Source: Microbacterium pumilum (GTDB taxonomy: Bacteria; Actinomycetota; Actinomycetes; Actinomycetales; Microbacteriaceae). From it: a stretch of 64,000 bases of DNA. The notes beneath the pieces are model-generated. The model saw only the letters and a list, made by a program, of their open reading frames with translations. It made no database searches and was not told the origin of the DNA. Position numbers and translations under genes: made by a program. Shown piece by piece: positions 1 through 64,000 of the stretch (its first letter is position 1; the number at the start of each line of letters is the position of its first letter). The stretch spans positions 1,488,001-1,552,000 of the forward strand of contig NZ_BAAAOH010000001.1 of NCBI RefSeq assembly GCF_039530225.1. The letters are read 5' to 3'.

Positions 1-350
1 TTCGCCCAGTCGGTTGCGCCGAACCAGTCGACGACGATCACCTGCTCGTCGCCCACCACCCAGGCGTCGTGGCCCTCGGGCAGGCTCGTGACATCGCCGG
101 GACCGGCGATGAACTCTTCACCGTCGTCCATGCGGATGCCGAGCCGCCCTTGCACGTGGTACTGGAAGTGCGGCGCCAGGCACGACTCCGTGCCGGCGAT
201 CGGTTTGACGTCATTCGACCATCGCCACCCCGGTTCGAGCACCAGGCGGCCGATCGTGGCGTCTCCGACGTTCAGGATCTCTGCGTGCCCGTGCGGGAAC
301 TCGCGAATCTCCGTCGGAGAGCCGAAGCTCTCGTGCTCCACTGTCTGCAT
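1..350 (-). CDS. Cupin-domain protein, partial (3' end beyond the window)
   Basis: The frame opens at an ATG (348-350) with a purine-rich AAGGAGGA just upstream and runs off the left edge without a stop, leaving about 116 codons. The translation has the short beta-strand pattern of a cupin: residues about 58-80 read CLAPHFQYHVQGRLGIRMDD, then a turn PGDVTSLPEGHDAWVVGDE, matching the two cupin motifs with His and Glu candidates for metal binding. It is divergent from the TetR gene at 453 and shares its operator-like promoter region, so it is probably that regulator's target. The substrate is unknown; such small cupins are often stress or ring-compound related, but nothing here shows which. Confidence 0.75.
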   Translation of the reverse strand, partial: MQTVEHESFGSPTEIREFPHGHAEILNVGDATIGRLVLEPGWRWSNDVKPIAGTESCLAPHFQYHVQGRLGIRMDDGEEFIAGPGDVTSLPEGHDAWVVGDEQVIVVDWFGATDWA

Positions 351-374
351 GGCTCCTCCTTGATCCGATGCCTA

Positions 375-420
375 TCTACCTACTAGTAGACAGATCGATT
401 GTCTACCTATCTGTAGGTAG
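375..420. promoter_or_regulatory. Two palindromic operator-like sites between cupin and TetR genes
   Basis: Two similar sites lie 10 nt apart: 375-390 has the perfect 10-bp palindrome CTACTAGTAG inside TCTACCTACTAGTAGA, and 401-420 has GTCTACCTATCTGTAGGTAG, whose CTACCTA/TAGGTAG arms pair. Both begin TCTACCTA. Tandem palindromes in the gap of a TetR-divergent pair are the usual layout of an autoregulated TetR operator. The region is also AT-richer than its surroundings. Confidence 0.7.
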
Positions 421-452
421 ATGCAAGGCCCCGACCCGACTAATGTGGAGGC

Positions 453-1058
453 ATGGTCACCACCGCGACCCCCGACACCGCAACCCCTGACACCGCGACC
501 CGCATCCTCGACGTGGCAGAAGAGCTCGTGCAGACGCGAGGGCTGAACGCGATGAGCTACGCCGACGTGTCAGCGCGCGTCGGCATCACGAATGCATCGC
601 TGCACTATCACTTCCCCGCGAAGGCCGACCTGGCCGTCGGCCTGGTGGATCGCTACTCCGGGCGGTTCTTCGCGGCGCTCGACGAGATCGAGCGCACCAG
701 ACCGGATGTCGCGGACCGGCTTCGCGCCTATGTCGACATCTACGGCGCAGTGCTCGCGCGAGGACGCATGTGCTTGTGCGGCATGCTCGCCTCGGACTTC
801 GAGACGCTCCCGGCTGCCGTGCAGAAGCGCGTGTCGGAGTTCTTCGAGCGGAGCTACACGTGGCTCGAGCACGTCATCGACCGCGGCGTCGCCGAGGGCC
901 GCTTGCCGGCGCCCGCCTCGTCGCGCGCAACCGCCGAGGCCCTCGTCGCGGGCCTCGAAGGGGCGATGCTCGTCTCACGACCCGCAGCGGGCACCGAGCG
1001 TTTCGCGGCGATCGCCGACGCTCTGCTCGCGGCGGTGGGGGTTCCGGCGCGGGTCTGA
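453..1058 (+). CDS. TetR/AcrR-family transcriptional regulator
   Basis: 201 aa, the normal size for a TetR repressor. After a Thr/Asp/Pro-rich lead of about 15 residues (a repeat of ATPDT), the N-terminal helix-turn-helix covers residues about 16-62 with the recognition region SARVGITNASLHYHFPAKADL. The C-terminal ligand domain includes GRMCLCGMLASDFETLP, whose two Cys could make it thiol- or electrophile-sensitive, although that is only inference. It is divergent from a cupin gene and two palindromes lie between them, so it probably represses the cupin gene and itself. Convergent with the HxlR gene, separated by a repeat hairpin. Confidence 0.9.
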   Translation: MVTTATPDTATPDTATRILDVAEELVQTRGLNAMSYADVSARVGITNASLHYHFPAKADLAVGLVDRYSGRFFAALDEIERTRPDVADRLRAYVDIYGAVLARGRMCLCGMLASDFETLPAAVQKRVSEFFERSYTWLEHVIDRGVAEGRLPAPASSRATAEALVAGLEGAMLVSRPAAGTERFAAIADALLAAVGVPARV

Positions 1059-1083
1059 GCGCGAGTCGCGCGAGGCGGTCTCC

Positions 1084-1129
1084 GAGCCTGTCGAGGGGGT
1101 CGCCGGACGCTTCGACAGGCTCAGCGACC
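1084..1129. repeat. Inverted pair of CTTCGACAGGCTCAG repeats
   Basis: GAGCCTGTCGA (1084-1094) and TCGACAGGCTC (1112-1122) are perfect 11-bp inverted arms between the convergent TetR and HxlR genes, able to form a hairpin that may end transcription from both sides. The right copy continues to CAGCGACC. The TGA stop of the HxlR gene (1121-1123) lies inside the repeat. The same repeat recurs at several other places in the window. Confidence 0.8.
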
Positions 1130-1615
1130 GGCTGTGGGCTCAGCGACCGCGAGCGACCAGGTGCCGCCGGAGCCCGGCACGATGGCGACCTCATCCGGGG
1201 CGACGACGCGGTCGTCGTCACCGCGGAACGCCAGATGCAGGGCAGTTCCGTCACTCGGGTCGACGACCATCGACCCCGGACCGGTGGGCGCCGGGTCGAA
1301 GCGATCATTCCATTCGAGCATGGCGGCGATGACGACGCGGAGACCCTGCCCCGCTTCGGTCAGGTGGTAGCTCGCGCGCTCGCGGCTTCCCGCCTCGCGG
1401 TAAGAGCGCTTCTCGAGGATGCCCGACTCGACCAGCGATGCGAGTCGCGCAGCGAGGATGTCGGTCGGGGCGCCCAGCGACTCGCGGAACTCCGAGAATC
1501 GGGTGCGGCCGCGCAGGGCGTCTCGCACGATCAGCAGCGCCCACTTCTCGCCGACGATGTCCAGGGTGCGGACCACCTGGCATCGCGGTTCGGGTTCTCG
1601 ATGGCGCGTGATCAC
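1121..1615 (-). CDS. HxlR-family winged-helix transcriptional regulator
   Basis: 164 aa. The N-terminal HxlR domain spans residues about 10-100: DIVGEKWALLIVRDALRG is the family signature, followed by RFSEFRESLGAPTDILAARL (recognition helix) and a wing with YHLTEAGQGL. Cys at residue 12 in PRCQVVRTL is where HxlR proteins often carry a redox-sensitive Cys. The C-terminal 60 residues form an extra small domain of unknown role. It is divergent from the MFS transporter gene with 64 nt between the starts, suggesting that it controls that efflux gene. Its final codons and stop fall in a dispersed repeat, so the extreme C-terminus may have been altered by repeat insertion. Confidence 0.88.
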   Translation of the reverse strand: MITRHREPEPRCQVVRTLDIVGEKWALLIVRDALRGRTRFSEFRESLGAPTDILAARLASLVESGILEKRSYREAGSRERASYHLTEAGQGLRVVIAAMLEWNDRFDPAPTGPGSMVVDPSDGTALHLAFRGDDDRVVAPDEVAIVPGSGGTWSLAVAEPTAGR

Positions 1616-1679
1616 TCACCCAGGCTACGTCGATTCCGGCTGAATTGGAAATACCAAGTCAGATGGGTATGCTGACGGC

Positions 1680-2924
1680 ATGACGCGCCTCAGCGAACCC
1701 GCTCCTGTTCGAACCCCGACTACGCGTCGCCCTCCGATGGGCTCGCGCGGCACGTTCTGGTCGGCCGCTGCGGTGCTGGCGCTGTGTCTGTGGTCCAGCG
1801 GTGCGCCGAGCGTGCTGTATCCGCTCTACTCCCGGCAGTGGGGCCTCACTCCCGCGATCACGACGGCCGTCTTCGCGACGTATCCTCTCGCGCTGATCGT
1901 CACGCTCGTGCTGTTCGGCGGGATCTCGGATGTCGTCGGCCGCCGCCGCGCGATGATGATCGGCGTCGCGCTCATCGCGGCATCCGCGCTCGTGTTCGCC
2001 ACGGCATCGGGAGTCGGCTACCTCTTCGTGGGACGCGTGCTCCAGGGCGTCGGCACGGGACTCGCGCTGAGCGCCGCGAGCGCCGCGCTGGTCGAGCACA
2101 ACGTCTCGGCGAACCCCCGATTCGCCAGCTCGCTCGCCACGGTTTCGACGTCGACCGGACTGACCCTCGCGCTCGTCGTCTCGGGCATCCTCGCCCAGCT
2201 CGCGCCGCTGCCGTTGGTGTGGAGCTATGTCGTGCTGTTCGGGCTCGGTGCCGCCGCGCTGGTGGCGCTGTGGGCGACGCCCGACGACCGCCCACTCAGT
2301 GCCGTGTCGTGGCGGCCGCAGCCGCTGCGGGTGCCCACCGGCATCCGGCGCGTCTTCGTCCTCGCCACCATCTCGGTGTCGATCGCCTACTGCGTCGGTG
2401 CGATCTTCCTCTCGCTCGGCGCGCTGATGGTGCGCCAGTTCGCCCACACCACCGACATGATCGTGATCGGCGTGTTGCTGGGTCTGTCGTCCACGGCGAT
2501 CGGCGTGACGGCACTGCTGCTCTCGCGGGTCCCGGCGCACGTCGCGGTCTGGGTCGGAGCGACCCTCTCGCTGGTCGGCCTCGGGATCATGGCCGCGGTC
2601 GCCGCAACGGGCTCGATCCCCCTGTTCCTGGTGTGGTGCCTGGTCGGCGGAGTCGCCTACGCGTTCGCCTTCACCGGCGGCCTTGGGCTGATCAACCGCG
2701 CCGCCCCGGCACACCATCGCGGCGCGACGCTCTCGCTGCTCTACCTCTTCGCCTACCTGCTGCAGGCGCTCACCGCGATCGGGGCGGGCGCCTTGGCGAC
2801 CGCGTGGGGACTCGGCCCGGCCGTCGACATCATGGCGCCGGTGCTCGGCATCCTGTGTGTGGCGGCGTTGGCCCTCGCGGCCGTCGATGCGGTCGTCGTG
2901 CGCCGCGTCGCCCGCGTCGCCTGA
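1680..2924 (+). CDS. MFS transporter
   Basis: 414 aa with about 12 hydrophobic segments, the first at residues about 22-42 and the last at about 385-405. The loop between segments 2 and 3 has GGISDVVGRRRAMMIG, the MFS motif A (GxxxDxxGRRR). A second conserved stretch, GRVLQGVGTGLALSAA, resembles motif B of drug/H+ antiporters. The likely role is proton-driven export of a small molecule or drug. The start is an ATG 64 nt from the divergent HxlR gene, which is the probable regulator. The substrate is unknown. Confidence 0.88.
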   Translation: MTRLSEPAPVRTPTTRRPPMGSRGTFWSAAAVLALCLWSSGAPSVLYPLYSRQWGLTPAITTAVFATYPLALIVTLVLFGGISDVVGRRRAMMIGVALIAASALVFATASGVGYLFVGRVLQGVGTGLALSAASAALVEHNVSANPRFASSLATVSTSTGLTLALVVSGILAQLAPLPLVWSYVVLFGLGAAALVALWATPDDRPLSAVSWRPQPLRVPTGIRRVFVLATISVSIAYCVGAIFLSLGALMVRQFAHTTDMIVIGVLLGLSSTAIGVTALLLSRVPAHVAVWVGATLSLVGLGIMAAVAATGSIPLFLVWCLVGGVAYAFAFTGGLGLINRAAPAHHRGATLSLLYLFAYLLQALTAIGAGALATAWGLGPAVDIMAPVLGILCVAALALAAVDAVVVRRVARVA

Positions 2925-2939
2925 TCTCGGGGATCCCGC

Positions 2940-3518
2940 TCAGGCGAACCGGGGCGCCAGGATGAAGCGGATCAGCTGCCGCATCGGGCCCTCGTACTCG
3001 TTCGCCCTCGTGAGCACTTGGATGACCAGGGCGCCGATGATGGCCTGGGCCAGCTCCGTGACGGGGGCATCCGGAGGGAGCTGACCGTCCGCGATCCCGA
3101 TCCGCATGCGTTCAGAGAGCCGGTCTTCGACCCCCATGCCCAGCGTCAGGTGGTCGCCGACATCCGCGTCCTCTGCGGCCGCGGCGACGAGCGAGCGAAG
3201 CAGTGACTCGCCGTTGTGCGAGACCAGGATGCCGATCACACCGGACACCCATTCCTCGATGTCGGCGATGACATCTCCGGAGTTCTTCGCCACCAGATCG
3301 ACGGGAAAGAGCCGTCCGTCCGTCAGGCACTCCGCGATCAGGGCTCCCCGCGACTTCCACCACCGGTAAATGGTCTGCTTGCCGACGCCGGCTTCCTTGG
3401 CGATCCCCTCGATCGTGAGTTGCTCGTAACCCTGCGCTTGGAACATCTTCGCGGTGGCCGCGAGTATCGCTTCGCGGGCTGCGGCGCTTCGAACCGGGCC
3501 GGCACGGTGCTCGTTCAC
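2940..3518 (-). CDS. TetR/AcrR-family transcriptional regulator
   Basis: 192 aa. Helix-turn-helix at residues about 14-60: AILAATAKMFQAQGYEQLTI, then EGIAKEAGVGKQTIYRWWKS, the standard recognition helix and following Tyr-Trp. The C-terminal domain (residues 80-190) is of the ordinary ligand-binding helical type. It starts 70 nt from the divergent MMPL exporter gene and its end is 15 nt from the convergent MFS gene. The arrangement suggests that it represses the MMPL gene and senses its cargo. The gap contains the AAGGAGAT-like ribosome binding site of the exporter gene. Confidence 0.9.
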   Translation of the reverse strand: MNEHRAGPVRSAAAREAILAATAKMFQAQGYEQLTIEGIAKEAGVGKQTIYRWWKSRGALIAECLTDGRLFPVDLVAKNSGDVIADIEEWVSGVIGILVSHNGESLLRSLVAAAAEDADVGDHLTLGMGVEDRLSERMRIGIADGQLPPDAPVTELAQAIIGALVIQVLTRANEYEGPMRQLIRFILAPRFA

Positions 3519-3588
3519 CCCTTCAGGCTAACTCTCAGGGAGTAGACGAGACGGTGCGTATGCTCAAACTGACTTCAAGGAGATCTCC

Positions 3589-6111
3589 ATGGCCGCGCTG
3601 CTCTACCGCCTGGGTTCCGTCGCCGCGCGCCGGGTATGGCAGGTCATCGTCGCCTGGGTGCTCATCCTGGGCTTTTCGATCGGCGCGTTCCTGGCCTTCG
3701 GCGGATCCCTGGCCGACAACTTCGACATCCCCGGCACGGCATCGGGCGCGGTCGTCGACGAGCTCACCGACAAGCTGCCCGACAGCGCCGGGATGACGGC
3801 ATCCGTCGTCTATCAGACGACGGACGGCTCGGCATTCACGGACGAGCAGAAGCAGGCGATCTCGGATGTCGCGGCCAGCGCCGAGGACCTCGACGACGTC
3901 GCGACCGTGCTCGACCCGTTCGATGCCCAGCAGCAGCAGGACGAGAACGCCCAGCAGCTCGCCGACGGGCAGAAGCAGATCGACGACGGGGGAGCTCAGC
4001 TCGACGACGGCCAGGCGCAGCTCGATGCCGGCAAGGCGCAGCTCGACGCGGCGCAGGAGCAGCTGACGGCTGCGCGTGCGCAGGCCGAGGCCGCCGGTGC
4101 CGGTGCCGAGCAGCTTGCGGCGCTCGACCAGCAGCAGGCGCAGCTCGACGCGCAGACGGCGGCGCTGCAGGAGCAGCAGGACACGCTGGATGCCTCGCGG
4201 GCCGAACTGGACGACAAGGCCGTTCAGGTCGAGCAGGGCACGGTCCTCCTGGGTCTCGCCGACGGCATCGGCGTGGTCTCGGAGGACGGGTCGACCGCGA
4301 TCGTCAACGTCACGTTCGACGAGACCCGGCTGGAACTGCCGGAAGGTGCGAAGCAGTCGGTGATCGACCACTTCGAGGCGGAGCCGATCAACGGCGTGCA
4401 GGTCTACTTCGGAACCGAGCTGGCACAGGGCGTCCCGGAGCTCTTCGGTGTCGGCGAGGCGATCGGCCTCGTCTTCGCCGCGATCGTGCTGATCGTGACG
4501 CTCGGGTCGCTCATCGCGGCGTCACTCCCGATCGTCACGGCGCTCGTCGGCGTCGCGGTCGGTGTGACCTCGTCGCTCGCGTTCTCGGGGGTAGTGAATA
4601 TGGCGTCGGTGACGCCCGTGCTCGGCGTCATGCTGGGCCTCGCGGTGGGCATCGACTACTCGCTCTTCATCGTTTATCGCCATCGCAAGCAGTTGATCCG
4701 CGGCGTGCCGGTGCAGGAGTCCATCGGGCTGGCTACGGGCACGGCCGGAACCGCGGTGGTGTTCGCCGGATCCACTGTGATTGTGGCGCTCATGGCGCTC
4801 AATGTCACCGGAATCCCGTTCCTCGGACTGATGGGCACCGTCGGCGCGGTGTGCGTCGCGGTCGCCGTGCTCGTCGCGATCACGCTGGCACCCGCCATCC
4901 TGGGGCTCGTCGGCACCCGCCTGCTCCGCCGTAAGGCTCGCGCCCGGATCGGCAGCGAGCGCGCTGCACACCGGGCCACGAAGGCGATCACGCCGATGTC
5001 GACGCTCCGCGCGATCCTCACCGTGCTCGGCGCTGTTGCGCTGCTGCTGGTCATCGCCATTCCGTCGATGTCGATGCGGCTCGGTCTGCCTGACGGCTCG
5101 AGCGAGCCGGCCGGCTCGACCAGCTACCAGGCCTTCCAGATCATAGAGGAGGAGTTCGGCGCGGGCGCCAACGGTCCGCTGCTGGTCACGGCGACGGCCG
5201 CCGATCCGATCAGCGACGACGACATCCTGGCGACGCAGGTCGAGGTCGCGCAGCAGCTCGCGGATCTCGACGACGTGGCCGCCGTCGCGCCGATCGCGAC
5301 ATCCGACGACAACACGCTTCTCGCGTTCCAGGTCGTTCCCGAAGAGGGCCCGAACAGCGAGTCGACCGAGCGGCTCGTGCAGGACATCCGGGCGCTTCCG
5401 CCAGTCGACGACCTCACGATCGGCGTCGCGGGCCAGGCCGCGAGCAACATCGACATCTCGCAGGCGCTGAGCGACGCGCTCCCGATCTACCTCGTCGTCG
5501 TGGTCGGGCTGTCGTTCCTCATCATGATCCTGGTGTTCCGGTCGCTGCTGGTCCCGCTCATCGCGACCGGCGGCTTCGTGCTGTCGCTGTTTGCGACCTA
5601 CGGCCTGATCGTCAGCGTCTTCCAATACGGCTGGGGAGCGTCGCTGATCGGCGTGCACAGCACCGGGCCGATCCTGAGCTTCCTGCCGGTGATCCTGGTC
5701 GGCATCCTGTTCGGGCTCGCCATGGACTATCAGCTCTTCCTCGCCTCGGGTATGCGCGAGGCGTTCGTGCACGGATCGCCCGCGAAGCTGGCGGTGGCGC
5801 AGGGCTTCCGCGCAGGTCGCTCGGTCGTCACGGCTGCGGCGCTCATCATGGTGTCGGTCTTCGGCGGATTCATCTTCTCGGACTCGACGATGATCCGCTC
5901 GATCGGCTTCGGCCTCGCGTTCGGCGTGCTGCTCGACGCGTTCGTGGTGCGGATGCTGCTCATGCCGGCGCTGATGCACCTGCTCGGCCGGTCGGCCTGG
6001 TGGCTGCCGCGGTGGCTCGACCACATCATGCCGAACGTCGACCTCGAGGGCGCCTCGCTCGAGCGTGACCACCCCGGCATGCAGGTCGGTGGCGTCCCGC
6101 ACACCGTATAG
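3589..6111 (+). CDS. MMPL/RND-family transporter (YdfJ-type)
   Basis: 840 aa with two repeats of the RND fold: a first membrane helix at residues 15-40, a large outside loop to about 275, five helices at 285-450, a second loop after about 485, and a last bundle at 640-810. The conserved GIDYSLFIVYRHR (residue about 355) and GLAMDYQLFLASGMREA (about 707) are the proton-relay Asp-Tyr motifs of MMPL proteins. Unusual is the Gln/Ala/Asp-rich stretch at residues about 105-215, which looks like a long helical hairpin or coiled coil in the first outside loop and could reach through the envelope. It probably exports a lipid or hydrophobic compound, under the divergent TetR regulator. GGAGAT sits upstream of the ATG. 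Confidence 0.9.
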   Translation: MAALLYRLGSVAARRVWQVIVAWVLILGFSIGAFLAFGGSLADNFDIPGTASGAVVDELTDKLPDSAGMTASVVYQTTDGSAFTDEQKQAISDVAASAEDLDDVATVLDPFDAQQQQDENAQQLADGQKQIDDGGAQLDDGQAQLDAGKAQLDAAQEQLTAARAQAEAAGAGAEQLAALDQQQAQLDAQTAALQEQQDTLDASRAELDDKAVQVEQGTVLLGLADGIGVVSEDGSTAIVNVTFDETRLELPEGAKQSVIDHFEAEPINGVQVYFGTELAQGVPELFGVGEAIGLVFAAIVLIVTLGSLIAASLPIVTALVGVAVGVTSSLAFSGVVNMASVTPVLGVMLGLAVGIDYSLFIVYRHRKQLIRGVPVQESIGLATGTAGTAVVFAGSTVIVALMALNVTGIPFLGLMGTVGAVCVAVAVLVAITLAPAILGLVGTRLLRRKARARIGSERAAHRATKAITPMSTLRAILTVLGAVALLLVIAIPSMSMRLGLPDGSSEPAGSTSYQAFQIIEEEFGAGANGPLLVTATAADPISDDDILATQVEVAQQLADLDDVAAVAPIATSDDNTLLAFQVVPEEGPNSESTERLVQDIRALPPVDDLTIGVAGQAASNIDISQALSDALPIYLVVVVGLSFLIMILVFRSLLVPLIATGGFVLSLFATYGLIVSVFQYGWGASLIGVHSTGPILSFLPVILVGILFGLAMDYQLFLASGMREAFVHGSPAKLAVAQGFRAGRSVVTAAALIMVSVFGGFIFSDSTMIRSIGFGLAFGVLLDAFVVRMLLMPALMHLLGRSAWWLPRWLDHIMPNVDLEGASLERDHPGMQVGGVPHTV

Positions 6112-6212
6112 CGGGAGGTTCGGCGTCTCGGCGTCTGCGAGCGAGAGGTGACGAAACCTGGAGCGGATGCCGGAATCGAGCGCGCGAGCGCGGGCGCGCT
6201 GGCACACTCCGA

Positions 6213-6244
6213 CCAGACAGTGCGAGTAGAGGTCGGATGTCTGG
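6213..6244. promoter_or_regulatory. Inverted CCAGACA/TGTCTGG repeat upstream of the GntR gene
   Basis: CCAGACA (6213-6219) and TGTCTGG (6238-6244) form perfect 7-bp inverted arms 18 nt apart, just before the GntR regulator start. GATGTCTGG here resembles GATGTCTTG (10481-10489) in the divergent promoter of the same pathway cluster. A shared site for the GntR regulator is plausible but not proven. Confidence 0.45.
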
Positions 6245-6257
6245 GTAGCATGTGGGC

Positions 6258-6929
6258 ATGGCCGTGACGGATGAAGCGATCCAGAAGATCCGCGAGATGA
6301 TCACCTCGGGCGATCTCGGGCCGGGCGATCGGCTTCCGCCCGAGAAGGAGCTCAGCGAACGGCTGGGCCTCTCGCGCAACTCGCTCCGCGAGGCGGTGAA
6401 GGCGCTCGAGGTCATCCGCGTGCTCGACGTGCGGCGCGGTGACGGCACCTACGTCACGAGCCTCGAGCCGCGGCTGCTGCTCGAGGCGATGTCGTTCGTC
6501 GTCGACCTGCACACCGACCGCTCCGTGCTCGAGATCTTCGGAGTGCGCCGCATCCTCGAGCCTGCCGCGGCGGCACTCGCCGCGCGCCAGCTCAGTCCTG
6601 AGACGTCGGCCCGGCTCGAGCACCTGATGGACGAGACCGACGCGGTGGCAGGCGTCGAAGACCTCGTTGAGCACGACCTCGAGTTCCACCAGGCGATCGT
6701 CGAGGCATCCGGCAACGAGTACTTGAGCCGACTCGTCGAGTCGATGTCGAGTGCGACCGTGCGCGCGCGGATCTGGCGCGGTATCACGCAGCAGGGTGCC
6801 ACCGACCGCACGATCGCCGAGCATCGTGGCATCCTGGACGCGCTGCAGCGCGGCGATTCCCGCCTCGCCGAAGCCCTCATGCTCACCCACATCGCCGGCA
6901 TCGAGGCCTGGCTTCGAGATGCCTCATGA
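6258..6929 (+). CDS. FadR-type GntR transcriptional regulator of the L-fucose cluster
   Basis: 223 aa from the ATG at 6258; an in-frame GTG at 6252 is a possible alternative. The N-terminal winged helix (residues about 5-70) has PGDRLPPEKELSERLGLSRN followed by SLREAVKALEVIRVLDVRRG, the GntR signature. Residues 85-215 form an all-helical FCD ligand domain: HDLEFHQAIVEASGN and AEHRGILDAL carry the Asp and His residues that bind metal in FCD proteins. It is the first gene of a sugar-acid pathway cluster, 19 nt before the mutarotase gene, so the likely effector is L-fucose, L-fuconate or a keto-deoxy derivative. Repeated GATGTCT elements in two cluster promoters are candidate sites. Confidence 0.88.
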   Translation: MAVTDEAIQKIREMITSGDLGPGDRLPPEKELSERLGLSRNSLREAVKALEVIRVLDVRRGDGTYVTSLEPRLLLEAMSFVVDLHTDRSVLEIFGVRRILEPAAAALAARQLSPETSARLEHLMDETDAVAGVEDLVEHDLEFHQAIVEASGNEYLSRLVESMSSATVRARIWRGITQQGATDRTIAEHRGILDALQRGDSRLAEALMLTHIAGIEAWLRDAS

Positions 6930-6948
6930 CGAGAGGGGATGACGCGCC

Positions 6949-7290
6949 ATGCGCATCGCACTTCACTCCGTGATCCGCGAGGGTGCGATCGACGAATATC
7001 GGTCTCACCATGCCCGCGTGCCGGACGAGCTGGTCGAGCTGTTCGAACGCGCGGGCATTCGCGACTGGACCATCTGGCGGTCGGGCGACCGCCTGTTCCA
7101 CCTCGTCGACTGCGACGACTTCGACCATGCGATGACGATCGTCGGCGCCGACCCGGCGAACGAGCGCTGGCAGGCGGACATCGGGCGTTTCGTCGAGGAG
7201 TTCCGCGGTCCGGACGGTGACACGTCCTTCACGCCGATCGAGGCAGTGTGGAGTCTCGCCACCCAGCGGGCGACGGGCGCGAACGCGTGA
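6949..7290 (+). CDS. L-rhamnose/L-fucose mutarotase-type protein
   Basis: 113 aa, matching the size of the RhaM/RhaU dimeric alpha-beta barrel mutarotases. Visible family features are an opening strand MRIALHSVIREG, a central WTIWRSGDRLFHLVDCDDF and a terminal ERWQADIGRFVEEF. These enzymes interconvert the alpha and beta forms of 6-deoxy sugars so that the dehydrogenase receives the right anomer. It follows the GntR gene by 19 nt and its TGA overlaps the GTG of the lactonase gene, so the three are one operon. The enzymes around it point to L-fucose; the family alone cannot separate fucose from rhamnose. Confidence 0.82.
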   Translation: MRIALHSVIREGAIDEYRSHHARVPDELVELFERAGIRDWTIWRSGDRLFHLVDCDDFDHAMTIVGADPANERWQADIGRFVEEFRGPDGDTSFTPIEAVWSLATQRATGANA

Positions 7291-8141
7291 CCGCGGTCGA
7301 CACCCACGTCCATATCTGGGATCCGCGTCTGCTCGACTACCCCTGGCTCCGGGGCGCGGACGCGCTCGACGCACCATTCCTCCCCGCCGACTTTCCGTCC
7401 GTCCGTACGGAGCGGGTGGTCTTCGTCCAGGCTGATTGCGCGCCGGCCCAGGCTCTCGACGAGGCCAGCTGGGTCGCCGGTCTGGCGCCGGAGTGGCCGC
7501 AGCTCGCGGGCATCGTCGCCGGTGCCGACCTGCGTTCGCCCGAGCTCGAACAGCACCTGGACTCCCTTTCCGAGATCGGGCTCGTCGTCGGGGTGCGCCA
7601 TCTGCTGCAGGGCGAGCCGGTCGAGCGACTCTCGGAGCCCGCACTGCGGCGGGGCCTCGGGGCGCTCGCAGCCCGGGGCTTCACGTTCGACGCGTGCATC
7701 CAGCATCCACAGCTCGGTGCGCTGATCGAGCTGCTCGATCGGATTCCGCAGCTGCAGGTCGTGCTCGATCACCTCGGCAAACCGCCCGTCGAGGAGGGCA
7801 TGGCGGGCGATGCGGGCAGGCGATGGTCGGACGGGATCCGTCGACTCGCCGAGCGCGAGGGGACGTTCGTGAAACTCTCCGGTCTGCCCGCGGAGACGGC
7901 CGACCGCGCCGCGTACGAAGCCCATGCCGCAGACTTCCTCGCTGTCGCACTCGACGCCTTCGGCCCGGAGCGAGCCATGCTCGGCAGCGACTGGCCGGTG
8001 AGCGCCCGCGTCGGCGTCGGCGAGTCGCCCCTGGCCTGGACCGAGCGGGTCCGCGTGGCGACATCGGTCGATGCGCGCGAGTGGGACCTCATCGCAGGTG
8101 AAACGGGCTCGCGCTTCTATCGCCTGAGTGAGACGCCCTGA
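7287..8141 (+). CDS. Amidohydrolase-family L-fuconolactonase
   Basis: 284 aa. The GTG start (7287) overlaps the previous TGA in a GTGA junction. The first strand carries DTHVHIWDP, the HxH metal motif of the amidohydrolase-2 family (COG3618). Later landmarks are GVRHLLQG, DHLGKPPV (His after the fifth strand) and MLGSDWPV near residue 233, the terminal catalytic Asp. Characterised relatives hydrolyse L-fucono-1,5-lactone to L-fuconate. Placed between the mutarotase and the fuconate enzymes, that role fits well. Convergent with the aldo/keto reductase gene. Confidence 0.85.
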   Translation: MTAVDTHVHIWDPRLLDYPWLRGADALDAPFLPADFPSVRTERVVFVQADCAPAQALDEASWVAGLAPEWPQLAGIVAGADLRSPELEQHLDSLSEIGLVVGVRHLLQGEPVERLSEPALRRGLGALAARGFTFDACIQHPQLGALIELLDRIPQLQVVLDHLGKPPVEEGMAGDAGRRWSDGIRRLAEREGTFVKLSGLPAETADRAAYEAHAADFLAVALDAFGPERAMLGSDWPVSARVGVGESPLAWTERVRVATSVDAREWDLIAGETGSRFYRLSETP

Positions 8142-8149
8142 GCCCGGGT

Positions 8150-8173
8150 CGAGGCAAGACCGCGCGGTCCTCG
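8150..8173. terminator. Possible bidirectional hairpin between convergent genes
   Basis: CGAGG (8150-8154) and CCTCG flank a core containing the 12-bp palindrome GACCGCGCGGTC (8158-8169), in the 39-nt gap between convergent lactonase and reductase genes. No T-run follows, which is common in high-GC actinobacteria, so terminator function is only inferred. Confidence 0.35.
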
Positions 8174-8180
8174 CCCCTCC

Positions 8181-9149
8181 TCAGCTGCTGAGCACGGGGT
8201 CGCTGACGAGCTCGCGATCGACCAGCGCCCGCCACAGTTCGTCCGGGATCGGCAACGACATCCGTGCGACGTTCTCGGCGACCGAGGCCGGGTTCGCGGT
8301 TCCCATGACGACCGTCGCGACGAGCGGATTGCGGAGCGGGAACTGCAGGGCAGCGGTGGGCAGCTCAACGCCGAACTCGGTGCAGACCCGCGCCAGGGCC
8401 CGGGCGCGCTCGAGGATGTCGTCGGGCACGTCGCCGTAGTTGTAGCGCGCGCCCGCACCCGGGTCGCTGGTGGCGAGCAGGCCGGAGTTGAACACCGCGG
8501 CGTCGACGATGCGTACACCACGCTCGGCGCACGCAGGCAGGAGGTCGGCTGCGGCGGTCTGTTCGAGGAGCGTGTAGCGTCCGGCGATCATCACCACGTC
8601 GAGGTCGCCCTCGACGACGGCTCTCGTGGCGGCGGCGGAGTCGTTGACGCCGACGCCGATGGCATCGACCAGACCCTCGCCGCGGAGCGTTGCCAAGGCG
8701 GGGAGGCCTTCGGAGAGGCCCCAGTCGAGGTCGTACACGTCGGGGTCGTGGAGAAAGAGGATGTCGACCCGGTCGAGGCCCAAGCGTTCGAGCGAGTCCT
8801 CGAGCGATCGCCGGACCCCGGTGAGAGTCGGGTCGAAGCGGCGGACCAGGCTGTCGGGCACATCGAATCCGTTGTCGAGGTCTCGGCCGCCTGCATGGGC
8901 CGGATTGGGCTCGAGGAGGCGTCCGACCTTCGTCGACACGACGTACTCGTCGCGAGGCTTGTCGCGCAGGAACCTGCCGAGCCGCTGCTCCGACAGCCCG
9001 AGCCCGTAGTGCGGTGCCGTGTCGAAGTAGCGGATGCCGGCATCCCACGCCGCGTCCAGAGTCGCGAACGCCCGGTCGTCGTCGATCTCCTTGTAGAGGT
9101 TTCCGAGCGGCGCTGCGCCGAGGCCCAGCCGGGGGAGTTCGACGCTCAC
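8181..9149 (-). CDS. Aldo/keto reductase, probable L-fucose (D-threo-aldose) dehydrogenase
   Basis: 322 aa. The start is the GTG at 9147-9149, overlapping the TGA of the upstream dehydratase gene (GTGA junction). The frame extends further 5' without a stop, but that part lies inside the dehydratase gene. Features of the AKR barrel are [11 protein letters not shown] at the start, [18 protein letters not shown] (catalytic Asp and Tyr), STKVGRLL (catalytic Lys), ILFLHDPD (catalytic His) and a C-terminal cofactor loop [17 protein letters not shown]. The family includes NAD(P)-linked D-threo-aldose/L-fucose 1-dehydrogenases. It would oxidise L-fucose to the lactone, the first step of the pathway. 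Confidence 0.85.
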
Positions 9150-10447
9150 GCGCCCACCTCTGAGTCGACGGCGTTCCAGGTGTAGTCGGCGATCGAGGCG
9201 CGGTGCATCTCGGTGCCTGCTCCCGGCGCCAGGGGCGCGAGGTAGTTGCCGGAGCGGATCTCGACCGGCGTCACGAAGTGCTCGTGAAGGTGGTCGACGT
9301 ATTCGATCATCCGACCGTCGACCGAGCCGGTCACGGCGACGAAGTCGAACATGGACAGGTGCTGCACCGCCTCGCACAGCCCGACGCCGCCGGCGTGGGG
9401 GCAGACCGGGATGCCGAACTTCGCCGCGAGCAGCAGGTTCGCGATGTTCTCGTTGACGCCGCCGACACGCGTCGCGTCGATCTGCAGGATGTCGACTCCG
9501 CCCGCCTGCAGCAGCTGCTTGAAGACGACCCGATTCTGCACGTGTTCGCCGGTCGCCACCCGGATCGGTGCAATGCCACGCGCGATCGCCGCGTGGCCGA
9601 GGATGTCGTCCGGGCTGGTGGGCTCCTCGATCCACGCCGGGTCGAACTCCTTGAGCGCGTTGACCCATTCGATCGCCGGCGCGACATCCCATCTCTGGTT
9701 GGCGTCGATCGCGATCGGATAGCCGGCAGGCACGTTGGCGCGGGCGATCCGCAGGCGTCGCCGATCGTCCTCGAGGTCGGCGCCGACCTTCAGCTTGATC
9801 TGCGTGAACCCGTCGGCGACGGCCTCGCGGCAGAGCCGCGCGAGCTTCTCGTCGGAGTAGCCGAGCCACCCGGGCGAGGTCGTGTAAGCGGGGTAGCCCG
9901 CTTCGAGCAGGCGTGCGATCCGCTCTTCACGGTGGGGCTCGCTCGCCTCGAGGATCTCTAGCGCCTCGTCGGGCGTGAGCGCGTCGGTGAGGTACCGGAA
10001 GTCCACGAGCGAGACGATCTCGGCGGGGCTCAGCCGACTGAGGTGCAGCCAGAGCGGTAGGCCGGCTCGCTTGGCGCGGAGGTCCCACAGGGCATTCAGC
10101 ACGGCGCCGATCGCCATGTGCATGACGCCCTTCTCGGGGCCGAGCCAGCGGAGCTGGGAGTCGTGGAGGAGCAGCCGCGCCGTGGCGCCCATGTCGCCGA
10201 GGAGCGCATCGAGGTCCTGCCCGAGGAGGTGATCGCGCAGGGCATCGATCGCAGCGACCTCGACGTCGTTGCCTCGTCCGATCGTGAAGACGAAGCCGTG
10301 CCCTTCGAGTCCGTCGGGGGCGTCGGAGCGGATCACGACGTACGCCGCAGAATAATCAGGGTCGGGGTTCATCGCGTCGGAGCCGTCGAGGCTGAGCGAA
10401 GTGGGGAACCGGATGTCGAAAGTCTCGACGGCGGTGATGACAGGCAT
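9146..10447 (-). CDS. fucD: L-fuconate dehydratase (enolase superfamily)
   Basis: 433 aa. The ATG at 10447 was chosen because GGAAGGG lies 7 nt upstream; an earlier in-frame ATG (10462) would overlap that site. The capping domain (1-130) is followed by a mandelate-racemase-type barrel with the catalytic set in order: IKLKVG (Lys-x-Lys), IDANQRW (metal Asp), [14 protein letters not shown] (metal Glu), [10 protein letters not shown] (metal Glu), [11 protein letters not shown] (Asp of the dyad) and [12 protein letters not shown] (catalytic His). The long loop [10 protein letters not shown] and the close match over the whole barrel are typical of FucD rather than other acid-sugar dehydratases. 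It converts L-fuconate to 2-keto-3-deoxy-L-fuconate, is coupled to the reductase gene and is divergent from the hydrolase gene. Confidence 0.9.
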
Positions 10448-10474
10448 GGGGATCCCTTCCACTAGCGAGACTAA

Positions 10475-10489
10475 ACATCCGATGTCTTG
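10475..10489. promoter_or_regulatory. Palindrome in the divergent fucose promoter region
   Basis: ACATC-C-GATGT (10475-10485) is a perfect 11-bp palindrome that runs into GATGTCTTG (10481-10489). It lies in the 129-nt gap between the divergent dehydratase and hydrolase genes and resembles GATGTCTGG before the GntR gene. Candidate operator for that regulator. Confidence 0.45.
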
Positions 10490-10576
10490 TCTGTCAACTG
10501 CCGACTTCTATGCCAGAATCGAGTATGTCGGGCTCCGAGCTCGACGAGAGTTCCGATCTTCGAGGAGGAGGCTGGC

Positions 10577-11425
10577 GTGAGATTCGCACGTTTGGGACCG
10601 GTGGGCGCAGAGATCCCGGTGGTCTGGGATGAGGGCCAGGCGTTCGATCTGCGGCTCATCACCGCCGACATCGGCGGAGAGTTCCTCGCCTCGGATCCGG
10701 TTGCCGCGGTGCGCACCGCTCTCGATGCCGAGACACTGCCTGTGGTGGGGGATGCCGGGGCGCTCCGCGTCGGCGCGCCGATCGCACGGCCGTCGGCGGT
10801 GTACTGCATCGGCATGAACTACGCCGCGCACGCGGCAGAATCGGGTTCGGCTCCACCCGAGAACATGGTGATGTTCATGAAGGCGCCGAACACCGTCGTC
10901 GGGCCCGATGACGACATCCCGATCCCGAGGGGAAGCGTCAAGACCGATTGGGAAGTCGAACTCGGCATCGTCATCGGGGCGCGCGCGTCCTATCTCGAGT
11001 CGACGGATGACGCATCCGCCCACATCGCCGGGTACGTGATCGCGAACGACCTGTCTGAACGCGATTGGCAGATCGCCGTCTCCGGAGGTCAGTGGTCGAA
11101 GGGCAAGTCCGCTCCGTCGTTCTGCCCGCTCGGACCCTGGCTCGTCACCCCCGATGAGGTTCACGCGGAGGATGTGCGGCTGCGCAGCTGGGTGAACGGC
11201 GAGTCACGTCAGGACTCGCGCACATCCGACCTCATCTTCGGAATCGACCGGATCGTGTGGGAGCTCAGCCAGCACCTGGCCCTCGAGCCCGGCGATCTGA
11301 TCCTCACCGGCACGCCCGAGGGTGTCGCGCTCTCGGGCCGCTTCCCGTACCTTGCACCTGGCGATGTCGTGGAACTCGAGATCGACGGCCTCGGCCGTCA
11401 GCGCCAGAACTACGTCGCGGGCTGA
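10577..11425 (+). CDS. Fumarylacetoacetate hydrolase-family diketo-acid hydrolase
   Basis: 282 aa from the GTG at 10577, which follows GAGGAGGAG; an earlier ATG in frame has no such site. The FAH domain (residues about 70-282) shows the family landmarks YCIGMNYAAHAAE, KTDWEVELGIVIG (metal Glu-x-Glu), ANDLSERDWQ (metal Asp) and ILTGTPEGVALSG. In the non-phosphorylative L-fucose and L-rhamnose pathways the family member cleaves the 2,4-diketo-3-deoxy acid to pyruvate and L-lactate. The next gene, 22 nt downstream, encodes the dehydrogenase that would make this substrate, so the assignment rests on context as well as family. Confidence 0.87.
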   Translation: MRFARLGPVGAEIPVVWDEGQAFDLRLITADIGGEFLASDPVAAVRTALDAETLPVVGDAGALRVGAPIARPSAVYCIGMNYAAHAAESGSAPPENMVMFMKAPNTVVGPDDDIPIPRGSVKTDWEVELGIVIGARASYLESTDDASAHIAGYVIANDLSERDWQIAVSGGQWSKGKSAPSFCPLGPWLVTPDEVHAEDVRLRSWVNGESRQDSRTSDLIFGIDRIVWELSQHLALEPGDLILTGTPEGVALSGRFPYLAPGDVVELEIDGLGRQRQNYVAG

Positions 11426-11447
11426 GCCCGCAGGAAGGAGCGGTCTG

Positions 11448-12212
11448 ATGTCCGCACCATTGGACGGCCTCGTCGCGATCGTCACCGGCGGAGCGTCGGG
11501 ACTCGGCGCCGCGATCGCACACCGCCTGCGCGAGGACGGCGCCGCCGTCGCGATCTTCGACGTGAACCCGGATGCCGCCACCGGCGTGGATCTCGCCGTC
11601 GCCGTGGACGTCACCGACGACGCCTCGGTGGTCGCGGGTGTCGAGCGGGTCGTCGAACAGTTCGGTCGACTCGACATCCTTGTGAACAACGCCGGGATCG
11701 GGGCGCAGGGGGATGTGACGGCGAACTCGGATGACGAGTGGCACCGCGTGTTCGACATCAACGTCGTCGGAATCGCGCGCGTGAGTCGTGCGGCGATCCC
11801 CTACCTGCGCACGTCGCCCTCGGCCGCCATCTGCAACACCTCGTCCATCGCGGCGACGGCCGGTCTCCCGCAGCGAGCCCTCTACAGCGCGACCAAGGGC
11901 GCTGTGCTCTCGCTCACACAGGCGATGGCCGCCGATCACCTGCGAGAAGGCATCCGCGTGAACGCGGTGAACCCGGGCACCGCCGACACGCCGTGGGTAG
12001 GGCGACTGCTGTCTGCGGCACCCGACCCCGCAGCAGAGCGCGCGGCCCTCGAGGCACGCCAGCCACACGGGCGGCTCGTACGGGCAGAAGAGGTCGCGGA
12101 TGCCGTTGCCTACCTCGTGAGCCCTCGGGCCGGCTCGACCGCCGGTGTCGCGCTGGCGGTCGACGGGGGCATGCAGGGACTGCGACTGCGGCCGGCGGAG
12201 CCGGTGGGCTGA
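11448..12212 (+). CDS. SDR dehydrogenase, probable 2-keto-3-deoxy-L-fuconate dehydrogenase
   Basis: 254 aa. The ATG at 11448 is preceded by AGGAAGGAG. Classical SDR marks: AIVTGGASGLGAAIA (Gly-rich NAD site), DILVNNAGIG, the catalytic Ser in NTSSIAATAG and the pair in RALYSATKGAV (Tyr-x3-Lys), ending with ALAVDGGMQG. It lies 22 nt after the FAH-family hydrolase gene. In the L-fucose route an SDR oxidises 2-keto-3-deoxy-L-fuconate at C4 to the 2,4-diketo acid, which the hydrolase then splits. The family is broad, so the substrate is inferred from the complete pathway around it. Confidence 0.85.
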   Translation: MSAPLDGLVAIVTGGASGLGAAIAHRLREDGAAVAIFDVNPDAATGVDLAVAVDVTDDASVVAGVERVVEQFGRLDILVNNAGIGAQGDVTANSDDEWHRVFDINVVGIARVSRAAIPYLRTSPSAAICNTSSIAATAGLPQRALYSATKGAVLSLTQAMAADHLREGIRVNAVNPGTADTPWVGRLLSAAPDPAAERAALEARQPHGRLVRAEEVADAVAYLVSPRAGSTAGVALAVDGGMQGLRLRPAEPVG

Positions 12213-12247
12213 CCGTTTCGTCGAGGCTGGTTCGCTGACGTCCTCGC

Positions 12248-13060
12248 TCAGCTCCCAGCGAGTCGCTCGACGAGCGTGGCGAGGCGCCCCGCAAGGTCGC
12301 CCGGCACGGTGAAGTACGAGACCCCGGTCTGGTCTCTCAGCCGCTCGAGCGCGTCGGCGTCACGGCCGACGTCGCCCGAGAGCATGGCGGCAGCGCCCGC
12401 GTCGCGCAGCCCGTCCGGGGTGAGCCCCATCTGACGCCGCAGCCACTCCGGGATGTCGTCGCCCACGCCCGTGATCTGAAGTGCGAGTTCGAGATCGCCT
12501 GCGATCGATCGGGCCCGATCCGTCTGCACCGTGATCGCCGCCATGTCGGCAGTGGGAGGGGATGGGAGCGCGAGAGTGGTGGCGAACCGGCCGGCGATTC
12601 CGAGCATCCGATCGCCATTGCCGGCGATGACGATCGCCGGAGCCGGGTCGACGCCGGTTCTCACTGCCGTCAGCGTCGCCTCGACCTGGGTGACACGCTC
12701 GCCCCCACGACCCCACAAGACGCCGAGTGCCTCGGCGTCGCGCTCACCGCCCGGTCGCCCGGCGCCGATGCCGAGCTCGAACCTGCCCGCCGAGAGTTCC
12801 TGCAGCGTCTTGGTCTCGCGCACGACCTCGGCGGGTCGGCGCAGCGGCGCGGCGATCACCCATGTGCCGAGCCGCAGCGTGGTCGTTGCGGCGGCGGCCG
12901 CGGTCAGCACCAGGAAAGGCGACGGCGTCCACAGCGTGTCGGGCACGAGCAGCGTCGAATAGCCGTCGTGCTCGAGCTGGCGGGCGGTGTCGGCCCAGAG
13001 TGTGGCGGGACCGCGGACTGCGGCAACGGCTCCGAAGCGAAAGGGGTGTCGCGTTGTCAT
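12248..13060 (-). CDS. LLM-class flavin/F420-dependent oxidoreductase
   Basis: 270 aa TIM-barrel protein of the luciferase-like monooxygenase class. It opens FRFGAVAAVRGPATLWADTA and contains ATTTLRLGTWVIAAPLRRP and FELGIGAGRPGGERDAEALG, patterns of the actinobacterial F420-dependent group. The likely cofactor is F420 or FMN; the substrate cannot be told. It stands alone between the fucose cluster (convergent) and an unknown gene on the same strand 89 nt upstream. At 270 aa it is a little shorter than most members (about 290-340), but both ends look intact. Confidence 0.8.
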   Translation of the reverse strand: MTTRHPFRFGAVAAVRGPATLWADTARQLEHDGYSTLLVPDTLWTPSPFLVLTAAAAATTTLRLGTWVIAAPLRRPAEVVRETKTLQELSAGRFELGIGAGRPGGERDAEALGVLWGRGGERVTQVEATLTAVRTGVDPAPAIVIAGNGDRMLGIAGRFATTLALPSPPTADMAAITVQTDRARSIAGDLELALQITGVGDDIPEWLRRQMGLTPDGLRDAGAAAMLSGDVGRDADALERLRDQTGVSYFTVPGDLAGRLATLVERLAGS

Positions 13061-13149
13061 CCATCCATGGTCGTCGGCCGGTGGGTGATGCGCATTCTCC
13101 CGCCGGACGCACTTTCGCTACTCCCTGCGAGGTACGCGCTGGGCCGGCG

Positions 13150-14151
13150 TCAGGTGGATGGGAACCTGCCGGCGGCCGCGAGCACGGCCAGTGCGTCCGC
13201 CGTGACCCACTCATTGGCCTGTCGGGTCGAGACCGCTCCCCAAGACACGGATTCGATGTTCGAGCCGGCATCCGCCACTCGCCAGTACCGGGCATCGGCG
13301 CTCCAGCCGCCCTGTGTCCGGCGGCGTGATTCGAGCATCGTCAGGGCCGGTTCGCAGCGGATGTCGTCGAGCAGGTCGAGTTCGCGGAGTCCGACGAGCC
13401 CCGCGAGGACGTCGAAGTGCCAGTACACGGGATAGTGCAGCTTCACCGCGTCGGCGCTGAGGGGCTTGTCCGACGAGCGGCGCCACGCGACCCTGCGGGT
13501 GAGGAACACCTCGGCCGCGGCGACCGCCGCAGATCGGGTCGCCGCGTCACCGCTGGCGTCGGCATAGGCCGCGAGACCGCGCATCGGGAGCAGTGTCTCG
13601 TGCACCGACGACATGGCCGTGTCGGGATCGCGGTCGCAGTTCCATCCGCCGTCCGGCCATTGCCAGGCGCACAGTCTCTGGGCGAGCATCGACGCGCGCC
13701 CGTCGTCCAGGCCGAGGCGGATGATCGCGAGCAGCGCACCGCCCTGCTGCGACGCGTGAACGCGGGAGCGGCCCGAAACACGCGGAACGGCGGTCTCATA
13801 CGACGTCCTGGTGATCCGGCTGACGTCCGCATCCACGAGATAGCCAGCCCTCAGCCACTGGCCGAGCACGACGTCGCGCAACGGCAACAGCGCGGGGTCT
13901 CCGCTGGGGTAGCCGAGGTTCGAGAGCGCAAGCAGAGCCCAGTGCGGGCCGCGCCACTTCGCGTACGGTGCGAGCCCGCGGCATCCGTTCAGAATCGCTT
14001 CAACGCGAGGCGAGCGGCGGATGTCGTCCTGCAGCGCGCGGATGGATCCGTCGTCGGCCCGCTCACGCAGCACGGCGGTGCGCACCCGCCACCGCACCGA
14101 AGGCTCCTCGCTCCGGAGCAGCTGCGAGACGATGTCGTCCATCGCGCCCAT
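13150..14151 (-). CDS. Prenyltransferase/squalene-oxidase-like alpha-alpha toroid protein
   Basis: 333 aa of mainly helical repeats. The clearest motif is CAWQWPDGGWNCDRDPDT (residues about 165-182), a QW-type motif of squalene-hopene cyclase and prenyltransferase alpha/alpha barrels, with a second weaker one TQGGWSADARYW near residue 290. The catalytic DxDD of cyclases is not seen. An in-frame ATG three codons later (14142) is an equally good start. Actinobacteria carry many small proteins of this kind without known function; no enzyme activity should be assumed. Neighbours are monocistronic and do not help. Confidence 0.55.
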   Translation of the reverse strand: MGAMDDIVSQLLRSEEPSVRWRVRTAVLRERADDGSIRALQDDIRRSPRVEAILNGCRGLAPYAKWRGPHWALLALSNLGYPSGDPALLPLRDVVLGQWLRAGYLVDADVSRITRTSYETAVPRVSGRSRVHASQQGGALLAIIRLGLDDGRASMLAQRLCAWQWPDGGWNCDRDPDTAMSSVHETLLPMRGLAAYADASGDAATRSAAVAAAEVFLTRRVAWRRSSDKPLSADAVKLHYPVYWHFDVLAGLVGLRELDLLDDIRCEPALTMLESRRRTQGGWSADARYWRVADAGSNIESVSWGAVSTRQANEWVTADALAVLAAAGRFPST

Positions 14152-14222
14152 TATCGCGCCGCAGTGCGTCGCCGGGGGGTGGTCGGCTTCTCATGTGGGT
14201 GGCCGGGGGTACCGTGCCGCGC

Positions 14223-15146
14223 ATGGCGGAGCGGGTCGAGGCGTGGTGGGCGCGACGTCAGTTCTCGCGCGGCGCGGAGGTGCCCTACCCGGTCGGCACC
14301 TACCGCGAGGCGTGGGCGCCGTTTCCGATGCTCATTCGGCAGTACCACCCGGAGCTGAACGCCGGGATCACTCTGACGCAGATCCCGCCGGCCGCGGATG
14401 TCCTGCTGTTGTGGCAGTGCGAGGCCGGGCATCTCTTCGCGGCGACTCCGAGCGAGCAGCGCGCGCGTCCAGGGCGCGAGCGGCGACGATCAGCGTGGTG
14501 CCCCGAGTGCACCCTGCTCGCGAATCCGCCGCGGATCAAGGGGGCCGGGGAGGGGTCGGGGGCTTGGGTGATGGGGGTTGGGGCGGTCGACGCGGGGGCC
14601 GCTGGGTCTGGCGTGCCGGTGCCTGGCCCACGCACATCCGGTATCTCGAGACAGAGTTCTCGGTCGACGAAGTCGCTGCGACCGGTGTGCGCGAAGACGC
14701 CGACGCTTCCGGTCGGCGAGCCGTTCCTGAGCGAGTGCGCTCCACGACCGGCATCCGCCGTCGAAGCGCGTCTGCGCGCCGACCTGTTCGCCCGGCTCGG
14801 CGTGACCTCGGGGCTGAATGCCGTCCGGATCAGTCGGCCGTTCTTCGACCATGTCGAGGTGTGGCCCGACATCCTGCTTCCGGAACTGCGCATCGCGGTG
14901 GAATACGACACCACGGGACGGTTCGGCCTTGAGCACGTCGGCAAGCGCGAGGATGCCGATCGGCGCAAGGACCGCGCGCTGCGCACAGCCGGATGGGAGG
15001 TCGTGCGGATTCGCACCGGCAAGCTCGAGAAGCTCGGTCCCCACGACGTTCAGCTGTCGTCGATGGGTCGGAGGGGCATCGATCGGCTGGTCGATGTGTT
15101 CCGCGACATCCGTGGGCCGCTGTTCGTCGACGCGTACCTCCTGTGA
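14223..15146 (+). CDS. Zinc-ribbon protein with C-terminal Vsr/DUF559-like nuclease fold
   Basis: 307 aa from the ATG at 14223; ATG 14193 is a possible earlier start. The N-terminal part has a treble-clef-like zinc ribbon, LWQCEAGHLF then WCPECTLL (residues about 60-100). A Gly/Ala/Pro-rich linker (residues 108-150) follows. The C-terminal 120 residues look like a PD-(D/E)xK nuclease of the Vsr/DUF559 type: WPDILLPELRIAVEYDTTGR (acidic core), then DRRKDRALRTAGWEVVRIRT, the typical last helix and strand. The role is unknown; related proteins are found scattered in Microbacteriaceae. Confidence 0.6.
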   Translation: MAERVEAWWARRQFSRGAEVPYPVGTYREAWAPFPMLIRQYHPELNAGITLTQIPPAADVLLLWQCEAGHLFAATPSEQRARPGRERRRSAWCPECTLLANPPRIKGAGEGSGAWVMGVGAVDAGAAGSGVPVPGPRTSGISRQSSRSTKSLRPVCAKTPTLPVGEPFLSECAPRPASAVEARLRADLFARLGVTSGLNAVRISRPFFDHVEVWPDILLPELRIAVEYDTTGRFGLEHVGKREDADRRKDRALRTAGWEVVRIRTGKLEKLGPHDVQLSSMGRRGIDRLVDVFRDIRGPLFVDAYLL

Positions 15147-15178
15147 AGAGGGTTCGCTCTCGTTCGAGTGTCGTAGAT

Positions 15179-15877
15179 ATGTTCTATGTTTCAGGTGTGG
15201 AATTCGATGACGAACCACCCCCCGAACACGACGATGAACCGCGATGGGAGTCGGACTTCTCCGATTGGCCGTCCACTGGCGCGGATGCGCCGGATGCAGT
15301 CGGGCTGGTGATGGAGGTTGCGGACGTGATCGCGGTGTTCGCCGCGGAACGACTGGTGCGGGTGGATCGGATGCGACGCGAAGCCCTCGCGCACGCGGAA
15401 CGGTACGGCTGGACCATGACGGATGTGGTCGCGCGGTCGATCCGCCTCGAACTCGCCTGCGCGCTGCGGATCACGGAACACGCCGCGGGAGACCTGCTCG
15501 GTTTGGCGGAGGCGGTGGTGCACCGCTACCCGCCCGTGCTCGAATCGCTGAGTCGGGCGCGGATGACGGAACGGCACGCCGAGGTTCTCGTGAGCGCGCT
15601 GGACCGATGCTTAGGACCGGGATGTGGGATGCCCGCCTCTCGCTGCCACATCGATCACAACGTGGCGTGGGAACACGGCGGATCGACCGCGTTGACGAAC
15701 CTGGCCCCGTTCTGCGAAGGACACCACATCGTGAAACACCACGGCGGCTGGATCGTCCGGCAACTCCCCGGCGGAGCCATCGAATGGACCTCACCCACCG
15801 GACGCCGCTACACCGTCCACCCCGAAAGACCCGTACCCGCGTTCCGCACCACCGCCGACAACGACGCACCCTTCTAG
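15179..15877 (+). CDS. DUF222/HNH endonuclease-type protein with internal deletion
   Basis: 232 aa from ATG 15179 (GTG 15197 also possible). Residues about 35-140 look like the start of a DUF222 domain (VMEVADVIAVFAAERLVRVD and LELACALRITEHAAGDLLGL). The C-terminal part is a complete HNH domain: CLGPGCGMPASRCHIDHNVA, GGSTALTNLAPFCEGHHIVK and HHGGWIVRQLPGG. Usual DUF222-HNH proteins are about 400-500 aa; here the stretch between the DUF222 start and the HNH part (about 200 aa) is missing, with the join near 15600 (HAEVLVSAL|DRCLGPGC) staying in frame. It is probably a shortened member of a multicopy actinobacterial family; activity is uncertain. Confidence 0.75.
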   Translation: MFYVSGVEFDDEPPPEHDDEPRWESDFSDWPSTGADAPDAVGLVMEVADVIAVFAAERLVRVDRMRREALAHAERYGWTMTDVVARSIRLELACALRITEHAAGDLLGLAEAVVHRYPPVLESLSRARMTERHAEVLVSALDRCLGPGCGMPASRCHIDHNVAWEHGGSTALTNLAPFCEGHHIVKHHGGWIVRQLPGGAIEWTSPTGRRYTVHPERPVPAFRTTADNDAPF

Positions 15878-15981
15878 GCAGGGAATCCGTTCACGTGGCG
15901 GGCAGCCTCCGCGACCACACGTAGACTCGCGGCGGTGGGCGAGGGGCCCTGCCTACCGAATCCTGCGTAGAGGGAGAGCCC

Positions 15982-16890
15982 GTGTACATCGTCCCCGATC
16001 AGACGGGACGGCGCGTCATCGTGACCGGCGCGAACAGCGGCACCGGACGCGAAGCCGCCCAGCGACTCGCCGGCGCGGGTGCCGAGGTGGTGATCGCGGT
16101 GCGTGACGCCGAGAAGGGCGAGGCGGCGCGGCGCGACATCCTGAACCTCCACCCGGATGCCGACCTCGAGGTGAGAGTCCTCGATCTCGCCGATCTGACG
16201 AGCGTGCGCACCTTCGCGGGGTCCATCGAGGCGGACGGGCGACTCGACGTGCTGATCAACAACGCGGGCGTCATGGTGCCGCCCAAACGGATGACGACCG
16301 CCGACGGTTTCGAACTGCAGCTGGGCACCAACTTCCTCGGCCCGTTCGCGCTGACCATCAGGCTGCTTCCGGTGCTGCTGCAGAGCGCCGCGCCGCGCGT
16401 CGTGACGATGAGCAGCATGACGGCGAACTTCGGACGGATTCACTTCGACGACCTTCACTCCCTCGCGCACTACAGGCCGGGCCGCGCCTACTCGCAGTCG
16501 AAACGCGCCGACCTCATGATGGGCGTCCATCTCGCGACGATCGCGAACGAGCGTGACTGGCCCCTGCTCAGCACCATCGCGCACCCCGGCTACACGCGGA
16601 CGAACCTGCAGACGGCCGGACGCAACCTCGCCCGTGACAAGCCGCTGTCGCCCATCCGGCGCACTGTGCTGCCGTCCCAGTCCCCTGCGGAGGGCACTGA
16701 ACCGCTGCTGTTCGCGGCCGCAGATCCGGATGCCGCTCAGGGCGCCTACTACGGCCCGAGCGCATGGGGCGGCCTCGTCGGGCCGCCCGTGCGCATCGAT
16801 CTGCCACGCAGCGCGCGCGGCGTCGACCTTCCGGCATCCGTCTGGGCGATCGGGGAGTCGCTCACAGGCGAGCGACTTCCCCCGTCGTGA
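15982..16890 (+). CDS. SDR-family oxidoreductase (retinol-dehydrogenase-like)
   Basis: 302 aa starting with GTG (15982) after AGGGAGAG. It has VIVTGANSGTGREAAQRLAG (nucleotide site), DVLINNAGVMVPP, the Ser in TMSSMTANFG, and the pair in AYSQSKRADLMM (Tyr-x3-Lys), followed by the long C-terminal part seen in the WWOX/retinol-dehydrogenase-like group. The substrate is unknown. The last 29 nt overlap the 3' end of the convergent acetyltransferase gene. No operon partner. Confidence 0.85.
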   Translation: MYIVPDQTGRRVIVTGANSGTGREAAQRLAGAGAEVVIAVRDAEKGEAARRDILNLHPDADLEVRVLDLADLTSVRTFAGSIEADGRLDVLINNAGVMVPPKRMTTADGFELQLGTNFLGPFALTIRLLPVLLQSAAPRVVTMSSMTANFGRIHFDDLHSLAHYRPGRAYSQSKRADLMMGVHLATIANERDWPLLSTIAHPGYTRTNLQTAGRNLARDKPLSPIRRTVLPSQSPAEGTEPLLFAAADPDAAQGAYYGPSAWGGLVGPPVRIDLPRSARGVDLPASVWAIGESLTGERLPPS

Positions 16891-17425
16891 CCACGACGCG
16901 ATCGTCCGAGAGGCGTCCCGCCACGACGAAGCCCTCATCGAGGAACGCTGGAAGCACCCCCGTGAAGCGGTTGCGAGTGGCGCCGGGTGCCGCAACGTCG
17001 ATGGGGTAGGCCTCGATCGGCACGTTGCGGGCGCGACCCCATTCGGCGGCGAATCGGATGAGTGCGCGCATCACCCCGCTGCCTTGAGCGCTGCGCGCGA
17101 TGAAGAAGCACGGCAGCGACCATGCGTCATCCGGGGTGAACTCGAACGCCGAGAAGCGCGCCCCGAGCCACGTGAGCTCCGCGCGCGGGGTCAGGCGGGC
17201 CCAGCCGACCGGCCGCCCGTCCTGATACGCGAGCAGTCCCGCCCGGTCGCTGCCCGCCTGCGACTGGAGGTCGTGCCGATTCTCGGCCCGGTCGCGGTGG
17301 TGATAGCCGGCGCCGAGCAGCCAGTACTGACACCAGCATCCGTTGTCGGCTCCGGCTCGCCCGAACAGCGTCTCGAGGTCCGTCCAGCGGTCGGCGTCCA
17401 CGTGTTCGATCTGGATCTCAGTCAC
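16862..17425 (-). CDS. GNAT-family N-acetyltransferase
   Basis: 187 aa from the GTG at 17423-17425, which follows a GGGGGTAG stretch; an earlier ATG (17467) is in frame but lacks a clear ribosome site. The GNAT core is VGWARLTPRAELTWLG, then FFIARSAQGSGVMRALI, where the acetyl-CoA loop R-x-x-G-x-G/A appears as RSAQGSG, and VPIEAYPIDV. The N-terminal Cys-Trp-Cys (GCWCQYW) is common in a subgroup of actinobacterial GNATs. The acceptor is unknown. Tail-to-tail overlap of 29 nt with the SDR gene. Confidence 0.8.
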   Translation of the reverse strand: MTEIQIEHVDADRWTDLETLFGRAGADNGCWCQYWLLGAGYHHRDRAENRHDLQSQAGSDRAGLLAYQDGRPVGWARLTPRAELTWLGARFSAFEFTPDDAWSLPCFFIARSAQGSGVMRALIRFAAEWGRARNVPIEAYPIDVAAPGATRNRFTGVLPAFLDEGFVVAGRLSDDRVVVTTGEVARL

Positions 17426-17470
17426 GCTACCCCCGATCGGGAGCGCTCGCAGCCTCCGATTCAGCACACG

Positions 17471-18295
17471 CTAGACACCGCGTCCGACGTCCGCAATGTC
17501 GTCGCGCCGCCGACTCGCAATCGGCAAAGCCACAGAGCGGACCGCCTGCCGGCCCGAGGCGGTGACTGCGGCACGGTGCCGGACGAACAGCCAGACCACG
17601 TCGCGCCCGAACGACTCGATGAGCAGGCCCAGCGCGATCAGCACCACCAGGTCGTCCACCCACCGGGGCGCCAGCCCCGAGGCGGCGAGGGCCAGCGCGA
17701 CACCGGCGATGGCGGCGACGACCTTGCGCCAGTACCGGAACGGCACCGTCGCCTGCAGCCAGGGAAGGAGCCATCCTGCGACGGCCAGTGCGTATCGCAT
17801 CAGCCCGATCAAGAGCACCCACCATCCCAGCTCCTGCGCGACGTAAGCGCTCAGGGCGAAGATGAGGAACGCATCGACCTCCATGTCGAATCGCCCGCCC
17901 AGCTCGGTGATGGTGTCGGTGCGACGGGCGATCCAGCCGTCGACGGCATCGAGGGCGAGGGCCGGGACCGTCAAACCGATCAGCAGCGGAACCGCGATCG
18001 GCGCGGTGAAGGATGTCGCGACCAGCGCCGTGACGATACCGACCAGTGTCGATCTCGTCGCCGTCGCGATGTTCGCCGGACCGAAGCGCACAGTTCGGTG
18101 GCGGCGCAACCCCCTCGCCAACAGCACATTCGACACGACAAGGTAGAGAAGTCCGGCGATCCATCCCGCCGCGGACAGCGCACCGAACCAGTTGACCAGG
18201 GCGAGGCCGGCAACGCCGCCGACGAACGACCACAGTGGAGCGAGGTGAACCTTTTGCACAGTGAGATCCGTTCTCCCCTCATGGGTACCACTCAT
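17471..18295 (-). CDS. CDP-alcohol phosphatidyltransferase-family membrane protein
   Basis: 274 aa from ATG 18295; another ATG ten codons upstream is possible but would approach the divergent gene. Six or seven hydrophobic segments. The complete family signature DxxDGxxAR...GxxxDxxxD is seen as DAVDGWIARR then GGRFDMEVD (residues about 118-143). These enzymes move a phospho-alcohol from a CDP-activated lipid or alcohol. It diverges from the seven-gene pterin/glycosyl operon with only 47 nt between starts. In some actinobacteria I recall such a gene inside similar clusters, so it may belong to the same envelope pathway; this is inference. Confidence 0.82.
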   Translation of the reverse strand: MSGTHEGRTDLTVQKVHLAPLWSFVGGVAGLALVNWFGALSAAGWIAGLLYLVVSNVLLARGLRRHRTVRFGPANIATATRSTLVGIVTALVATSFTAPIAVPLLIGLTVPALALDAVDGWIARRTDTITELGGRFDMEVDAFLIFALSAYVAQELGWWVLLIGLMRYALAVAGWLLPWLQATVPFRYWRKVVAAIAGVALALAASGLAPRWVDDLVVLIALGLLIESFGRDVVWLFVRHRAAVTASGRQAVRSVALPIASRRRDDIADVGRGV

Positions 18296-18342
18296 GACAC
18301 GTACGGCGCGGGCCGAAAGGTTCAATCGCGGAGCGCGAAGAA

Positions 18343-19320
18343 GTGACGACCGCGACCGCGTTCTGGGTGGAGGCGCCGAACCGGGGCGCTCTCCGGTCGG
18401 AAGAGGTCGGCGCTCCAGGGCCCGGGGAGGTCCTGGTGAGGACGGTTTACACGGGCATCAGCCGCGGCACCGAGTCCACCGTCTTCCGCGGCGAGGTGCC
18501 TGTCGGCGAACATGAGCGGATGCGGGCGCCGTTCCAGTCGGGCGACTTCCCCGGACCGGTCAAGTACGGGTATCTGAACGTCGGCGTCGTCGAGGACGGT
18601 GCGTCGCAGTTCCGCGGTCGTTCGGTCTTCACGCTGTTCCCCCACCAATCCGTGTTCGTCGTCCCCGAGTCGGCGGTCGCCCTGGTGCCGGAGGGCGTTC
18701 CCGCACGCCGCGCAGTGCTGGCGGGCGCGGTCGAGACAGCGGTCAACGTGCTGTGGGATGCCGCGCCCCTCCTGGGCGACCGCATCACGATCGTCGGGGC
18801 CGGCATGATCGGCTGCGCAGTCGCGCGGCTCGCGCGCGGCATCCCGGGCGTCGACGTCAATCTCGTGGACGTCGACCGATCCAAGGAGACGGTGTGCGCA
18901 GCGCTCGGCGTCGAGTACGCGCATCCGGAAGACGCACCCCTCGAGCGAGACCTCGTCGTTGACGCCAGCGGATCGGAGGCCGGACTGCAGTTCGCCCTGC
19001 AGGCCGCGGTCACCGAAGGCGACGTCGTCGTGGCGAGCTGGTTCGGCGATCGCGGCGTCCGCCTCCACCTCGGCGAGGACTTCCACTCGCGGCGGCTGAC
19101 GATCCGCTCCAGCCAGGTCGGCATGATCGCCCCGCGCCGCCGCGCGACCCGCACCACCGGCGACCGCCTGGCCCTCGCGCTGCGACTGCTGCGCGACGCG
19201 GCTTTCGACGCCCTGCTCACCGACAACTCGTCGTGGCGCGAGCTGCCCGATGTCATGGCAGCCGTCGCTGCCGGATCGCCGGGACTCTGCCACACGATCG
19301 ACTGGAGGGACTCCGAGTGA
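18343..19320 (+). CDS. MDR-family dehydrogenase resembling BchC, first gene of the pterin/glycosyl operon
   Basis: 325 aa, GTG start after GAAGAAG. The medium-chain dehydrogenase fold is visible: an N-terminal domain with [16 protein letters not shown], where zinc-dependent relatives carry a catalytic Cys, and a Rossmann domain with [19 protein letters not shown]. The catalytic zinc ligands of alcohol dehydrogenases are not seen, and GISRGTE resembles BchC-type enzymes, so it is probably a zinc-free oxidoreductase despite the family label. It opens a run of genes joined by 4-nt overlaps, the next being a PTPS homologue. The substrate is unknown. Confidence 0.82.
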
Positions 19321-19718
19321 CCTACTCCGTCACGGTCCGCGACCACATCATGATCGCCCACAGCTTCGCCGGCGAGGTCTTCGGTCCCGCGCAGCGACTG
19401 CACGGCGCGACCTTCGTGGTCGACGCGAGCTTTCGCGCTGCCACGCTCGACGACGACGGAGTCGTGGTCGACATCGGTCGCGCGTCGGACGCGCTTCACG
19501 ACATCCTGTCGATGCTGACGTATCGCAACCTCGACGACGAGCCGGAATTCCGCGGAGTCAATACGACGACCGAGCGACTGTGCAGCGTGATCGCCGACCG
19601 ACTCGTCGCGGCCGTTCGCGAAGGCCGACTGGGCGCGAACGGCGGGCGACTCACCTCGATCGGCGTCACGCTCCACGAATCCCACATCGCGTGGGCGTCG
19701 TACGAGGTGACGCTGTGA
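19317..19718 (+). CDS. 6-pyruvoyl-tetrahydropterin synthase/QueD homologue with altered active site
   Basis: 133 aa; its GTG overlaps the previous TGA by 4 nt. The T-fold pattern is clear: [20 protein letters not shown] then [13 protein letters not shown]. In QueD and PTPS the second part reads C-x3-H-G-H. Here the Cys position is Ala25 and HGH is His29-Gly-Ala31, so the usual catalytic Cys and one of the three zinc His are gone; His15 and His29 remain. I recall the same LHGATF form in other actinobacterial copies of this cluster, so it is probably a family trait and not damage. The reaction may differ from normal pterin synthesis. Confidence 0.8.
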
Positions 19719-20758
19719 CCGATGCCGAGCTGCGCGCGGTGAGCTTCATCGTGCCGAGCGGCTTCGACGACCCGCAGCGGGCGAGCGGCGGAAACGTGTA
19801 CGACCGACGCGTGAGCGACGGCCTCTCGCGCCTCGGATGGACGGTGCGGATGTCGCAGGTGCACGTCGATGACCCTTCGACCGTTCACTCCGTCCTCTCG
19901 CAGGTATCGGATGGTGAGCTCGTGCTCATCGACGGCCTGATTGCCGGAAGGGCACCTGCGGCGGTCGAGATCGCGAGTCTGCGGCTGCCGGTCGTCGTGC
20001 TCGCCCACATGGCCAGCGGAGCGTTCGAGGATGCGGACCCCGCGCTCATCGAGGGTGAGCGCCGTTCGCTGCGCTCTGCGCGGCAGGTCATCGCGACCAG
20101 CGACTGGACCCGATCGGAGCTCGTGCGCCGGAGAGTCGTTGCCGCCGACCGGATCATCGTTGCGACGCCGGGCGCCGATGACGCGCCGATGTCGACCGGC
20201 ACGTCTGCCGGGGGCGCGCTGCTGTGCGTGGGGGTCGTCGCTCCGCACAAGGGGCAGGACACGCTCGTCGAGGCGCTCGCGACCCTCTGCCCAGACCACG
20301 AGTGGACCTGCACGATCGCGGGTTCGCTCGACACCCGGCCGGACTTCGCCGAGCAGGTCGAGCGGCTGGCGACCATGTCGGGCATCCGCGACCGGGTGAC
20401 GATGCCGGGCGTGCTGGCTGCGGACGAACTCGACCGGGCGTACCGCGGCGCCGACCTGCTCGTAGCGCCATCGCGCTCCGAGAGCTACGGCATGGTCATC
20501 GCCGACGCGCTGCGACGCGGCATCCCCGTCGTGGCGAGCGACGTGGGGGGAATCCCGCAGACAGTGGCATCGAGCCGGGCGGCGATCCTGGTGCCGCCGA
20601 ATCAGCCGAAGGCGCTCAGCGATGCCCTCCGGCGATGGATGGTCGACCCCGCGCTCCGCGCGAGACTCGCCGCGGACGCCCGGCGGGCCGGTTCGCACTT
20701 GCCGCGGTGGAGCGACACCGTCGCCCGGATCGCCCAGGCGCTCGCGGGTGTGCGATGA
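19715..20758 (+). CDS. GT4-type glycosyltransferase
   Basis: 347 aa, GTG start overlapping the previous stop by 4 nt. GT-B fold: the first domain has [20 protein letters not shown], the second [20 protein letters not shown], and the donor-binding [20 protein letters not shown] with the conserved E-x7-E region of GT4 (residues about 250-262), then [16 protein letters not shown]. It would move a nucleotide-sugar residue to an unknown acceptor; in this operon the acceptor may be a pterin-like or lipid molecule. No membrane segment, so it acts in the cytoplasm. Confidence 0.85.
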
Positions 20759-21372
20759 ATGACGAAGACGTTCAGGGCGTGCTCACCCGCGTGGCGGATG
20801 AGCTCGCTGAGTCGACCACCCGCGACCGAGGTGTCGCCAGGGGCGTCACGGATGCCGTCGCCAGCCGCCGCGCCGACGGATGCGCCGTCGCACCGGGATC
20901 GACGGCGTCCCGTGCCATCGACGGAGTCACCCGCGACGAGGCGGAGGCTCTGGTGCGTGCGACCGTCGCCGCGGGAACCGAGGCCCGCTTCACCGCGAGC
21001 CGTGGCCCCGGCGTGACATTCGAGCCCGTCGATCCTGGCGATCGCGTGTTCGAATCGTCCTTCAACGACCATCAGCGCCGGATCGTCGGAGATCAGCGGC
21101 TCTTCGGACCCGACGCCGTCGCCGCCGTGATCGATCTCTTCCACGCCGCGGGCTGGTCGGTGCGCGTCACCGACCAGCAGCGGGTGCTCGACGCGTCCGA
21201 TCGTCGCCGCGCTGCCGACTGGCTGCAAGACCGGGTCGGCGCCGCGGTCGCGCAGCGCCCGGCACTGCGCGAATGGGCGGACGAGTACCTGCGCACCCGC
21301 AGCGCACAACTGGCCGATGGCAGCCTGCGCATCGTCGTGCATGACGCGGACATCCTTGCGTGGTCGCCATGA
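20755..21372 (+). CDS. Short operon protein, likely C-terminal remnant of a SAM methyltransferase
   Basis: 205 aa; ATGA overlaps at both ends keep it in the coupled operon. The first 65 residues are of low sequence character (charged, many Thr/Asp/Arg). From about residue 90 the protein has FEPVDPGDRVFESSFNDHQR and LFGPDAVAAVIDLF, then WLQDRVGAAVAQRPALREWA and IVVHDADILAWSP. From memory these match the C-terminal half of the class I methyltransferase found at this place in related clusters. The Gly-rich SAM motif and the rest of that N-terminal half are absent. It is either a truncated, non-methylating protein or a separate small family; I cannot decide. Confidence 0.5.
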   Translation: MNDEDVQGVLTRVADELAESTTRDRGVARGVTDAVASRRADGCAVAPGSTASRAIDGVTRDEAEALVRATVAAGTEARFTASRGPGVTFEPVDPGDRVFESSFNDHQRRIVGDQRLFGPDAVAAVIDLFHAAGWSVRVTDQQRVLDASDRRRAADWLQDRVGAAVAQRPALREWADEYLRTRSAQLADGSLRIVVHDADILAWSP

Positions 21373-22349
21373 CGACCGCCCTGCGCCCTCATGCTGTCGG
21401 GGAGATGCTCGCCACGCCCCGCTTCCGCGGCTATGCACGCGCCGCCATCGGGGTCGTGATCCTGGTGGCCATCGTGCTGCACGCCGGCGGTGAGCCGTTC
21501 GCTCGCGGGCTCGCCTCGGTCTCGATCGCCGCGGTGGGAGCGGCGCTGGTCCTCGCAGCCGTGTCCACCGCCGCCGCAGCATGGCGCTGGCGGATGCTCG
21601 CAGGCGGCCTCGGCCTGACGCTGAGCTGGCCGCAGGCGGTGTCTGGGTACTATCGGTCGCAGTTCTTGAACACCGTCCTACCCGGGGGAGTCGTCGGAGA
21701 CGTGCACCGTGCGGTGGCTCACGGTCGCAGCGTGAACCAGGTCGGACAGGCTTCCCGCGCCGTCGTCGCCGAGCGCTCCGCCGGCCAGGTCGTGCAGCTC
21801 GTGCTCGCGGCGGTGGTGCTGGTGTCGCTGGGAATGTCGGCCTACGCTCCCGCTGTGGGCATCGTCGCACTCGTGGTGGCTGTCATGTGCGCCGTAGGGT
21901 TCGTCGCGGCGGCCGCGAGCACGCGTGTGCGCGTGGCGGTCCGACGCGAACTCGCGGCCCTGCGAACCGCGTTCGCGTCGGGGAGCACTGTGGTGAAGGT
22001 CATCGCGGCGTCGCTGATCGTCGTGGCAGGGCATGTCGCGACGTTCGTGGTCGCGTGCCTGGCCGTCGGGGTCGACGCTCCGACCGAGCGGCTCGTGGCC
22101 CTGGCGCTGATCGCGGTGCTGGCCGCATCGATTCCCCTCAACATCGGCGGATGGGGCCCGCGAGAGGGCGCCGCAGCGTGGGCGTTCACCGCCGGCGGTC
22201 TCGGCGCCGCGACCGGAATCGCCGCCTCGACGGCATTCGGGGTGCTCGCGATGATCGCGGTCACTCCCGGTGCCGTCGTGGTCGCAGCATCCGCCCTTCG
22301 CCGTCGACGTGACAGCCAGGCCGTGCAGAGTCGGATGGTGGCGTCGTGA
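21369..22349 (+). CDS. Flippase-like membrane protein (LPG synthase TM/UPF0104 family)
   Basis: 326 aa; the ATG overlaps the preceding stop. Seven or eight membrane segments. The two marks of the family are present: SQFLNTVLPGGVVGDVHRA (residues about 98-116) and IPLNIGGWGPREGAAAW (about 256-272). The family contains the membrane part of lysyl-phosphatidylglycerol synthase and archaeal AglD-like proteins and is thought to flip lipid-linked molecules. In this operon it could move a glycosylated product across the membrane. No catalytic domain is attached. Confidence 0.8.
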   Translation: MTTALRPHAVGEMLATPRFRGYARAAIGVVILVAIVLHAGGEPFARGLASVSIAAVGAALVLAAVSTAAAAWRWRMLAGGLGLTLSWPQAVSGYYRSQFLNTVLPGGVVGDVHRAVAHGRSVNQVGQASRAVVAERSAGQVVQLVLAAVVLVSLGMSAYAPAVGIVALVVAVMCAVGFVAAAASTRVRVAVRRELAALRTAFASGSTVVKVIAASLIVVAGHVATFVVACLAVGVDAPTERLVALALIAVLAASIPLNIGGWGPREGAAAWAFTAGGLGAATGIAASTAFGVLAMIAVTPGAVVVAASALRRRRDSQAVQSRMVAS

Positions 22350-23080
22350 ACCGCCCGTACGTCACTCTCAGCTGTGCGATGTCGCTCGACGGATTCCTCG
22401 ACAGCGCAACGCCGCGGCACCTCGCCATGTCGAACCCGGCCGACTTCGATCGCGTCGATCAGCTGCGCGCCGAGAGCGACGCCATCATGGTCGGCGCTTC
22501 CACGGTGCGTCGCGACGATCCGAGGCTGCTGGTGCGAAGCGAGGAGCGACGCCTCCTGCGCCGTGCCGCGGGCAAGCCCTACTCGCCGACGAAGGTGACA
22601 GTGACCGGCAGCGGTGACCTGCCACCGCAATCGTCCTTCTTCACCGAGGGGGATGTCGACAAGCTCGTGTACTGCCCGGATGCCGCAGCCCCGGGTATCG
22701 CCCGTACTCTCGGTCGCAGCGCCACCGTGGTCGGGCTGGGGAATGGCTGCGTGACGATGGCGGATGTCGTCAGCGACCTCGCCGAGCGTGGCGTGGGCCG
22801 GCTGATGGTCGAGGGCGGCGGCAGACTCCACACCCAGTTCCTGACCGAAGACCTGGTCGACGAGCTGCAGCTCGTGGTCGCGCCCTTCTTCGTCGGCGAG
22901 TCCCGGGCGCCGCGATTCGTCGAGGCCGGGCATTTCCCGTGGACCGCCTCTCGACGCGCGACCCTCGCGGAGACGCGGCAGATCGGGGACGTCGTCCTGC
23001 TGCGATACGCCCTGTCGGACCGGTGCAAGGACGCGGTGCGAGGGGCAGACGCGACTCGGGGCCTGCCCGCGCGCTCGTGA
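22346..23080 (+). CDS. RibD C-terminal/dihydrofolate-reductase-like reductase
   Basis: 244 aa, GTG start in a GTGA overlap. The RibD_C fold is recognised by VTLSCAMSLDGFLD at the start, IMVGASTVRRDDPRLLVRS (NADPH-binding turn) and RLMVEGGGRLHTQFLTEDLV. Relatives reduce the ribosyl-amino-pyrimidine of flavin biosynthesis or similar N-glycosidic substrates. Sitting with a PTPS homologue, it suggests a pteridine- or pyrimidine-derived intermediate, but no GTP cyclohydrolase gene is nearby to supply one. The last 20 residues are rich in Arg/Ala and probably unstructured. Confidence 0.82.
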   Translation: MNRPYVTLSCAMSLDGFLDSATPRHLAMSNPADFDRVDQLRAESDAIMVGASTVRRDDPRLLVRSEERRLLRRAAGKPYSPTKVTVTGSGDLPPQSSFFTEGDVDKLVYCPDAAAPGIARTLGRSATVVGLGNGCVTMADVVSDLAERGVGRLMVEGGGRLHTQFLTEDLVDELQLVVAPFFVGESRAPRFVEAGHFPWTASRRATLAETRQIGDVVLLRYALSDRCKDAVRGADATRGLPARS

Positions 23081-23090
23081 GGGACAGAGC

Positions 23091-24728
23091 GTGAACGGCG
23101 ATTTCGGCACTGAGCGAAACCGCGGGCGCGGATCGAGCGTGGCCACGGTCGGTGCGTTCGCCGCACTGGTCGTCGCGCCGCTCATCGCGGGCGCACTCGC
23201 CCTCGGCACACCCGCGGCGCTGATGAGTCTTCCGGCGGAGTCGATCGCCGTCGTGCTGATCCTGATCGCGATCCCCGCGGGCTGGATCCGCTGGGCCGTC
23301 GCGGGTGCGTTCGGAGTCGTCGTGGTCGTGGCCACCGTCGTCGCGGCGCTCGATCTGGGGTTCGAGGCGACCGTCGACCGTGCCTTCAGCCTTGCCGAGG
23401 ACGGTCCCGCGCTCGTGAGCGCGTTCGGGGTCGTCGGCGACGCCACCGGCACAGGCAACGCCATCCTGATCGTCGCTCTGATCGTTGCGCTGCTGGTCGC
23501 GGCGGCGATCGCGCTCGCACGCGCGGCGCTCCGGGCAGAGCGCGTGACGGTGAGGTCTGGGCGCACCGGTCGCATCGCGGCGACCGTCATCACCGCGACG
23601 TGGATCGTGTGCGCACTCGTCGGGGTGCAGCTGCTGCCCGGTGTGCCGTTCGCCGCGGCAGATGCGACGGCGACGCTTGCCGCCACCACGTCGCAGACGG
23701 TCGTGAGCCTGCAGGAGCAGCGCGACTTCGAGCGTGCCGTGCAGACCGATCGGTTCGGCGACGGCCCGACCGACGGGTTGCTGAGCGCGCTCAAGGGCAA
23801 GGATGTCGTCATCGCCTTCATCGAGAGCTACGGCAGGGTCGCAGTCCAGGAGTCCGCGTTCTCGGCGGGCGTCGATCGGACCCTTCGACAGGGTGGTGCG
23901 CAGCTCGCCGAGGACGGGTACTCGGCCCAGAGCGCCTTCCTCACGTCGCCCACGTTCGGTGGCGTGAGCTGGCTGGCGCATTCCACGCTGCAGAGCGGGG
24001 TCTGGATCGCGTCGCAGCAGAACTACAACCGGCTCTTCGCCCGTGACCGCTTGACCCTCACTCGCGCGTTCAAAGACGCCGGATGGCGCACCGTCTCGGT
24101 GGTGCCGTCGAACAGCGAGCCGTGGGTCGAGGGGAAGCACTTCTACGGCTACGACGCCATGGTCAATTCCCTCAACATGGGCTACCGGGGTCCGGCGTTC
24201 AGCTACGCCCGCGTCCCCGACCAGTACACGTGGCAGCACTTCTACGATGAAGAGCTCTCCGACCCGCATGCCCCGGTCATGGCCGAGATCGATTTCGTGT
24301 CGTCGCACACGCCCTGGACTCCGGTTCCGTCACTCGTCCCGTGGCCGGAGATCGGCGACGGCTCGGTCTTCGACGCGCAGCCCGCGCAGGGGCTGGCCCC
24401 GGTCGACGTGTGGCCCGACCCGGAGCGCGTCCAGGAGGTCTACGGGCAGTCGGTGCAGTACACGCTGGGTGCGATGTTCTCGTTCCTCCATACGTACGAC
24501 CAGCCGGATCTCGTGCTCATCGTGCTCGGAGACCACCAGCCGGCGAGAATCGTCAGCGGACCCGACGCCGACCACGACGTGCCCATCTCGATCATCTCGA
24601 AGGATCCCGCGGTGTTCGACGAGATCGCTTCATGGGGATGGGGGACGGGTGTGCTCCCGGCCCCGGACGCGCCGGTGTGGCGGATGGACCGGTTCCGCGA
24701 TCGATTCCTTGACGCCTTCAGCCCGTGA
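23091..24728 (+). CDS. Membrane-anchored alkaline-phosphatase/sulfatase-superfamily protein
   Basis: 545 aa, GTG start 10 nt after the previous gene. Four or five N-terminal membrane segments (residues about 12-190) are followed by an outside domain. In it, DVVIAFIESYGRVAVQESAF sits where LTA-synthase-like and sulfatase-like enzymes begin, SPTFGGVSWLAHSTLQSG is the likely nucleophile region, IDFVSSHTPW follows, and LIVLGDHQPARIV carries the metal-binding Asp-His. It may transfer a phospho-alcohol or cleave a phosphate or sulfate ester on the outer face. It is the last gene of the operon. Confidence 0.78.
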   Translation: MNGDFGTERNRGRGSSVATVGAFAALVVAPLIAGALALGTPAALMSLPAESIAVVLILIAIPAGWIRWAVAGAFGVVVVVATVVAALDLGFEATVDRAFSLAEDGPALVSAFGVVGDATGTGNAILIVALIVALLVAAAIALARAALRAERVTVRSGRTGRIAATVITATWIVCALVGVQLLPGVPFAAADATATLAATTSQTVVSLQEQRDFERAVQTDRFGDGPTDGLLSALKGKDVVIAFIESYGRVAVQESAFSAGVDRTLRQGGAQLAEDGYSAQSAFLTSPTFGGVSWLAHSTLQSGVWIASQQNYNRLFARDRLTLTRAFKDAGWRTVSVVPSNSEPWVEGKHFYGYDAMVNSLNMGYRGPAFSYARVPDQYTWQHFYDEELSDPHAPVMAEIDFVSSHTPWTPVPSLVPWPEIGDGSVFDAQPAQGLAPVDVWPDPERVQEVYGQSVQYTLGAMFSFLHTYDQPDLVLIVLGDHQPARIVSGPDADHDVPISIISKDPAVFDEIASWGWGTGVLPAPDAPVWRMDRFRDRFLDAFSP

Positions 24729-24749
24729 GATGCGGTCACTTGCCGGGTA

Positions 24750-25148
24750 TCAGGCGTCGCGCGCCGGGAATCCCGCGACGGCCTCGATCTCGACGAGGGC
24801 GCCCGGTCGCGCCGGAGTGACGGACAGCACCGAGACGGCAGTGCGGCGGTTGCCCCACACCGCACCCGTTGCCGCGTATGCCTCGGTGGGGTCGACTCCC
24901 GTGGCGAGGAAGATCGTCAGCTTCGCCACGTATTCGGGGGAGGTGCCGGCTGATGCGAGAACGGCGAGCAGGTTGCGCAGCGCCTGCTCGGTCTGGGCCG
25001 CGAGGCCTTCGAGCAATTCGCCATCCGTGTCGACACCGTCCTGGCCGCCGACGTACAGGGTGGGTCCGGCGGGGATGATCATCCCCTGTGCGAACGCAGG
25101 ACTGTGGAACAGCTCCGGGGGATCGACCGGGATCAGTTCGTTGCTCAT
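24750..25148 (-). CDS. RidA/YjgF-family protein
   Basis: 132 aa, the standard size of the trimeric RidA family. Family marks: GPTLYVGGQDGVDTDGELLE, TEQALRNLLAVLASAG and ALVEIEAVAGFPA at the end, where relatives have the conserved E(I/V)EA. The Arg that binds the substrate carboxylate in true RidA (usually before the final strand, here NRRTAVSVL) may be present. True RidA hydrolyses reactive enamine/imine intermediates; subgroup members have other roles. Convergent with the sulfatase-like gene and divergent from an FAD oxidoreductase gene. Confidence 0.85.
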   Translation of the reverse strand: MSNELIPVDPPELFHSPAFAQGMIIPAGPTLYVGGQDGVDTDGELLEGLAAQTEQALRNLLAVLASAGTSPEYVAKLTIFLATGVDPTEAYAATGAVWGNRRTAVSVLSVTPARPGALVEIEAVAGFPARDA

Positions 25149-25267
25149 CTTCGCGTTCCTTCCGTTCGTTCTTCCAGTGTCGCGCCGACCACCGACACAG
25201 CGGCGGCGACGGGTTGCCGCTAGATTCGGCCCAGGGCGCCGGCCGGGCAGCGGGAGGTGGAATCCGG

Positions 25268-26521
25268 GTGAGAGTCGGGATCATCGGCGGCGGTGCGGCG
25301 GGTCTTACGAGCGCCTGGCTGCTGAGCGAACAGCACGAGGTCACGCTGTTCGAGAAAGACGACCGCCTCGGCGGTCACGCGCACACGATCGAGATCGACG
25401 CGCGCGGCCAGCGAATTCATGTGGATGCCGGGTTCCAGTTCTTCGGCGCCGGCGAGTCGTACGCGCGATTCAACCGGCTGCTCGACATCCTCGAGGTGGC
25501 CCGCACGGCCTATCCCGCGACGCTGACCGTCTTCCACGAGCGGTACCAGCATCCGGTCGTCCTGCCGCCGTTCCGCAACGGGTGCCCCGTGTGGGCATCG
25601 CTCACGCCGACCGCGATATGCCACATGCTGAGGCTGCGATCCTTCCTGTCCGGGGTGCCTGCCTTCCTGGAACGGCACGAGATGACGCTGACCATCGGCG
25701 AGTACATTCAGGCGCAGCACCTGCCGAAGCGGTTCGTCGACGACTTCCTGTACCCGCTGCTGCTGTCGTTCTGGTGCGTCGAGCTCTCTGAGTTCCGTGG
25801 GTTCGCCGCGTACAACGCGCTGTTCTACCTCGGGGCGAACATGCCGGCAGGACTCTCGCCGCCCTCGCAGAGCGAGATCACCGGCGGACTGAAGGTCTAC
25901 ATCGACGCCCTGGTGCGCGGGCTCGGCACCACGAGGATCCGGATCGATGCCGGCATCCGTCGTGTCACCCGCGAAATCGACGGCTACGCCGTCGACGATG
26001 CGAACGGGACGCGCCATACGTTCGATCACGTCCTCATCGCGACCAACGCGCGGCAGGCGGCTGACCTGATCGAGTCCGTCCCGGAACTCGAGGCGAGGGC
26101 TGCCGAGCTGCGCCGCTTCCGGTACTTCGACACGACGATCGCGATCCACGGCGATCGCCGGCTGATGCCCCGCAGCAACGCCGCATGGTCGGTCGTCAAC
26201 GCCCGTTGGGACGGGGCGCACAGCTCGCTCTCGATCTGGAGCCCGGCGCGCGGGCTGCCGGTCTTCAAGAGCTGGGTCACGTTCGATCAGGCGCTCCCCG
26301 AGCCTCTCTACGCCGTGACGACCTACGAGCACGGCAAGATCGACACCGACTACTTCGACGCGCAGCGCCGGCTGAAGGATATGCAGGGGCAGCACGGGCT
26401 GTGGCTGGCCGGCCTGTACACCGACGATGCGGATTCGCACGAGAGCGCCATACGCTCCGCGATCACCGTGGCACAGCGGCTCGCGCCCGATTCACCGCGG
26501 CTCGCGCAACTGCTCGGCTGA
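25268..26521 (+). CDS. FAD-dependent amine-oxidase/desaturase-like oxidoreductase
   Basis: 417 aa from the GTG at 25268 behind GGGAGGTGG. The N-terminal dinucleotide fold is RVGIIGGGAAGLTSAWLLSE with the FAD ribose Glu in VTLFEKDDRLGGHAHTIEID. Later features are FDHVLIATNARQAADLI and the C-terminal GLWLAGLYTDDADSHESAIR, where the flavin N5 region closes. The overall pattern is that of the cyclopropane-synthase-associated flavin proteins (COG2907) or carotenoid-desaturase-like enzymes. No partner gene of that pathway is beside it, so the reaction is unknown. Confidence 0.8.
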   Translation: MRVGIIGGGAAGLTSAWLLSEQHEVTLFEKDDRLGGHAHTIEIDARGQRIHVDAGFQFFGAGESYARFNRLLDILEVARTAYPATLTVFHERYQHPVVLPPFRNGCPVWASLTPTAICHMLRLRSFLSGVPAFLERHEMTLTIGEYIQAQHLPKRFVDDFLYPLLLSFWCVELSEFRGFAAYNALFYLGANMPAGLSPPSQSEITGGLKVYIDALVRGLGTTRIRIDAGIRRVTREIDGYAVDDANGTRHTFDHVLIATNARQAADLIESVPELEARAAELRRFRYFDTTIAIHGDRRLMPRSNAAWSVVNARWDGAHSSLSIWSPARGLPVFKSWVTFDQALPEPLYAVTTYEHGKIDTDYFDAQRRLKDMQGQHGLWLAGLYTDDADSHESAIRSAITVAQRLAPDSPRLAQLLG

Positions 26522-26549
26522 GCCCGCCGGTCTCTGAGCCCCGGCCGGT

Positions 26550-26660
26550 GGCTGGGCTTGTCGAAGCGTCGGGCGGTCCGCACCGGGCCCCTCGACAGGC
26601 TCAGGGCCCTTCGACAGGCTCAGGGCCCTTCGACAGGCTCAGGGCCCTTCGACAAGCTCA
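26550..26660. repeat. Four tandem 19-bp repeats plus one inverted copy
   Basis: Four head-to-tail units of gggcccttcgacaggctca occupy 26585-26603, 26604-26622, 26623-26641 and 26642-26660. The first has C for T at position 7; the last ends aagctca. An inverted copy, GGGCTTGTCGAAG, is at 26554-26566. The array separates two convergent genes and can fold into a hairpin. The aldolase stop codon (26658-26660) lies in the last unit. No spacers separate the units, so this is not CRISPR. Confidence 0.9.
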
Positions 26661-27278
26661 AGGACCGGTGGTCGGCGAGATCGCCCGCTTGATCTCTTCG
26701 AGCTGCGCGGGGTCGGCCAAGCTCGATCCGAGCCCGACGACCCGAACTCCGGCGTCGACGAAGGACCTGGCGTTGGCGGCCGACACCCCGCCCGTGGCGA
26801 CGAACCGCACCTCGGGGAAGGGGCCGTTCATCGCAGAGATCCACTCCGGCCCGAGCACCGACGCAGGAAACGCCTTCAACCAGTGCAGTCCGAAGCCCCT
26901 GCATCGCTGGATGTCGCTCGCCGTGGCGACCCCGGGAAGAGTCGGCAGCCCCGCGTCGAGGCTGGCGCGGATGACCGCTTCATCGGCGCCGGGGCTGACC
27001 GTGTACACAGCTCCGGCATCGCGCGCGACCAGTACCTGGTCGGGCGTCAGTATCGTGCCCGCACCCACGACGAGGCCGCGCTCACGACCCGCTGCGGCGA
27101 CGTTCGCCAGCGCTTCCACATCGGTGGCAGACTGGATCGGCAGTTCGAGCATCGTCACACCGAGGTCCCAGGACTGCTCGGCCATCTGCAGGCTCCGCTC
27201 GACTCCGAGGCCGCGCGCGATCACCAGTATTCGCTCGTCCGCGAACGCCTCGTCGAACCACTCATCGGATGAAGGCAT
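26658..27278 (-). CDS. eda: KDPG aldolase (2-dehydro-3-deoxyphosphogluconate aldolase)
   Basis: 206 aa from ATG 27278 behind AGGGAGAG. The class I KDPG aldolase features are present: LGVTMLELPIQSATDVEAL (catalytic Glu), GAGTILTPDQV, the Schiff-base Lys in LHWLKAFPASVLGPEW, and the phosphate-binding ATGGVSAANARSF and VVGLGSSL. It cleaves 2-keto-3-deoxy-6-phosphogluconate (or the galactonate analogue) to pyruvate and glyceraldehyde 3-phosphate. It lies last in a LysR - SDR - kinase - aldolase operon, 29 nt after the kinase, so kinase and aldolase act in sequence. Its C-terminal codons run into the repeat array. Confidence 0.88.
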   Translation of the reverse strand: MPSSDEWFDEAFADERILVIARGLGVERSLQMAEQSWDLGVTMLELPIQSATDVEALANVAAAGRERGLVVGAGTILTPDQVLVARDAGAVYTVSPGADEAVIRASLDAGLPTLPGVATASDIQRCRGFGLHWLKAFPASVLGPEWISAMNGPFPEVRFVATGGVSAANARSFVDAGVRVVGLGSSLADPAQLEEIKRAISPTTGP

Positions 27279-27307
27279 CCCACTCTCCCTGTCTGTAACG
27301 GTGAGGT

Positions 27308-28207
27308 TCAGAAATCCCCGAGCGACATCAGCACCGCTCGGGCCCGGTCGTGTCCCGTGCGCAGGGCATCTTCCGTCGATCCGCCGGCGAGCACACCCGC
27401 GAGATAGCCCGCCGCGAACGCATCCCCCGCGCCGACCGGTTCGACGACCTCGATGGCCGAGGTCGGTTCGACGAAGCGACCGGACGAATCGAACGCGTAT
27501 GCCGCCCGTTCGCCGTCCTTCACGACCAGCACGGCAGGCTCGCGGAGAAGGTCGCGCACATCGTCCGCCGACTCCGTTCCCCACAGCGCATGTGCCTCAT
27601 CGAGGCCGACGAACACGATGTCGCACCGCGATGCTTCTGCTCGGAGCCGGCGCGCGGCTTCGTCCCGACTCGGCCAGAGGCTCGGTCGGTGATTCACGTC
27701 GTACGACACCGGCAACCCGGCGGCCTCTCGCCGGCCGATGATCGCGGCGACCAGTGCACGGCACGAATCCGAGAGGGCGCCCGTGATGCCCGTCAGGTGG
27801 ACGCACGGCACCTCCGCGAGCGGCAGCGTGTCGGCGAACGCAGGGCCGAGCTGTGAAGCAGCCGAGCCCGCCCGGTAATAGACGACTCGGGTACCGTCTG
27901 GGCCGGGATCCTTGAAGTAGACGCCCGTCGGCGCGGACGGGTCGACCACGACCCAGCGGGTGTCGACACCTCGCTCACCGAGCGTCGCTCGCACACGCCG
28001 GCCGATCGGGTCATCGCCGACAGCACTCGCCCAGCCCGAGGGAACACCGAGGTGCGCGAGGTGGCTGGCGACGTTCGATTCCGCGCCGCCGATGTCGAGC
28101 CGCAGCGTCGACGCGCGTTCGAGCGCCACGAGCGGATCGGGGGTCAGCAGGCCCATCGTCTCGCCGATCGCGAGCACGGTGGGCAGCCCAGACATGGCGT
28201 CACTCAC
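27308..28207 (-). CDS. kdgK: PfkB-family sugar kinase, probable 2-keto-3-deoxygluconate kinase
   Basis: 299 aa from the GTG at 28207, which overlaps the SDR stop (GTGA); ATG 28195 is the alternative. PfkB marks are GGAESNVASHLAHLGVPSGW near the start and VVEPVGAGDAFAAGYLAGVL at the C-terminus (catalytic Asp and anion hole), plus YDVNHRPSLWPS typical of KDG kinases. It phosphorylates 2-keto-3-deoxy acids at C6 to feed the aldolase encoded next. No acid-sugar dehydratase is in the operon, so the keto-deoxy acid must come from elsewhere, perhaps from uronate or aldonate degradation. Confidence 0.86.
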   Translation of the reverse strand: MSDAMSGLPTVLAIGETMGLLTPDPLVALERASTLRLDIGGAESNVASHLAHLGVPSGWASAVGDDPIGRRVRATLGERGVDTRWVVVDPSAPTGVYFKDPGPDGTRVVYYRAGSAASQLGPAFADTLPLAEVPCVHLTGITGALSDSCRALVAAIIGRREAAGLPVSYDVNHRPSLWPSRDEAARRLRAEASRCDIVFVGLDEAHALWGTESADDVRDLLREPAVLVVKDGERAAYAFDSSGRFVEPTSAIEVVEPVGAGDAFAAGYLAGVLAGGSTEDALRTGHDRARAVLMSLGDF

Positions 28208-28983
28208 GAGGGTGGGGCCATCGCGGCGATGCGATCGGCCATGACCTTCGCGCCGCCCGACGAGGTGAATCCGCCGTCCACCGGAATCTCGGCGCCTGAG
28301 ATGTAGGCCGCGGCATCCGACAGCAGGAATGCGGCGATCCCGGCCACCTCGTCGGACTGCCCGACGCGCTCGAGCGGCGTGAGCTCGAGCTGCGCCGCGC
28401 GCATCGCGTCGGGCGCGGATGCGGTCATCGGCGTCTCGATGAAGCCGGGATGGATGATGTTCACCCGGATGCCGCGCGGCCCGAACTCCGTCGCCGCGAC
28501 GTGGGTGAGGCCCCGGAGTCCCCACTTGCTCACGGTGTAAGCGGCCGGGTAGTGCCCGGTCAGCGCGGCGCTCGAACCGACGTTGACGATCGACGAGCCT
28601 TCCGCCATGAGAGGTGCGATCGCCTGGATGCCGAGCATGGCGCCGGTGAGATTCACCGCGAGCACCCGGTCCCAGTCCTCGCGCGTGAGGGTGCCGAGAC
28701 GCGCGCGATGGGTGATGCCCGCGTTGTTCACGAGACCCTTGACGGGCTCGCCGTCACGGAGGTCATCGGCGAGGGCGATCCAGTCATCCTCCGAAGCCAC
28801 GTCGAGCCGCCGATATCGGATGCCGGTCCCCGCGAACGCCCCAGGCGGCGTGTCCGCGAGATCGGTGGCGATGACACGAGCGCGGAGCCTGTGGAGCAGC
28901 AGCGCCTCGGCGGCACCTTGACCGGCCGCCGCGCCGGTGACGATCACCGTACGGCCCGTCAGCGAGTCGTCGGCGGGTGTCAT
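28204..28983 (-). CDS. SDR-family oxidoreductase in the KDG operon
   Basis: 259 aa. The ATG (28981-28983) overlaps the LysR stop in ATGA. SDR features: TVIVTGAAAGQGAAEALLL, GLVNNAGITHRARLG, the catalytic Ser in NVGSSAALTG, AAYTVSKWGLRGL (Tyr-x3-Lys) and ISGAEIPVDGGFTS. Being between the regulator and the KDG kinase, it probably oxidises or reduces a sugar or sugar acid upstream of 2-keto-3-deoxygluconate, as KduD or aldose dehydrogenases do. The exact step cannot be fixed from sequence. Confidence 0.84.
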   Translation of the reverse strand: MTPADDSLTGRTVIVTGAAAGQGAAEALLLHRLRARVIATDLADTPPGAFAGTGIRYRRLDVASEDDWIALADDLRDGEPVKGLVNNAGITHRARLGTLTREDWDRVLAVNLTGAMLGIQAIAPLMAEGSSIVNVGSSAALTGHYPAAYTVSKWGLRGLTHVAATEFGPRGIRVNIIHPGFIETPMTASAPDAMRAAQLELTPLERVGQSDEVAGIAAFLLSDAAAYISGAEIPVDGGFTSSGGAKVMADRIAAMAPPS

Positions 28984-29936
28984 ACGGTGACGCTTCCTGC
29001 GGGATGCAGCTGGGTGTCCACGATTCGCGCCGCCTCCGCGAACAGCCCGCGCATCCAGGCGTGCTCGGGGTCGCGATTGTGGACCGGATGCCACCACAGC
29101 GCGTTGACGATCGGGGTGGCGTCGAAGGGGGCCGACAGGATCCGGATGCCGGGCACCTGCTGTGCCGCGAGCGGCGCGAGGCCCGCCTGCAGCAGACCGA
29201 GCCGGTTCGTGCCGCTGATGAAGTGCGGGAGTGAGAGGAAGCTCTCCACGACGACTTCGACCCTGGGCTCGATGCCGAGCTGCTGCAGCTGCCGTGCGGC
29301 CGAGGTGAACGCGGTGCGCGACTGGAACGTGAAGACCCAGGGCATGGCACCGAGATGCTCCATGGTGATCTCGTCGCCGATGGCCTCGTTCGACTCCGAT
29401 GCGACGATCACCCAGCCATCACGCCAGAGATCGACATACGGCAGATCGGTCAGGTAGCCGTGGGGGATCAGCATGCCGTCGACGGCGCGCAGCCGCGTCG
29501 AGACTTCGTCGACGATCGATGGGTTGTGCAGCATGAACCGGAATCGCACGCCCGGAGCGCGCTCGGCGGCGATTCTCGACACCGCAGTGCCGATCGTCGC
29601 GAAGCCGTAGTCGGATCCATACACCGAGAATTCGCGCGTCGAATCCAGCGGATTCCACGTCGCCTGACTCTCGAACACCCGGCGCGCGGCCTCGAGCGCC
29701 GTCGTGGTGTGCTCGATCAGCCGAAAGGCGAGGGGCGTGAGCTCGTAGGTGTTACCGCGCCGCGCGAGGATCGGGTCGTTGAAGTGCGTGCGCAGCCGCG
29801 CGAGTGACGCGCTCAGCGCAGGCTGACTCAGGTGCAGTCGCTCCGCCGCGCGCGTGACGCTCTGCTCAGTGAGCAGCGCATCGAGGGCGACGAGCAGGTT
29901 CAGGTCGAGCCGGGAGAGCAGCGGTTGATCGGACAC
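28980..29936 (-). CDS. LysR-family transcriptional regulator
   Basis: 318 aa. The winged helix at residues 9-66 has LDLNLLVALDALLTEQSVTR then AAERLHLSQPALSASLARLR; the effector domain (95-300) is of the periplasmic-binding-protein type with the central FSVYGSDYGF strand. It heads the KDG operon, which is unusual for LysR genes (they are more often divergent), and is at the same time divergent from the first C-deglycosidase gene at 30146, with 209 nt between. It could therefore control either side or both. Confidence 0.88.
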   Translation of the reverse strand: MSDQPLLSRLDLNLLVALDALLTEQSVTRAAERLHLSQPALSASLARLRTHFNDPILARRGNTYELTPLAFRLIEHTTTALEAARRVFESQATWNPLDSTREFSVYGSDYGFATIGTAVSRIAAERAPGVRFRFMLHNPSIVDEVSTRLRAVDGMLIPHGYLTDLPYVDLWRDGWVIVASESNEAIGDEITMEHLGAMPWVFTFQSRTAFTSAARQLQQLGIEPRVEVVVESFLSLPHFISGTNRLGLLQAGLAPLAAQQVPGIRILSAPFDATPIVNALWWHPVHNRDPEHAWMRGLFAEAARIVDTQLHPAGSVTV

Positions 29937-30056
29937 GTCGGTGTGTTCCTTCGCGGTCGGGATGCCTCGCCCAGTGTATCCGCGCGGTCTATGAGGACGG
30001 TAGGAGCCATCGTTGGCGACGATGACCGCACGGTCGAATGGTTATGCGCACATTGA

Positions 30057-30072
30057 TCATACTTATGTATGA
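30057..30072. promoter_or_regulatory. Palindrome TCATAC-N4-GTATGA in the LysR/C-deglycosidase promoter gap
   Basis: TCATACTTATGTATGA has perfect 6-bp arms and lies in an AT-rich part of the 209-nt gap, 74 nt before the fusion gene at 30146. It overlaps a plausible -10 (TATGTA, 30064-30069) with TTATGC 16 nt upstream. Candidate operator. The rest of the gap shows nothing recognisable. Confidence 0.5.
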
Positions 30073-30145
30073 AACACACCTAAAGCTGTTAGTCTGGCGA
30101 TGCACGCCGGAGGGCGCGGCATCCCGATCCAGAGAGAGAGCATCG

Positions 30146-31447
30146 ATGCTTCTCGAGCGAGACCTCATCCAGTCCGTCGGCTTCCGCAATGTCCGAGAGG
30201 GCGATCAGATCACGGGCTTTCAGCTTCGCGTGCGGATGCCGTCGTACCGCGGGATGACGGCATCCCTCATCGACGGCATCGCCGTCCGCGTCGGCGACCT
30301 CGTCGACGTCGCGGCAGACGTTCCGCTGTGGACCTTCCTGGGCGCGACCTACACGCTCGTGGAGCTGTGGGAGAGCGACGGCGTCCGCTGGCCCCTCGAA
30401 GAGGCCGCGATCGTCACGGTCCCGTTCGAGGGCGGATTGCCCGACGGGGTACACGAGGTGTCGATAGAGCTGCGACTGCGGATGTCGTACATCCCGGTCG
30501 AGCACCAGCCGTCGACGTACAAGGTCACCAAGCACGTGACGCTCTCGCCCGAGGGCGACGGCGCACCCTTCAAGTACGGAGTCTCGCTCTACAGCTTCAT
30601 GGGCGACTACGGCACGGTGCTCGACCTCGAAACCGCGCTCGCCGGCATCGCCGACCTCGGTGCGACGGGCGTCGAGATCCTCGGCGAGGGACACATCCCG
30701 AACTACCCGGATCCGTCGGAGGAGTGGGTGGACGACTGGTTCCGGCTGCTCGACACCTACGGGCTCGAGCCCACGAACTACGGCTCCTGGATCGACACCC
30801 GGCTGCACTCCAGCGGCGACAACGGTCGCGACATGACCGTCGAGGAGGGCGCCGCCGCGCTGCAGCGCGACCTTCGGCTCGCCAAGCGGCTGGGCTTCCG
30901 GTTCGTGCGCCCCAAGATCGGCGTCGTGTCGAGCGACCTGATCCCGCATCCGATCTGGACCGAGGTCGTCGAGCAGAGCCTTCCGCTCGCCGAAGAGCTC
31001 GACGTCATCATCTGCCCCGAGATCCACGCGCCGACGCCGATCAAGCACGAGGTCGTCGACGAGTACATCGAGTTCATCCGGCGCACCGGAACCAAGCACT
31101 TCGGGCTGCTGATCGACACGGGCATCTTCCAGGACCGGCCGATCCCGCTCAAGCCCGGTGAGCTCCCCGGCCGCCGCCCGGCGTTCATGGACGGCATCGC
31201 GGTCGACCCGGCCGACTTCGCGGATGTCGCCGAGCACGTCGTGTTCGTCCAGGCGAAGTTCCACGACATCGACGAGAACCTCGAAGACCAGCAGATCCCG
31301 TGGGAACCGGTGCTGCGGGCGATCAGGGATGCCGGCTACACGGGATATCTCTCCAGCGAGTACGAGGGCGAGCGCGAGCCCTGGCGCTCGATCGAGCAGG
31401 TCCGCCGTCATCACTCGCTGATGCGCCAGGTCGCCGACGCGCTCTGA
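30146..31447 (+). CDS. C-deglycosidase beta-alpha fusion protein 1
   Basis: 433 aa. Residues 1-130 form a DUF6379-like domain (the small beta subunit of C-glycoside deglycosidases): NVREGDQITGFQLRVRMPSY and LRLRMSYIPVEHQPSTYKVT. Residues 145-433 are a sugar isomerase/epimerase TIM barrel (the alpha subunit), starting KYGVSLYSFMGDYG. The expected Glu-x-His is kept (CPEIHAPTP; Glu292, His294), as is SSEYEGE near the end, but the metal-binding HVHAKF strand of its relatives reads FVQAKF (Gln369). In characterised systems separate alpha and beta chains cut the C-C bond of 3-oxo-C-glycosides. Fusion makes a fixed 1:1 complex. First gene of a seven-gene operon. Confidence 0.8.
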   Translation: MLLERDLIQSVGFRNVREGDQITGFQLRVRMPSYRGMTASLIDGIAVRVGDLVDVAADVPLWTFLGATYTLVELWESDGVRWPLEEAAIVTVPFEGGLPDGVHEVSIELRLRMSYIPVEHQPSTYKVTKHVTLSPEGDGAPFKYGVSLYSFMGDYGTVLDLETALAGIADLGATGVEILGEGHIPNYPDPSEEWVDDWFRLLDTYGLEPTNYGSWIDTRLHSSGDNGRDMTVEEGAAALQRDLRLAKRLGFRFVRPKIGVVSSDLIPHPIWTEVVEQSLPLAEELDVIICPEIHAPTPIKHEVVDEYIEFIRRTGTKHFGLLIDTGIFQDRPIPLKPGELPGRRPAFMDGIAVDPADFADVAEHVVFVQAKFHDIDENLEDQQIPWEPVLRAIRDAGYTGYLSSEYEGEREPWRSIEQVRRHHSLMRQVADAL

Positions 31448-31487
31448 GCCGCGGCATCCGATCTCCACCGACGAAAGAAGCGACACC

Positions 31488-32963
31488 ATGCCCAACGGAC
31501 TCATCGCCGACGACAGCCTGCGCGTCCACCCGGAGGGCCTCGCGCTCTCGCTGACGATCCCCTGGTACCGCAGCCTCTGGCTGTCGTCGGTCGGCACACT
31601 GCAGGTGTCCATCGACGGCGAGCCCGCGGATGCCGCCGATCTCGCATTCGAGCTGGCGGGAGCGCGCTACGTCCTTGACGACCTGCCGGATCAGAGCGAC
31701 GTGCTCTGGTACCTGCAGGAGCACCCGCTGCTGATCGTGAAGCGCGACATCCCCGTCACCCTCGGCGAGAGCCACGAGGTCGAGATCTTCGGTCAGCTGC
31801 GGCTGCCCTACATGCAGATCGCGCCGGGACAGGACGGCGGGCCGGGCATGTACGTGCCGAACGTCGTCCGCCAGACGCTGACCTTGACCGCGACGGATCG
31901 GGATGCCGCGCCCCCGGCGCTCGTCTCGGACATCGCGCCGGTGCCGCCGGCGACGGACGGCGACCCGTTCAAGCTCGGTCTGACTCTGTACTCCGCGAGT
32001 GCGGAGTTCCGTGCCGGCTGGTACGACTTCGACGGACTGCTCGACCGGGTCGCCGAACTCGGCATCGGACCGGGGATTGAGATCGTGGCATCCCAGATGG
32101 TGCCGACCTACCCGGTGGTGTCGGACGAGTTCGTGCGCACCTGGCGCGCCGCGTTCGACAAGCACGGGTTCGACGAGAGCTCGTTCGGCGCGAACCTCGA
32201 CATGGGCAGGCGCCGCGACCGCGACATGACCCCGGATGAGGAGTTCGAGTTCAGCGAGCTGATGTTCCAGGGGGCGAAGAAGCTCGGCTTCCCGCTCGTG
32301 CGCATCCAGTCGGCCAAGCCCGATCTGCTCCGCCGCCTGCTGCCGGTCGCCGAGAAGCTCGACCTCACGCTCGCCTATGAGATCCACGCCCCGATGGGAC
32401 CGAACACCGAGGCGATCCTGAAGGTGCGCGACACGTACGCCGAGCTCGACTCGCCGCTGCTCGGATTCGTCGCCGACTTCTCCGCGACGATGCACGCCAT
32501 GTCGCCGACGCTGCTTCGCGCCGTTCAGCGGGCGGGGCTCGATGAGGAAGCGCTCGCCAGGATGCAGGAGATCTGGGCGACGGATGCTTCCATGCAGGAG
32601 CGGCAGCAGGAGTTCATCGGCTACCTGAAGAGCCGCGACTTCGATCCGGGCCGGCTGGGCTCGTTCGCGCACCTGGCGTTCAACATGCACGGCCACATCG
32701 ACCCGCGTGAGTGGGGCGACATCATGCCGCAGATCAAGCACGTGCACGCCAAGTTCTACGACATCGACGAGACCGGCCAGGAGCCGGCGATCGACTACCC
32801 CGAGCTGGTGCGCGTCTTCGTCGAGGGCGGCTACCGCGGGTACTGGTCGAGCGAGTGGGAGGGTCACGCCTTTGCCGAGCTCGGCGAGGTCGACCCGCTG
32901 GTGCTCGTGCGCAAGCAGCACGATCTGATCCGTCGGTCGATGAGGGAGCTGCAGCCGGCATGA
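31488..32963 (+). CDS. C-deglycosidase beta-alpha fusion protein 2
   Basis: 491 aa, ATG 40 nt after fusion 1. The beta domain (1-145) shows SLTIPWYRSLWLSSVGTLQV and LRLPYMQIAPGQDGGPGMYV; the alpha TIM barrel (165-491) shows LGLTLYSASAEF, NLDMGRRRDRDMTPDEE, AYEIHAPMGP (Glu298, His300), FVADFSATMH, HVHAKFYDI and SSEWEGHAF, the complete ligand set expected for a metal-dependent C-deglycosidase. It closely parallels the separate proteins encoded at 53183 (alpha) and 55051 (beta), so it is in effect those two joined. Likely role: beta-elimination of a 3-oxo-C-glycoside. Confidence 0.82.
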   Translation: MPNGLIADDSLRVHPEGLALSLTIPWYRSLWLSSVGTLQVSIDGEPADAADLAFELAGARYVLDDLPDQSDVLWYLQEHPLLIVKRDIPVTLGESHEVEIFGQLRLPYMQIAPGQDGGPGMYVPNVVRQTLTLTATDRDAAPPALVSDIAPVPPATDGDPFKLGLTLYSASAEFRAGWYDFDGLLDRVAELGIGPGIEIVASQMVPTYPVVSDEFVRTWRAAFDKHGFDESSFGANLDMGRRRDRDMTPDEEFEFSELMFQGAKKLGFPLVRIQSAKPDLLRRLLPVAEKLDLTLAYEIHAPMGPNTEAILKVRDTYAELDSPLLGFVADFSATMHAMSPTLLRAVQRAGLDEEALARMQEIWATDASMQERQQEFIGYLKSRDFDPGRLGSFAHLAFNMHGHIDPREWGDIMPQIKHVHAKFYDIDETGQEPAIDYPELVRVFVEGGYRGYWSSEWEGHAFAELGEVDPLVLVRKQHDLIRRSMRELQPA

Positions 32964-32990
32964 CGCCGGCCGGCGGTCCCCGCACCGTCC

Positions 32991-33064
32991 TTCCCGTGCT
33001 GGCTCGCCGGGAGACCACGCTGGTTACGTCGCGTGCGTGCGGGCTCGGTGATCCAGCACGGGAA
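32991..33064. repeat. 12-bp perfect inverted repeat inside the operon
   Basis: TTCCCGTGCTGG (32991-33002) and CCAGCACGGGAA (33053-33064) are exact inverse copies 50 nt apart in the 169-nt gap between fusion gene 2 and the alpha/beta hydrolase gene. It could be a small palindromic repeat element or a transcript hairpin that separates expression of the upstream and downstream genes. No terminal target duplication was noticed. Confidence 0.7.
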
Positions 33065-33132
33065 TGACAAAGGGGCGGGGTCGACCACAGAGACGGATGC
33101 CCGGCAGCGGCGCGAAAAAGGAGAATCAGCGC

Positions 33133-34086
33133 ATGACCGATACCGAGTTCGACATCCGATCGCTGCCGTTCCCCGATGCACTGCGTTGGTTGCGAGAAAA
33201 CGGCGAACCGGCGGATCCGCGCACCGACATCGACACCGCGTCGCTGCGTCGCCGGTTCCCTCGGCTTGCGAGCGTGACCACGACCGACCTTGAAGTCGAC
33301 AGTCCTCACGGGCCACAGCCTGCTCGGCTATACCGTGATGCCTCGGCTCCGGCATCCGGCCGTGGGCTGGTGTGGGTGCACGGTGGCGCCTTCATCGGCG
33401 GCTACCTCGACATGCCCGAGTCGAACTGGGTGGCCCTCGAGCTCGCTGCGCGCGGCATCCCGGTCTTCGCCGTCGACTACACGAAGTGCCTCGGCGACGT
33501 GCACTTCCCGGTGCCATCCGACGACGTGCTGGCCGCCTGGGATCATGCGCGATCGAACGCGCAGGAGCTGCTCGGCGTCACGCCCGACGGACTCGTGCTC
33601 GGCGGCGCGAGTGCGGGGGGGACGCTGACGGCCGGCGCGATCGCCAGGCTGCGGGATGCCGGACGAGACGTCCCGGCGGGAATTGTCAGCGTCTACCCGG
33701 CCGCGCACCCTGACGGCGGGCACCCGGGCGAGATTCCGGATCCGGCATCGCCGATGACGCAGATCGCCCTCAACTACGCAGGATCGGCGGAGTTGCTTGC
33801 CGATCCTCACGTCTTCCCCGGACTCGGATCGGGTGAGGGCTTCCCGCCGACCCTCGTGGTCGTGTGCGAACTCGACGGACTTCGACCGTCGGGCGAGGCA
33901 TTCGCCGCCCTGCTCGCCGACGCCGGCGTGGACGTGGCTGTGCACTTCGAGCCCGGGGCCGATCACGCGCACATCAATGAGCCGGCCGATCCGACAGCGC
34001 TGCCGACGATCGAGGCGATCGCCGACTGGATCGGCGGTCGGGCGCGATTCCCGGCGCTGGCGGAGAGCGAATCAGGAGCGACATGA
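33133..34086 (+). CDS. Alpha/beta hydrolase (HSL-type esterase)
   Basis: 317 aa from ATG 33133 behind AAAAGGAGAA. Hormone-sensitive-lipase-type features are GLVWVHGGAFIGGYLD (oxyanion HGGA), LVLGGASAGGTLTAGAIARL (nucleophile Ser in GxSxG), VVCELDGLRPSGEAF (Asp) and GADHAHINEPADP (His). It is a cytoplasmic carboxyl-ester hydrolase with no signal peptide. In this operon it may remove acyl groups such as acetyl, malonyl or coumaroyl from plant glycosides before cleavage; that is inference. Its stop overlaps the next start in ATGA. Confidence 0.85.
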   Translation: MTDTEFDIRSLPFPDALRWLRENGEPADPRTDIDTASLRRRFPRLASVTTTDLEVDSPHGPQPARLYRDASAPASGRGLVWVHGGAFIGGYLDMPESNWVALELAARGIPVFAVDYTKCLGDVHFPVPSDDVLAAWDHARSNAQELLGVTPDGLVLGGASAGGTLTAGAIARLRDAGRDVPAGIVSVYPAAHPDGGHPGEIPDPASPMTQIALNYAGSAELLADPHVFPGLGSGEGFPPTLVVVCELDGLRPSGEAFAALLADAGVDVAVHFEPGADHAHINEPADPTALPTIEAIADWIGGRARFPALAESESGAT

Positions 34087-35291
34087 AGCAGTACACCGCT
34101 GAACTCGTCCGCGCGAGTCTGCGCGGAGCGGTCGATGTCGAGGTCAGCCCGACGGGCCTGACCCCGTTGCGATTGCCGCCCCGCGCCACGGCGCAGTCCG
34201 GCTCCGACTGGATGCGGATCGCCGCGGAGCAGGCGTCCGGTGTGCGCTGCGAGTTCTGGACTGCGGCCACGTGGATCGAGCTCACGGTCGAGACGACCGG
34301 TCTGTATCTGCCCTGGGTTCCCGACCAGGTGCGATGGGCGGTGTTCTCTGCGACGGTCGACGGCGGGCCGGTCGACGATGCCCGCGTGACCGGTGGATCG
34401 GAGCTGCATCTCGCTGAGCCCGGGGGACCGCGTTTCGTCAAGGGCGAGCCCGCCGTCGTGCGGTTCGAGCTCGGGGGCGCGGGATTCGAGGAACGACGGG
34501 TTGTGGTGTGGCTTCCGCAGAGCGACACCGTCGAGATCCGCGATGTGCGCGCCGACGCGCCCGTGACGCCCGCCGAGCCCCTCGACCAGCTGCGCTGGTG
34601 GCATCACGGCAGCTCGATCAGTCACTGCATCGAGGCGGCGACACCGCGTGGTGTGTGGCCGGTCGCTGCGGCCGACCAGCTGGGTCTCGATGTCACGAAT
34701 CTCGGTTTCGCCGCGAACGCCCATCTGGATCCATTCACGGCACGGACGATGCGCGATTCGGGTGCAGACCTGTTCAGCCTGAAGATCGGCATCAACATCG
34801 TCGGTGGCGACACCATGAAGCAGCGCACGTTCATACCGGCCGTGCATGGCTTCCTCGACACCCTCCGTGACGGCGCGCCGTCCACGCCGATCCTGGTGAT
34901 CTCGCCGATCCTCTGCCCGATGCACGAGGACACGCCGGGCCCCACCATCACCGACCCGGTCACGGGGGAGCGTCGAGGAACACAGAGCACGACGCCGGAC
35001 TTCTTCGAACCGCCGCTCACCCTGCGCTCCGTGCGGGAGATTCTGCGGGACGTCGTCCACACGCGGGCCGCGGATGATCCCGCGATCTTCTACCTGGACG
35101 GACTGGATCTGTTCGGCGCGGACGACATCGCCGAACTTCCCGATGGGCTGCATCCCAGCCCGGCGGGATACCTGCGCATTGCGGAACGGTTCGCCGGGTC
35201 CTCCATCGTGACCAGGTGGATGGCGCAGGCGGCCGAACGGGTGGGTTCGATGCCGGTCGGCAACGGCCGGGGGGTCGGTGTGTTCCCGTGA
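34083..35291 (+). CDS. SGNH/GDSL hydrolase with N-terminal beta-sandwich domain
   Basis: 402 aa. Residues 1-165 look like a beta-rich carbohydrate-binding or jelly-roll domain. The SGNH part begins with RWWHHGSSISHCIEAATP (block I Ser in GSS), has LGFAANAHLDP (block II/III) and LKIGINIVGGD, and ends with DGLHPSPAGYLRIAERF (block V Asp and His). No signal peptide. The layout resembles two-domain acetyl-xylan-esterase-like enzymes, so it likely removes acyl groups from carbohydrate. It is coupled by 4-nt overlaps with both neighbours. Confidence 0.82.
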   Translation: MKQYTAELVRASLRGAVDVEVSPTGLTPLRLPPRATAQSGSDWMRIAAEQASGVRCEFWTAATWIELTVETTGLYLPWVPDQVRWAVFSATVDGGPVDDARVTGGSELHLAEPGGPRFVKGEPAVVRFELGGAGFEERRVVVWLPQSDTVEIRDVRADAPVTPAEPLDQLRWWHHGSSISHCIEAATPRGVWPVAAADQLGLDVTNLGFAANAHLDPFTARTMRDSGADLFSLKIGINIVGGDTMKQRTFIPAVHGFLDTLRDGAPSTPILVISPILCPMHEDTPGPTITDPVTGERRGTQSTTPDFFEPPLTLRSVREILRDVVHTRAADDPAIFYLDGLDLFGADDIAELPDGLHPSPAGYLRIAERFAGSSIVTRWMAQAAERVGSMPVGNGRGVGVFP

Positions 35292-36787
35292 CCGCGTCCG
35301 GCATGACGTTCGTCAACCCGATCCTCCCCGGCGATCGGCCGGACCCGGCGATCATCAAGGTCGGCGACGAGTACTGGCTGACCTACTCGTCCTTCGAGGC
35401 TGCCCCCGGACTCCTGCTGTACCGCTCGAGTGACCTCATCAACTGGACGTACGAGTGCGCCGCCTTGCCCGAACCCATCGGCAGCACTTTCGCTGTCGAC
35501 ATCGCCGAGCACGAAGGTCGCTTCTACATCTACATCCCGTTCATCCCGACGCCGTGGTCGACCCTGACGGATGCCTCGATCTTCGTCATCCACGCGCCCT
35601 CGATGAGCGGCCCATGGTCGGCGCCGATCGATCTGGGCATCCGCGGAGCGATCGACCCCGGGCACGTCGTGGGTGAGGACGGCCGCCGCTACCTCTTCGT
35701 GAACGGCGTGCGCAGCATCCGCCTGTCTGCCGACGGACTCTCGACCGTCGGGGAGCTCGAGCACGTCTACGACGGCTGGCGCTACCCCGACGAGTGGGTA
35801 ACTGAGGCCTACGCCCTCGAAGGGCCGAAGCTCCTCCGCAAGGACGACTGGTTCTACCTTGTGAGCGCCGTCGGCGGAACCGCGGGTCCGCCGACCGGGC
35901 ACATGGTGATCGTCGCGCGCTCGCGGTCGGTTCATGGCCCGTGGGAGAACCACCCGCGCAACCCGATCGCGCGGACGACGGATGCGGGTGATCGCTGGTG
36001 GTCGCGGGGTCACGCGACGCTTGTGCCGGGGACCGGGGAGACGCACGACTGGTGGATGATCTCGCACGGCTATGAGAACGGCTACCGCACCCTCGGCCGG
36101 CAGATCCTGCTGGAGCCGCTCCGGTGGACGGATGACGGGTGGCCCGAACTGGCGGTGGACGATCCGGGCGGAGTGCTCCAGGCTCCCGTCGGCGCGATGG
36201 TGCAGCATCCGTCCCCCGATGTCCACGATGACTTCTCGACCCTGGTCCCGGGCGAGCGGTGGGCCTTCCACGCGCCCGATCCCGGCGAGGCGGATCGTCT
36301 GAGTCTCGATGGCGGGCTGCAGATGGCCGGCAAGGGCACCTCGCCGGCCGATACCTCGCCGCTGGCGATGCTCGCCGGCGACCACTCCTATGAGGTCGAA
36401 GTCGACGTGGCCATCGAGCCGGACGGAGGCGAAGCCGGCCTGCTGCTCTTCTTCAACAATCGGCTCTTCTGCGGCTTGGGCATCGACGGCGAGCGGATGC
36501 TGAGCTATTCGGGCGGCATGAGAACCCACTGGCGCGAACCGGCGCCGGTGACCGACCGGATCATGCTGCGCATCCGCAACGACGAGCACATCGTGACGGC
36601 CTGGTACCGCGTTCCCGGCGGCGAGTGGATCCGTCACACTGTGCGGTACGAGACATCCGGCTACCACGCCAACACGATGGGTGACCTGCTCAGTCTGCGA
36701 CCGGCGCTGTATGCGACAGGCGCCGGCAGCGCTCTGTTCCGCGATTTCCGTTACCAAGCGCTCCCCCCGAGAGGATCACGATCATGA
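35288..36787 (+). CDS. GH43-like glycoside hydrolase with C-terminal beta-sandwich
   Basis: 499 aa, GTG start overlapping the previous TGA. A five-bladed propeller with the GH43-type acidic set: FVNPILPGDRPDPAIIKVGD (Asp base), GAIDPGHVVGEDGRRYLF (Asp) and EAYALEGPKLLRKDDWFYL (Glu acid). After residue 320 a second beta-sandwich domain follows (DDFSTLVPGERWAFHAPDPG onward), as in family members with a C-terminal GH43 module. The enzyme would release a pentose or other non-reducing sugar. Absence of a signal peptide means it works inside the cell on imported glycosides. Confidence 0.83.
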   Translation: MTASGMTFVNPILPGDRPDPAIIKVGDEYWLTYSSFEAAPGLLLYRSSDLINWTYECAALPEPIGSTFAVDIAEHEGRFYIYIPFIPTPWSTLTDASIFVIHAPSMSGPWSAPIDLGIRGAIDPGHVVGEDGRRYLFVNGVRSIRLSADGLSTVGELEHVYDGWRYPDEWVTEAYALEGPKLLRKDDWFYLVSAVGGTAGPPTGHMVIVARSRSVHGPWENHPRNPIARTTDAGDRWWSRGHATLVPGTGETHDWWMISHGYENGYRTLGRQILLEPLRWTDDGWPELAVDDPGGVLQAPVGAMVQHPSPDVHDDFSTLVPGERWAFHAPDPGEADRLSLDGGLQMAGKGTSPADTSPLAMLAGDHSYEVEVDVAIEPDGGEAGLLLFFNNRLFCGLGIDGERMLSYSGGMRTHWREPAPVTDRIMLRIRNDEHIVTAWYRVPGGEWIRHTVRYETSGYHANTMGDLLSLRPALYATGAGSALFRDFRYQALPPRGSRS

Positions 36788-38424
36788 ACACACAGAGCAC
36801 ACCGGCCCCGCGCCCGTGGTCGATCACCGCCGAGGGCGGATTCGCCCTGCGGCGGAACGGGGGACCGGCGCTGCTGCTGGGCGGGCAGGTGTTCAACTCC
36901 TCCTCGTCGTCGTCGCGCTCGATCGCGGAGTCATTCGCCCACATCCGGCGTATGAACGGCAACGTGGTTCTCGCTCCGGTGAGCTGGGCGCAGTTGGAGG
37001 CGGAGGAGGGGACCGTCGACTTCGCACTCGTGGACCGGATGATCGAAGAGGCGCGCCACCACGGATTGCGGCTCGTCCTCCTCTGGTTCGGCGCCTTCAA
37101 GAACGCAGCATCCACCTATGCGCCCCGATGGGTGCGCGTCGATCGCGAGCGGTTCCCGCGCGCCGTGGTCGAGCCCAAAGGCCGTCATGCGTTCAGCTAT
37201 GAAGGTGCCACAGCGAAGCCGGTGCTGTCGGTCTTCAGTCCGGAACTCCGCGAGTCGGACGCGCGTGCGTTCGAGAAGCTGGTCGCCCACATCGTGGATG
37301 CTGATCCCGACGGTGTGGTCGTCATGATCCAGGTCGAGAACGAGACGGGCCTGCTTTCCGACAGCCGGGACCGCGGTCCGCTTGCCGAGGCGGCGTGGTA
37401 CAACCCGGTTCCGCCGGAGCTGCTCGAGCATGTCGGCGCCGCCGCTGTCGACACCTCGTTCGCGCGCGCCCTGTGGGAGGCCAACGGATCGAGGCCGTCC
37501 GGGTCATGGCCCGAAGTCTTCGGAGAGAGCTCCGCCGCCGACGAGGTCTTCATGGCGTGGGGCTTCGCGAGCTACGTCGAACACCTCGCCCGGCGAGGGC
37601 ACGCGATCGCAGACATCCCGATGTACGCCAACGCGTGGCTCGGTCCGCAGCCGGGTCAGGATGAGCCGGGCCAATATCCCAGCGGTGGGCCGGCATCCCG
37701 GGTTCTCGACGTCTGGCGCGCTGCAGCGCCGTCGTTGGCGCTCTTGGGCCCCGACATCTACGTCGATGATGCGGACGGCGCGATGCGTGACTATGCGAGC
37801 GGCGTCCAGCCGCTCTTCGTGCCCGAGTGCCGCATGAACGCGGGGGAGCTCGTGCGGGCCGTCGGCGTCTACCGGGCGATCGGATGGTCGGCATTCGGCT
37901 TGGATGGCGGCAACCCGGACGGACAGGTGGCGGCCACCCTCTCGTTCCTGGTTGCGCTCGAGCGTGAGATCGCCGCAGCCCAGGTCAGCGGGCGTGTCGG
38001 AGCAGTGGTGATCGAGCCCGGGGTGGAGGTGACGAATGTGAACATTGCCGGAATCGACATCTCCGCGCGCGCGACTCTCGCTCTCCTCCAGCGGATGCTG
38101 CTGGATGCCGGCGTGCACGTTCCGGATCCGGACCTGCATGTGCCCGATGAATCCCTCCCTGGCGCGCCGATCCCGCACTCCGGAGACAAGCGTCCGTTCG
38201 GGCTGATCGTCGGGGCGGGCGAGGACAACTTCGTCGTCATCGGTCGCGAGCTCACGCTGGACTTCTTCGCCGCGGATGCGCGCATCGAGATCGACTCCGT
38301 CGAGGAGCTGCTCGTCGAGGACGGCCGCATCGTGCCGGGCCGGGTGCTCAATGGAGACGAGCGACTCCGCGTGCTGCCGACCGATCGCATCGGTGCCGCA
38401 CGCATTCAGCTTGCACGAGTCTGA
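36784..38424 (+). CDS. GH35-like beta-galactosidase-type glycoside hydrolase
   Basis: 546 aa, ATGA overlap with the GH43-like gene. Clan-A TIM barrel: GNVVLAPVSWAQLEAEEGTV, then VVMIQVENETGLL with the Asn-Glu acid/base pair, and PLFVPECRMNAGELVRAV with the likely nucleophile Glu. The C-terminal 150 residues resemble the DUF5597 module often attached to these enzymes. The expected action is retaining hydrolysis of a beta-linked sugar; galactose is only the family default. No signal peptide. Last gene of the 30146-38424 operon. Confidence 0.82.
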   Translation: MNTQSTPAPRPWSITAEGGFALRRNGGPALLLGGQVFNSSSSSSRSIAESFAHIRRMNGNVVLAPVSWAQLEAEEGTVDFALVDRMIEEARHHGLRLVLLWFGAFKNAASTYAPRWVRVDRERFPRAVVEPKGRHAFSYEGATAKPVLSVFSPELRESDARAFEKLVAHIVDADPDGVVVMIQVENETGLLSDSRDRGPLAEAAWYNPVPPELLEHVGAAAVDTSFARALWEANGSRPSGSWPEVFGESSAADEVFMAWGFASYVEHLARRGHAIADIPMYANAWLGPQPGQDEPGQYPSGGPASRVLDVWRAAAPSLALLGPDIYVDDADGAMRDYASGVQPLFVPECRMNAGELVRAVGVYRAIGWSAFGLDGGNPDGQVAATLSFLVALEREIAAAQVSGRVGAVVIEPGVEVTNVNIAGIDISARATLALLQRMLLDAGVHVPDPDLHVPDESLPGAPIPHSGDKRPFGLIVGAGEDNFVVIGRELTLDFFAADARIEIDSVEELLVEDGRIVPGRVLNGDERLRVLPTDRIGAARIQLARV

Positions 38425-38460
38425 CAGAGCGGGAGCAGCCGGTGACCGGTGCAGTGTCGG

Positions 38461-39045
38461 TCATGATTCCGCGGCGGTACCAACAGCCTGCGGGTGCTGC
38501 ACCTGCCAACGCCCCGCTGCGCGAGCTTCGAGCGTCAGCAGCCGATCCAGTCGCCGGAAGTCCTGCGCGAGGATGCGGTGCCACGCCCATACCGGGAGCC
38601 ACCCGACCTGCCAGCGCAACGAGTCGCTGAGGTCCCCCGCGTAGTCCGCGCGAATACGGGTCCCCGTGCCGGACTCGGCGCAGGCGTATTCGACGCGTGC
38701 GTTCCACGGCGCCGAAGAGAGCCAGACCACACGTCGGTTCTCGTCGAGGACTTCCAGCCGATCGATGAAGTGGATTCGGAACGGTCCGATGCGGTCGGTC
38801 GCCATCCATCTCGTACCGACGCAGGGCGGACCGGGGTCGATCTGCTTTCGGAATTCGGCGGCGGGCGCGAAGTCACGCCATTGCGTCGGGTTCGCCAGGT
38901 AGGGGAACACTCTCTCGATCCGGTGGCTGACGGTTGCGTCCACGACGATGTGGCGCTCCCAGCGGGTATCCGTCACGCTCACGCGCGCGCCGACGGCCGT
39001 CGAGCGTCGATCGAAATCTCGCCCCCCAGGAGCGTCTATCTCCAC
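38461..39045 (-). CDS. SRPBCC-superfamily (polyketide cyclase/START-like) protein
   Basis: 194 aa, possibly starting later at GTG 38982. The fold is suggested by HIVVDATVSHRIERVFPYLA at the start of the domain, the central strand FIDRLEVLDENRRVVWLSSA and a long last helix SLRWQVGWLPVWAWHRILAQ. Such proteins bind hydrophobic ligands in a deep pocket; the ligand is unknown. Convergent with the GH35-like gene and divergent from the hemerythrin gene. It is not obviously part of the sugar island. Confidence 0.7.
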   Translation of the reverse strand: MEIDAPGGRDFDRRSTAVGARVSVTDTRWERHIVVDATVSHRIERVFPYLANPTQWRDFAPAAEFRKQIDPGPPCVGTRWMATDRIGPFRIHFIDRLEVLDENRRVVWLSSAPWNARVEYACAESGTGTRIRADYAGDLSDSLRWQVGWLPVWAWHRILAQDFRRLDRLLTLEARAAGRWQVQHPQAVGTAAES

Positions 39046-39217
39046 GGTCGAGAGCGTAGGGCGCCGGTTGCGTGGCGGGCAAGGGGGCTTCGCTCGCCGC
39101 CGGGGTGGTGCTGGCCGTTCGGGTGATGTGGCCGTTGCGCGACAGGTGTAGCATGCGGCTGTTCGCCGCGCGCGGCGTCATGCGTCGAGGACCCGTGGCG
39201 AGATCGGGGGATTCGAA

Positions 39218-39952
39218 ATGGCCACCAAGCTGCCGTCGTCCGGGTCACTTCCTGATGGACAGAACCCCGGCTGCGATCCCTCCGGCCTGATCCTCGTCCA
39301 CCGCATCTTCCGCTGGCTGTACACCGAGCTCCCGGTTCTCATCCGAGAGGTCGAGGCCGACGACGTCGACCGGGCCGCGATCATCGGGGTCTACGCCAAG
39401 CTCTACTTCTACGCCCTGCACCTGCATCACGAGACCGAGGACATGCTCCTCTGGGACCGATTGACCACCCGTGATCCCGCCTGTGTCGCGCATGTCGATC
39501 AGATGCGTATGCAGCATGCCGAGGTCGGGTCGCAGCTTGCCGGTATCGAGCCGCAGCTCGCCCCGTGGGTCGCAACGGCCGATGCGGGGCTTCGCGATGC
39601 GTTCGCCGGCGACATCGAAGTCCTTCGCGACATCCTCTTCGCGCACCTCGGCCAAGAGGAGGACGACATCCTTCCGGTCGCGGCAGCGGTGCTGTCACAG
39701 CCCGAGTGGGATGAGCTGGAGGTGCACACTCGCGCCACGCTGACCGCCCACCGAAAGGAATTCCCGAGGGATGTGCTGTCGCTGCAGCTCGGCCTGCTTC
39801 TCGCCAGCGTTCCGGAGTCCGAGCGGGAGGAGTGGTATCGCGCCAACGTTCCCGCACCCGTTCGGCTGCTGTACCTCCTGCTGATGAAGCGAAGGTATGA
39901 CAACGCGATGCGTGAGCTCTATCCGGACCGCCCGGTGCCTGCGATGGTCTGA
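39218..39952 (+). CDS. Hemerythrin-like domain protein
   Basis: 244 aa, mostly helical. Di-iron hemerythrin-type ligands are visible as LILVHRIFRWLY, YALHLHHETEDMLLW (His-x3-Glu type), RMQHAEVGSQL and ILFAHLGQEEDDILP (His-x4-Asp/Glu). The order His, His-x3-Glu, His, His-x4-Asp fits a four-helix hemerythrin domain; the C-terminal 80 residues are an extra helical part. The role may be oxygen, NO or iron sensing. Its 172-nt upstream gap, shared with the SRPBCC gene, shows no clear regulatory motif. Confidence 0.78.
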   Translation: MATKLPSSGSLPDGQNPGCDPSGLILVHRIFRWLYTELPVLIREVEADDVDRAAIIGVYAKLYFYALHLHHETEDMLLWDRLTTRDPACVAHVDQMRMQHAEVGSQLAGIEPQLAPWVATADAGLRDAFAGDIEVLRDILFAHLGQEEDDILPVAAAVLSQPEWDELEVHTRATLTAHRKEFPRDVLSLQLGLLLASVPESEREEWYRANVPAPVRLLYLLLMKRRYDNAMRELYPDRPVPAMV

Positions 39953-39972
39953 CGAGCTCGCGCCGCGTCGTT

Positions 39973-42153
39973 TCAGGTCACGCGCAATTCCACCGGCTGC
40001 GTGCGATCGAGTGACCCGCCGATGTGGAAGCGGAACACGCCGGGCTCGACGAGCAACGTCGCACCCGTCGGCGGGGCCGTGGGGACGGTGGTCCAGAACC
40101 CCAGCTGTCCATGCCCGACGGCGAACTCGAAGGTGGCGGTCTCGCCGGGCTCGAGCGTTCGGCGCTCGAAAGCGATCAGCCGTCGAACGGGAGCCGCGAT
40201 GCTGGCGATGAGGTCGTGCACATAAAGCTGCACGACCTCATCGCCGGCGCGATCGGACGTGTTCGTCACGTCGACGGCGATGCTGACGCCCGAGCCGGCG
40301 TCGATGTCTCTCCCGGCACGCTCGGCGTGCGAAATGCGGGGCAGTCCGTGTGCGAAGGATGCGTAGCCCGACCCGTGACCGAAGGCGAACTGAGGCCCCA
40401 GGTCGAGGTCGAGGTACTTCGACGTGTACTTGTCCTTGACGTTGTCGGGGCCGTGCAGTCCGATGTCCTCGAACTCGGCGGTCATCGCGCCGCCCGTCGT
40501 CGCCGGCCGGCCGGTGTTCTCGTGCGCGTAGTGCACGGGAATCTGGCCGACGGAACGAGGGAATGACATCGGCAGGCGTCCCGCGGGGTCCTCCTCGCCG
40601 AGCAGCACGTCGACGATCGCGGCGGCAGCCTCCGTGCCGCCATGCCACGCCTCGAGCACGGCAGGGGCATGGTCGATCCAGTCTGAGACAACGAGTGGGC
40701 GCCCGTTTTCCAGCACGACCACGAACGGCACTCCGGTGGCGGCCACAGCGCGAATCAGCTCTTCCTGTCGGCCCGGCAGGCGCAGATCACTGCGCGATGC
40801 CGCCTCGCCGGACAAGGCGCTGGGTTCTCCGACGAAGAGGAGGACGAGCTCGGCATCCTGCGCAGCACCCACGACGCCGGCGATGCCGGACCCGTCGTCG
40901 TCGAGGAAGCCCACGCCGGGCACGACACGGACATCGATCTCACGCCAGCGGGTGCGAAGCTCGTCGGCGATGGTCCGGGCCGGTGCGGCGAAAGACTGGG
41001 TCCAGGCGCCGAGGTGGTCGTCCGATTCGGCGTACGGTCCCGTCAGGAGCACACGCTGGGGCGTGCGAAGCGGCAGCGTGCCGTCGTTCTTGAGCAGCAC
41101 ACACGACCGGGCGGCGGCGCGTCGGACGGCAGCGCGCGACGCATCGGCGGGCGCCGTGATCTCGGCCGCCTCGTCGACATAGGGCCGGTCGAAGAGCCCG
41201 AGCGCTTCCTTCAGCCCGAGCACGCGAGCGACGGCATCGTCGATCCGGGCCGGGTCGAGCGCCGCGAGGACCGCGGGCTCGACGTCGCTCGGCGCACCGC
41301 CCATCTCGACATCCAGCCCCGACGCGAACGCTTGGCGCACGGCATCCGCCACGTCTTCCGCGATCCCGTGCGGAACGAGATTTCGCACGCCGTCGGCGTC
41401 GCCGACCACCACGCCGCCGAACCCCCACTCGTCCTTGAGGACTCCGGTGAGCAGGCCGTGATGCGCGTGCATCGGACGACCGGCGACCGTGTTGAACGAG
41501 GCCATCACCGAGGCGGCGCCTTCGTCCACGACCGCGCGGAAGGGCTCGAGGTAGACGTTGCGAAGTCGGTGCTCCGAGACATCCACCGCGTTGTAGTCGC
41601 GACCGCCCTCGGGCTGTCCGTAGGCGACGTAGTGCTTCGCCGTCGCCGCGATCGAGTCGGGGGAGGAGAGATCCGAGCCCTGGTAGCCCCGGACCATCGC
41701 ACGGCCCATCGTCGCGGCGAGATGAACGTCCTCGCCGAAGCCTTCGACGACCCGCCCCCACCGAGGGTCACGGGACACATCGACCATCGGCGAGAAGGTC
41801 CAGGTGACGCCACCCGACCGGGCCTCCGCGGCAGCGAGGTGGGCGAGCTGCTCGACGAGCAGGGGATCGAAGCTCGCCGCCTGGGCGAGCGGCACCGGTG
41901 CGATGGTGCGCTGGCCGTGGATGACGTCGAGTCCCACGAGTACCGGGATGCCGAGCCGCGTCTCTTCGACGGCGACCTGCTGCAGCGCGTTGACGGCTGT
42001 GGCCGATCGCGGCCAGAACACCGAGCCGATGCCGTCACGGATGAGCTGCGCGGCGTCTTCGAGTCGCGGACGGAAGACGATCTGCAGCTGGCCGAGCTTC
42101 TCCTCCCACGTGAGTTCGTCGAGCAGTCGTTGCAGACGCGGACTTCTGGTCAC
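39973..42153 (-). CDS. GH3-family beta-glucosidase-type hydrolase
   Basis: 726 aa from the GTG at 42151-42153, behind GAAAGG. Standard three-part GH3: a TIM barrel with GIPVLVGLDVIHGQRTIAPV, FSPMVDVSRDPRWGRVVEGF and AKHYVAYG (Lys-His), and the nucleophile region GGVVVGDADGVRNLV (Asp); a second alpha/beta domain with GTLPLRTPQRVLLTGPYAES; and a C-terminal fibronectin-III-like domain ending TLLVEPGVFRFHIGG. It probably removes beta-linked glucose. No signal peptide, so cytoplasmic. It lies downstream of the solute-binding protein gene on the same strand with a hairpin between, an arrangement that allows lower expression than the binding protein. Confidence 0.9.
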   Translation of the reverse strand: MTRSPRLQRLLDELTWEEKLGQLQIVFRPRLEDAAQLIRDGIGSVFWPRSATAVNALQQVAVEETRLGIPVLVGLDVIHGQRTIAPVPLAQAASFDPLLVEQLAHLAAAEARSGGVTWTFSPMVDVSRDPRWGRVVEGFGEDVHLAATMGRAMVRGYQGSDLSSPDSIAATAKHYVAYGQPEGGRDYNAVDVSEHRLRNVYLEPFRAVVDEGAASVMASFNTVAGRPMHAHHGLLTGVLKDEWGFGGVVVGDADGVRNLVPHGIAEDVADAVRQAFASGLDVEMGGAPSDVEPAVLAALDPARIDDAVARVLGLKEALGLFDRPYVDEAAEITAPADASRAAVRRAAARSCVLLKNDGTLPLRTPQRVLLTGPYAESDDHLGAWTQSFAAPARTIADELRTRWREIDVRVVPGVGFLDDDGSGIAGVVGAAQDAELVLLFVGEPSALSGEAASRSDLRLPGRQEELIRAVAATGVPFVVVLENGRPLVVSDWIDHAPAVLEAWHGGTEAAAAIVDVLLGEEDPAGRLPMSFPRSVGQIPVHYAHENTGRPATTGGAMTAEFEDIGLHGPDNVKDKYTSKYLDLDLGPQFAFGHGSGYASFAHGLPRISHAERAGRDIDAGSGVSIAVDVTNTSDRAGDEVVQLYVHDLIASIAAPVRRLIAFERRTLEPGETATFEFAVGHGQLGFWTTVPTAPPTGATLLVEPGVFRFHIGGSLDRTQPVELRVT

Positions 42154-42177
42154 GTTCGTGCCTTTCGCCGAGAATGG

Positions 42178-42214
42178 CGGATGCCGCCCGAGCACGTGGC
42201 TCGAGCGGCATCCG
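42178..42214 (-). terminator. Strong hairpin between solute-binding protein and GH3 genes
   Basis: CGGATGCCGC (42178-42187) pairs perfectly with GCGGCATCCG (42205-42214), and an inner CGAGC/GCTCG stem closes a 5-nt loop. It lies 18 nt after the binding-protein stop. No T-run follows, so it may act as partial terminator or as a 3' stabiliser, a common device for making more binding protein than the downstream gene product. Confidence 0.7.
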
Positions 42215-42232
42215 ATGGATCAGAGCAGGGGA

Positions 42233-43528
42233 TCAGCTGTCCCAGGCCGCGTCCATGTCGGCAAGCACCTGGTCGACGGTCTTCTGGCCGGTCAGCAGGC
42301 CCTGGACGCCCGCGCCGAGGGCGTCGTACACGGCCGGGTTGGGCCAGGTCTCCAGCGGAAGCGGCGTATAGGCGCCGGACTCGAGGAGGTCGCCGATCGG
42401 CTCGTAGCTGGGCAGCAGGTCCCCTGCGGTCACACCGGTGATCGGGACCAGACCCGACAGGTCGGCGAACGCCTTCGACTCCTCGGGAGAGCCCACCCAG
42501 TCGAGGAAGTTCTGGATCGACTTCTGCTTCGCGTCGTCGGCCTTGGCGTTGACGGACCACGCGTAGTTCGCCGAGGCGAGCGTGAACGGCTCTCCGCCGT
42601 CTGCCGGCGGGAAAGCCTGCACGGTGATGTCGAGGCCGGTCGCGGTGCCGATGGAGGCGGCCGCCGAGCCGGGGGTGGCTGCGCTCAGCGACGTGCCGCC
42701 GCCGATGCCGGCGGTGATGCTGTCGAACGTGCCGCCTTCGACGCCGTCCTGGAAGCACCCGCCGTCCTTCATGTCGATGACGGTCTGGAGCGTCTCCTTC
42801 CAGCCTTCGCTGTCGGAGAAGGTGACATCCCCCGCGGCACGCTGCTCGTTCCAGTCAGGAGTCTCCTGGTACACGCGCGTCGCGGAGATGAGCTGGGTGA
42901 ACAGCCCCGTGTTCGGCGGCATCGAGCCGGCGAGCACGGTGAACGTCTTGCCACCGTCGCGAGCTGTCGTGCAGTCGGCGAGCAGATCCTCGTAGGTCGA
43001 GGGGTATTCGTCGATGCCCACGTCCGTGGCGCCGCCGCCGTTCCAGATCATCCCGACCGGAGCCAGCGCGGTGGGCTGGCCGTAGATCTTTCCGTCCGAG
43101 CCGTACAGCCCTTCGGTGCCCTCCGGGATGAGGGTTGCGGTGTTGCCGGCGAGGGGGGCCAGGAAGCCCGCGTCCGCGAGGGTGACGACCGAGATCGCCT
43201 GACCCGTTCCGGGGTTGAGGATCATGACGTCCGCGGCGTTGCCGGCCTGCAGCTGCGTCGTGACCTGCGTGTTGTACGCGTCGGAAGGATAGGGGATGAC
43301 CTCGATCGCGACGCCGGTCTCTTCGGTGTACTTCTCCGCGGTCTGCGCGTAGAAGTCGTCGGCGTCGTTCGCCTGGGCGACCATGATGCTGAAACCGACG
43401 TCGGCGCCGGGCGTGCCGGTGCTGCCGCCGTCCGGGGAGCCGGAACAACCGGCGAGGATGAGTGCTCCGGCGACCGGTGCCGCGAGAAGCGACCACCGGA
43501 GACGCCGCGAGGCTGTGTGCTGTGGCAT
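42233..43528 (-). CDS. ABC transporter sugar-binding lipoprotein (family 1)
   Basis: 431 aa from the ATG at 43528. A basic start (ASRRLRW) and hydrophobic stretch lead to the lipobox LILAGC with Cys28, so the mature protein is a lipoprotein on the outer face of the membrane. The mature part begins with a Gly/Ser/Asp linker and has the bacterial extracellular solute-binding fold, including NAADVMILNPGTGQAIS and YPSTYEDLLADCTTARDGG. It would bind an oligosaccharide or glycoside for the permeases encoded at 47045 and 48012, which lie on the other strand beyond the GH106 gene. Confidence 0.9.
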   Translation of the reverse strand: MPQHTASRRLRWSLLAAPVAGALILAGCSGSPDGGSTGTPGADVGFSIMVAQANDADDFYAQTAEKYTEETGVAIEVIPYPSDAYNTQVTTQLQAGNAADVMILNPGTGQAISVVTLADAGFLAPLAGNTATLIPEGTEGLYGSDGKIYGQPTALAPVGMIWNGGGATDVGIDEYPSTYEDLLADCTTARDGGKTFTVLAGSMPPNTGLFTQLISATRVYQETPDWNEQRAAGDVTFSDSEGWKETLQTVIDMKDGGCFQDGVEGGTFDSITAGIGGGTSLSAATPGSAAASIGTATGLDITVQAFPPADGGEPFTLASANYAWSVNAKADDAKQKSIQNFLDWVGSPEESKAFADLSGLVPITGVTAGDLLPSYEPIGDLLESGAYTPLPLETWPNPAVYDALGAGVQGLLTGQKTVDQVLADMDAAWDS

Positions 43529-43624
43529 TTCGACCCTTTCGTGACTTCGTTGTCGCCAGCATTTCGGGAAGCTGGCTCGGCCGCTGGCCGCACGATCAGC
43601 CTGGCACACATCTGCCGGTTTCCG

Positions 43625-43634
43625 ACATTAGTAT
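43625..43634 (-). promoter_or_regulatory. ACATTAGTAT motif upstream of the solute-binding protein gene
   Basis: This decamer in the 151-nt gap before the binding-protein start is repeated exactly, in the same orientation relative to its gene, at 46956-46965 before the permease operon. A related GACATTAGAG occurs at 51597-51606. It is a candidate site for a common regulator. The rest of the gap holds nothing else recognisable. Confidence 0.45.
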
Positions 43635-43679
43635 TGTTTATGTGGTGCAATAGCCCCGCTGATTCCTGCCGGCGGTACG

Positions 43680-46600
43680 TCAGGACCCTGAGGTCACGAG
43701 CACGAGCACCGGCCCGCCAAGACCGGCGACCAGCGGTTCGGCATCCGGTTCGAAGACCTGCGTCATCGGGGCGAAGATCGCACCGGAAGCAGTCTTCGCC
43801 TCGGCGATGAGCCGGTTCCGCCACGGCGTCGCCACATGGACCTCCAGGGCGTTGATCCCGCCTCGCGCCGCTGCCGTCACGTCGCATCGGAACGGCGGCG
43901 TCCATGCGACGCCGCAGTCGATGCCGTTGACGAGTACCCGGGCGATGTCTCGCACGCTGCCGAGCGACAGGGTGAACCGGTCGCCGTCGTCGACGGATTC
44001 GAGGACGAACTCGGCGCGATAGACCGCCGTCCCCGAGAACCCGCGAGCCTCCGTGTCGAGCTCGGTCCAGTGCATCGGCCCGCCGGGCAGTTCGATCTCG
44101 CCGCGGCCGGGCATCGCGAGCGACCACCCTCCCGCGACCTCGACCGCGACGGAGCGAAGGGACGCGGCATCCTCAGCGTGCTTCGACGCGTCCGGCAGGA
44201 CGAACAACGAACCGAACGCCGGCAGGTGGATCTCGAACGAGATTCCTCCGGCCGTCGCCGGGATCTCGGTCAGCGCCGTCGTTCGCAGCTCGACGGGATC
44301 CCACCCGGTCAGCGGTCCGACCTCCGGCGGGACCGTGACTTGTGCGCTCACATCCTCGCCGGCGGGATTCGCCAGGAACGTGACGCGCCGTCCGTCCACG
44401 AGCCTCGCAATCGACCAGAGCTCCGCCCCGGAGATCTCGAACGCCGACCGCACTCCGAGCTCTCGCAGGGCCACGTCGAGGTCAGACGTGGGCACGATTC
44501 GCCCGAAGGCGCGCGGGCGCGCCCAGATCCGGTCGCACACGGCAGCGAAATCACCGTTGTCGTCCGCCAGCGATGGAGAGCATTCCGGACGCAGCCCCAC
44601 GACGGTCGCGCCGTCATCGAGCAGCTTCTCGATTCGTCGCAGGGCGGCCACCGTTGTCCGTCGGCTCGAGCCGCCGAGATACAGCAGACGGTATCGAGCG
44701 CCGAGGGAGCGCAGCTCGCCGTCCTCGACGGTCAGCAGCGACAGCCCATCGGCTCCGACGTAGTCGAAGTCGAACCCCATCGGCACGCACGTGTCGAACC
44801 GCTCGTCGAACAGGCCCGTGACCGGCGCCTCTTCGCCGACGAACACCGCGACGTCCACAGCCGGCTCGCCCGCCGAGAGCATCGCCGAGCATCGCGCGAG
44901 ATAGTCGATCCACGGGTGCGCCATCTCCGCCCATGTCTCGTTGATGGTGAAGGCCTGACCGAGGAAAGGGGCCAGGGCCACCCCCGGCGGGGGCGCCGCG
45001 AGCGGCTGATGCGGTGAGGTGTGGATGCAGAAGCGCGTAACCCCAAGGGCGAGCTGCAGGTCGGCTACGTGCTTCAGGCTCCGCGGGGACGAGGCCCACG
45101 GGCGGTCGAAGCTCGTGAAGGCCTCGGCACCCGTCCATGCTCTGCCGTGCACGTGGGCGACGGATGACGCGCCTTTGAGATCGGCGACATACGTCGGTCG
45201 TGGGCCGGACGCGGAATCGAACGTCCACATCGCACCCATCGGCACGTCGGCATGAGCGCGCATCCCGAGGTCGTCACCGAGCTGCGGGCGGCCGTCTTCG
45301 AGCGCCTCGGCGTAATAGACCATGCCACGTCGGTGAGCCTCGCCCGCGAGGGTGCCGTAATACTCCCGCGCGAACAGCTCCGTGATCGTGCGCCGGTAGT
45401 CGTACAGGAAGCGATCGGATGCCGCCGCATCCTCGATCACGAAGCCTGCCAGTGCGGGAAGCCACGGCGTCGGGTCGTAGCCCCGCAGTTCCCGGAACCG
45501 TTCGGCGATGGCATCCGTCCAGTTCTGCGCACCGGATTCGATGCTGTCGCTCAGCAGGGCTCCGAAGCCCGACTCCACGCCGAACTCCGCGAGGTGGCGT
45601 TGCAGATAGGCGGCGACCCGCCGGCCGTCGAGCTTGTCGACCTCGAGCCCGGTCGAGTCGGGCAGCGCGGGCCCGTTCGTCTGACCGGTCAGCGACGCGC
45701 CGAACCGGAGGATCCGCCAGCGGCCGGGCGGGGCATCCCAGTCGAGCCGGCCGTCCTGCACCCGACGAGTGAGGTCGTGCACGTCGGTCTGGGGAATGAC
45801 CCCGTTGTGGGTCGTCTCCATCGTGTCGGCTGCGTAGTAGTCAGGGATCACTCCGAAGCCCGATTTCACCTCGGACCGGTGGACGCGTGCCGCCGAGCGC
45901 AGTGCGAACTCCGATACGAGGAAAGTGTCCGAGCGGCGCAGGACCGGCGGCAGCCGCACGCCCTCGGCGACGGGTGGCAGCGCGTCGGCGGCGGCGGCGC
46001 CGGAGAGCACCAGCCGGAACCACCTCGCGGTCACAGCGGGGAAGGTGGCGCTGCGCACCGGCACCGAAGTCGGCGGTAGCTGCGCGACATCGCGGTAGAG
46101 CGTGCCGTCCTCGCTCGCCTGGAGCACCGCGTGCGGCGCGGGAGCAGCGCCGAACCCGCGCGGCCCGGGAAGGCCGAGAGTGACGGAACGCACCGTGACC
46201 GGCGAGGCGAACTCCTCAGTGAGCGAGGCGGATGAGAAGTCGTCGGGGTCGCGAGGGAGTGCGATGGATGCCTGGAAGCCGTCGTCGACGAGAGCCGTCC
46301 AGTCCCGGACGGGTGCGGAGCCTTCCACGGCGGCGGGGATCAAGGGGTCGTGCGCCGCGATGTACGGTACTGCGACGACCCGCCAGTCCGTCGACCAGCT
46401 GGAGCCGTCGGCAGACCCCCATCGGCGGGAGTCCTGGAACGGTCCCGCGACTTCGGGGAGCGGCGTGAGCTCGACCTCGCACAGATCGCCGCCCGGCACG
46501 ATTGTCTCGGACCAAACGAGCTTCTTCATCGCGTCCGCCGGCTCGACCCAGGGGCCGCCTGCCGCGCTCCATCCCGACGACGTGGCGACGGCGAGTTCCA

Positions 46601-46898
46601 GACCGAGGTCGGCGGCGGTGCTCACCGCGGTGCTCACCGCCTCCTGCCACGCGGGCGATCCCGGCCGGACGGGCTCGGGGACGACGAGGGGAACGCCCAT
46701 GCCACCGTCGAACAGCTGAACTCCCCGCACGCCGACTCCGTGAAGCCACGTGAGATCTCGTCTGATGCCGGCGGGATCAACATTGCCGTCCATCCAATGC
46801 CACCAGGCGCGAGGTCGCGCATCGTCTGGTGGGTCGACGAAGACTCGGTGGAGGTCCTCCCACGTGGCGGACGGCGATGACTCGGTCACGGTCCTCAT
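43680..46898 (-). CDS. GH106-type alpha-L-rhamnosidase
   Basis: 1072 aa from ATG 46898. The N-terminal GH106 signature is clear: RPRAWWHWMDGNVDPAGIRR, then GVRGVQLFDGGMGVPLVV, followed by the barrel with DSIESGAQNWTDAIAERF and YYAEALEDGRPQLGDDLGMR and the late beta-sandwich domains with VRDIARVLVNGIDCGVAWTP. Known members remove alpha-L-rhamnose, often from pectin RG-I or plant flavonoid glycosides. No signal peptide, so it acts inside the cell on imported rhamnosylated compounds. It stands between the binding-protein and permease genes, a good hint that the importer carries rhamnosides. Divergent from the permease operon. Confidence 0.88.
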   Translation of the reverse strand: MRTVTESSPSATWEDLHRVFVDPPDDARPRAWWHWMDGNVDPAGIRRDLTWLHGVGVRGVQLFDGGMGVPLVVPEPVRPGSPAWQEAVSTAVSTAADLGLELAVATSSGWSAAGGPWVEPADAMKKLVWSETIVPGGDLCEVELTPLPEVAGPFQDSRRWGSADGSSWSTDWRVVAVPYIAAHDPLIPAAVEGSAPVRDWTALVDDGFQASIALPRDPDDFSSASLTEEFASPVTVRSVTLGLPGPRGFGAAPAPHAVLQASEDGTLYRDVAQLPPTSVPVRSATFPAVTARWFRLVLSGAAAADALPPVAEGVRLPPVLRRSDTFLVSEFALRSAARVHRSEVKSGFGVIPDYYAADTMETTHNGVIPQTDVHDLTRRVQDGRLDWDAPPGRWRILRFGASLTGQTNGPALPDSTGLEVDKLDGRRVAAYLQRHLAEFGVESGFGALLSDSIESGAQNWTDAIAERFRELRGYDPTPWLPALAGFVIEDAAASDRFLYDYRRTITELFAREYYGTLAGEAHRRGMVYYAEALEDGRPQLGDDLGMRAHADVPMGAMWTFDSASGPRPTYVADLKGASSVAHVHGRAWTGAEAFTSFDRPWASSPRSLKHVADLQLALGVTRFCIHTSPHQPLAAPPPGVALAPFLGQAFTINETWAEMAHPWIDYLARCSAMLSAGEPAVDVAVFVGEEAPVTGLFDERFDTCVPMGFDFDYVGADGLSLLTVEDGELRSLGARYRLLYLGGSSRRTTVAALRRIEKLLDDGATVVGLRPECSPSLADDNGDFAAVCDRIWARPRAFGRIVPTSDLDVALRELGVRSAFEISGAELWSIARLVDGRRVTFLANPAGEDVSAQVTVPPEVGPLTGWDPVELRTTALTEIPATAGGISFEIHLPAFGSLFVLPDASKHAEDAASLRSVAVEVAGGWSLAMPGRGEIELPGGPMHWTELDTEARGFSGTAVYRAEFVLESVDDGDRFTLSLGSVRDIARVLVNGIDCGVAWTPPFRCDVTAAARGGINALEVHVATPWRNRLIAEAKTASGAIFAPMTQVFEPDAEPLVAGLGGPVLVLVTSGS

Positions 46899-46955
46899 AC
46901 TCGCGCTTTGGACACGGCGCGGGACGCCTCTCACTACTTATAGCGGATATCGCTG

Positions 46956-46965
46956 ATACTAATGT
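46956..46965 (+). promoter_or_regulatory. ATACTAATGT motif in the GH106/permease promoter gap
   Basis: This is the inverse of ACATTAGTAT at 43625-43634 and lies 80 nt before the permease start. Close by, AGCG-GATAT-CGCT (46942-46954) is a further small palindrome. The gap of 146 nt serves two divergent transcripts. Confidence 0.45.
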
Positions 46966-47044
46966 GTGCTTCCGACACAAGTGTGTGATAGTGGCTCCAG
47001 GCGCCCCCGATGAGGGGGCGGGTGACAACGAGGTCAGGGAGCAG

Positions 47045-48010
47045 ATGACAGTGACGATCGAGCGGGATGCAACTCGCACCCTCACGGTGCCCCCTTCAGC
47101 ACGCCGCACTCCGCGGCCCCGCGATTCAAAGCGCAAGCCGCTGATCAGCTACGGCCATTGGTGGTGGGCGCTTCCCGCCATCGTGCTCGTGATCGGCGTG
47201 CACTATGCCGCGACCCTGACGGGCGGGTTCTTCGCCTTCACGAACTGGACCGGCCTGGGCGACTGGGAGTTCGTCGGCCTCGACAACTTCGTCCGGATCT
47301 TCAATGACCCGACACTCCTGGGGTCAGTCTGGAACACACTGTTCCTCGCGTTCGGATCCGTCATCCTGACGAATGTGTTCGGTCTCATGTTCGCGCTGGC
47401 GATCAACCGCACGCTCAAGTCGCGCTACATCCTGCGGACGCTCCTCTTCCTTCCGGTCGTCTTGAGCCCACTGGCTGTCGCCTACATCTGGAAGTTCATC
47501 TTCCAGTTCAACGGCCCGCTCAACGGTCTCCTCTCGGCCGTGGGCCTCGAGGGCCTGCAGAAGGTCTGGCTCGCCGATCCGACGTGGTCGATCTGGGCGA
47601 TCCTCATCACGGTGGTCTGGCAGCAGACCGGTTTCGTGATGGTGATCTATCTCGCGGGCCTGGCATCTGTGCCCGTCGAGATCGAAGAGGCAGCCGCTCT
47701 CGACGGCGCCGGAATCTGGCAGCGCTTCGTGCACGTCACGGTGCCCGCCATCCGCCCCTCCATCGCCATTGCGACGACACTCGGAATCATCCAGGGCCTC
47801 CGCATCTTCGACCAGATCTTCGCACTGACTGCCGGCGGTCCAGCGGGCGCGACCGAGACTCTCGCGACACAGGTCTACAAGCAGGCATTCTCACTCGGGC
47901 AGTTCGGCTTCGGATCGTCGCTCGCCCTGGTGCTGACGCTCATCATTCTCGTGTTCGCCATCCTCCAGCAGTACGCCACCCGCGATCGCGACGCCGTCGG
48001 AAGGGCCTGA
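47045..48010 (+). CDS. ABC sugar transporter permease (MalF/UgpA type)
   Basis: 321 aa from ATG 47045 behind AGGGAGCAG. Six membrane segments after a charged N-terminus; the cytoplasmic EAA loop is VEIEEAAALDGAGIWQRFVH with the conserved Gly, and the partner contact is TVPAIRPSIAIA. It forms the membrane channel with the product of the next gene, 1 nt away, and works with the binding lipoprotein encoded at 42233. No ATPase gene is in the window, so a shared multi-sugar ATPase encoded elsewhere must drive it. Confidence 0.9.
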   Translation: MTVTIERDATRTLTVPPSARRTPRPRDSKRKPLISYGHWWWALPAIVLVIGVHYAATLTGGFFAFTNWTGLGDWEFVGLDNFVRIFNDPTLLGSVWNTLFLAFGSVILTNVFGLMFALAINRTLKSRYILRTLLFLPVVLSPLAVAYIWKFIFQFNGPLNGLLSAVGLEGLQKVWLADPTWSIWAILITVVWQQTGFVMVIYLAGLASVPVEIEEAAALDGAGIWQRFVHVTVPAIRPSIAIATTLGIIQGLRIFDQIFALTAGGPAGATETLATQVYKQAFSLGQFGFGSSLALVLTLIILVFAILQQYATRDRDAVGRA

Positions 48011-48011
48011 C

Positions 48012-48848
48012 ATGTTCCGCTATACGAAGCTCACCGCCGTTCGCGAAATCGGCATCTGGATCATCACGGTCATCTGGTTGCTGCCGCTCTACTTCCTCGT
48101 TGCGACGGCGCTCAAGGGCGACCAGGAAGCACTCACGACCAGCGCCGTCACGCCGCCCTCATCGCTGAACTTCGGCGCATTCATCGAGGTGCTCACCGCC
48201 GGCGGACGCAACAACATCCCGCTCAGCATCCTGAACAGCCTCATGATCACGGCGGGCGCGATCGCCGGGCTCGTACTGCTCGGGTCGATCGCGGCGTACG
48301 TGATCACACGGCGCACCCGGGCGTGGACGAATCTGACGTTCTATCTGGTGCTGATCGCGATCATCCTTCCCGCGCAGCTCGGCACCGTGCCTCTTTACAT
48401 CGGTGCGCGGACGGTCGGCCTGACGGGAAACGCAGTCGGCATGATCCTGCTGTGGATCGGCATCCTGCTGCCGCTGTCTGTGTTCCTGTACGCGAGCTTC
48501 TTCCGAGGCCTCACGACGGAGTACGAAGAGGCAGCCGTCATCGACGGGGCGACGCCGACGCAGACGTTCTTCCGTGTCGTGCTGCCGCTGATGGCCCCTG
48601 CCACAGGCACGGTCGCCATCCTCGCGGGACTCATCGTGTGGAACGACTTCTTCAACTCGCTGATCTTCCTCGGCGGATCGACGACCCAGACGCTGCCTGT
48701 CGCGATGTACACCTACGTGGGCGGACTGGTGTCGGCCTGGAACAAGATCTTCGCGGTCGTCATCATCTCGATGATCCCGATCCTGCTGTTCTACATGTTC
48801 GCGCAGAAGAAGTTCATCCAGGGCTTCGCCGGTGGGCTCAAGGGCTGA
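48012..48848 (+). CDS. ABC sugar transporter permease (MalG/UgpE type)
   Basis: 278 aa, one nucleotide after the first permease gene. Six membrane segments and the EAA loop EYEEAAVIDGATPTQTFFRV followed by VLPLMAPATGTVAI. The C-terminal AQKKFIQGFAGGLKG is the usual end of the MalG/UgpE group. Second channel subunit of the importer whose binding protein is encoded at 42233. Followed after 7 nt by the SnoaL-like gene, so the transporter genes lead a long catabolic run. Confidence 0.9.
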   Translation: MFRYTKLTAVREIGIWIITVIWLLPLYFLVATALKGDQEALTTSAVTPPSSLNFGAFIEVLTAGGRNNIPLSILNSLMITAGAIAGLVLLGSIAAYVITRRTRAWTNLTFYLVLIAIILPAQLGTVPLYIGARTVGLTGNAVGMILLWIGILLPLSVFLYASFFRGLTTEYEEAAVIDGATPTQTFFRVVLPLMAPATGTVAILAGLIVWNDFFNSLIFLGGSTTQTLPVAMYTYVGGLVSAWNKIFAVVIISMIPILLFYMFAQKKFIQGFAGGLKG

Positions 48849-48855
48849 GCCGACC

Positions 48856-49230
48856 ATGAGCACCGACAACCGGGCCGCGTTCGAGCGGTTCGTGGATCTC
48901 TTCTATACCCAGAAGCGAGTGGCGGATGCCTTCGCCGGCCTGGTCGCGGACGACTACCGACAGCACAATCCGACCATCGTCGACGGTCCGGATGCCGCGA
49001 TCCAGGCGCTGACGCCGAAGTTCGACGGCTCCCCCGACGCCCGCTTCGAGATCCAGCGGATCCTCGTCGACGGCGACCTCGCGATGGTGCACGTCAAAGC
49101 CTCCCGTCCCGGCGCACCAGACGCCGCGGTCGCGGACATCTACCGATTCGAGAGCGGCCGGATCGTCGAGCACTGGGACGTGCTTCAGCAGGTTCCCGTG
49201 CACGCCGCCCACGACCATCCGATGTTCTGA
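48856..49230 (+). CDS. SnoaL/NTF2-like protein
   Basis: 124 aa small alpha+beta barrel. It opens NRAAFERFVDLFYTQKRVAD, with DYRQHNPTIVDGPDAAIQAL and a C-terminal FESGRIVEHWDVLQQVP, the normal marks of SnoaL-type proteins (His and Asp lining a pocket). The family includes isomerases, hydratases and non-enzymatic binders. Being 7 nt after the permease gene and before an isomerase gene, it probably handles a sugar intermediate, but no reaction can be named. Confidence 0.78.
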   Translation: MSTDNRAAFERFVDLFYTQKRVADAFAGLVADDYRQHNPTIVDGPDAAIQALTPKFDGSPDARFEIQRILVDGDLAMVHVKASRPGAPDAAVADIYRFESGRIVEHWDVLQQVPVHAAHDHPMF

Positions 49231-49252
49231 GGCTTCGACAGGCTCAGCGACC
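49231..49252 (+). repeat. Dispersed CTTCGACAGGCTCAG repeat before an isomerase gene
   Basis: GGCTTCGACAGGCTCAGCGA begins directly at the stop of the SnoaL-like gene and ends 14 nt before the next start. It is one of the scattered copies of the same repeat seen at 1084 and 26585. Confidence 0.85.
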
Positions 49253-49265
49253 GAAAGAGATCAAC

Positions 49266-50060
49266 GTGTACCAGCTCGCACCCAATATCGAATTGCTCTT
49301 CACCGAGGCCGGCGACTATCACGACCGCGTGCGCGCGGCCGCGGCATCCGGATTCACCGCCGTCGAGATGTGGGGGCCGACCGGCGCCGACGCGCCGTCG
49401 ACGCCCAAGGACCTGCCCGCGCTCAAGGCTGCACTCGAAGAGACCGGCTCGCAGCTCACCGCCCAGCTCTCCGAGCCCCGGACGCAGTTCATGATCCCGC
49501 CGTGGGACCATTCGGAGTTCTACCGCAAGCTCGACGAGGGTGTGGAGATCGCGCATTTCCTCGGCACGCCCCGCATTGTGGTCGGCAGCGGCACAGGATT
49601 CGGCGGTTGGAAGCGCCAGGTGCAGCTCGACAAGCTCATCGAGATCTACCAGAAGGCGATCGCGCAGATCGAGGGCTCCGGTATCACCCTCGTACTCGAG
49701 CCGGTCAATGTGCGCGTCGACCACCCCGGGTCACTGCTGGATCGCACGAGCGAGGGCGTGTACGTCGCGCGCGGCGTCGACTCGCCGTTCTTCGGCGTGC
49801 TGTACGACCTGTACCACTCCACCGTCGAAGGCGAGGATGTGGCTGCGGAACTCGCGAACGCGGGTGACATCATCCGATACGTCCAGATCGCCGACGCCCC
49901 CGGGCGCGGTGAGCCCGGCACCGGTGAGATCGACTGGCCCGCGTCGCTCGCGCTCCTCCGCTCATCGGGATACGACGGCCCGATCGGGCTCGAGTACTAC
50001 CCGCAGACCGCGTCGGCAGAGTCCGTGGCCTACATCCGAGGGCTGGCAGAGTCCGCATGA
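49266..50060 (+). CDS. Hydroxypyruvate-isomerase-like TIM-barrel protein
   Basis: 264 aa, GTG start. The barrel shows APNIELLFTEAGDYHDRVRA, GITLVLEPVNVRVDHPG (metal Glu), LYDLYHSTVEGEDV (Asp) and VQIADAPGRGEPGTGEIDW, the typical Hyi signature, ending IGLEYYPQ (Glu). Members isomerise or epimerise small ketoses. In this run it could process the short or oxo-sugar fragments left after C-deglycosylation. Its stop overlaps the GMC oxidase start in ATGA, so the two are translated together. Confidence 0.83.
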   Translation: MYQLAPNIELLFTEAGDYHDRVRAAAASGFTAVEMWGPTGADAPSTPKDLPALKAALEETGSQLTAQLSEPRTQFMIPPWDHSEFYRKLDEGVEIAHFLGTPRIVVGSGTGFGGWKRQVQLDKLIEIYQKAIAQIEGSGITLVLEPVNVRVDHPGSLLDRTSEGVYVARGVDSPFFGVLYDLYHSTVEGEDVAAELANAGDIIRYVQIADAPGRGEPGTGEIDWPASLALLRSSGYDGPIGLEYYPQTASAESVAYIRGLAESA

Positions 50061-51592
50061 GCGCGTGGGACTATCCCGCCGCCGTCGACGTCGCGATCGT
50101 CGGGAGCGGGCCGACCGGCGCCGCCTACGCCCGCATCCTGAGCGAGCAGGCGCCGTCCGCGACGATCGCGATGTTCGAGGTCGGCCCGACGGTGTCCGAT
50201 CCGCCTGGCGCCCACGTCAAGAACATCACCGACCCGGACGAGCGGGCGAAGGCACAGCTGCGCTCGGAGGGACCGATGGCACGCGAAGGCGGTGACCGGG
50301 TGGGCGGGATCGTCAAGACGACGCAGCGCCGCGCGCGGCCCGGCACGTTCCTGCTCGAGGACGGATATCAGGTCGATGGCGAGGACGGTCTGCCCGTCGC
50401 CGCGTTCTCGAGCAACGTCGGGGGCATGGCCGCGCACTGGACGGGTGCGTGCCCGAGGCCCAACGACAGCGAGCGCATCGGCTTCCTCGATGACCGCGGG
50501 ATCTTCGACGAGCTCCTCGACGAGGGCGATCGCCTGCTCGGGGTCACAAGCGCCGCCTTCGACACGTCCCCCCACGCCGCTCTCGTGCGCGAGCGCCTCG
50601 CTGACGCCGAGGACGAAGGACGAGACCCGCATGAGCGCGTCCAGCGGATGCCGCTCGCCGTGCACCGGCGCGACGACGGACGCCTCGTGTGGTCGGGTTC
50701 GGATGTCGTGATGGGCGACGTGACACGCGGGAACCCGAACTTCCACCTGTACGACGAATCGCTCGTGACGCGTGTGCTCGTCGAGGGCGGTCGCGCGGTC
50801 GGAGTCTCTGTCACCGACGTGCGCAGCGGCGAGAGCCACGACGTGCGCGCACGGTTCGTGGTCGTCGCTGCGGACGCGCTGCGCACTCCGCAGCTGCTGT
50901 GGGCTTCGGGCGTCCGCCCCGACGCGCTCGGTCGCTATTTGAACGACCAGGCCCAGATCGTGTTCGCCGTGCGCATCCGCGATTTCGTCCCCGCCCTCGA
51001 GGAGGAAGGGGCGGGATCGGCCGGGCTGAGCGAGTACAGCGGAGTCACATGGGTGCCCTTCACGGACGATATGCCCTTCCACGGTCAGGTGATGCAGCTC
51101 GACGCATCGCCGGTCAAGCTCGCAGACGACGATCCTGCCGCACCCGGATCCATCGTGGGGCTCGGCCTGTTCTGCGCGAAGGACCTGCAGGCCTCGGACC
51201 GGGTGGAGTTCTCCCCGGACACGCTCGACGCGTACGGCATGCCCGCGATGACGGTGCACTACACGCTCACGCCGCGCGACCACGAGGTGATCGATCGCGC
51301 CAAGGCCGAGATCATCCGACTGGGCAAGGCGATCGGCGAGCCGCTGGACGACCGTCCGTTCATGATGCCGCTGGGCGCCTCGCTGCACTATCAGGGCAGC
51401 ACGCGGATGGGTGAGACCGAGGACGGCGAGAGCGTCTGCGGGCCCGACAGCGAGGTGTGGGGAGTGCCCGGACTTTTCGTCGCCGGCAACGGCGTGATCC
51501 CGACCGCCACGGCCTGCAATCCGACCCTCACGAGCGTCGCGCTCGCGGTCCAGGGGGCGCGACACATCGCATCCGAACTTGCTTCTGTCTAA
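50057..51592 (+). CDS. GMC/pyranose-oxidase-like FAD oxidoreductase, CarA-type C-glycoside 3-oxidase candidate
   Basis: 511 aa. The FAD Rossmann motif is VAIVGSGPTGAAYARILSE (residues 13-31). SNVGGMAAHWTGACPRP (His127) matches the HWT region where pyranose oxidases bind FAD. The C-terminal GASLHYQGSTRMGE supplies the catalytic His (about residue 444) and TATACNPTLTSVALAVQG the catalytic Asn (about 488). CarA of carminic-acid-degrading Microbacterium, a C-glycoside 3-oxidase, belongs to this family. Next to two C-deglycosidase alpha and two beta genes, the likely role is oxidation of the C-linked sugar at C3, which allows the C-C bond to be broken. Confidence 0.82.
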   Translation: MSAWDYPAAVDVAIVGSGPTGAAYARILSEQAPSATIAMFEVGPTVSDPPGAHVKNITDPDERAKAQLRSEGPMAREGGDRVGGIVKTTQRRARPGTFLLEDGYQVDGEDGLPVAAFSSNVGGMAAHWTGACPRPNDSERIGFLDDRGIFDELLDEGDRLLGVTSAAFDTSPHAALVRERLADAEDEGRDPHERVQRMPLAVHRRDDGRLVWSGSDVVMGDVTRGNPNFHLYDESLVTRVLVEGGRAVGVSVTDVRSGESHDVRARFVVVAADALRTPQLLWASGVRPDALGRYLNDQAQIVFAVRIRDFVPALEEEGAGSAGLSEYSGVTWVPFTDDMPFHGQVMQLDASPVKLADDDPAAPGSIVGLGLFCAKDLQASDRVEFSPDTLDAYGMPAMTVHYTLTPRDHEVIDRAKAEIIRLGKAIGEPLDDRPFMMPLGASLHYQGSTRMGETEDGESVCGPDSEVWGVPGLFVAGNGVIPTATACNPTLTSVALAVQGARHIASELASV

Positions 51593-51604
51593 TTCAGACA
51601 TTAG
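51589..51604. promoter_or_regulatory. CTAAT-N6-ATTAG palindrome before the first free beta-subunit gene
   Basis: CTAATTCAGACATTAG starts within the stop codon of the oxidase gene and lies in the AT-rich 74-nt gap before the beta gene at 51667. It contains GACATTAG, related to the motif at 43625 and 46956. A second promoter within the long gene run is plausible. Confidence 0.45.
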
Positions 51605-51666
51605 AGTGTAGAAACAATGACAAAGATGTCCGGCCGACCGTGTCGGCTCAGAACCAGGAGGTTCTC

Positions 51667-52062
51667 GTGATCCCCGATCGCATCATCGAGCAGGGCACGC
51701 TCACGACCGACGGTGCCCGCACCGCGGTGGAGGTACGTCTGCCCTGGTACCGGGCGCTCCCCGGGTCGTGCATCGCCGGCGCGAAGCTCAGCATCGACGG
51801 CGTCGAGGCGCCGACCGAGTCGCTGCGCTGGAGGATGAACGACCGTGAGTTCAGCTTCGGCGAGCTGGTCGACGAGACCGGCGAGTGGTGGTTCCCCACC
51901 GACTCAGCCGTCCTGTCGGGCGATATCCCGGTTGCGGATGACGCCGACCACGAGGTGCGGGTCGATCTCACGCTCTACATCCCGTACATCATCATCTCCG
52001 ACACCGAGACGCTCCATATCGAGGAGCACGACGTCAAGACCATGAAGGCGGTCGCAGCATGA
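51667..52062 (+). CDS. C-deglycosidase beta-subunit (DUF6379-like)
   Basis: 131 aa from the GTG at 51667, five nt after AGGAGG. Beta-sandwich pattern of the small subunit: AVEVRLPWYRALPGSCIAG, then EVRVDLTLYIPYIIISDTET, comparable to the N-terminal halves of the three fused proteins of this island. Its stop overlaps the ATG of the alpha gene at 52059, so the two chains are probably made together and form a complex. The subunit is thought to shape the active site of the alpha barrel, not to hold the metal. Confidence 0.82.
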   Translation: MIPDRIIEQGTLTTDGARTAVEVRLPWYRALPGSCIAGAKLSIDGVEAPTESLRWRMNDREFSFGELVDETGEWWFPTDSAVLSGDIPVADDADHEVRVDLTLYIPYIIISDTETLHIEEHDVKTMKAVAA

Positions 52063-53186
52063 GCACGGTTCCTGAGCTCGTCGAAGGACTGGGCACTCCC
52101 ATCCAGGGCGTGACGCTCTACAGCTTCACCCGTGCCTTCCACGGCCGGGAGTACGACCTCGAGGGTCTGATCCGGAAGGTCGCTGCGGAGGGCTACGGGC
52201 CGGGCCTCGAGGTCATCGGCTTCTCGAGCTTCCGCGGGTTCCCCGTGATCGAGGACTCCTTCGCGGGCTGGTTCCGCGACCTCGTGGACGAGGTCGGACT
52301 CGTCACGACCTCGCTCGCCGTGAACGCGGATATCGGCATCCACCGCGATCGTCTGCTCACGCAGGACGAGCTGATCGACTACATGACGCTGCAGATCAAG
52401 GCGGCAGCCAAGCTCGGCTTCCCGATCGCGCGCGTGCAGATCTCGATCGAGCCCGACTCGATGGAGGCACTCGCGCCGATCGCCGAGGAGCATGGCGTCA
52501 CGCTCGCGCTCGAGGTGCACGCCGACCAGTATGCGTCCCACCCGCGGATCCTCGCCCTCCGCGACCGCTACGAGAAGGTCGGCTCGCCGTTCCTGGGCTT
52601 CACGATGGACTGGGGTGCAACCGTCAGCGGCTTCGCCCCGTCGCTGATCGAGGCCTATCGCCGACGCGGCGCGTCCGAAGAACTGCTCACCAAGGTCGTC
52701 GACCTCTGGAACACCTACTACGAGCAGGGCCCGCCCGCGGATCAGGCCCAGCACGGCCAGCGGTTCGGCTCGTTCATCGGGCTTGCCGCGCAGAACGGCC
52801 GCCCCGACCTCGGCATCGACTTCGGCATCAACGGCACCGGCCTGTTCGGCCCCGCTCAGGTGAACGACTGGCTGGAGATCATGCCGTGGATCCGTCACGT
52901 GCACGGCAAGTTCTTCGGCATCGACGAGAACGGCGAAGAGCCGTCCGTTCCGGTGCGCGACCTGATCAGGCTGCTGGTCGAGAACGGCTACAACGGCGCG
53001 ATCTCGAGCGAGTACGAAGGCTGGCACTGGAACTACTGGCAGAGCCCGTTCGAGATCATCGCCGGCGAGCAGTCCGTGCAGCGCTCGGCAGCCGTCGACG
53101 CCGGCTCGCGCATGACAACGGATGCCGCACACGCGCGCACACAACTCTCGGCCTGGCTGCCGACCACAGAAGGAGCGAACTCATGA
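52059..53186 (+). CDS. C-deglycosidase alpha-subunit (TIM barrel) with repeat-derived N-terminus
   Basis: 375 aa. Residues 4-10 read VPELVEG, encoded by a copy of the dispersed repeat (52067-52087), so the natural protein probably starts near IQGVTLYSFT. Barrel features: LALEVHADQYAS (Glu152, His154), GFTMDWGATVSG (Asp), RHVHGKFFGIDE (His) and SSEYEGWHW (Glu), a full metal-ligand set. It is coupled to the beta gene upstream and another alpha gene downstream. Expected to cut 3-oxo-C-glycosides by beta-elimination, together with the beta chain. Confidence 0.82.
   Translation: MSTVPELVEGLGTPIQGVTLYSFTRAFHGREYDLEGLIRKVAAEGYGPGLEVIGFSSFRGFPVIEDSFAGWFRDLVDEVGLVTTSLAVNADIGIHRDRLLTQDELIDYMTLQIKAAAKLGFPIARVQISIEPDSMEALAPIAEEHGVTLALEVHADQYASHPRILALRDRYEKVGSPFLGFTMDWGATVSGFAPSLIEAYRRRGASEELLTKVVDLWNTYYEQGPPADQAQHGQRFGSFIGLAAQNGRPDLGIDFGINGTGLFGPAQVNDWLEIMPWIRHVHGKFFGIDENGEEPSVPVRDLIRLLVENGYNGAISSEYEGWHWNYWQSPFEIIAGEQSVQRSAAVDAGSRMTTDAAHARTQLSAWLPTTEGANS
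52067..52087 (+). repeat. Dispersed repeat inside the alpha-subunit coding start
   Basis: CCTGAGCTCGTCGAAGG with its flanking bases is the inverse form of the CTTCGAC..CTCAGG repeat, here read in frame as VPELVEG just after the start codon. Confidence 0.9.
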
Positions 53187-54217
53187 GCGACGGCATCGCC
53201 GGCACGGGCATCAAGCTCGGAACGACCCTGTACTCGATGACGAGCGAATTCGCCGCGGGCCTGTACACCCCGGAGACCCTCATCAAGGCCGTGCATGACG
53301 AAGGCATCGGCCCGGGCGTCGAGTTCAACATCGCGCAGCTGCTGCGCACCTACCCCGACGTCGACGACGACTTCGTCAAGCTGTGGTTCGACTCGCTCGA
53401 CAAGTACGGTCTCGAAGCGAGCGCGATCGGCACCAACCTCGACATGGGGCGTCGCAAGCAGCGTGACATGACGCCCGATGAGGAGCACGAGTTCCTCGCG
53501 CGTCAGCTGAAGACCGCGCACACGCTCGGGTTCAAGAAGGTCGTCATCCGTTCGCACGGGAAGGAGCTGCTGCGCAGCCTCCTTCCGCTCGCCGAGAAGT
53601 ACGACCAGAAGCTCGGCTACGAGATCCACGCGCCGTCGGGGCCGAACAACCCGCAGGTCCTGCAGATGCGTGAGATGTACGACGAACTGCAGTCGGACCG
53701 TCTCGGCTTCACGGCAGACTTCTCCTCGACGATGCACAGCCTCTCCCCGACCCTGCTGCGCACGCTCAGCAACATGGGCATGGACGAGAAGCACTTCCCC
53801 GTCATGGACGAGATCTGGCACGAGCCCACGCCGATGCACGTGCGCAACCAGAAGTTCGAGGACTACCTGTCGGGCGAAGGAGTGGATTTCCTCCAGTTCG
53901 GTCCTTTCACACGGCTCGCCTTCAACATGCACGGTCTGGTGCCGCCGGAGGAGTGGCTCGACATCATGCCGCAGATCTTCCACGTGCACGCCAAGTTCTA
54001 CGACATCGGGCCCGACGGCGAAGAGCCTGCGATGGACATCCCGCGGATCGTCAAGCAGTTCGTCCAGGGCGGCTATCAGGGCTACCTCTCGAGCGAATGG
54101 GAGGGTCACGCGTTCTCCGACCTCGGCGAGAGCGACCCGATCGACCTCGTCAAGAAGCAGCACGTGCTGATGCGCCAGGCGATCGAAGACACGGTGAAGG
54201 AGCAGAGCCTTGTCTGA
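53183..54217 (+). CDS. C-deglycosidase alpha-subunit (TIM barrel), second copy
   Basis: 344 aa, ATGA overlap with the first alpha gene. Features in order: LGTTLYSMTSEFAAGLY, NLDMGRRKQRDMTPDEE, GYEIHAPSGP (Glu147, His149), FTADFSSTMHSLSP (Asp), FHVHAKFYDI (His) and SSEWEGHAF (Glu). It is very close to the alpha half of the fusion at 31488 and much less so to the alpha gene just upstream, so the two tandem alpha genes are not a recent duplicate. Its natural partner is likely the beta subunit encoded at 55051. Confidence 0.84.
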   Translation: MSDGIAGTGIKLGTTLYSMTSEFAAGLYTPETLIKAVHDEGIGPGVEFNIAQLLRTYPDVDDDFVKLWFDSLDKYGLEASAIGTNLDMGRRKQRDMTPDEEHEFLARQLKTAHTLGFKKVVIRSHGKELLRSLLPLAEKYDQKLGYEIHAPSGPNNPQVLQMREMYDELQSDRLGFTADFSSTMHSLSPTLLRTLSNMGMDEKHFPVMDEIWHEPTPMHVRNQKFEDYLSGEGVDFLQFGPFTRLAFNMHGLVPPEEWLDIMPQIFHVHAKFYDIGPDGEEPAMDIPRIVKQFVQGGYQGYLSSEWEGHAFSDLGESDPIDLVKKQHVLMRQAIEDTVKEQSLV

Positions 54218-55025
54218 CACCCAGACGGTCCCTGAGCTCGTCGAAGGGGCGACCATCGCCGAGCCGACCGTCTCCGAACTCCGCGCCGAGATCGACGCGC
54301 TGCGAGGCACGCTGGCCGAGGTCGCGCGGGTCGCGCAGTCCGCTCACGACCGCGGCGCCGTCGAGAACGTGTTCAACCGCTACATGTACCTGCACAACGC
54401 GTTCCAGGACGAGCAGATCATCCCGCTGTGGGTCAAGCGCGGCACCGAGGGCATCCGGGCTCGGTATACGAACGCCGGGGAGTACACCGAGTACGACAGC
54501 GTCATCCGGTATCACCAGGGTCGCCCGTCGCCGACCGGCAAGCTCATCCTGCACGCCACGACGACTCCCGTCATCGAGGTGGCCGCCGACGGCGAGACCG
54601 CCAAGGGTGTCTGGCTCATGGCCGGCACCGAGTCAGGGCTCACCGATCCCGAGGTCGCCAAGGAGTTCCCAGACATGTACTCGCCCGGCGAGGTGCTGGG
54701 CAAGAAGGTCTGGGCGCACTGGGTCTGGTGCAAGTACGCCATCGACTTCCTCAAGCAGGACGGCGAATGGAAGATCTGGAAGTTCCGCTGCTACGAGCTC
54801 GCCCGCGCGCCGTTCGAGGAGAACTGGATCAGCTTCGGCCTGAAGAACCAGGGTGCGTTCGACCTCGACCTCATGTACTTCGGCGACGACGGCAAGCCGG
54901 TGTTCATGCCGCCCGCCGACCAGCCCGTGCCCTCCGAGAACCACCCCTACAGCCCGGAGACCGTGCAGCAGCTCGAGCCGGTGCCGCCGGTTCCGCACAA
55001 CACGTTCACCGACACCTTCCACTGA
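54210..55025 (+). CDS. SnoaL-like protein with repeat-derived N-terminus
   Basis: 271 aa. The start is a TTG at 54210 behind AAGGAGCAG, overlapping the alpha gene stop by 8 nt. Residues 7-13 are VPELVEG from the dispersed repeat. A helix (residues 20-45) precedes a SnoaL_4-like domain: DRGAVENVFNRYMYLHNAFQ, PLWVKRGTEGIRARYTN and AHWVWCKYAIDFLKQDGEWK. The family often has a His/Asp pocket acting on hydroxylated or aromatic rings. Location between an alpha and a beta gene suggests that it handles the released aglycone or the 3-oxo-sugar; no reaction is proven. Confidence 0.78.
   Translation: MSDTQTVPELVEGATIAEPTVSELRAEIDALRGTLAEVARVAQSAHDRGAVENVFNRYMYLHNAFQDEQIIPLWVKRGTEGIRARYTNAGEYTEYDSVIRYHQGRPSPTGKLILHATTTPVIEVAADGETAKGVWLMAGTESGLTDPEVAKEFPDMYSPGEVLGKKVWAHWVWCKYAIDFLKQDGEWKIWKFRCYELARAPFEENWISFGLKNQGAFDLDLMYFGDDGKPVFMPPADQPVPSENHPYSPETVQQLEPVPPVPHNTFTDTFH
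54227..54247 (+). repeat. Dispersed repeat inside the SnoaL-like coding start
   Basis: CCTGAGCTCGTCGAAGG again, in the same frame as at 52067, adds VPELVEG at residues 7-13. Confidence 0.9.
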
Positions 55026-55050
55026 CCTCTCTGCGATCGAGGAGCCTGCC

Positions 55051-55467
55051 ATGGCCACCCACAATTCCCTCTTCTCCGACAAGGACGTTCACCGTCGCGA
55101 CGACGCGATCGCCGTCTCGGTGCAGCTTCCCTGGTACCGCAGCCTTTGGCTGTCGGCCGTCGACGATGTCGCGGCATCCGTCAACGGCGTCGCCGTGCCG
55201 AAGGAGGAGCTGCGTTTCGAGCTCAACGGCACGAGCTACCGCATCGAAGAGCTGCCCGATCAGTGGGACACGCTCTGGTTCGTCGCCGACAAGCCCGAGG
55301 TCGTCATCCCACTCGACCACGCTCCCGAGGCGGGCGAGAAGCTGACCGTCGAGGTCGTGCTGACGATGCGCCTGCTCTACATGCAGATCATGCCGGGCAC
55401 CGACGGCGGCCCCGGTCGCTATGTCACCAACCGCGTACCGGTCGAGCGCGAGGTCGTGCTGGCATGA
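55051..55467 (+). CDS. C-deglycosidase beta-subunit (DUF6379-like), second copy
   Basis: 138 aa, ATG behind GAGGAGCC. It carries AVSVQLPWYRSLWLSAVDDV and LTMRLLYMQIMPGTDGGPGR, nearly the same pattern as residues 20-130 of the fused protein encoded at 31488 (LSLTIPWYRSLWLSSV, GQLRLPYMQIAPGQDGGPG). This indicates that it pairs with the alpha chain encoded at 53183, although the two genes are separated by the SnoaL-like gene. Stop overlaps the next start (ATGA). Confidence 0.84.
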   Translation: MATHNSLFSDKDVHRRDDAIAVSVQLPWYRSLWLSAVDDVAASVNGVAVPKEELRFELNGTSYRIEELPDQWDTLWFVADKPEVVIPLDHAPEAGEKLTVEVVLTMRLLYMQIMPGTDGGPGRYVTNRVPVEREVVLA

Positions 55468-56660
55468 CGCTCCGCGTCGCCATGATCGGCTACGGCTTCA
55501 TGGGCGCGACCCACTCGGTCGGGTGGCGTCAGGCGCCCCGCATGTTCGACCTTCCGGACGCGGTCGAGATGGCCGTGATCGTGGGCCGGAATGAGGATGC
55601 CGTCGCCGCCGCCGCCGAGAAGTGGGGCTGGGCGGAGTCCGCGACCGACTGGCGCGAGGTCATCGCCCGCGATGACATCGACATCGTCGACATCGTGACT
55701 CCGGGCGACTCGCACGCCGAGATCGCGATCGCCGCGCTCGACGCCGGCAAGCACGTGCTGGTCGAGAAGCCGCTGGCGAACTCGGTGGCCGAAGCGGAGG
55801 CGATGACGGATGCCGCAGCCCGGGCGGCGGCGAACGGGGTTCGCTCGATGGTGGGCTTCACCTACCGCCGGGTGCCGGCGGTGACGTTCCTTCGCGACCT
55901 CGTCGCCGAGGGCGTCGTCGGCACGGTGCAGCAGGTCCGCGCGGCCTATCGCCAGGACTGGCTCGTCGATCCGCAGATGCCGCTCGCGTGGCGACTGCAG
56001 AAGGAGCACGCCGGTTCGGGAGCCCTGGGCGACATCGGCGCGCACATCATCGACATGACGCAGTTCGTCACCGGGCAGACCGTCGACGCCGTCTCGGGCA
56101 CCATGGACACGATCGTGAAGGAGCGACCGATGCTCGGCGCCGGTGAGCTCGGGTCCCTGAGCTCGTTGAAGGGCGCTGCCGAAAGCCTCGGGCAGGTCAC
56201 GGTCGACGACGTCGCGCTCTTCACCGGACGCCTCGCGAACGGTGCGCTCGTCTCGTTCGAGGCGACGCGCTTCGCAACGGGCCGGAAGAACGCGCTCACG
56301 ATCGAGGTCTCGGGCGACAAGGGTGCGCTCGCTTTCGACCTCGAAGACCTCAACAGCCTGCAGTTCTACGACGGCACGGCGCCGGAGGACCGCCAGGGCT
56401 TCACGAAGATCCTGGTCACCGAGGCGCAGCATCCATACCTGGCCGCGTGGTGGCCCGCCGGGCACATGCTCGGCTACGAGCACGGCTTCTCGCACCAGGT
56501 CGTCGACCTGGTCACCGCGATCCACGAGGGCTCCGACCCGCATCCGTCGTTCGCAGAGGGCCTCTCGGTACAGCGTGTGCTCGATGCCGTGGAGCGCTCG
56601 AGCGAGCACGAGTCCGCCTGGGTCCGCACCGACGCGGGCTCACTCACCACCGGTCGTTGA
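55464..56660 (+). CDS. Gfo/Idh/MocA-family oxidoreductase with internal repeat insertion
   Basis: 398 aa. The N-terminal Rossmann fold is VAMIGYGFMGATHSVGW, with the family motif HVLVEKPLANSVAEAE (Glu-Lys-Pro). The substrate domain has GSGALGDIGAHIIDMTQFVT (Asp/His). At residues 230-237 the sequence GSLSSLKG comes from a copy of the dispersed repeat (56151-56173) in a different frame from VPELVEG, probably inserted in a surface loop. The last codons and stop fall in another repeat. DgpA, the 3-oxidising enzyme of the puerarin system, is of this family, so this may act on C3 of a glycoside or reduce the released 3-oxo-sugar. Confidence 0.85.
   Translation: MTLRVAMIGYGFMGATHSVGWRQAPRMFDLPDAVEMAVIVGRNEDAVAAAAEKWGWAESATDWREVIARDDIDIVDIVTPGDSHAEIAIAALDAGKHVLVEKPLANSVAEAEAMTDAAARAAANGVRSMVGFTYRRVPAVTFLRDLVAEGVVGTVQQVRAAYRQDWLVDPQMPLAWRLQKEHAGSGALGDIGAHIIDMTQFVTGQTVDAVSGTMDTIVKERPMLGAGELGSLSSLKGAAESLGQVTVDDVALFTGRLANGALVSFEATRFATGRKNALTIEVSGDKGALAFDLEDLNSLQFYDGTAPEDRQGFTKILVTEAQHPYLAAWWPAGHMLGYEHGFSHQVVDLVTAIHEGSDPHPSFAEGLSVQRVLDAVERSSEHESAWVRTDAGSLTTGR
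56151..56173 (+). repeat. Dispersed repeat inside the oxidoreductase gene
   Basis: GGTCCCTGAGCTCGTTGAAG lies in the middle of the open frame without breaking it and is read as SLSSLK, a different frame from the copies at 52067 and 54227. Confidence 0.85.
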
Positions 56661-56749
56661 GCGAGCGAAGCGAGACGAAACGCAGCAACGGCGAGACTCG
56701 CAGGTTCGGGGCGGTTCGTCTCGTCGCTACGCTCCTCGCTCAACGACCG
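56651..56749. repeat. Inverted GGTCGTTGAGCGAG repeats at the end of the oxidoreductase gene
   Basis: GGTCGTTGAGCGAGCGAAGC (from 56652) and its inverse ending CGCTCAACGACCG (to about 56749) flank a central stretch. This is a second repeat type, also frequent in Microbacterium. The TGA stop of the preceding gene (56658-56660) is part of the left copy. A hairpin here may lower transcription into the next gene. Confidence 0.85.
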
Positions 56750-56770
56750 ACCTGACAAAGGAGACACACA

Positions 56771-57772
56771 ATGGCGCGCCCGATCACCCTGTTCACCGGC
56801 CAGTGGGCCGACCTGCCGTTCGAAGAAGTCGCCCGCCTCGCCGGCGAGTGGGGCTACGACGGCCTCGAGATCGCCTGCTGGGGCGATCACCTCGATGTGT
56901 CTCGGTGGGATGACGCCGAGTACGTCCAGAGCCGGCTCGACATCCTCGAGCGCCACGGCTTGAAGGTCTATGCGATCTCGAACCACCTGACCGGCCAGGC
57001 GGTCTGCGACGACCCGATCGACGAGCGCCACCGCGACATCCTCTCGGATCGTGTCTGGGGCGACGGCGACCCGGAGGGCGTGCGCCAGCGCGCCGCGGAA
57101 GACCTCAAGAACACGGCACGCATCGCGGCGAAGCTCGGCGTGACGACAGTGAACGGATTCTCCGGATCATCGATCTGGAAAGCGGTGGCGATGTTCCCGC
57201 CGGCGTCCGACGAGTTCATCGCGCACGGCTACCAGGACTTCGCCGACCGATTCAACCCCATCCTCGACGTGTTCGAAGAGGTCGGCGTGCGCTTCGCGCT
57301 CGAAGTGCACCCGTCCGAGATCGCCTACGACTACTGGACCGCGAAGGACACGCTCGAGGCGATCGGCCACCGCAAGAGCTTCGGCTTCAACTTCGACCCG
57401 TCGCACTTCGTCTGGCAGCAGCTGGACTACCTGGCGTTCGTGCTCGACTTCGCCGAGCACATTTTCCACGTGCACGTGAAGGAGTCCATCACGAATCTCG
57501 ACGGTCGCAACGGTGTGCTCGGCTCGCACCGGCCCTGGGCCGACCCTCGCCGCGGGTGGACCTTCGTCTCGACCGGTCACGGCGCGGTGCGGTGGGAGCC
57601 GCTCTTCCGCGCGCTCAACGCGATCGGCTACGACGGACCGACGAGCGTCGAGTGGGAGGACGCCGGAATGGACCGGCTCATCGGCGCTCCCGAGGCGCTC
57701 GCGTTCGTGCGCAGGCTCGCGGAGATCACACCGCCCGCTGCGGCGTTCGACGCCGCGTTCTCGACGAAGTAG
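56771..57772 (+). CDS. Sugar phosphate isomerase/epimerase-family TIM-barrel protein
   Basis: 333 aa, ATG behind AAAGGAGA. Barrel features: [51 protein letters not shown] (Glu), [14 protein letters not shown] (Asp, His), IFHVHVKE (His) and TSVEWEDAG (Glu), a full divalent-metal set. The group is frequently paired with Gfo/Idh/MocA and ThuA-type genes in 3-keto-sugar pathways, as here (55464, 59801, 60861). It is less similar to the C-deglycosidase alpha chains than those are to one another, so epimerisation or hydration of a keto-sugar is more likely than C-C cleavage. Confidence 0.83.
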
Positions 57773-57831
57773 GCGCCTCTTCGAAGTCGACGCCGTCGGC
57801 TCACCCGCTCACCACGAAAGCAGGCACGACC

Positions 57832-58803
57832 ATGACGAGCCCGACCACCGAGCCGCCGAAGATCAAGTGGAGCTACATGGACCACTGGCGCAGCCAGGGT
57901 CCGGCGGGCCCCATCGACCAGTGGCAGTCCCGGCTCGCGATGACGCGGTTCCTGCGCCAGGTGGCCGCCGTCGGCTTCGACGCGATCGACACCTTCGACT
58001 TCCGGTTCTGGCAGATCCTCGAACAGTACGGATCGGTCGCGAACTATCAGGAGTTCGTGCAGGAGCAGGGCCTCGAGCGCATCGTGAACACGTTCCACGG
58101 CGTGTACTACACCCCCGACCGCTACGCGCCGGAGGTGCCGGCGACCCACGACACGATCCTCGAGGACTTCAGGGTCACGATGGACCGGTGGTCCGGCATC
58201 CAGCTCGACAACATCATCGTCATGCCCGGTTCGCGATTCTTCGACGAGGTCGGTGTCAGTGACGACGGGCTCAAGCACGCGGCGGAAGTCTGGGGCAAGG
58301 TCGGCCAGATCACCCAGGAGTACGGCGTCAATCTGACGTGCCACCACGAGTTCTACGGTGGCATCCGCACGCGCGCGCAGATCGACGCGTTCTACGACTA
58401 TGCCGATCCCGAGTTCGTGAAGTTCTTCGTCGACACCGCCCAGCACTGCATCGCGGATGTCGATCCGGTCGACGTGTACGAGGCGCACCACGATCGCGTG
58501 ACGGGCTTCCATTTCAAGGACACGCGGACGAAGGACGTCAACGAGGACTACCGGCTCTGGCCCGATGCCGAGCTCTCGGCCGTGACGACAGAGAAGTGGT
58601 TCTACGAGATGGGCACCGCCGAAGGCCTGGTCGACTTCGAGTCGTTCATGCGGTCGGTGCGCGACCACGGCTACACGGGCTGGATCAGCGTCGAACACGA
58701 CAAGGCCGACAAGGTGGGTGGCGACTACTCGGAGAGCACGGCGATCGCGCGGTGGTACGCGAAGAACGTGCTCGACGGCATCTACGAGGAGGTCGCGAAG
58801 TGA
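57832..58803 (+). CDS. Sugar phosphate isomerase/epimerase-family TIM-barrel protein
   Basis: 323 aa. The start ATG is at 57832; the first 15 residues are Pro/Thr-rich. Barrel marks are GFDAIDTFDFRFWQILEQYG, LTCHHEFYGGIRTRAQ (Glu), KFFVDTAQHCIADVD (Asp, His), GFHFKDTRTKDVNEDY and WISVEHDKADK (Glu, His). It is coupled to the next gene by a GTGA overlap. The unusual HHEFYGG and FKDTRTK stretches set it apart from the other barrels in this run, implying another substrate. Function in the island is inferred only. Confidence 0.8.
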   Translation: MTSPTTEPPKIKWSYMDHWRSQGPAGPIDQWQSRLAMTRFLRQVAAVGFDAIDTFDFRFWQILEQYGSVANYQEFVQEQGLERIVNTFHGVYYTPDRYAPEVPATHDTILEDFRVTMDRWSGIQLDNIIVMPGSRFFDEVGVSDDGLKHAAEVWGKVGQITQEYGVNLTCHHEFYGGIRTRAQIDAFYDYADPEFVKFFVDTAQHCIADVDPVDVYEAHHDRVTGFHFKDTRTKDVNEDYRLWPDAELSAVTTEKWFYEMGTAEGLVDFESFMRSVRDHGYTGWISVEHDKADKVGGDYSESTAIARWYAKNVLDGIYEEVAK

Positions 58804-59801
58804 CCGGCGTCCGATGGGGCTATGCCCTGAACCAGTGGGACACCAACATCGACGCGTTCGTGCGCAAGCGCGATCACGAGCGGGCGTTCAAGACGATCTC
58901 GATCAGCGGGTTCAGCGGCGTCGAGCTGACGGCCGTCAGCTTCGGACCATGGGAGCCGTTCGGCAGCCCCCATGAGATCGCGAACCTGTACGGATCTCTG
59001 GATGGCCTGCGATCCTTCCTCTCCGAGTGCGCGCTCGACGCCGTGAGCAGTTACGTGTACGACCCGTTCGTCGGGTTCGACGTCGAGATGGGCCGCGGAC
59101 CTGACCCTCTCGATCCGGGTGCGGTCGAGCAGATCACCGGCACCGCCCTCTGGTTCGCCGAGGCGGTGCACCGTCTCGGCGGTGACACGCTCGTCGTGCG
59201 TCCGGTCGGCTCGGCATGGCAGACGGGCGAACTGAGCGATGACCAGGTCGGCACGCTCGCCCGCCTCTGGAACGAGGTGGGCCGCCGTATCGCGGAGCAT
59301 GACGTACGGCTCGCACTCCACGTCGACTTCCTGTCGGCCCTGCGCCTGGGCGACGGAATCGACAGACTTCTTGCCGCAACCGCACCCGAGTTCGTCGGCC
59401 TCGCCCTCGACACCGCCGAACTCGCAGTCGCGGGTATCGACCCCGTCGAGTTCTTCCGGAGCCACGCCGACCGGGTCCGGCACATCCAGCTCAAGAACGC
59501 CCGCGAGCTCGTCGACGACGCCGAAGCGCTCACGCCCCATGCGGAGCAGTTCGTCCGCACCGAAGGCGGCGCGCGACGCATCGAGCGCTGGTTCTTCGAG
59601 CCGACCGACGAAGGCGGCCTGATCGACTTCGAAGCCTTCGCGCGCGCTGTGGCCGACTCGGACTATTCCGGGTGGATCGTGGTCGAGTCCGACCAGAGTC
59701 CGCGCCCCGCCGAGAGCGCGATGGTCAGCGGATGGTACGTCCAGAAGGTGCTGGAGCCCATCATCGCGCGTTCCCGCCATGCGTTGGGCGCTCCCCGGTG
59801 A
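58800..59801 (+). CDS. Sugar phosphate isomerase/epimerase-family TIM-barrel protein
   Basis: 333 aa, GTG start overlapping the previous TGA. It shows WGYALNQWDTNIDAFVRK, FSGVELTAVSFGPW, VRLALHVDFLSALRLG (the usual Glu ligand appears as Asp), LALDTAELAVAG, RHIQLKNARE (His) and WIVVESDQSP (Glu). The change of one acidic ligand and the short loops suggest a modified metal site. It is followed by a Gfo/Idh gene whose ATG overlaps its stop (TGATG). Probably works on a keto-sugar intermediate. Confidence 0.8.
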   Translation: MTGVRWGYALNQWDTNIDAFVRKRDHERAFKTISISGFSGVELTAVSFGPWEPFGSPHEIANLYGSLDGLRSFLSECALDAVSSYVYDPFVGFDVEMGRGPDPLDPGAVEQITGTALWFAEAVHRLGGDTLVVRPVGSAWQTGELSDDQVGTLARLWNEVGRRIAEHDVRLALHVDFLSALRLGDGIDRLLAATAPEFVGLALDTAELAVAGIDPVEFFRSHADRVRHIQLKNARELVDDAEALTPHAEQFVRTEGGARRIERWFFEPTDEGGLIDFEAFARAVADSDYSGWIVVESDQSPRPAESAMVSGWYVQKVLEPIIARSRHALGAPR

Positions 59802-60823
59802 TGGCCCGGGCCGGTCAGGATGAGGCGATGACCGCGCCGAGCCTGGGAATCGGAATCATGGGTGCTGCCGGCATCGCCGAGCGGGCGATCGTGGAGCCGG
59901 CGCGCGAGCTGGACGGCGTCCGAGTGATCGCCATCGGCGCACGCGATCCAGATCGGGCGCGGGCGCTGGCCGATCGCCTCGAGGTGCCCGAGTCGGGCGA
60001 CTACGAGATGCTCCTGAACCATCCCGACGTCGACCTCGTCTACATTCCGCTGCCCTCGACCGTTCAGGCCTACTGGGCGGTGCGGGCGCTGCGGGCCGGC
60101 AAGCACGTGCTGTGCGAGAAGCCGCTGTCGGCGAACGGGACGACCGCGGCGCAGATCGCCGAGGCGGCGGACGCGGCGGGCAGGCGTGCTTTCGTGGGAT
60201 TCCACTACCGACTGCACGGCTTCACCCGTCGGCTGCTGGGCGTGCTCGCCTCAGGGGTCCTGGGGCAGATCCAGCGCGTCGAGTTCGACTACAGCATCCC
60301 TCACTTCGTCGTGAAGCCCGGCAACATCCGCCTCGACGGAGATCTCGGCGGCGGGTCGTTCATGGACGTCGGGTGCTACGCCGTGGACCTCATCCGTGCC
60401 GCGTGGGGGGAGCCGTTGGTCGTCTCGGCCGAAGCAGTGCTGTCGGGCGACGACCCGCGTGTGGACCTGCAGACGGATGCGGTGCTCGAGCTCTCGGGCG
60501 GCATCCCGGTTCATGTGCGCTCGTCCTTCATCGGCGACGACAAGGGAAGCATGTCGCTGCGGGTCGAGGGGTCCGCGGCCTCGCTCGTGGCCACCAGCGT
60601 GATCGTGCCCCAATGGGGCGCCGTGCTGACGGTCACCGCCGGCGATGACGTGCTCGTCGAGGAGAGGGCGGTCGAGGGCGAGAACAGCTACGTGCGCCAG
60701 CTCGAGCACGTGATCGGGGCCCTGCGCGACGGCACGCCCAGTGAATTGGACGCAGCGCTCGGCGTCGGCACGATGGAAGTCGTCGACGCCGTCTACCGCG
60801 CCGCTGGTCTACAGCCCCGCTGA
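59801..60823 (+). CDS. Gfo/Idh/MocA-family oxidoreductase
   Basis: 340 aa from ATG 59801 (TGATG overlap); ATG 59828, after GGATGAGG, is also likely. The Rossmann part is GIGIMGAAGIAERAIVEPAR with the motif HVLCEKPLSANGTTAAQIAE. The substrate domain has GGGSFMDVGCYAVDLIRAAW (conserved Asp and Tyr). It is of the group with dimeric dihydrodiol/glucose-fructose-oxidoreductase-like members. Last gene of the long plus-strand run. It may reduce or oxidise C3 of the sugar released from C-glycosides. It is clearly different from the Gfo/Idh protein encoded at 55464. Confidence 0.85.
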   Translation: MARAGQDEAMTAPSLGIGIMGAAGIAERAIVEPARELDGVRVIAIGARDPDRARALADRLEVPESGDYEMLLNHPDVDLVYIPLPSTVQAYWAVRALRAGKHVLCEKPLSANGTTAAQIAEAADAAGRRAFVGFHYRLHGFTRRLLGVLASGVLGQIQRVEFDYSIPHFVVKPGNIRLDGDLGGGSFMDVGCYAVDLIRAAWGEPLVVSAEAVLSGDDPRVDLQTDAVLELSGGIPVHVRSSFIGDDKGSMSLRVEGSAASLVATSVIVPQWGAVLTVTAGDDVLVEERAVEGENSYVRQLEHVIGALRDGTPSELDAALGVGTMEVVDAVYRAAGLQPR

Positions 60824-60834
60824 CGAACGACGGT

Positions 60835-60848
60835 GGCGGACATCCGCC
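60835..60848. terminator. Short hairpin between convergent operons
   Basis: GGCGGA-CA-TCCGCC, in the 37-nt gap between the convergent oxidoreductase and ThuA-like genes. Small loop and no T-run, so terminator function is tentative. Confidence 0.35.
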
Positions 60849-60860
60849 CTGGTGGCGGGG

Positions 60861-61730
60861 TCAGCCCTCGTGGTTGTAGTACGGCCACGGGAGGAACCGG
60901 CGCTCGCCGCGGCGGTCGGGGCCCTCGAGGGTCACCTCGCCGGTCGCGGCCCACTCGACGCCCCGAGGGAACATGCGGATGAACTCGATGCGCCGGAAGG
61001 TGTCGATGTCATGTCCGATCGTGATCGTGAAGGAACGGCCCGCGCCATACTCGTTGATCCAGGCGATCGGCTGGTCGGTGTTCATGCCGTTGAGAGCGGC
61101 GATGCCGCCCTCGGGGATCACGACGGGATAGTGCGACATCGGCCACACCGGCGCGTTCTCATACGCCTCGAGGTCGTCGAACGTCGTGAGCAGCTCCTGT
61201 GCGCCCTCGTACAGCTGCACCCCGGTGAGGATGTCGTCGCCCGTCACGGTCCACGTCGCGTTGATGCCTTCGGTGATCGGATGCCGCGGCTCGGTGGTCT
61301 TGAGAAGAGCCTCACCCCAGGGCCGGGGCCGCAGCCCCGTCTCGTACGCGCTCAGCTTCGCGCCGCGCATCACGTTGTACTCCTCCGGGTACCCCCACGA
61401 GTCCTCCTGCACCGCCGACCCGTGGAACCACACGATGCCCTTGCCGTCGTCGTGCACGAAGCGCAGCAGCGCGGCATCCGTCTCGGCGCCGAACCCGACG
61501 GCCTTGTCGTGGTAGCCATCGCGGCCCTCGAAGACGACGATCACGACGTCGTACCTGTCGATGATCTCCGCGCCGAGGCCGCGCGGGTCCTCCACGACCC
61601 GCACTGTGAACCGCCCGGTGTCTTCCAGCAGGGTCGTGAGCCACTGGTTGTGCTGGCGGAAGCTGCGATGCTCGTTGTCGTGCTCGATCGTCATGTGTCC
61701 CGAGAGGATGAGGACGTTCAACAGCGTCAT
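60861..61730 (-). CDS. ThuA-like domain protein
   Basis: 289 aa from ATG 61730, overlapping the upstream stop (ATGA). The class-I glutamine-amidotransferase-like ThuA fold shows NVLILSGHMTIEHDNEHRSF, YDVVIVVFEGRDGYHDKAVG, LLRFVHDDGKGIVWFHGSAV and the late PIAWINEYGAGRSFTITIGH. ThuA proteins are linked to 3-keto-disaccharide breakdown beside ThuB (Gfo/Idh). Here it follows a beta-alpha fusion gene and faces a Gfo/Idh gene, so a role with 3-oxo-sugars is reasonable. Its biochemical activity is not settled even in characterised systems. Confidence 0.83.
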   Translation of the reverse strand: MTLLNVLILSGHMTIEHDNEHRSFRQHNQWLTTLLEDTGRFTVRVVEDPRGLGAEIIDRYDVVIVVFEGRDGYHDKAVGFGAETDAALLRFVHDDGKGIVWFHGSAVQEDSWGYPEEYNVMRGAKLSAYETGLRPRPWGEALLKTTEPRHPITEGINATWTVTGDDILTGVQLYEGAQELLTTFDDLEAYENAPVWPMSHYPVVIPEGGIAALNGMNTDQPIAWINEYGAGRSFTITIGHDIDTFRRIEFIRMFPRGVEWAATGEVTLEGPDRRGERRFLPWPYYNHEG

Positions 61731-63145
61731 GCGTTCGCTCCGCTCAGTGCCCGGCGGGCCAGCGCGAGGTGGTCTCGGGTCATGCTCGTCGGGTCGTCGT
61801 CGAGCCATTCGTGCCCGCCCCACTCGCTGCACAGCGTTCCGCTGAACCCTGTTCCATCCAGGAGCGCCGCGACATCGCGGATCGGACCGCTCACGCGGTC
61901 GTCGGAGTCGTCGAGATCCCAGAACTTCAGGTGGAACGCGCCGATCCAGGGCAGCACGTCGGCAATCGCCGTCGCCTCCGATCGGCCGAATCTGACCAGC
62001 ATGTCCATGTACAGCGTGTGGACGGATGCCGGCACTCCGCCGGATCGCAGCAGATCGACGATCGCGCCCACGATCTCGGGATCGCGCCAGCGGTGCCGCA
62101 GGGTCTCGATGAGGTCCGCGGGCACTCCGCCGTCCTGCAGGCGTGCGAGATAGCTCTCGGGAACGGCGGGCATGAACATCGAGATGTCCACGAGGAGGCG
62201 CACGTGCGGGTCGTCGAACTCGACGATCCGATCGATCGCGGGACCGGCCTGAGGCGAGCCGGGAATCTGCGAACCCTGGATCTCCTCGAACAGCGTCAGA
62301 CCCGTCTCGTGCAGGACGGGCAGCACGCGCTCGAGCAGCGGGGGGCCGGCCTGCCCGATGGGCAGGCGCAGGCCGCGCGCGCCGAGCTGATGGGCGATCT
62401 CGATCTGCGGCAGGAGGAATGCGAGCCGCTCGCCGTCCGTGCGGCGAGTGCCCTGCGGCGACCAGTCATCCATGCTCGCGCCCAGGATGCTGACGCGTCC
62501 GCCCGCTGCGGCCAGGCGCGCACCGAATGCCGCGGCATCCGCCTCGCTTCGCCCGGGGAACGATCGCCACAGCTGTCCCGGCTCCGCTTCGATCTCGACC
62601 GCCAGGCCGTCTTCGACGATGCCGACGGCGATGTCGACGGCATCACGGTCGCCCGCGATCATGTCCGGTGTCCAGTTGAAGGCGCTCGCGGTGAGCACCC
62701 AGCCCGCGGGAAGCGAACCGTCGCTCGTCGTCGGCGCGGCATCCCTCGTCACCGCGGCCGGCACGTGCGGCGCGTCGGGCACGAGCGACCGCTCGGCGCG
62801 GAACGGCAGGGTGAGCGGGCCGTCCGGCCCTACCTGCAGGTAGGGGATCCGCAGCCCGAACTCGACCGCGACGTCGTGGGTTCCGAGGTTCACCCGGTGC
62901 GGCCACGCGAGTGTGATGCGATCCTGCTGGAACCACCAGCCGTCTTCCTCGCCGAGCTCACCAGGCGCCACGGGCCTGCCGTCGAGCAGCACCGCGACGT
63001 CCTCGGCGAGGACGCCGTCGATCGTCACTGACGGGTCCTGCAGAGAGGTCATGGGCAGGGACCTGATCCACGGCAGGGAGACGCGCACGGCGGCCCCGTC
63101 CGGCGTGGTGATGAGGGAATCGTCGCGCAGCAACGGCAGCGTCAT
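61727..63145 (-). CDS. C-deglycosidase-like beta-alpha fusion protein 3, diverged active site
   Basis: 472 aa from ATG 63145 behind GAGGA. N-terminal DUF6379-like domain: AVRVSLPWIRSLPMTSLQDP and VAVEFGLRIPYLQVGPDGPL; then a TIM barrel from about residue 150. Compared with the other alpha domains, the Glu-x-His motif is changed to LFEEIQGSQIPG (Glu288, Gln290), the Asp region is LLVDISMFMPA, and HVHAKF is GAFHLKFWDL; CSEWGGHEW keeps the last Glu. Loss of the His expected to act as catalytic base suggests another reaction or a different substrate. It heads a two-gene operon with the ThuA-like gene, next to a ROK regulator gene. Confidence 0.75.
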   Translation of the reverse strand: MTLPLLRDDSLITTPDGAAVRVSLPWIRSLPMTSLQDPSVTIDGVLAEDVAVLLDGRPVAPGELGEEDGWWFQQDRITLAWPHRVNLGTHDVAVEFGLRIPYLQVGPDGPLTLPFRAERSLVPDAPHVPAAVTRDAAPTTSDGSLPAGWVLTASAFNWTPDMIAGDRDAVDIAVGIVEDGLAVEIEAEPGQLWRSFPGRSEADAAAFGARLAAAGGRVSILGASMDDWSPQGTRRTDGERLAFLLPQIEIAHQLGARGLRLPIGQAGPPLLERVLPVLHETGLTLFEEIQGSQIPGSPQAGPAIDRIVEFDDPHVRLLVDISMFMPAVPESYLARLQDGGVPADLIETLRHRWRDPEIVGAIVDLLRSGGVPASVHTLYMDMLVRFGRSEATAIADVLPWIGAFHLKFWDLDDSDDRVSGPIRDVAALLDGTGFSGTLCSEWGGHEWLDDDPTSMTRDHLALARRALSGANA

Positions 63146-63201
63146 GGGCACATCCTCGTGTCGTCGACCGCAGCAGATACGGCTTAAGACGAGAATCTAC
63201 A

Positions 63202-63219
63202 CGCTTTAGTCGATAAACG
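63202..63219. promoter_or_regulatory. Imperfect 18-bp palindrome between ROK and fusion 3 genes
   Basis: CGCTTTAGTCGATAAACG pairs CG-TTTA-CGA with TCG-TAAA-CG apart from single mismatched positions. It lies in an AT-rich 83-nt gap upstream of fusion gene 3. TTTA-N5-TAAA fits the style of ROK-family operators, so the neighbouring ROK protein may bind it. Confidence 0.5.
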
Positions 63220-63228
63220 AAAGAAGTG

Positions 63229-64000
63229 CTAGACCGTGCCGTGCACGCCCTCGATCGTGGGCCGGCCATCCGCGAACCATCGCGGGAAGGTGACGTCGAA
63301 GAGCTGTTCGCGCACCATTTCGGCGCCGCCGCGCAGCGGCTCTCGCAGGTCGCTCTGCGACTGCACGATGTTCAGGTCCCGTGTCGCGAGGGGAAGGGAG
63401 AGTTCGTAGACCCGCTGGCGCACCTCGGCGAGGAAGACCTCGCCGGCTCCCACGACCGCTCCGCCGATCACGATGACGCCGGGGTTGAACATGTTCACGA
63501 GCGCCGCGATCGACTCCCCGACCACGCGCGCGCACCGCTGGATCAGCGAGATCGCGAGGGCGTCGCCGTTCTCGGCCGCGCGAGCGATCGCCTCGGGAGT
63601 GATGGGCTCGCCCTCGCGCGTCTGCTGAGCGAGAGCACCGGAGGCGCCATCGGCGACGGCGACTTCCGCGTCGCGCACCAGAGCCCATCCACCGGCCACG
63701 GCCTCGAGGCAGCCGACCTTGCCGCACCGGCAGAGCGCATCCGACCCCGCGACGCGCACGTGACCGATGTCGCCGGCCGCTCCGTTCGCCCCGCGATGGA
63801 TGCGGCCCTGCGAGAGCAGCCCTGCGCCGATTCCCGAACCCACCTTGCAGTAGATCAGGTCGAGGTGCTCGTCGCGCCGACGTGAGCGTTCGTTCAGCGC
63901 GAGCAGGTTGACGTCGTTGTCGACCCAGACCGGCGCGGCGTAGCGCTCCTCGAACCGGCGACGGATGTCGAACCCGTTCCAGCCCGGCATGATCGGCGGC
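63229..64000 (-). CDS. ROK-family protein, partial (5' end beyond the window)
   Basis: About 257 codons are seen and the frame continues past the right edge without a start. The ROK marks are VWVDNDVNLLALNE, VGSGIGAGLLSQGRIHRGAN (ATP/sugar loop) and GHVRVAGSDALCRCGKVGCL with the GH...CxCGxxGCxE zinc motif, then FNPGVIVIGGAVV. An N-terminal helix-turn-helix, which would separate a repressor (XylR/NagC type) from a sugar kinase, lies outside the window. Position next to the fusion 3 operon and an operator-like palindrome favours a repressor. The missing part decides it. Confidence 0.85.
   Translation of the reverse strand, partial: PPIMPGWNGFDIRRRFEERYAAPVWVDNDVNLLALNERSRRRDEHLDLIYCKVGSGIGAGLLSQGRIHRGANGAAGDIGHVRVAGSDALCRCGKVGCLEAVAGGWALVRDAEVAVADGASGALAQQTREGEPITPEAIARAAENGDALAISLIQRCARVVGESIAALVNMFNPGVIVIGGAVVGAGEVFLAEVRQRVYELSLPLATRDLNIVQSQSDLREPLRGGAEMVREQLFDVTFPRWFADGRPTIEGVHGTV

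What the first reader, a model, noticed from the sequence alone, without database searches (positions are those of the whole stretch)
30146..63145. A 33-kb C-glycoside catabolism island with five predicted C-deglycosidase alpha/beta sets
Seen directly: five TIM-barrel domains of one related type (at 30146, 31488, 52059, 53183, 61727) and five small beta-sandwich domains of the DUF6379 type (at 30146, 31488, 51667, 55051, 61727). Near them are a pyranose-oxidase-like flavoenzyme, two Gfo/Idh dehydrogenases, ThuA, four more isomerase barrels, esterases, GH106/GH3/GH43/GH35-type hydrolases and an importer. Established: the CarA/CarB/CarC (carminic acid) and DgpA-C (puerarin) systems oxidise C3 and then split the C-C bond with alpha/beta deglycosidases. 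Inference: this is an expanded version able to handle several C-glycosides or decorated flavonoid C-glycosides. So many sets in one locus appears unusual.
Basis: partly seen in the sequence, partly recalled or inferred. Interest (0 to 1): 0.9.

Follow-up and report, generated by a model that had tools for sequence, protein, structure and literature searches.

The report
Sugar-carbon bond-breaking island, one enzyme re-tooled
A soil actinobacterium carries a large, widely shared gene island for stripping sugars off plant compounds through carbon-carbon bonds; four of its five sugar-cleaving enzyme sets look standard, while the fifth belongs to a conserved branch that has kept its metal site but replaced residues known to help break the bond.

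Summary
In detail: five CGD-type TIM barrels and five DUF6379/CGDB-type beta domains lie at the stated places, with a CarA/PsG3Ox-type 3-oxidase, two Gfo/Idh, ThuA, four more barrels, hydrolases and an importer. C-glycoside catabolism is well supported: A4/B4 is the syntenic orthologue of the solved AgCGD2 pair, F1 that of the solved fused CGD 8QRZ. Five sets in one locus is common among carriers: 16 of 26 other carriers found in the family at least (20 fetched). And the fifth set (F5, 61727-63151) is no ordinary deglycosidase: its clade keeps five Mn ligands but has Gln for the catalytic His149, Gly for helper Glu307 and Ile for the beta Tyr (20/20, 20/20, 18/18; 115/116, 116/116, 116/116, own protein included), while 81 of 81 other alpha and 81 of 81 other beta domains keep them. 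F5 is under purifying selection, lies within about 3 kb of a ROK gene in 74 of 80 named loci, and has the CGD barrel fold. The island runs past the window into ring-cleavage genes. F5's reaction is open.

The parts
28980..29936 (-). LysR-type regulator
   Evidence: PF00126/PF03466; orthologue printed in 16 of the 20 fetched relatives
30146..31447 (+). Set F1: natural beta-alpha fused CGD, orthologue of the solved fused enzyme 8QRZ; Mn ligand His269 replaced by Gln in its clade
   Evidence: 8qrz 850 bits, named M. testaceum CGD; 21 of 21 with Q269, H149, E307
31488..32963 (+). Set F2: natural beta-alpha fused CGD with all catalytic residues
   Evidence: PF19906 48.6 bits; 7dnm_A 2.2e-130, 7dnm_B 6.2e-25; residues
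33064..34086 (+). alpha/beta-hydrolase esterase (PF07859)
34083..35291 (+). GDSL lipase/acylhydrolase
35216..36787 (+). GH43 glycosidase (true start probably downstream)
   Evidence: PF04616 256 bits
36784..38424 (+). GH42/GH35-like protein with DUF5597
   Evidence: PF18120 and PF02449
39973..42195 (-). GH3 glycosidase
42233..43609 (-). sugar-binding protein of the importer
   Evidence: PF13416/PF01547
43680..46934 (-). GH106 alpha-L-rhamnosidase
   Evidence: PF17132 717 bits
46829..48010 (+). ABC importer permease A (true start probably downstream)
   Evidence: PF00528
48012..48848 (+). ABC importer permease B
   Evidence: PF00528
49266..50060 (+). Bar1: hydroxypyruvate-isomerase-like barrel
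   Evidence: PF01261 134 bits; TIGR03234 below cut-off; printed in all 20 fetched relatives
50057..51592 (+). FAD C-glycoside 3-oxidase (CarA/PsG3Ox type)
   Evidence: 7dve 3e-281, 7qf8 3.3e-241
51667..52062 (+). Set 3 beta subunit (B3)
   Evidence: PF19906 45.1 bits; 7dnm_B 8.2e-11
52059..53186 (+). Set 3 alpha subunit (A3), catalytic residues kept
   Evidence: 7dnm_A 1.6e-57; 21 of 21 in its group with H149, E307
53183..54217 (+). Set 4 alpha subunit (A4), orthologue of AgCGD2 alpha
   Evidence: 7dnm_A 9.4e-188; the syntenic A. globiformis gene is identical to 7dnm_A over 338 residues
54210..55025 (+). SnoaL-like protein between A4 and B4, function unknown
   Evidence: PF13577; present in 42 of 80 F5 loci
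55051..55467 (+). Set 4 beta subunit (B4), orthologue of AgCGD2 beta with a 6-residue insertion near the aglycone loop
   Evidence: 7dnm_B 8.1e-60 and the gap in the alignment; pairing from L138
55464..56660 (+). Gfo/Idh dehydrogenase, levoglucosan-dehydrogenase-like: candidate 3-ketoglucose reductase
   Evidence: PF01408/PF22725; NF052479 356 bits, cut-off 650
56771..57772 (+). Bar2: barrel, weakly IolE-like
   Evidence: PF01261 143 bits; TIGR04379 32.6 bits; 60 of 80 F5 loci
57769..58803 (+). Bar3: IolE-like barrel, candidate hydratase of the 2-hydroxy-3-ketoglycal
   Evidence: TIGR04379 79.6 bits, below cut-off 290
58800..59801 (+). Bar4: IolE-like barrel
   Evidence: TIGR04379 91.2 bits, below cut-off 290
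59798..60823 (+). second Gfo/Idh dehydrogenase
60861..61832 (-). ThuA-family protein
   Evidence: PF06283 91.6 bits
61727..63151 (-). Set F5: fused beta-alpha CGD-fold protein with all five Mn ligands but His149->Gln, Glu307->Gly, beta Tyr->Ile
   Evidence: homology; residues; selection; fold
63229..63990 (-). ROK regulator, upstream of F5 on the same strand; the full gene (421 aa) runs past the window end
   Evidence: PF00480; ROK within the locus in 76 of 80 F5 loci, same strand in 74

Best explanation
This is the left and middle part of a conserved actinobacterial C-glycoside catabolic supercluster. Importer and outer hydrolases take in and trim decorated aryl C-glycosides; the FAD oxidase oxidises the sugar at C3; alpha/beta CGD sets F1, F2, A3/B3 and A4/B4 split the aryl-sugar bond by metal-assisted beta-elimination with a catalytic His; IolE-like barrels and Gfo/Idh enzymes hydrate and reduce the released 2-hydroxy-3-ketoglycal to glucose; a ring-cleavage operon just right of the window degrades an aromatic part. 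The fifth set, F5, is not a fifth ordinary deglycosidase: it belongs to a conserved CGD-derived clade that kept the metal site and the beta domain but replaced the catalytic base, its helper and the beta Tyr, so it most likely carries out another metal-dependent step on a keto-glycoside or keto-sugar. Shown here: homology, pairing of A4/B4, synteny, residue swaps, selection, predicted barrel fold. Inferred: substrates, order of steps, every reaction, and the function of F5.
For: Oxidase 7dve/7qf8; F1 = 8qrz orthologue; AgCGD2 alpha (338 residues) and beta (132 residues) are letter-identical to the A4 and B4 genes of A. globiformis NBRC 12137 at the syntenic place; His149, Glu307 and the beta Tyr kept in 81 of 81 non-F5 alpha and 81 of 81 non-F5 beta domains of window and relatives (ligand His269 is Gln in 21 of 21 of F1); on the tree F5 and A4 are each one side of a branch (SH-aLRT 100 and 95), F1, F2 and A3 too but for the distant rows of G232; the order oxidase, B3, A3, A4, B4, Gfo1 is kept in 18 of 20 fetched relatives, two of them with two barrels after the oxidase; Gfo1 levoglucosan-dehydrogenase-like and IolE-like barrels, below cut-offs; ring-cleavage genes at the right flank, extradiol dioxygenase in 49 and FAD monooxygenase in 53 of 80 F5 loci. 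F5 swaps; dN/dS 0.22-0.34. Mechanism: PMC8563793, sections 11, 12, 13 read (His to Ala leaves 10.4% in PuCGD and 1.8% in MiCGD, Glu to Ala 49.8% and 1.9%); PMC10628242, section 12 read (Tyr39 to Phe in PuCGE: minor, 2.4-fold loss with the 3-keto O-glucoside, over 99% loss with 3-keto C-glucosides).
Against: No biochemistry exists for these proteins. The single His and Glu mutants of PuCGD kept 10.4% and 49.8% activity, so F5 could still eliminate slowly or with another base. CGD-type enzymes also cleave 3-keto O-glucosides (PMC10628242), so the natural substrates may be mostly O-glycosides. Bar1-4 and Gfo matches are below curated cut-offs. The window's outer hydrolases are only partly shared by relatives. 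In two distant F5 loci (L181, L182) the beta position reads Tyr, possibly from a neighbouring beta domain, and in two it was not covered. G055 lacks F5, G321 and G026 lack F2, G232 lacks A4. None of four ring-cleavage markers was found within the 10 kb flanks of 10 of the 11 loci named Arthrobacter. The full-length match of the F5 model to the fused 8qrz has rmsd 17.4 over 385 residues, so the placing of the beta domain against the barrel is not confirmed.
Confidence: 0.8

Rival explanations
1. F5 is a keto-glycoside isomerase: with the His base gone, metal-bound Glu residues act as in 3-epimerases of the same fold and interconvert 2-keto and 3-keto C-glycosides, bringing off-path substrate back to the four deglycosidase sets.
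Against: No direct evidence; the likeness to epimerases holds for CGD barrels in general; the 2-oxo/3-oxo exchange is proposed to run without an enzyme in basic buffer.
Confidence: 0.3
2. F5 is a beta-eliminase for other 3-keto glycosides (O-linked, or with an acidic aglycone) that needs no His because the leaving group is good, with a new Arg in the aglycone pocket.
For: Changing the PuCGE beta Tyr mainly hurts C-, not O-glucoside cleavage (PMC10628242, section 12); F5 has Arg where AgCGD2 has aglycone-binding Asn248 in the alignment (116 of 116).
Against: The equivalent His is essential even in the O-glycoside eliminase AtOGE (H134A devoid of activity, PMC10628242, passage); the Asn248 column shifts between alignments (V, I, R or T).
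Confidence: 0.25
3. F5 has lost catalysis and is a ligand-binding partner of the ROK regulator beside it.
For: ROK within about 3 kb of F5 in 74 of 80 loci and on the same strand in 74; catalytic residues replaced; highest dN/dS of the genes compared in three of four relatives, in the fourth B4 is higher.
Against: Metal ligands kept in 116 of 116 (E305 in 115), unexpected for a protein that only binds.
Confidence: 0.15
4. One reading: five working C-deglycosidase sets for several C-glycosides.
For: Five alpha and five beta domains of one family; His to Ala mutants of PuCGD keep 10.4% activity (PMC8563793, section 12).
Against: Base His, helper Glu and beta Tyr all replaced together in the F5 clade.
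Confidence: 0.12
5. The locus mainly serves O-glycosides (rhamnosylated, acylated flavonoids) and C-glycoside cleavage is a side activity.
For: GH106, GH43, GH3 and esterases in the window; PuCGE accepts 3-keto O-glucosides (PMC10628242).
Against: The nearest tested relatives (AgCGD2, CarA, PsG3Ox) act on C-glycosides; 3-keto O-glycosides made by PurA lost their aglycone spontaneously (PMC12724307, passage).
Confidence: 0.17

Closest known systems
AgCGD2 (Arthrobacter globiformis NBRC 12137; PDB 7DNM/7DNN; Mori et al. 2021, PMC8563793)
   Same: A4/B4 are its syntenic orthologues (80% and 71% identity to the L138 genes, which are identical to the 7DNM chains)
   Different: Window B4 has six extra residues near the loop that Mori et al. 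link to C6/C8 preference; a SnoaL gene lies between alpha and beta. F5 alpha lies about 2.3 kb from the AgCGD2 beta gene in L138 but is not mentioned in the sections and passages read; AgCGD1, the other tested A. globiformis pair, was not located here, and its reported conserved Tyr17 argues that it is not F5 (Phe there)
Microbacterium testaceum fused C-glucosyl deglycosidase (PDB 8QRZ, 8UN2)
   Same: F1 is a full-length orthologue, beta-alpha fused (source organism and name)
   Different: Only one of five sets; its paper was not found in the library
PsG3Ox cluster of Pseudarthrobacter siccitolerans (PMC10646112, passages) and CarABC of Microbacterium sp. 5-2b
   Same: Oxidase with CGD genes beside it; the two B and two C genes of P. 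siccitolerans probably correspond to A3/B3 and A4/B4 (inferred from layout, sequences not compared)
   Different: F1, F2, F5, ROK and ring-cleavage genes are not in the passages read; strain 5-2b is reported to have no other PuCGD-like gene products than CarB and CarC
PuCGD/DgpBC and EuCGD/DfgAB of gut Firmicutes
   Same: Same alpha/beta fold and active site
   Different: Gfo/Idh-type DgpA oxidation, hetero-octamers (PMC8563793, passages); weaker sequence matches
AtOGE, O-glycoside beta-eliminase (PMC10628242, passages)
   Same: Mn site and 3-keto substrate logic; oxidation, elimination, hydration, reduction order
   Different: No beta subunit; catalytic His kept, unlike F5

Membership tests
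C-glycoside deglycosidase (sets F1, F2, A3/B3, A4/B4) | alpha TIM barrel homologous to solved CGD alpha chains | tested here: met
C-glycoside deglycosidase (sets F1, F2, A3/B3, A4/B4) | beta subunit or domain of the CGDB/DUF6379 family | tested here: met
   PF19906 over cut-off
C-glycoside deglycosidase (sets F2, A3/B3, A4/B4) | metal ligands E147, D179, H269, K271, E305 | tested here: met
   all five kept
C-glycoside deglycosidase (set F1) | metal ligands E147, D179, H269, K271, E305 | tested here: inconclusive
   four kept, Gln at 269 in 21 of 21; the solved 8qrz, deposited as a CGD, shows Gln there too in the alignment
C-glycoside deglycosidase (sets F1, F2, A3/B3, A4/B4) | base His149, helper Glu307, beta Tyr (PuCGE Tyr39) | tested here: met
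   81 of 81 alpha and 81 of 81 beta domains, window's own included
C-glycoside deglycosidase (sets F1, F2, A3/B3, A4/B4) | C-C cleavage of a 3-keto C-glycoside | not testable with these tools
   needs enzyme assay
C-glycoside deglycosidase (set F5) | homology and barrel fold | tested here: met
C-glycoside deglycosidase (set F5) | metal ligands | tested here: met
   80 of 80 loci; 116 of 116, E305 115 of 116
C-glycoside deglycosidase (set F5) | base His149, helper Glu307, beta Tyr | tested here: not met
   Q 115 of 116 (one G), G 116 of 116, I 116 of 116; 20/20, 20/20, 18/18
Actinobacterial C-glycoside 3-oxidase (CarA/PsG3Ox) | sequence family | tested here: met
   7dve 3e-281, 7qf8 3.3e-241 over nearly the full length
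Actinobacterial C-glycoside 3-oxidase (CarA/PsG3Ox) | C3 oxidation of C-glycosides | not testable with these tools
   needs enzyme assay

The most novel reading that the evidence does not exclude
F5 founds a distinct enzyme activity that arose inside the C-deglycosidase family: a metal-dependent keto-glycoside isomerase (2-keto to 3-keto) or another non-eliminating step, kept beside a ROK regulator in C-glycoside loci of Microbacteriaceae and Arthrobacter, including A. globiformis NBRC 12137, source of AgCGD2, and M. trichothecenolyticum DSM 8608.
Probability: 0.35. Interest if true: 0.75.

Novelty: new variant of a known kind. Interest (0 to 1): 0.6.

Why it matters
C-glycosides resist ordinary glycosidases, and in the papers I read, how soil bacteria use them as food is worked out for the first two steps in a few strains. 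The locus offers a nearly whole predicted route in one place, from import to ring cleavage, shared by many genera. The F5 clade gives a natural experiment on the CGD active site: same fold and metal site, with residues held to break the bond replaced together and kept that way. Finding what F5 does would test the accepted mechanism and may add a new step to the pathway.

Tried and rejected
Rejected: 'unusual number of sets'. Rejected: F5 as a decaying gene; dN/dS 0.22-0.34 against four relatives and kept metal ligands. Considered and not supported: a recent tandem expansion; the sets fall in separate groups each spanning genera. Considered: a mobile island. No tRNA gene in the window and GC runs from 65 to 72%, but distribution is patchy (2 of the 9 same-genus genomes listed carry PF19906, own included) and an Arthrobacter replicon of 1.0 Mb holds five matching places.

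Led nowhere: PDB codes 8QVC/8QRZ/8UN2/8UMC/8QVE in the paper library (6 unrelated papers); the paper of 8QRZ; no paper held 'C-glycoside', 'extradiol' and 'deglycosylation' together (0). Papers with 'DUF6379', 'PF19906', 'C-glycoside deglycosidase' or 'C-glycosyl deglycosylation': 4. That F5 is undescribed rests and on sections and passages only; subscription papers, among them Furlanetto et al. 2024 (seen only as a reference entry), and all supplements were not seen. In one search most listed papers were unrelated. Pfam gave nothing for many of the left-half ORFs tried, many of which are probably shadow ORFs.

Limits: one search scored 8000 candidates, 669 hits, 120 listed; 116 of 440-540 aa, the window's own protein (P0001) among them, were counted and 4 dropped by length. 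These are the nearest relatives (53% identity or more). The patterns contain the EWGG motif, so Gly at 307 is selected for; Gln at 149 is not. In one search, 20 of 26 other carrier genomes were fetched; the four single-copy carriers G045, G073, G171, G188 and also G292 and G364 were not, so 16 of 20 leans towards multi-copy genomes. In some searches, frames cut by a region end and hits not covering the part counted were dropped. One F5 row (G226) was left out of the tree; that tree was a 'quick' one and warned of long branches for the distant F5 rows and for G232. Loci reach at most 10 kb to each side, so counts are lower bounds; the FAD monooxygenase count includes two matches of only 32-35% identity (L181, L182).

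Full report
What is there. The window is G000:C1:1488001-1552000 of a 4.45 Mb single-contig genome; the nearest named relatives of F5 are from Microbacterium. Pfam finds PF19906 (CGDB) over its cut-off in four of five predicted beta domains, and the TIM-barrel family PF01261 in the barrels, below its cut-off only in F5. The beta domain at the start of F5 (61727-63151, minus strand) matches solved DUF6379 chains at about 1e-9, and its barrel matches AgCGD2 alpha at 4.6e-18. Own-genome searches put all sets found in the window: PF19906 gives four places, and a search with F2 gives eight matches, all in the five sets described here. The oxidase at 50057 matches 7dve and PsG3Ox (7qf8) over nearly its full length.

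Which sets are which. F1 (30146-31447) matches the solved fused enzyme 8qrz at 850 bits, which names as the M. testaceum C-glucosyl deglycosidase. A4 and B4 are the AgCGD2 pair: the letters of 7dnm chains A and B, as printed, are 100% identical to genes of A. globiformis NBRC 12137 (L138) in the A4 and B4 places, and window A4/B4 are 80% and 71% identical to those genes. A3/B3 and F2 form further groups. In P. siccitolerans two B and two C genes beside the oxidase had been noted (PMC10646112, passages), so this core is known.

Is it unusual? In 398 genomes of the family PF19906 is found in 27, own included, and 21 of the 27 have four or more matches, two have three and four have one. It is found in 5 of 396 genomes drawn from the phylum, own included, 3 of them over the cut-off, and in 0 of 14 control genomes. 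Of 20 fetched relatives (of 26 other carriers; the four single-copy ones were not fetched), 16 hold all five sets, counting split and diverged forms; G055 lacks F5, G321 and G026 lack F2 (in G026 F1 also lies apart), G232 lacks A4. The common order is F1, F2, LysR, binding protein, permeases, Bar1, oxidase, B3, A3, A4, (SnoaL), B4, Gfo, Bar2, ThuA, F5 and ROK, the last two on the other strand, with variations; oxidase, B3, A3, A4, B4, Gfo keep this order in 18 of 20. GH3, GH43, GH106 and esterases are shared by only some. On a tree of 101 alpha domains F5 and A4 are single groups, F1, F2 and A3 single but for distant G232 rows. So the array is old and common among carriers, not a private expansion.

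Where F5 sits. A ROK gene is in 76 of the 80 loci, on the same strand as F5 in 74, within 3 kb in 74, and with no other gene of the window's set between them in 67; two of the four loci without it begin at or near F5 (L106, L157). A4 is within 10 kb in 63 of 80. Among the loci are A. globiformis NBRC 12137 (L138, source of AgCGD2) and M. trichothecenolyticum DSM 8608 (L130). F5 is one reading frame in the window and in 5 of the 19 fetched relatives that have it (G028, G103, G304, G321, G360); in G226 it is read in two overlapping frames, in the rest as separate alpha and beta frames or, for the distant ones, with no clear partner. In Arthrobacter, Pseudarthrobacter, Naasia lichenicola and Pseudolysinimonas loci the F5 beta and alpha genes lie on opposite strands.

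Beyond the window. To the right come the full ROK gene, a Gfo/Idh, a gene without a family match, a catechol-2,3-dioxygenase-like extradiol enzyme (below that model's cut-off), FAA hydrolase, cyclase, FAD monooxygenase, amidohydrolase, a second FAA hydrolase and a second oxidase of the same family at 46% identity. Among the 80 F5 loci the Gfo is found in 66, the FAD monooxygenase in 53, the extradiol enzyme in 49, the cyclase in 48, the FAA hydrolases in 44 and 47, the amidohydrolase in 44. None of extradiol enzyme, FAD monooxygenase, first FAA hydrolase or amidohydrolase was found in 10 of the 11 loci named Arthrobacter, though F5 and ROK are there, so F5 belongs to the glycoside side rather than to ring cleavage (inference).

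Route proposed. Import and trimming; C3 oxidation; beta-elimination by four sets; hydration of 2-hydroxy-3-ketoglycal by IolE-like barrels (the reverse of an inosose-dehydratase-type step, from general knowledge; matches below cut-off); reduction by the levoglucosan-dehydrogenase-like Gfo/Idh; ring cleavage of the aglycone. The order oxidation, elimination, hydration, reduction is described for other systems in PMC10628242 (passages). All reactions here are inferred.

Verdict. Observation confirmed, interpretation partly supported. The known part is the C-glycoside cluster; the parts I did not find described are the conserved five-set array, its link to ring cleavage, and the CGD-fold clade F5 with a rebuilt catalytic site. 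Its reaction is open: isomerase 0.30, other eliminase 0.25, sensor 0.15, ordinary C-deglycosidase 0.12, something else the rest.

Noticed in passing
L192 4607-16290 (right flank, G000:C1:1548000-1567900; about window positions 64,606-76,289): Predicted aromatic ring-cleavage operon (extradiol dioxygenase, FAD monooxygenase, two FAA hydrolases, amidohydrolase, cyclase) and a second C-glycoside-oxidase-like GMC gene, outside the window.
   Followed up: partly
window 30146-31447 and relatives in L064-L103: The F1 clade has Gln in place of metal ligand His269 in 21 of 21 sequences, as does the solved 8qrz (alignment).
   Followed up: partly
L138, L135, L137, L174 near 9,500-11,000: F5 beta and alpha genes on opposite strands in Arthrobacter, Naasia, Pseudolysinimonas and Pseudarthrobacter loci, an odd layout for two parts of one enzyme.
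   Followed up: no
window 54210-55025: A SnoaL-like gene stands between the alpha and beta genes of the AgCGD2-type pair; present in 42 of 80 F5 loci, missing in others; function unknown.
   Followed up: no
L093 (G226:C1:2173805-2175228): F5 of this genome is read in two overlapping frames, perhaps a frameshift or sequencing error; described only.
   Followed up: no
NZ_AP024649.1 near 561187-562644 (Arthrobacter sp. StoSoilB13, 1.0 Mb replicon): Five places matching F2 on a record listed as a plasmid: the array can lie on a secondary replicon.
   Followed up: no
L106 and L107: Contigs labelled Stenotrophomonas maltophilia P13 and Planococcus sp. APC 4015 carry a Microbacterium-like locus; likely contamination or mislabelled assemblies.
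   Followed up: no
G364:C1 near both ends: Eleven PF19906 matches, several in identical pairs at the two contig ends; probably a duplicated assembly end.
   Followed up: no
window 39218-39952 and 38494-39126: A hemerythrin-domain protein and an ORF without a Pfam match lie inside the island.
   Followed up: no
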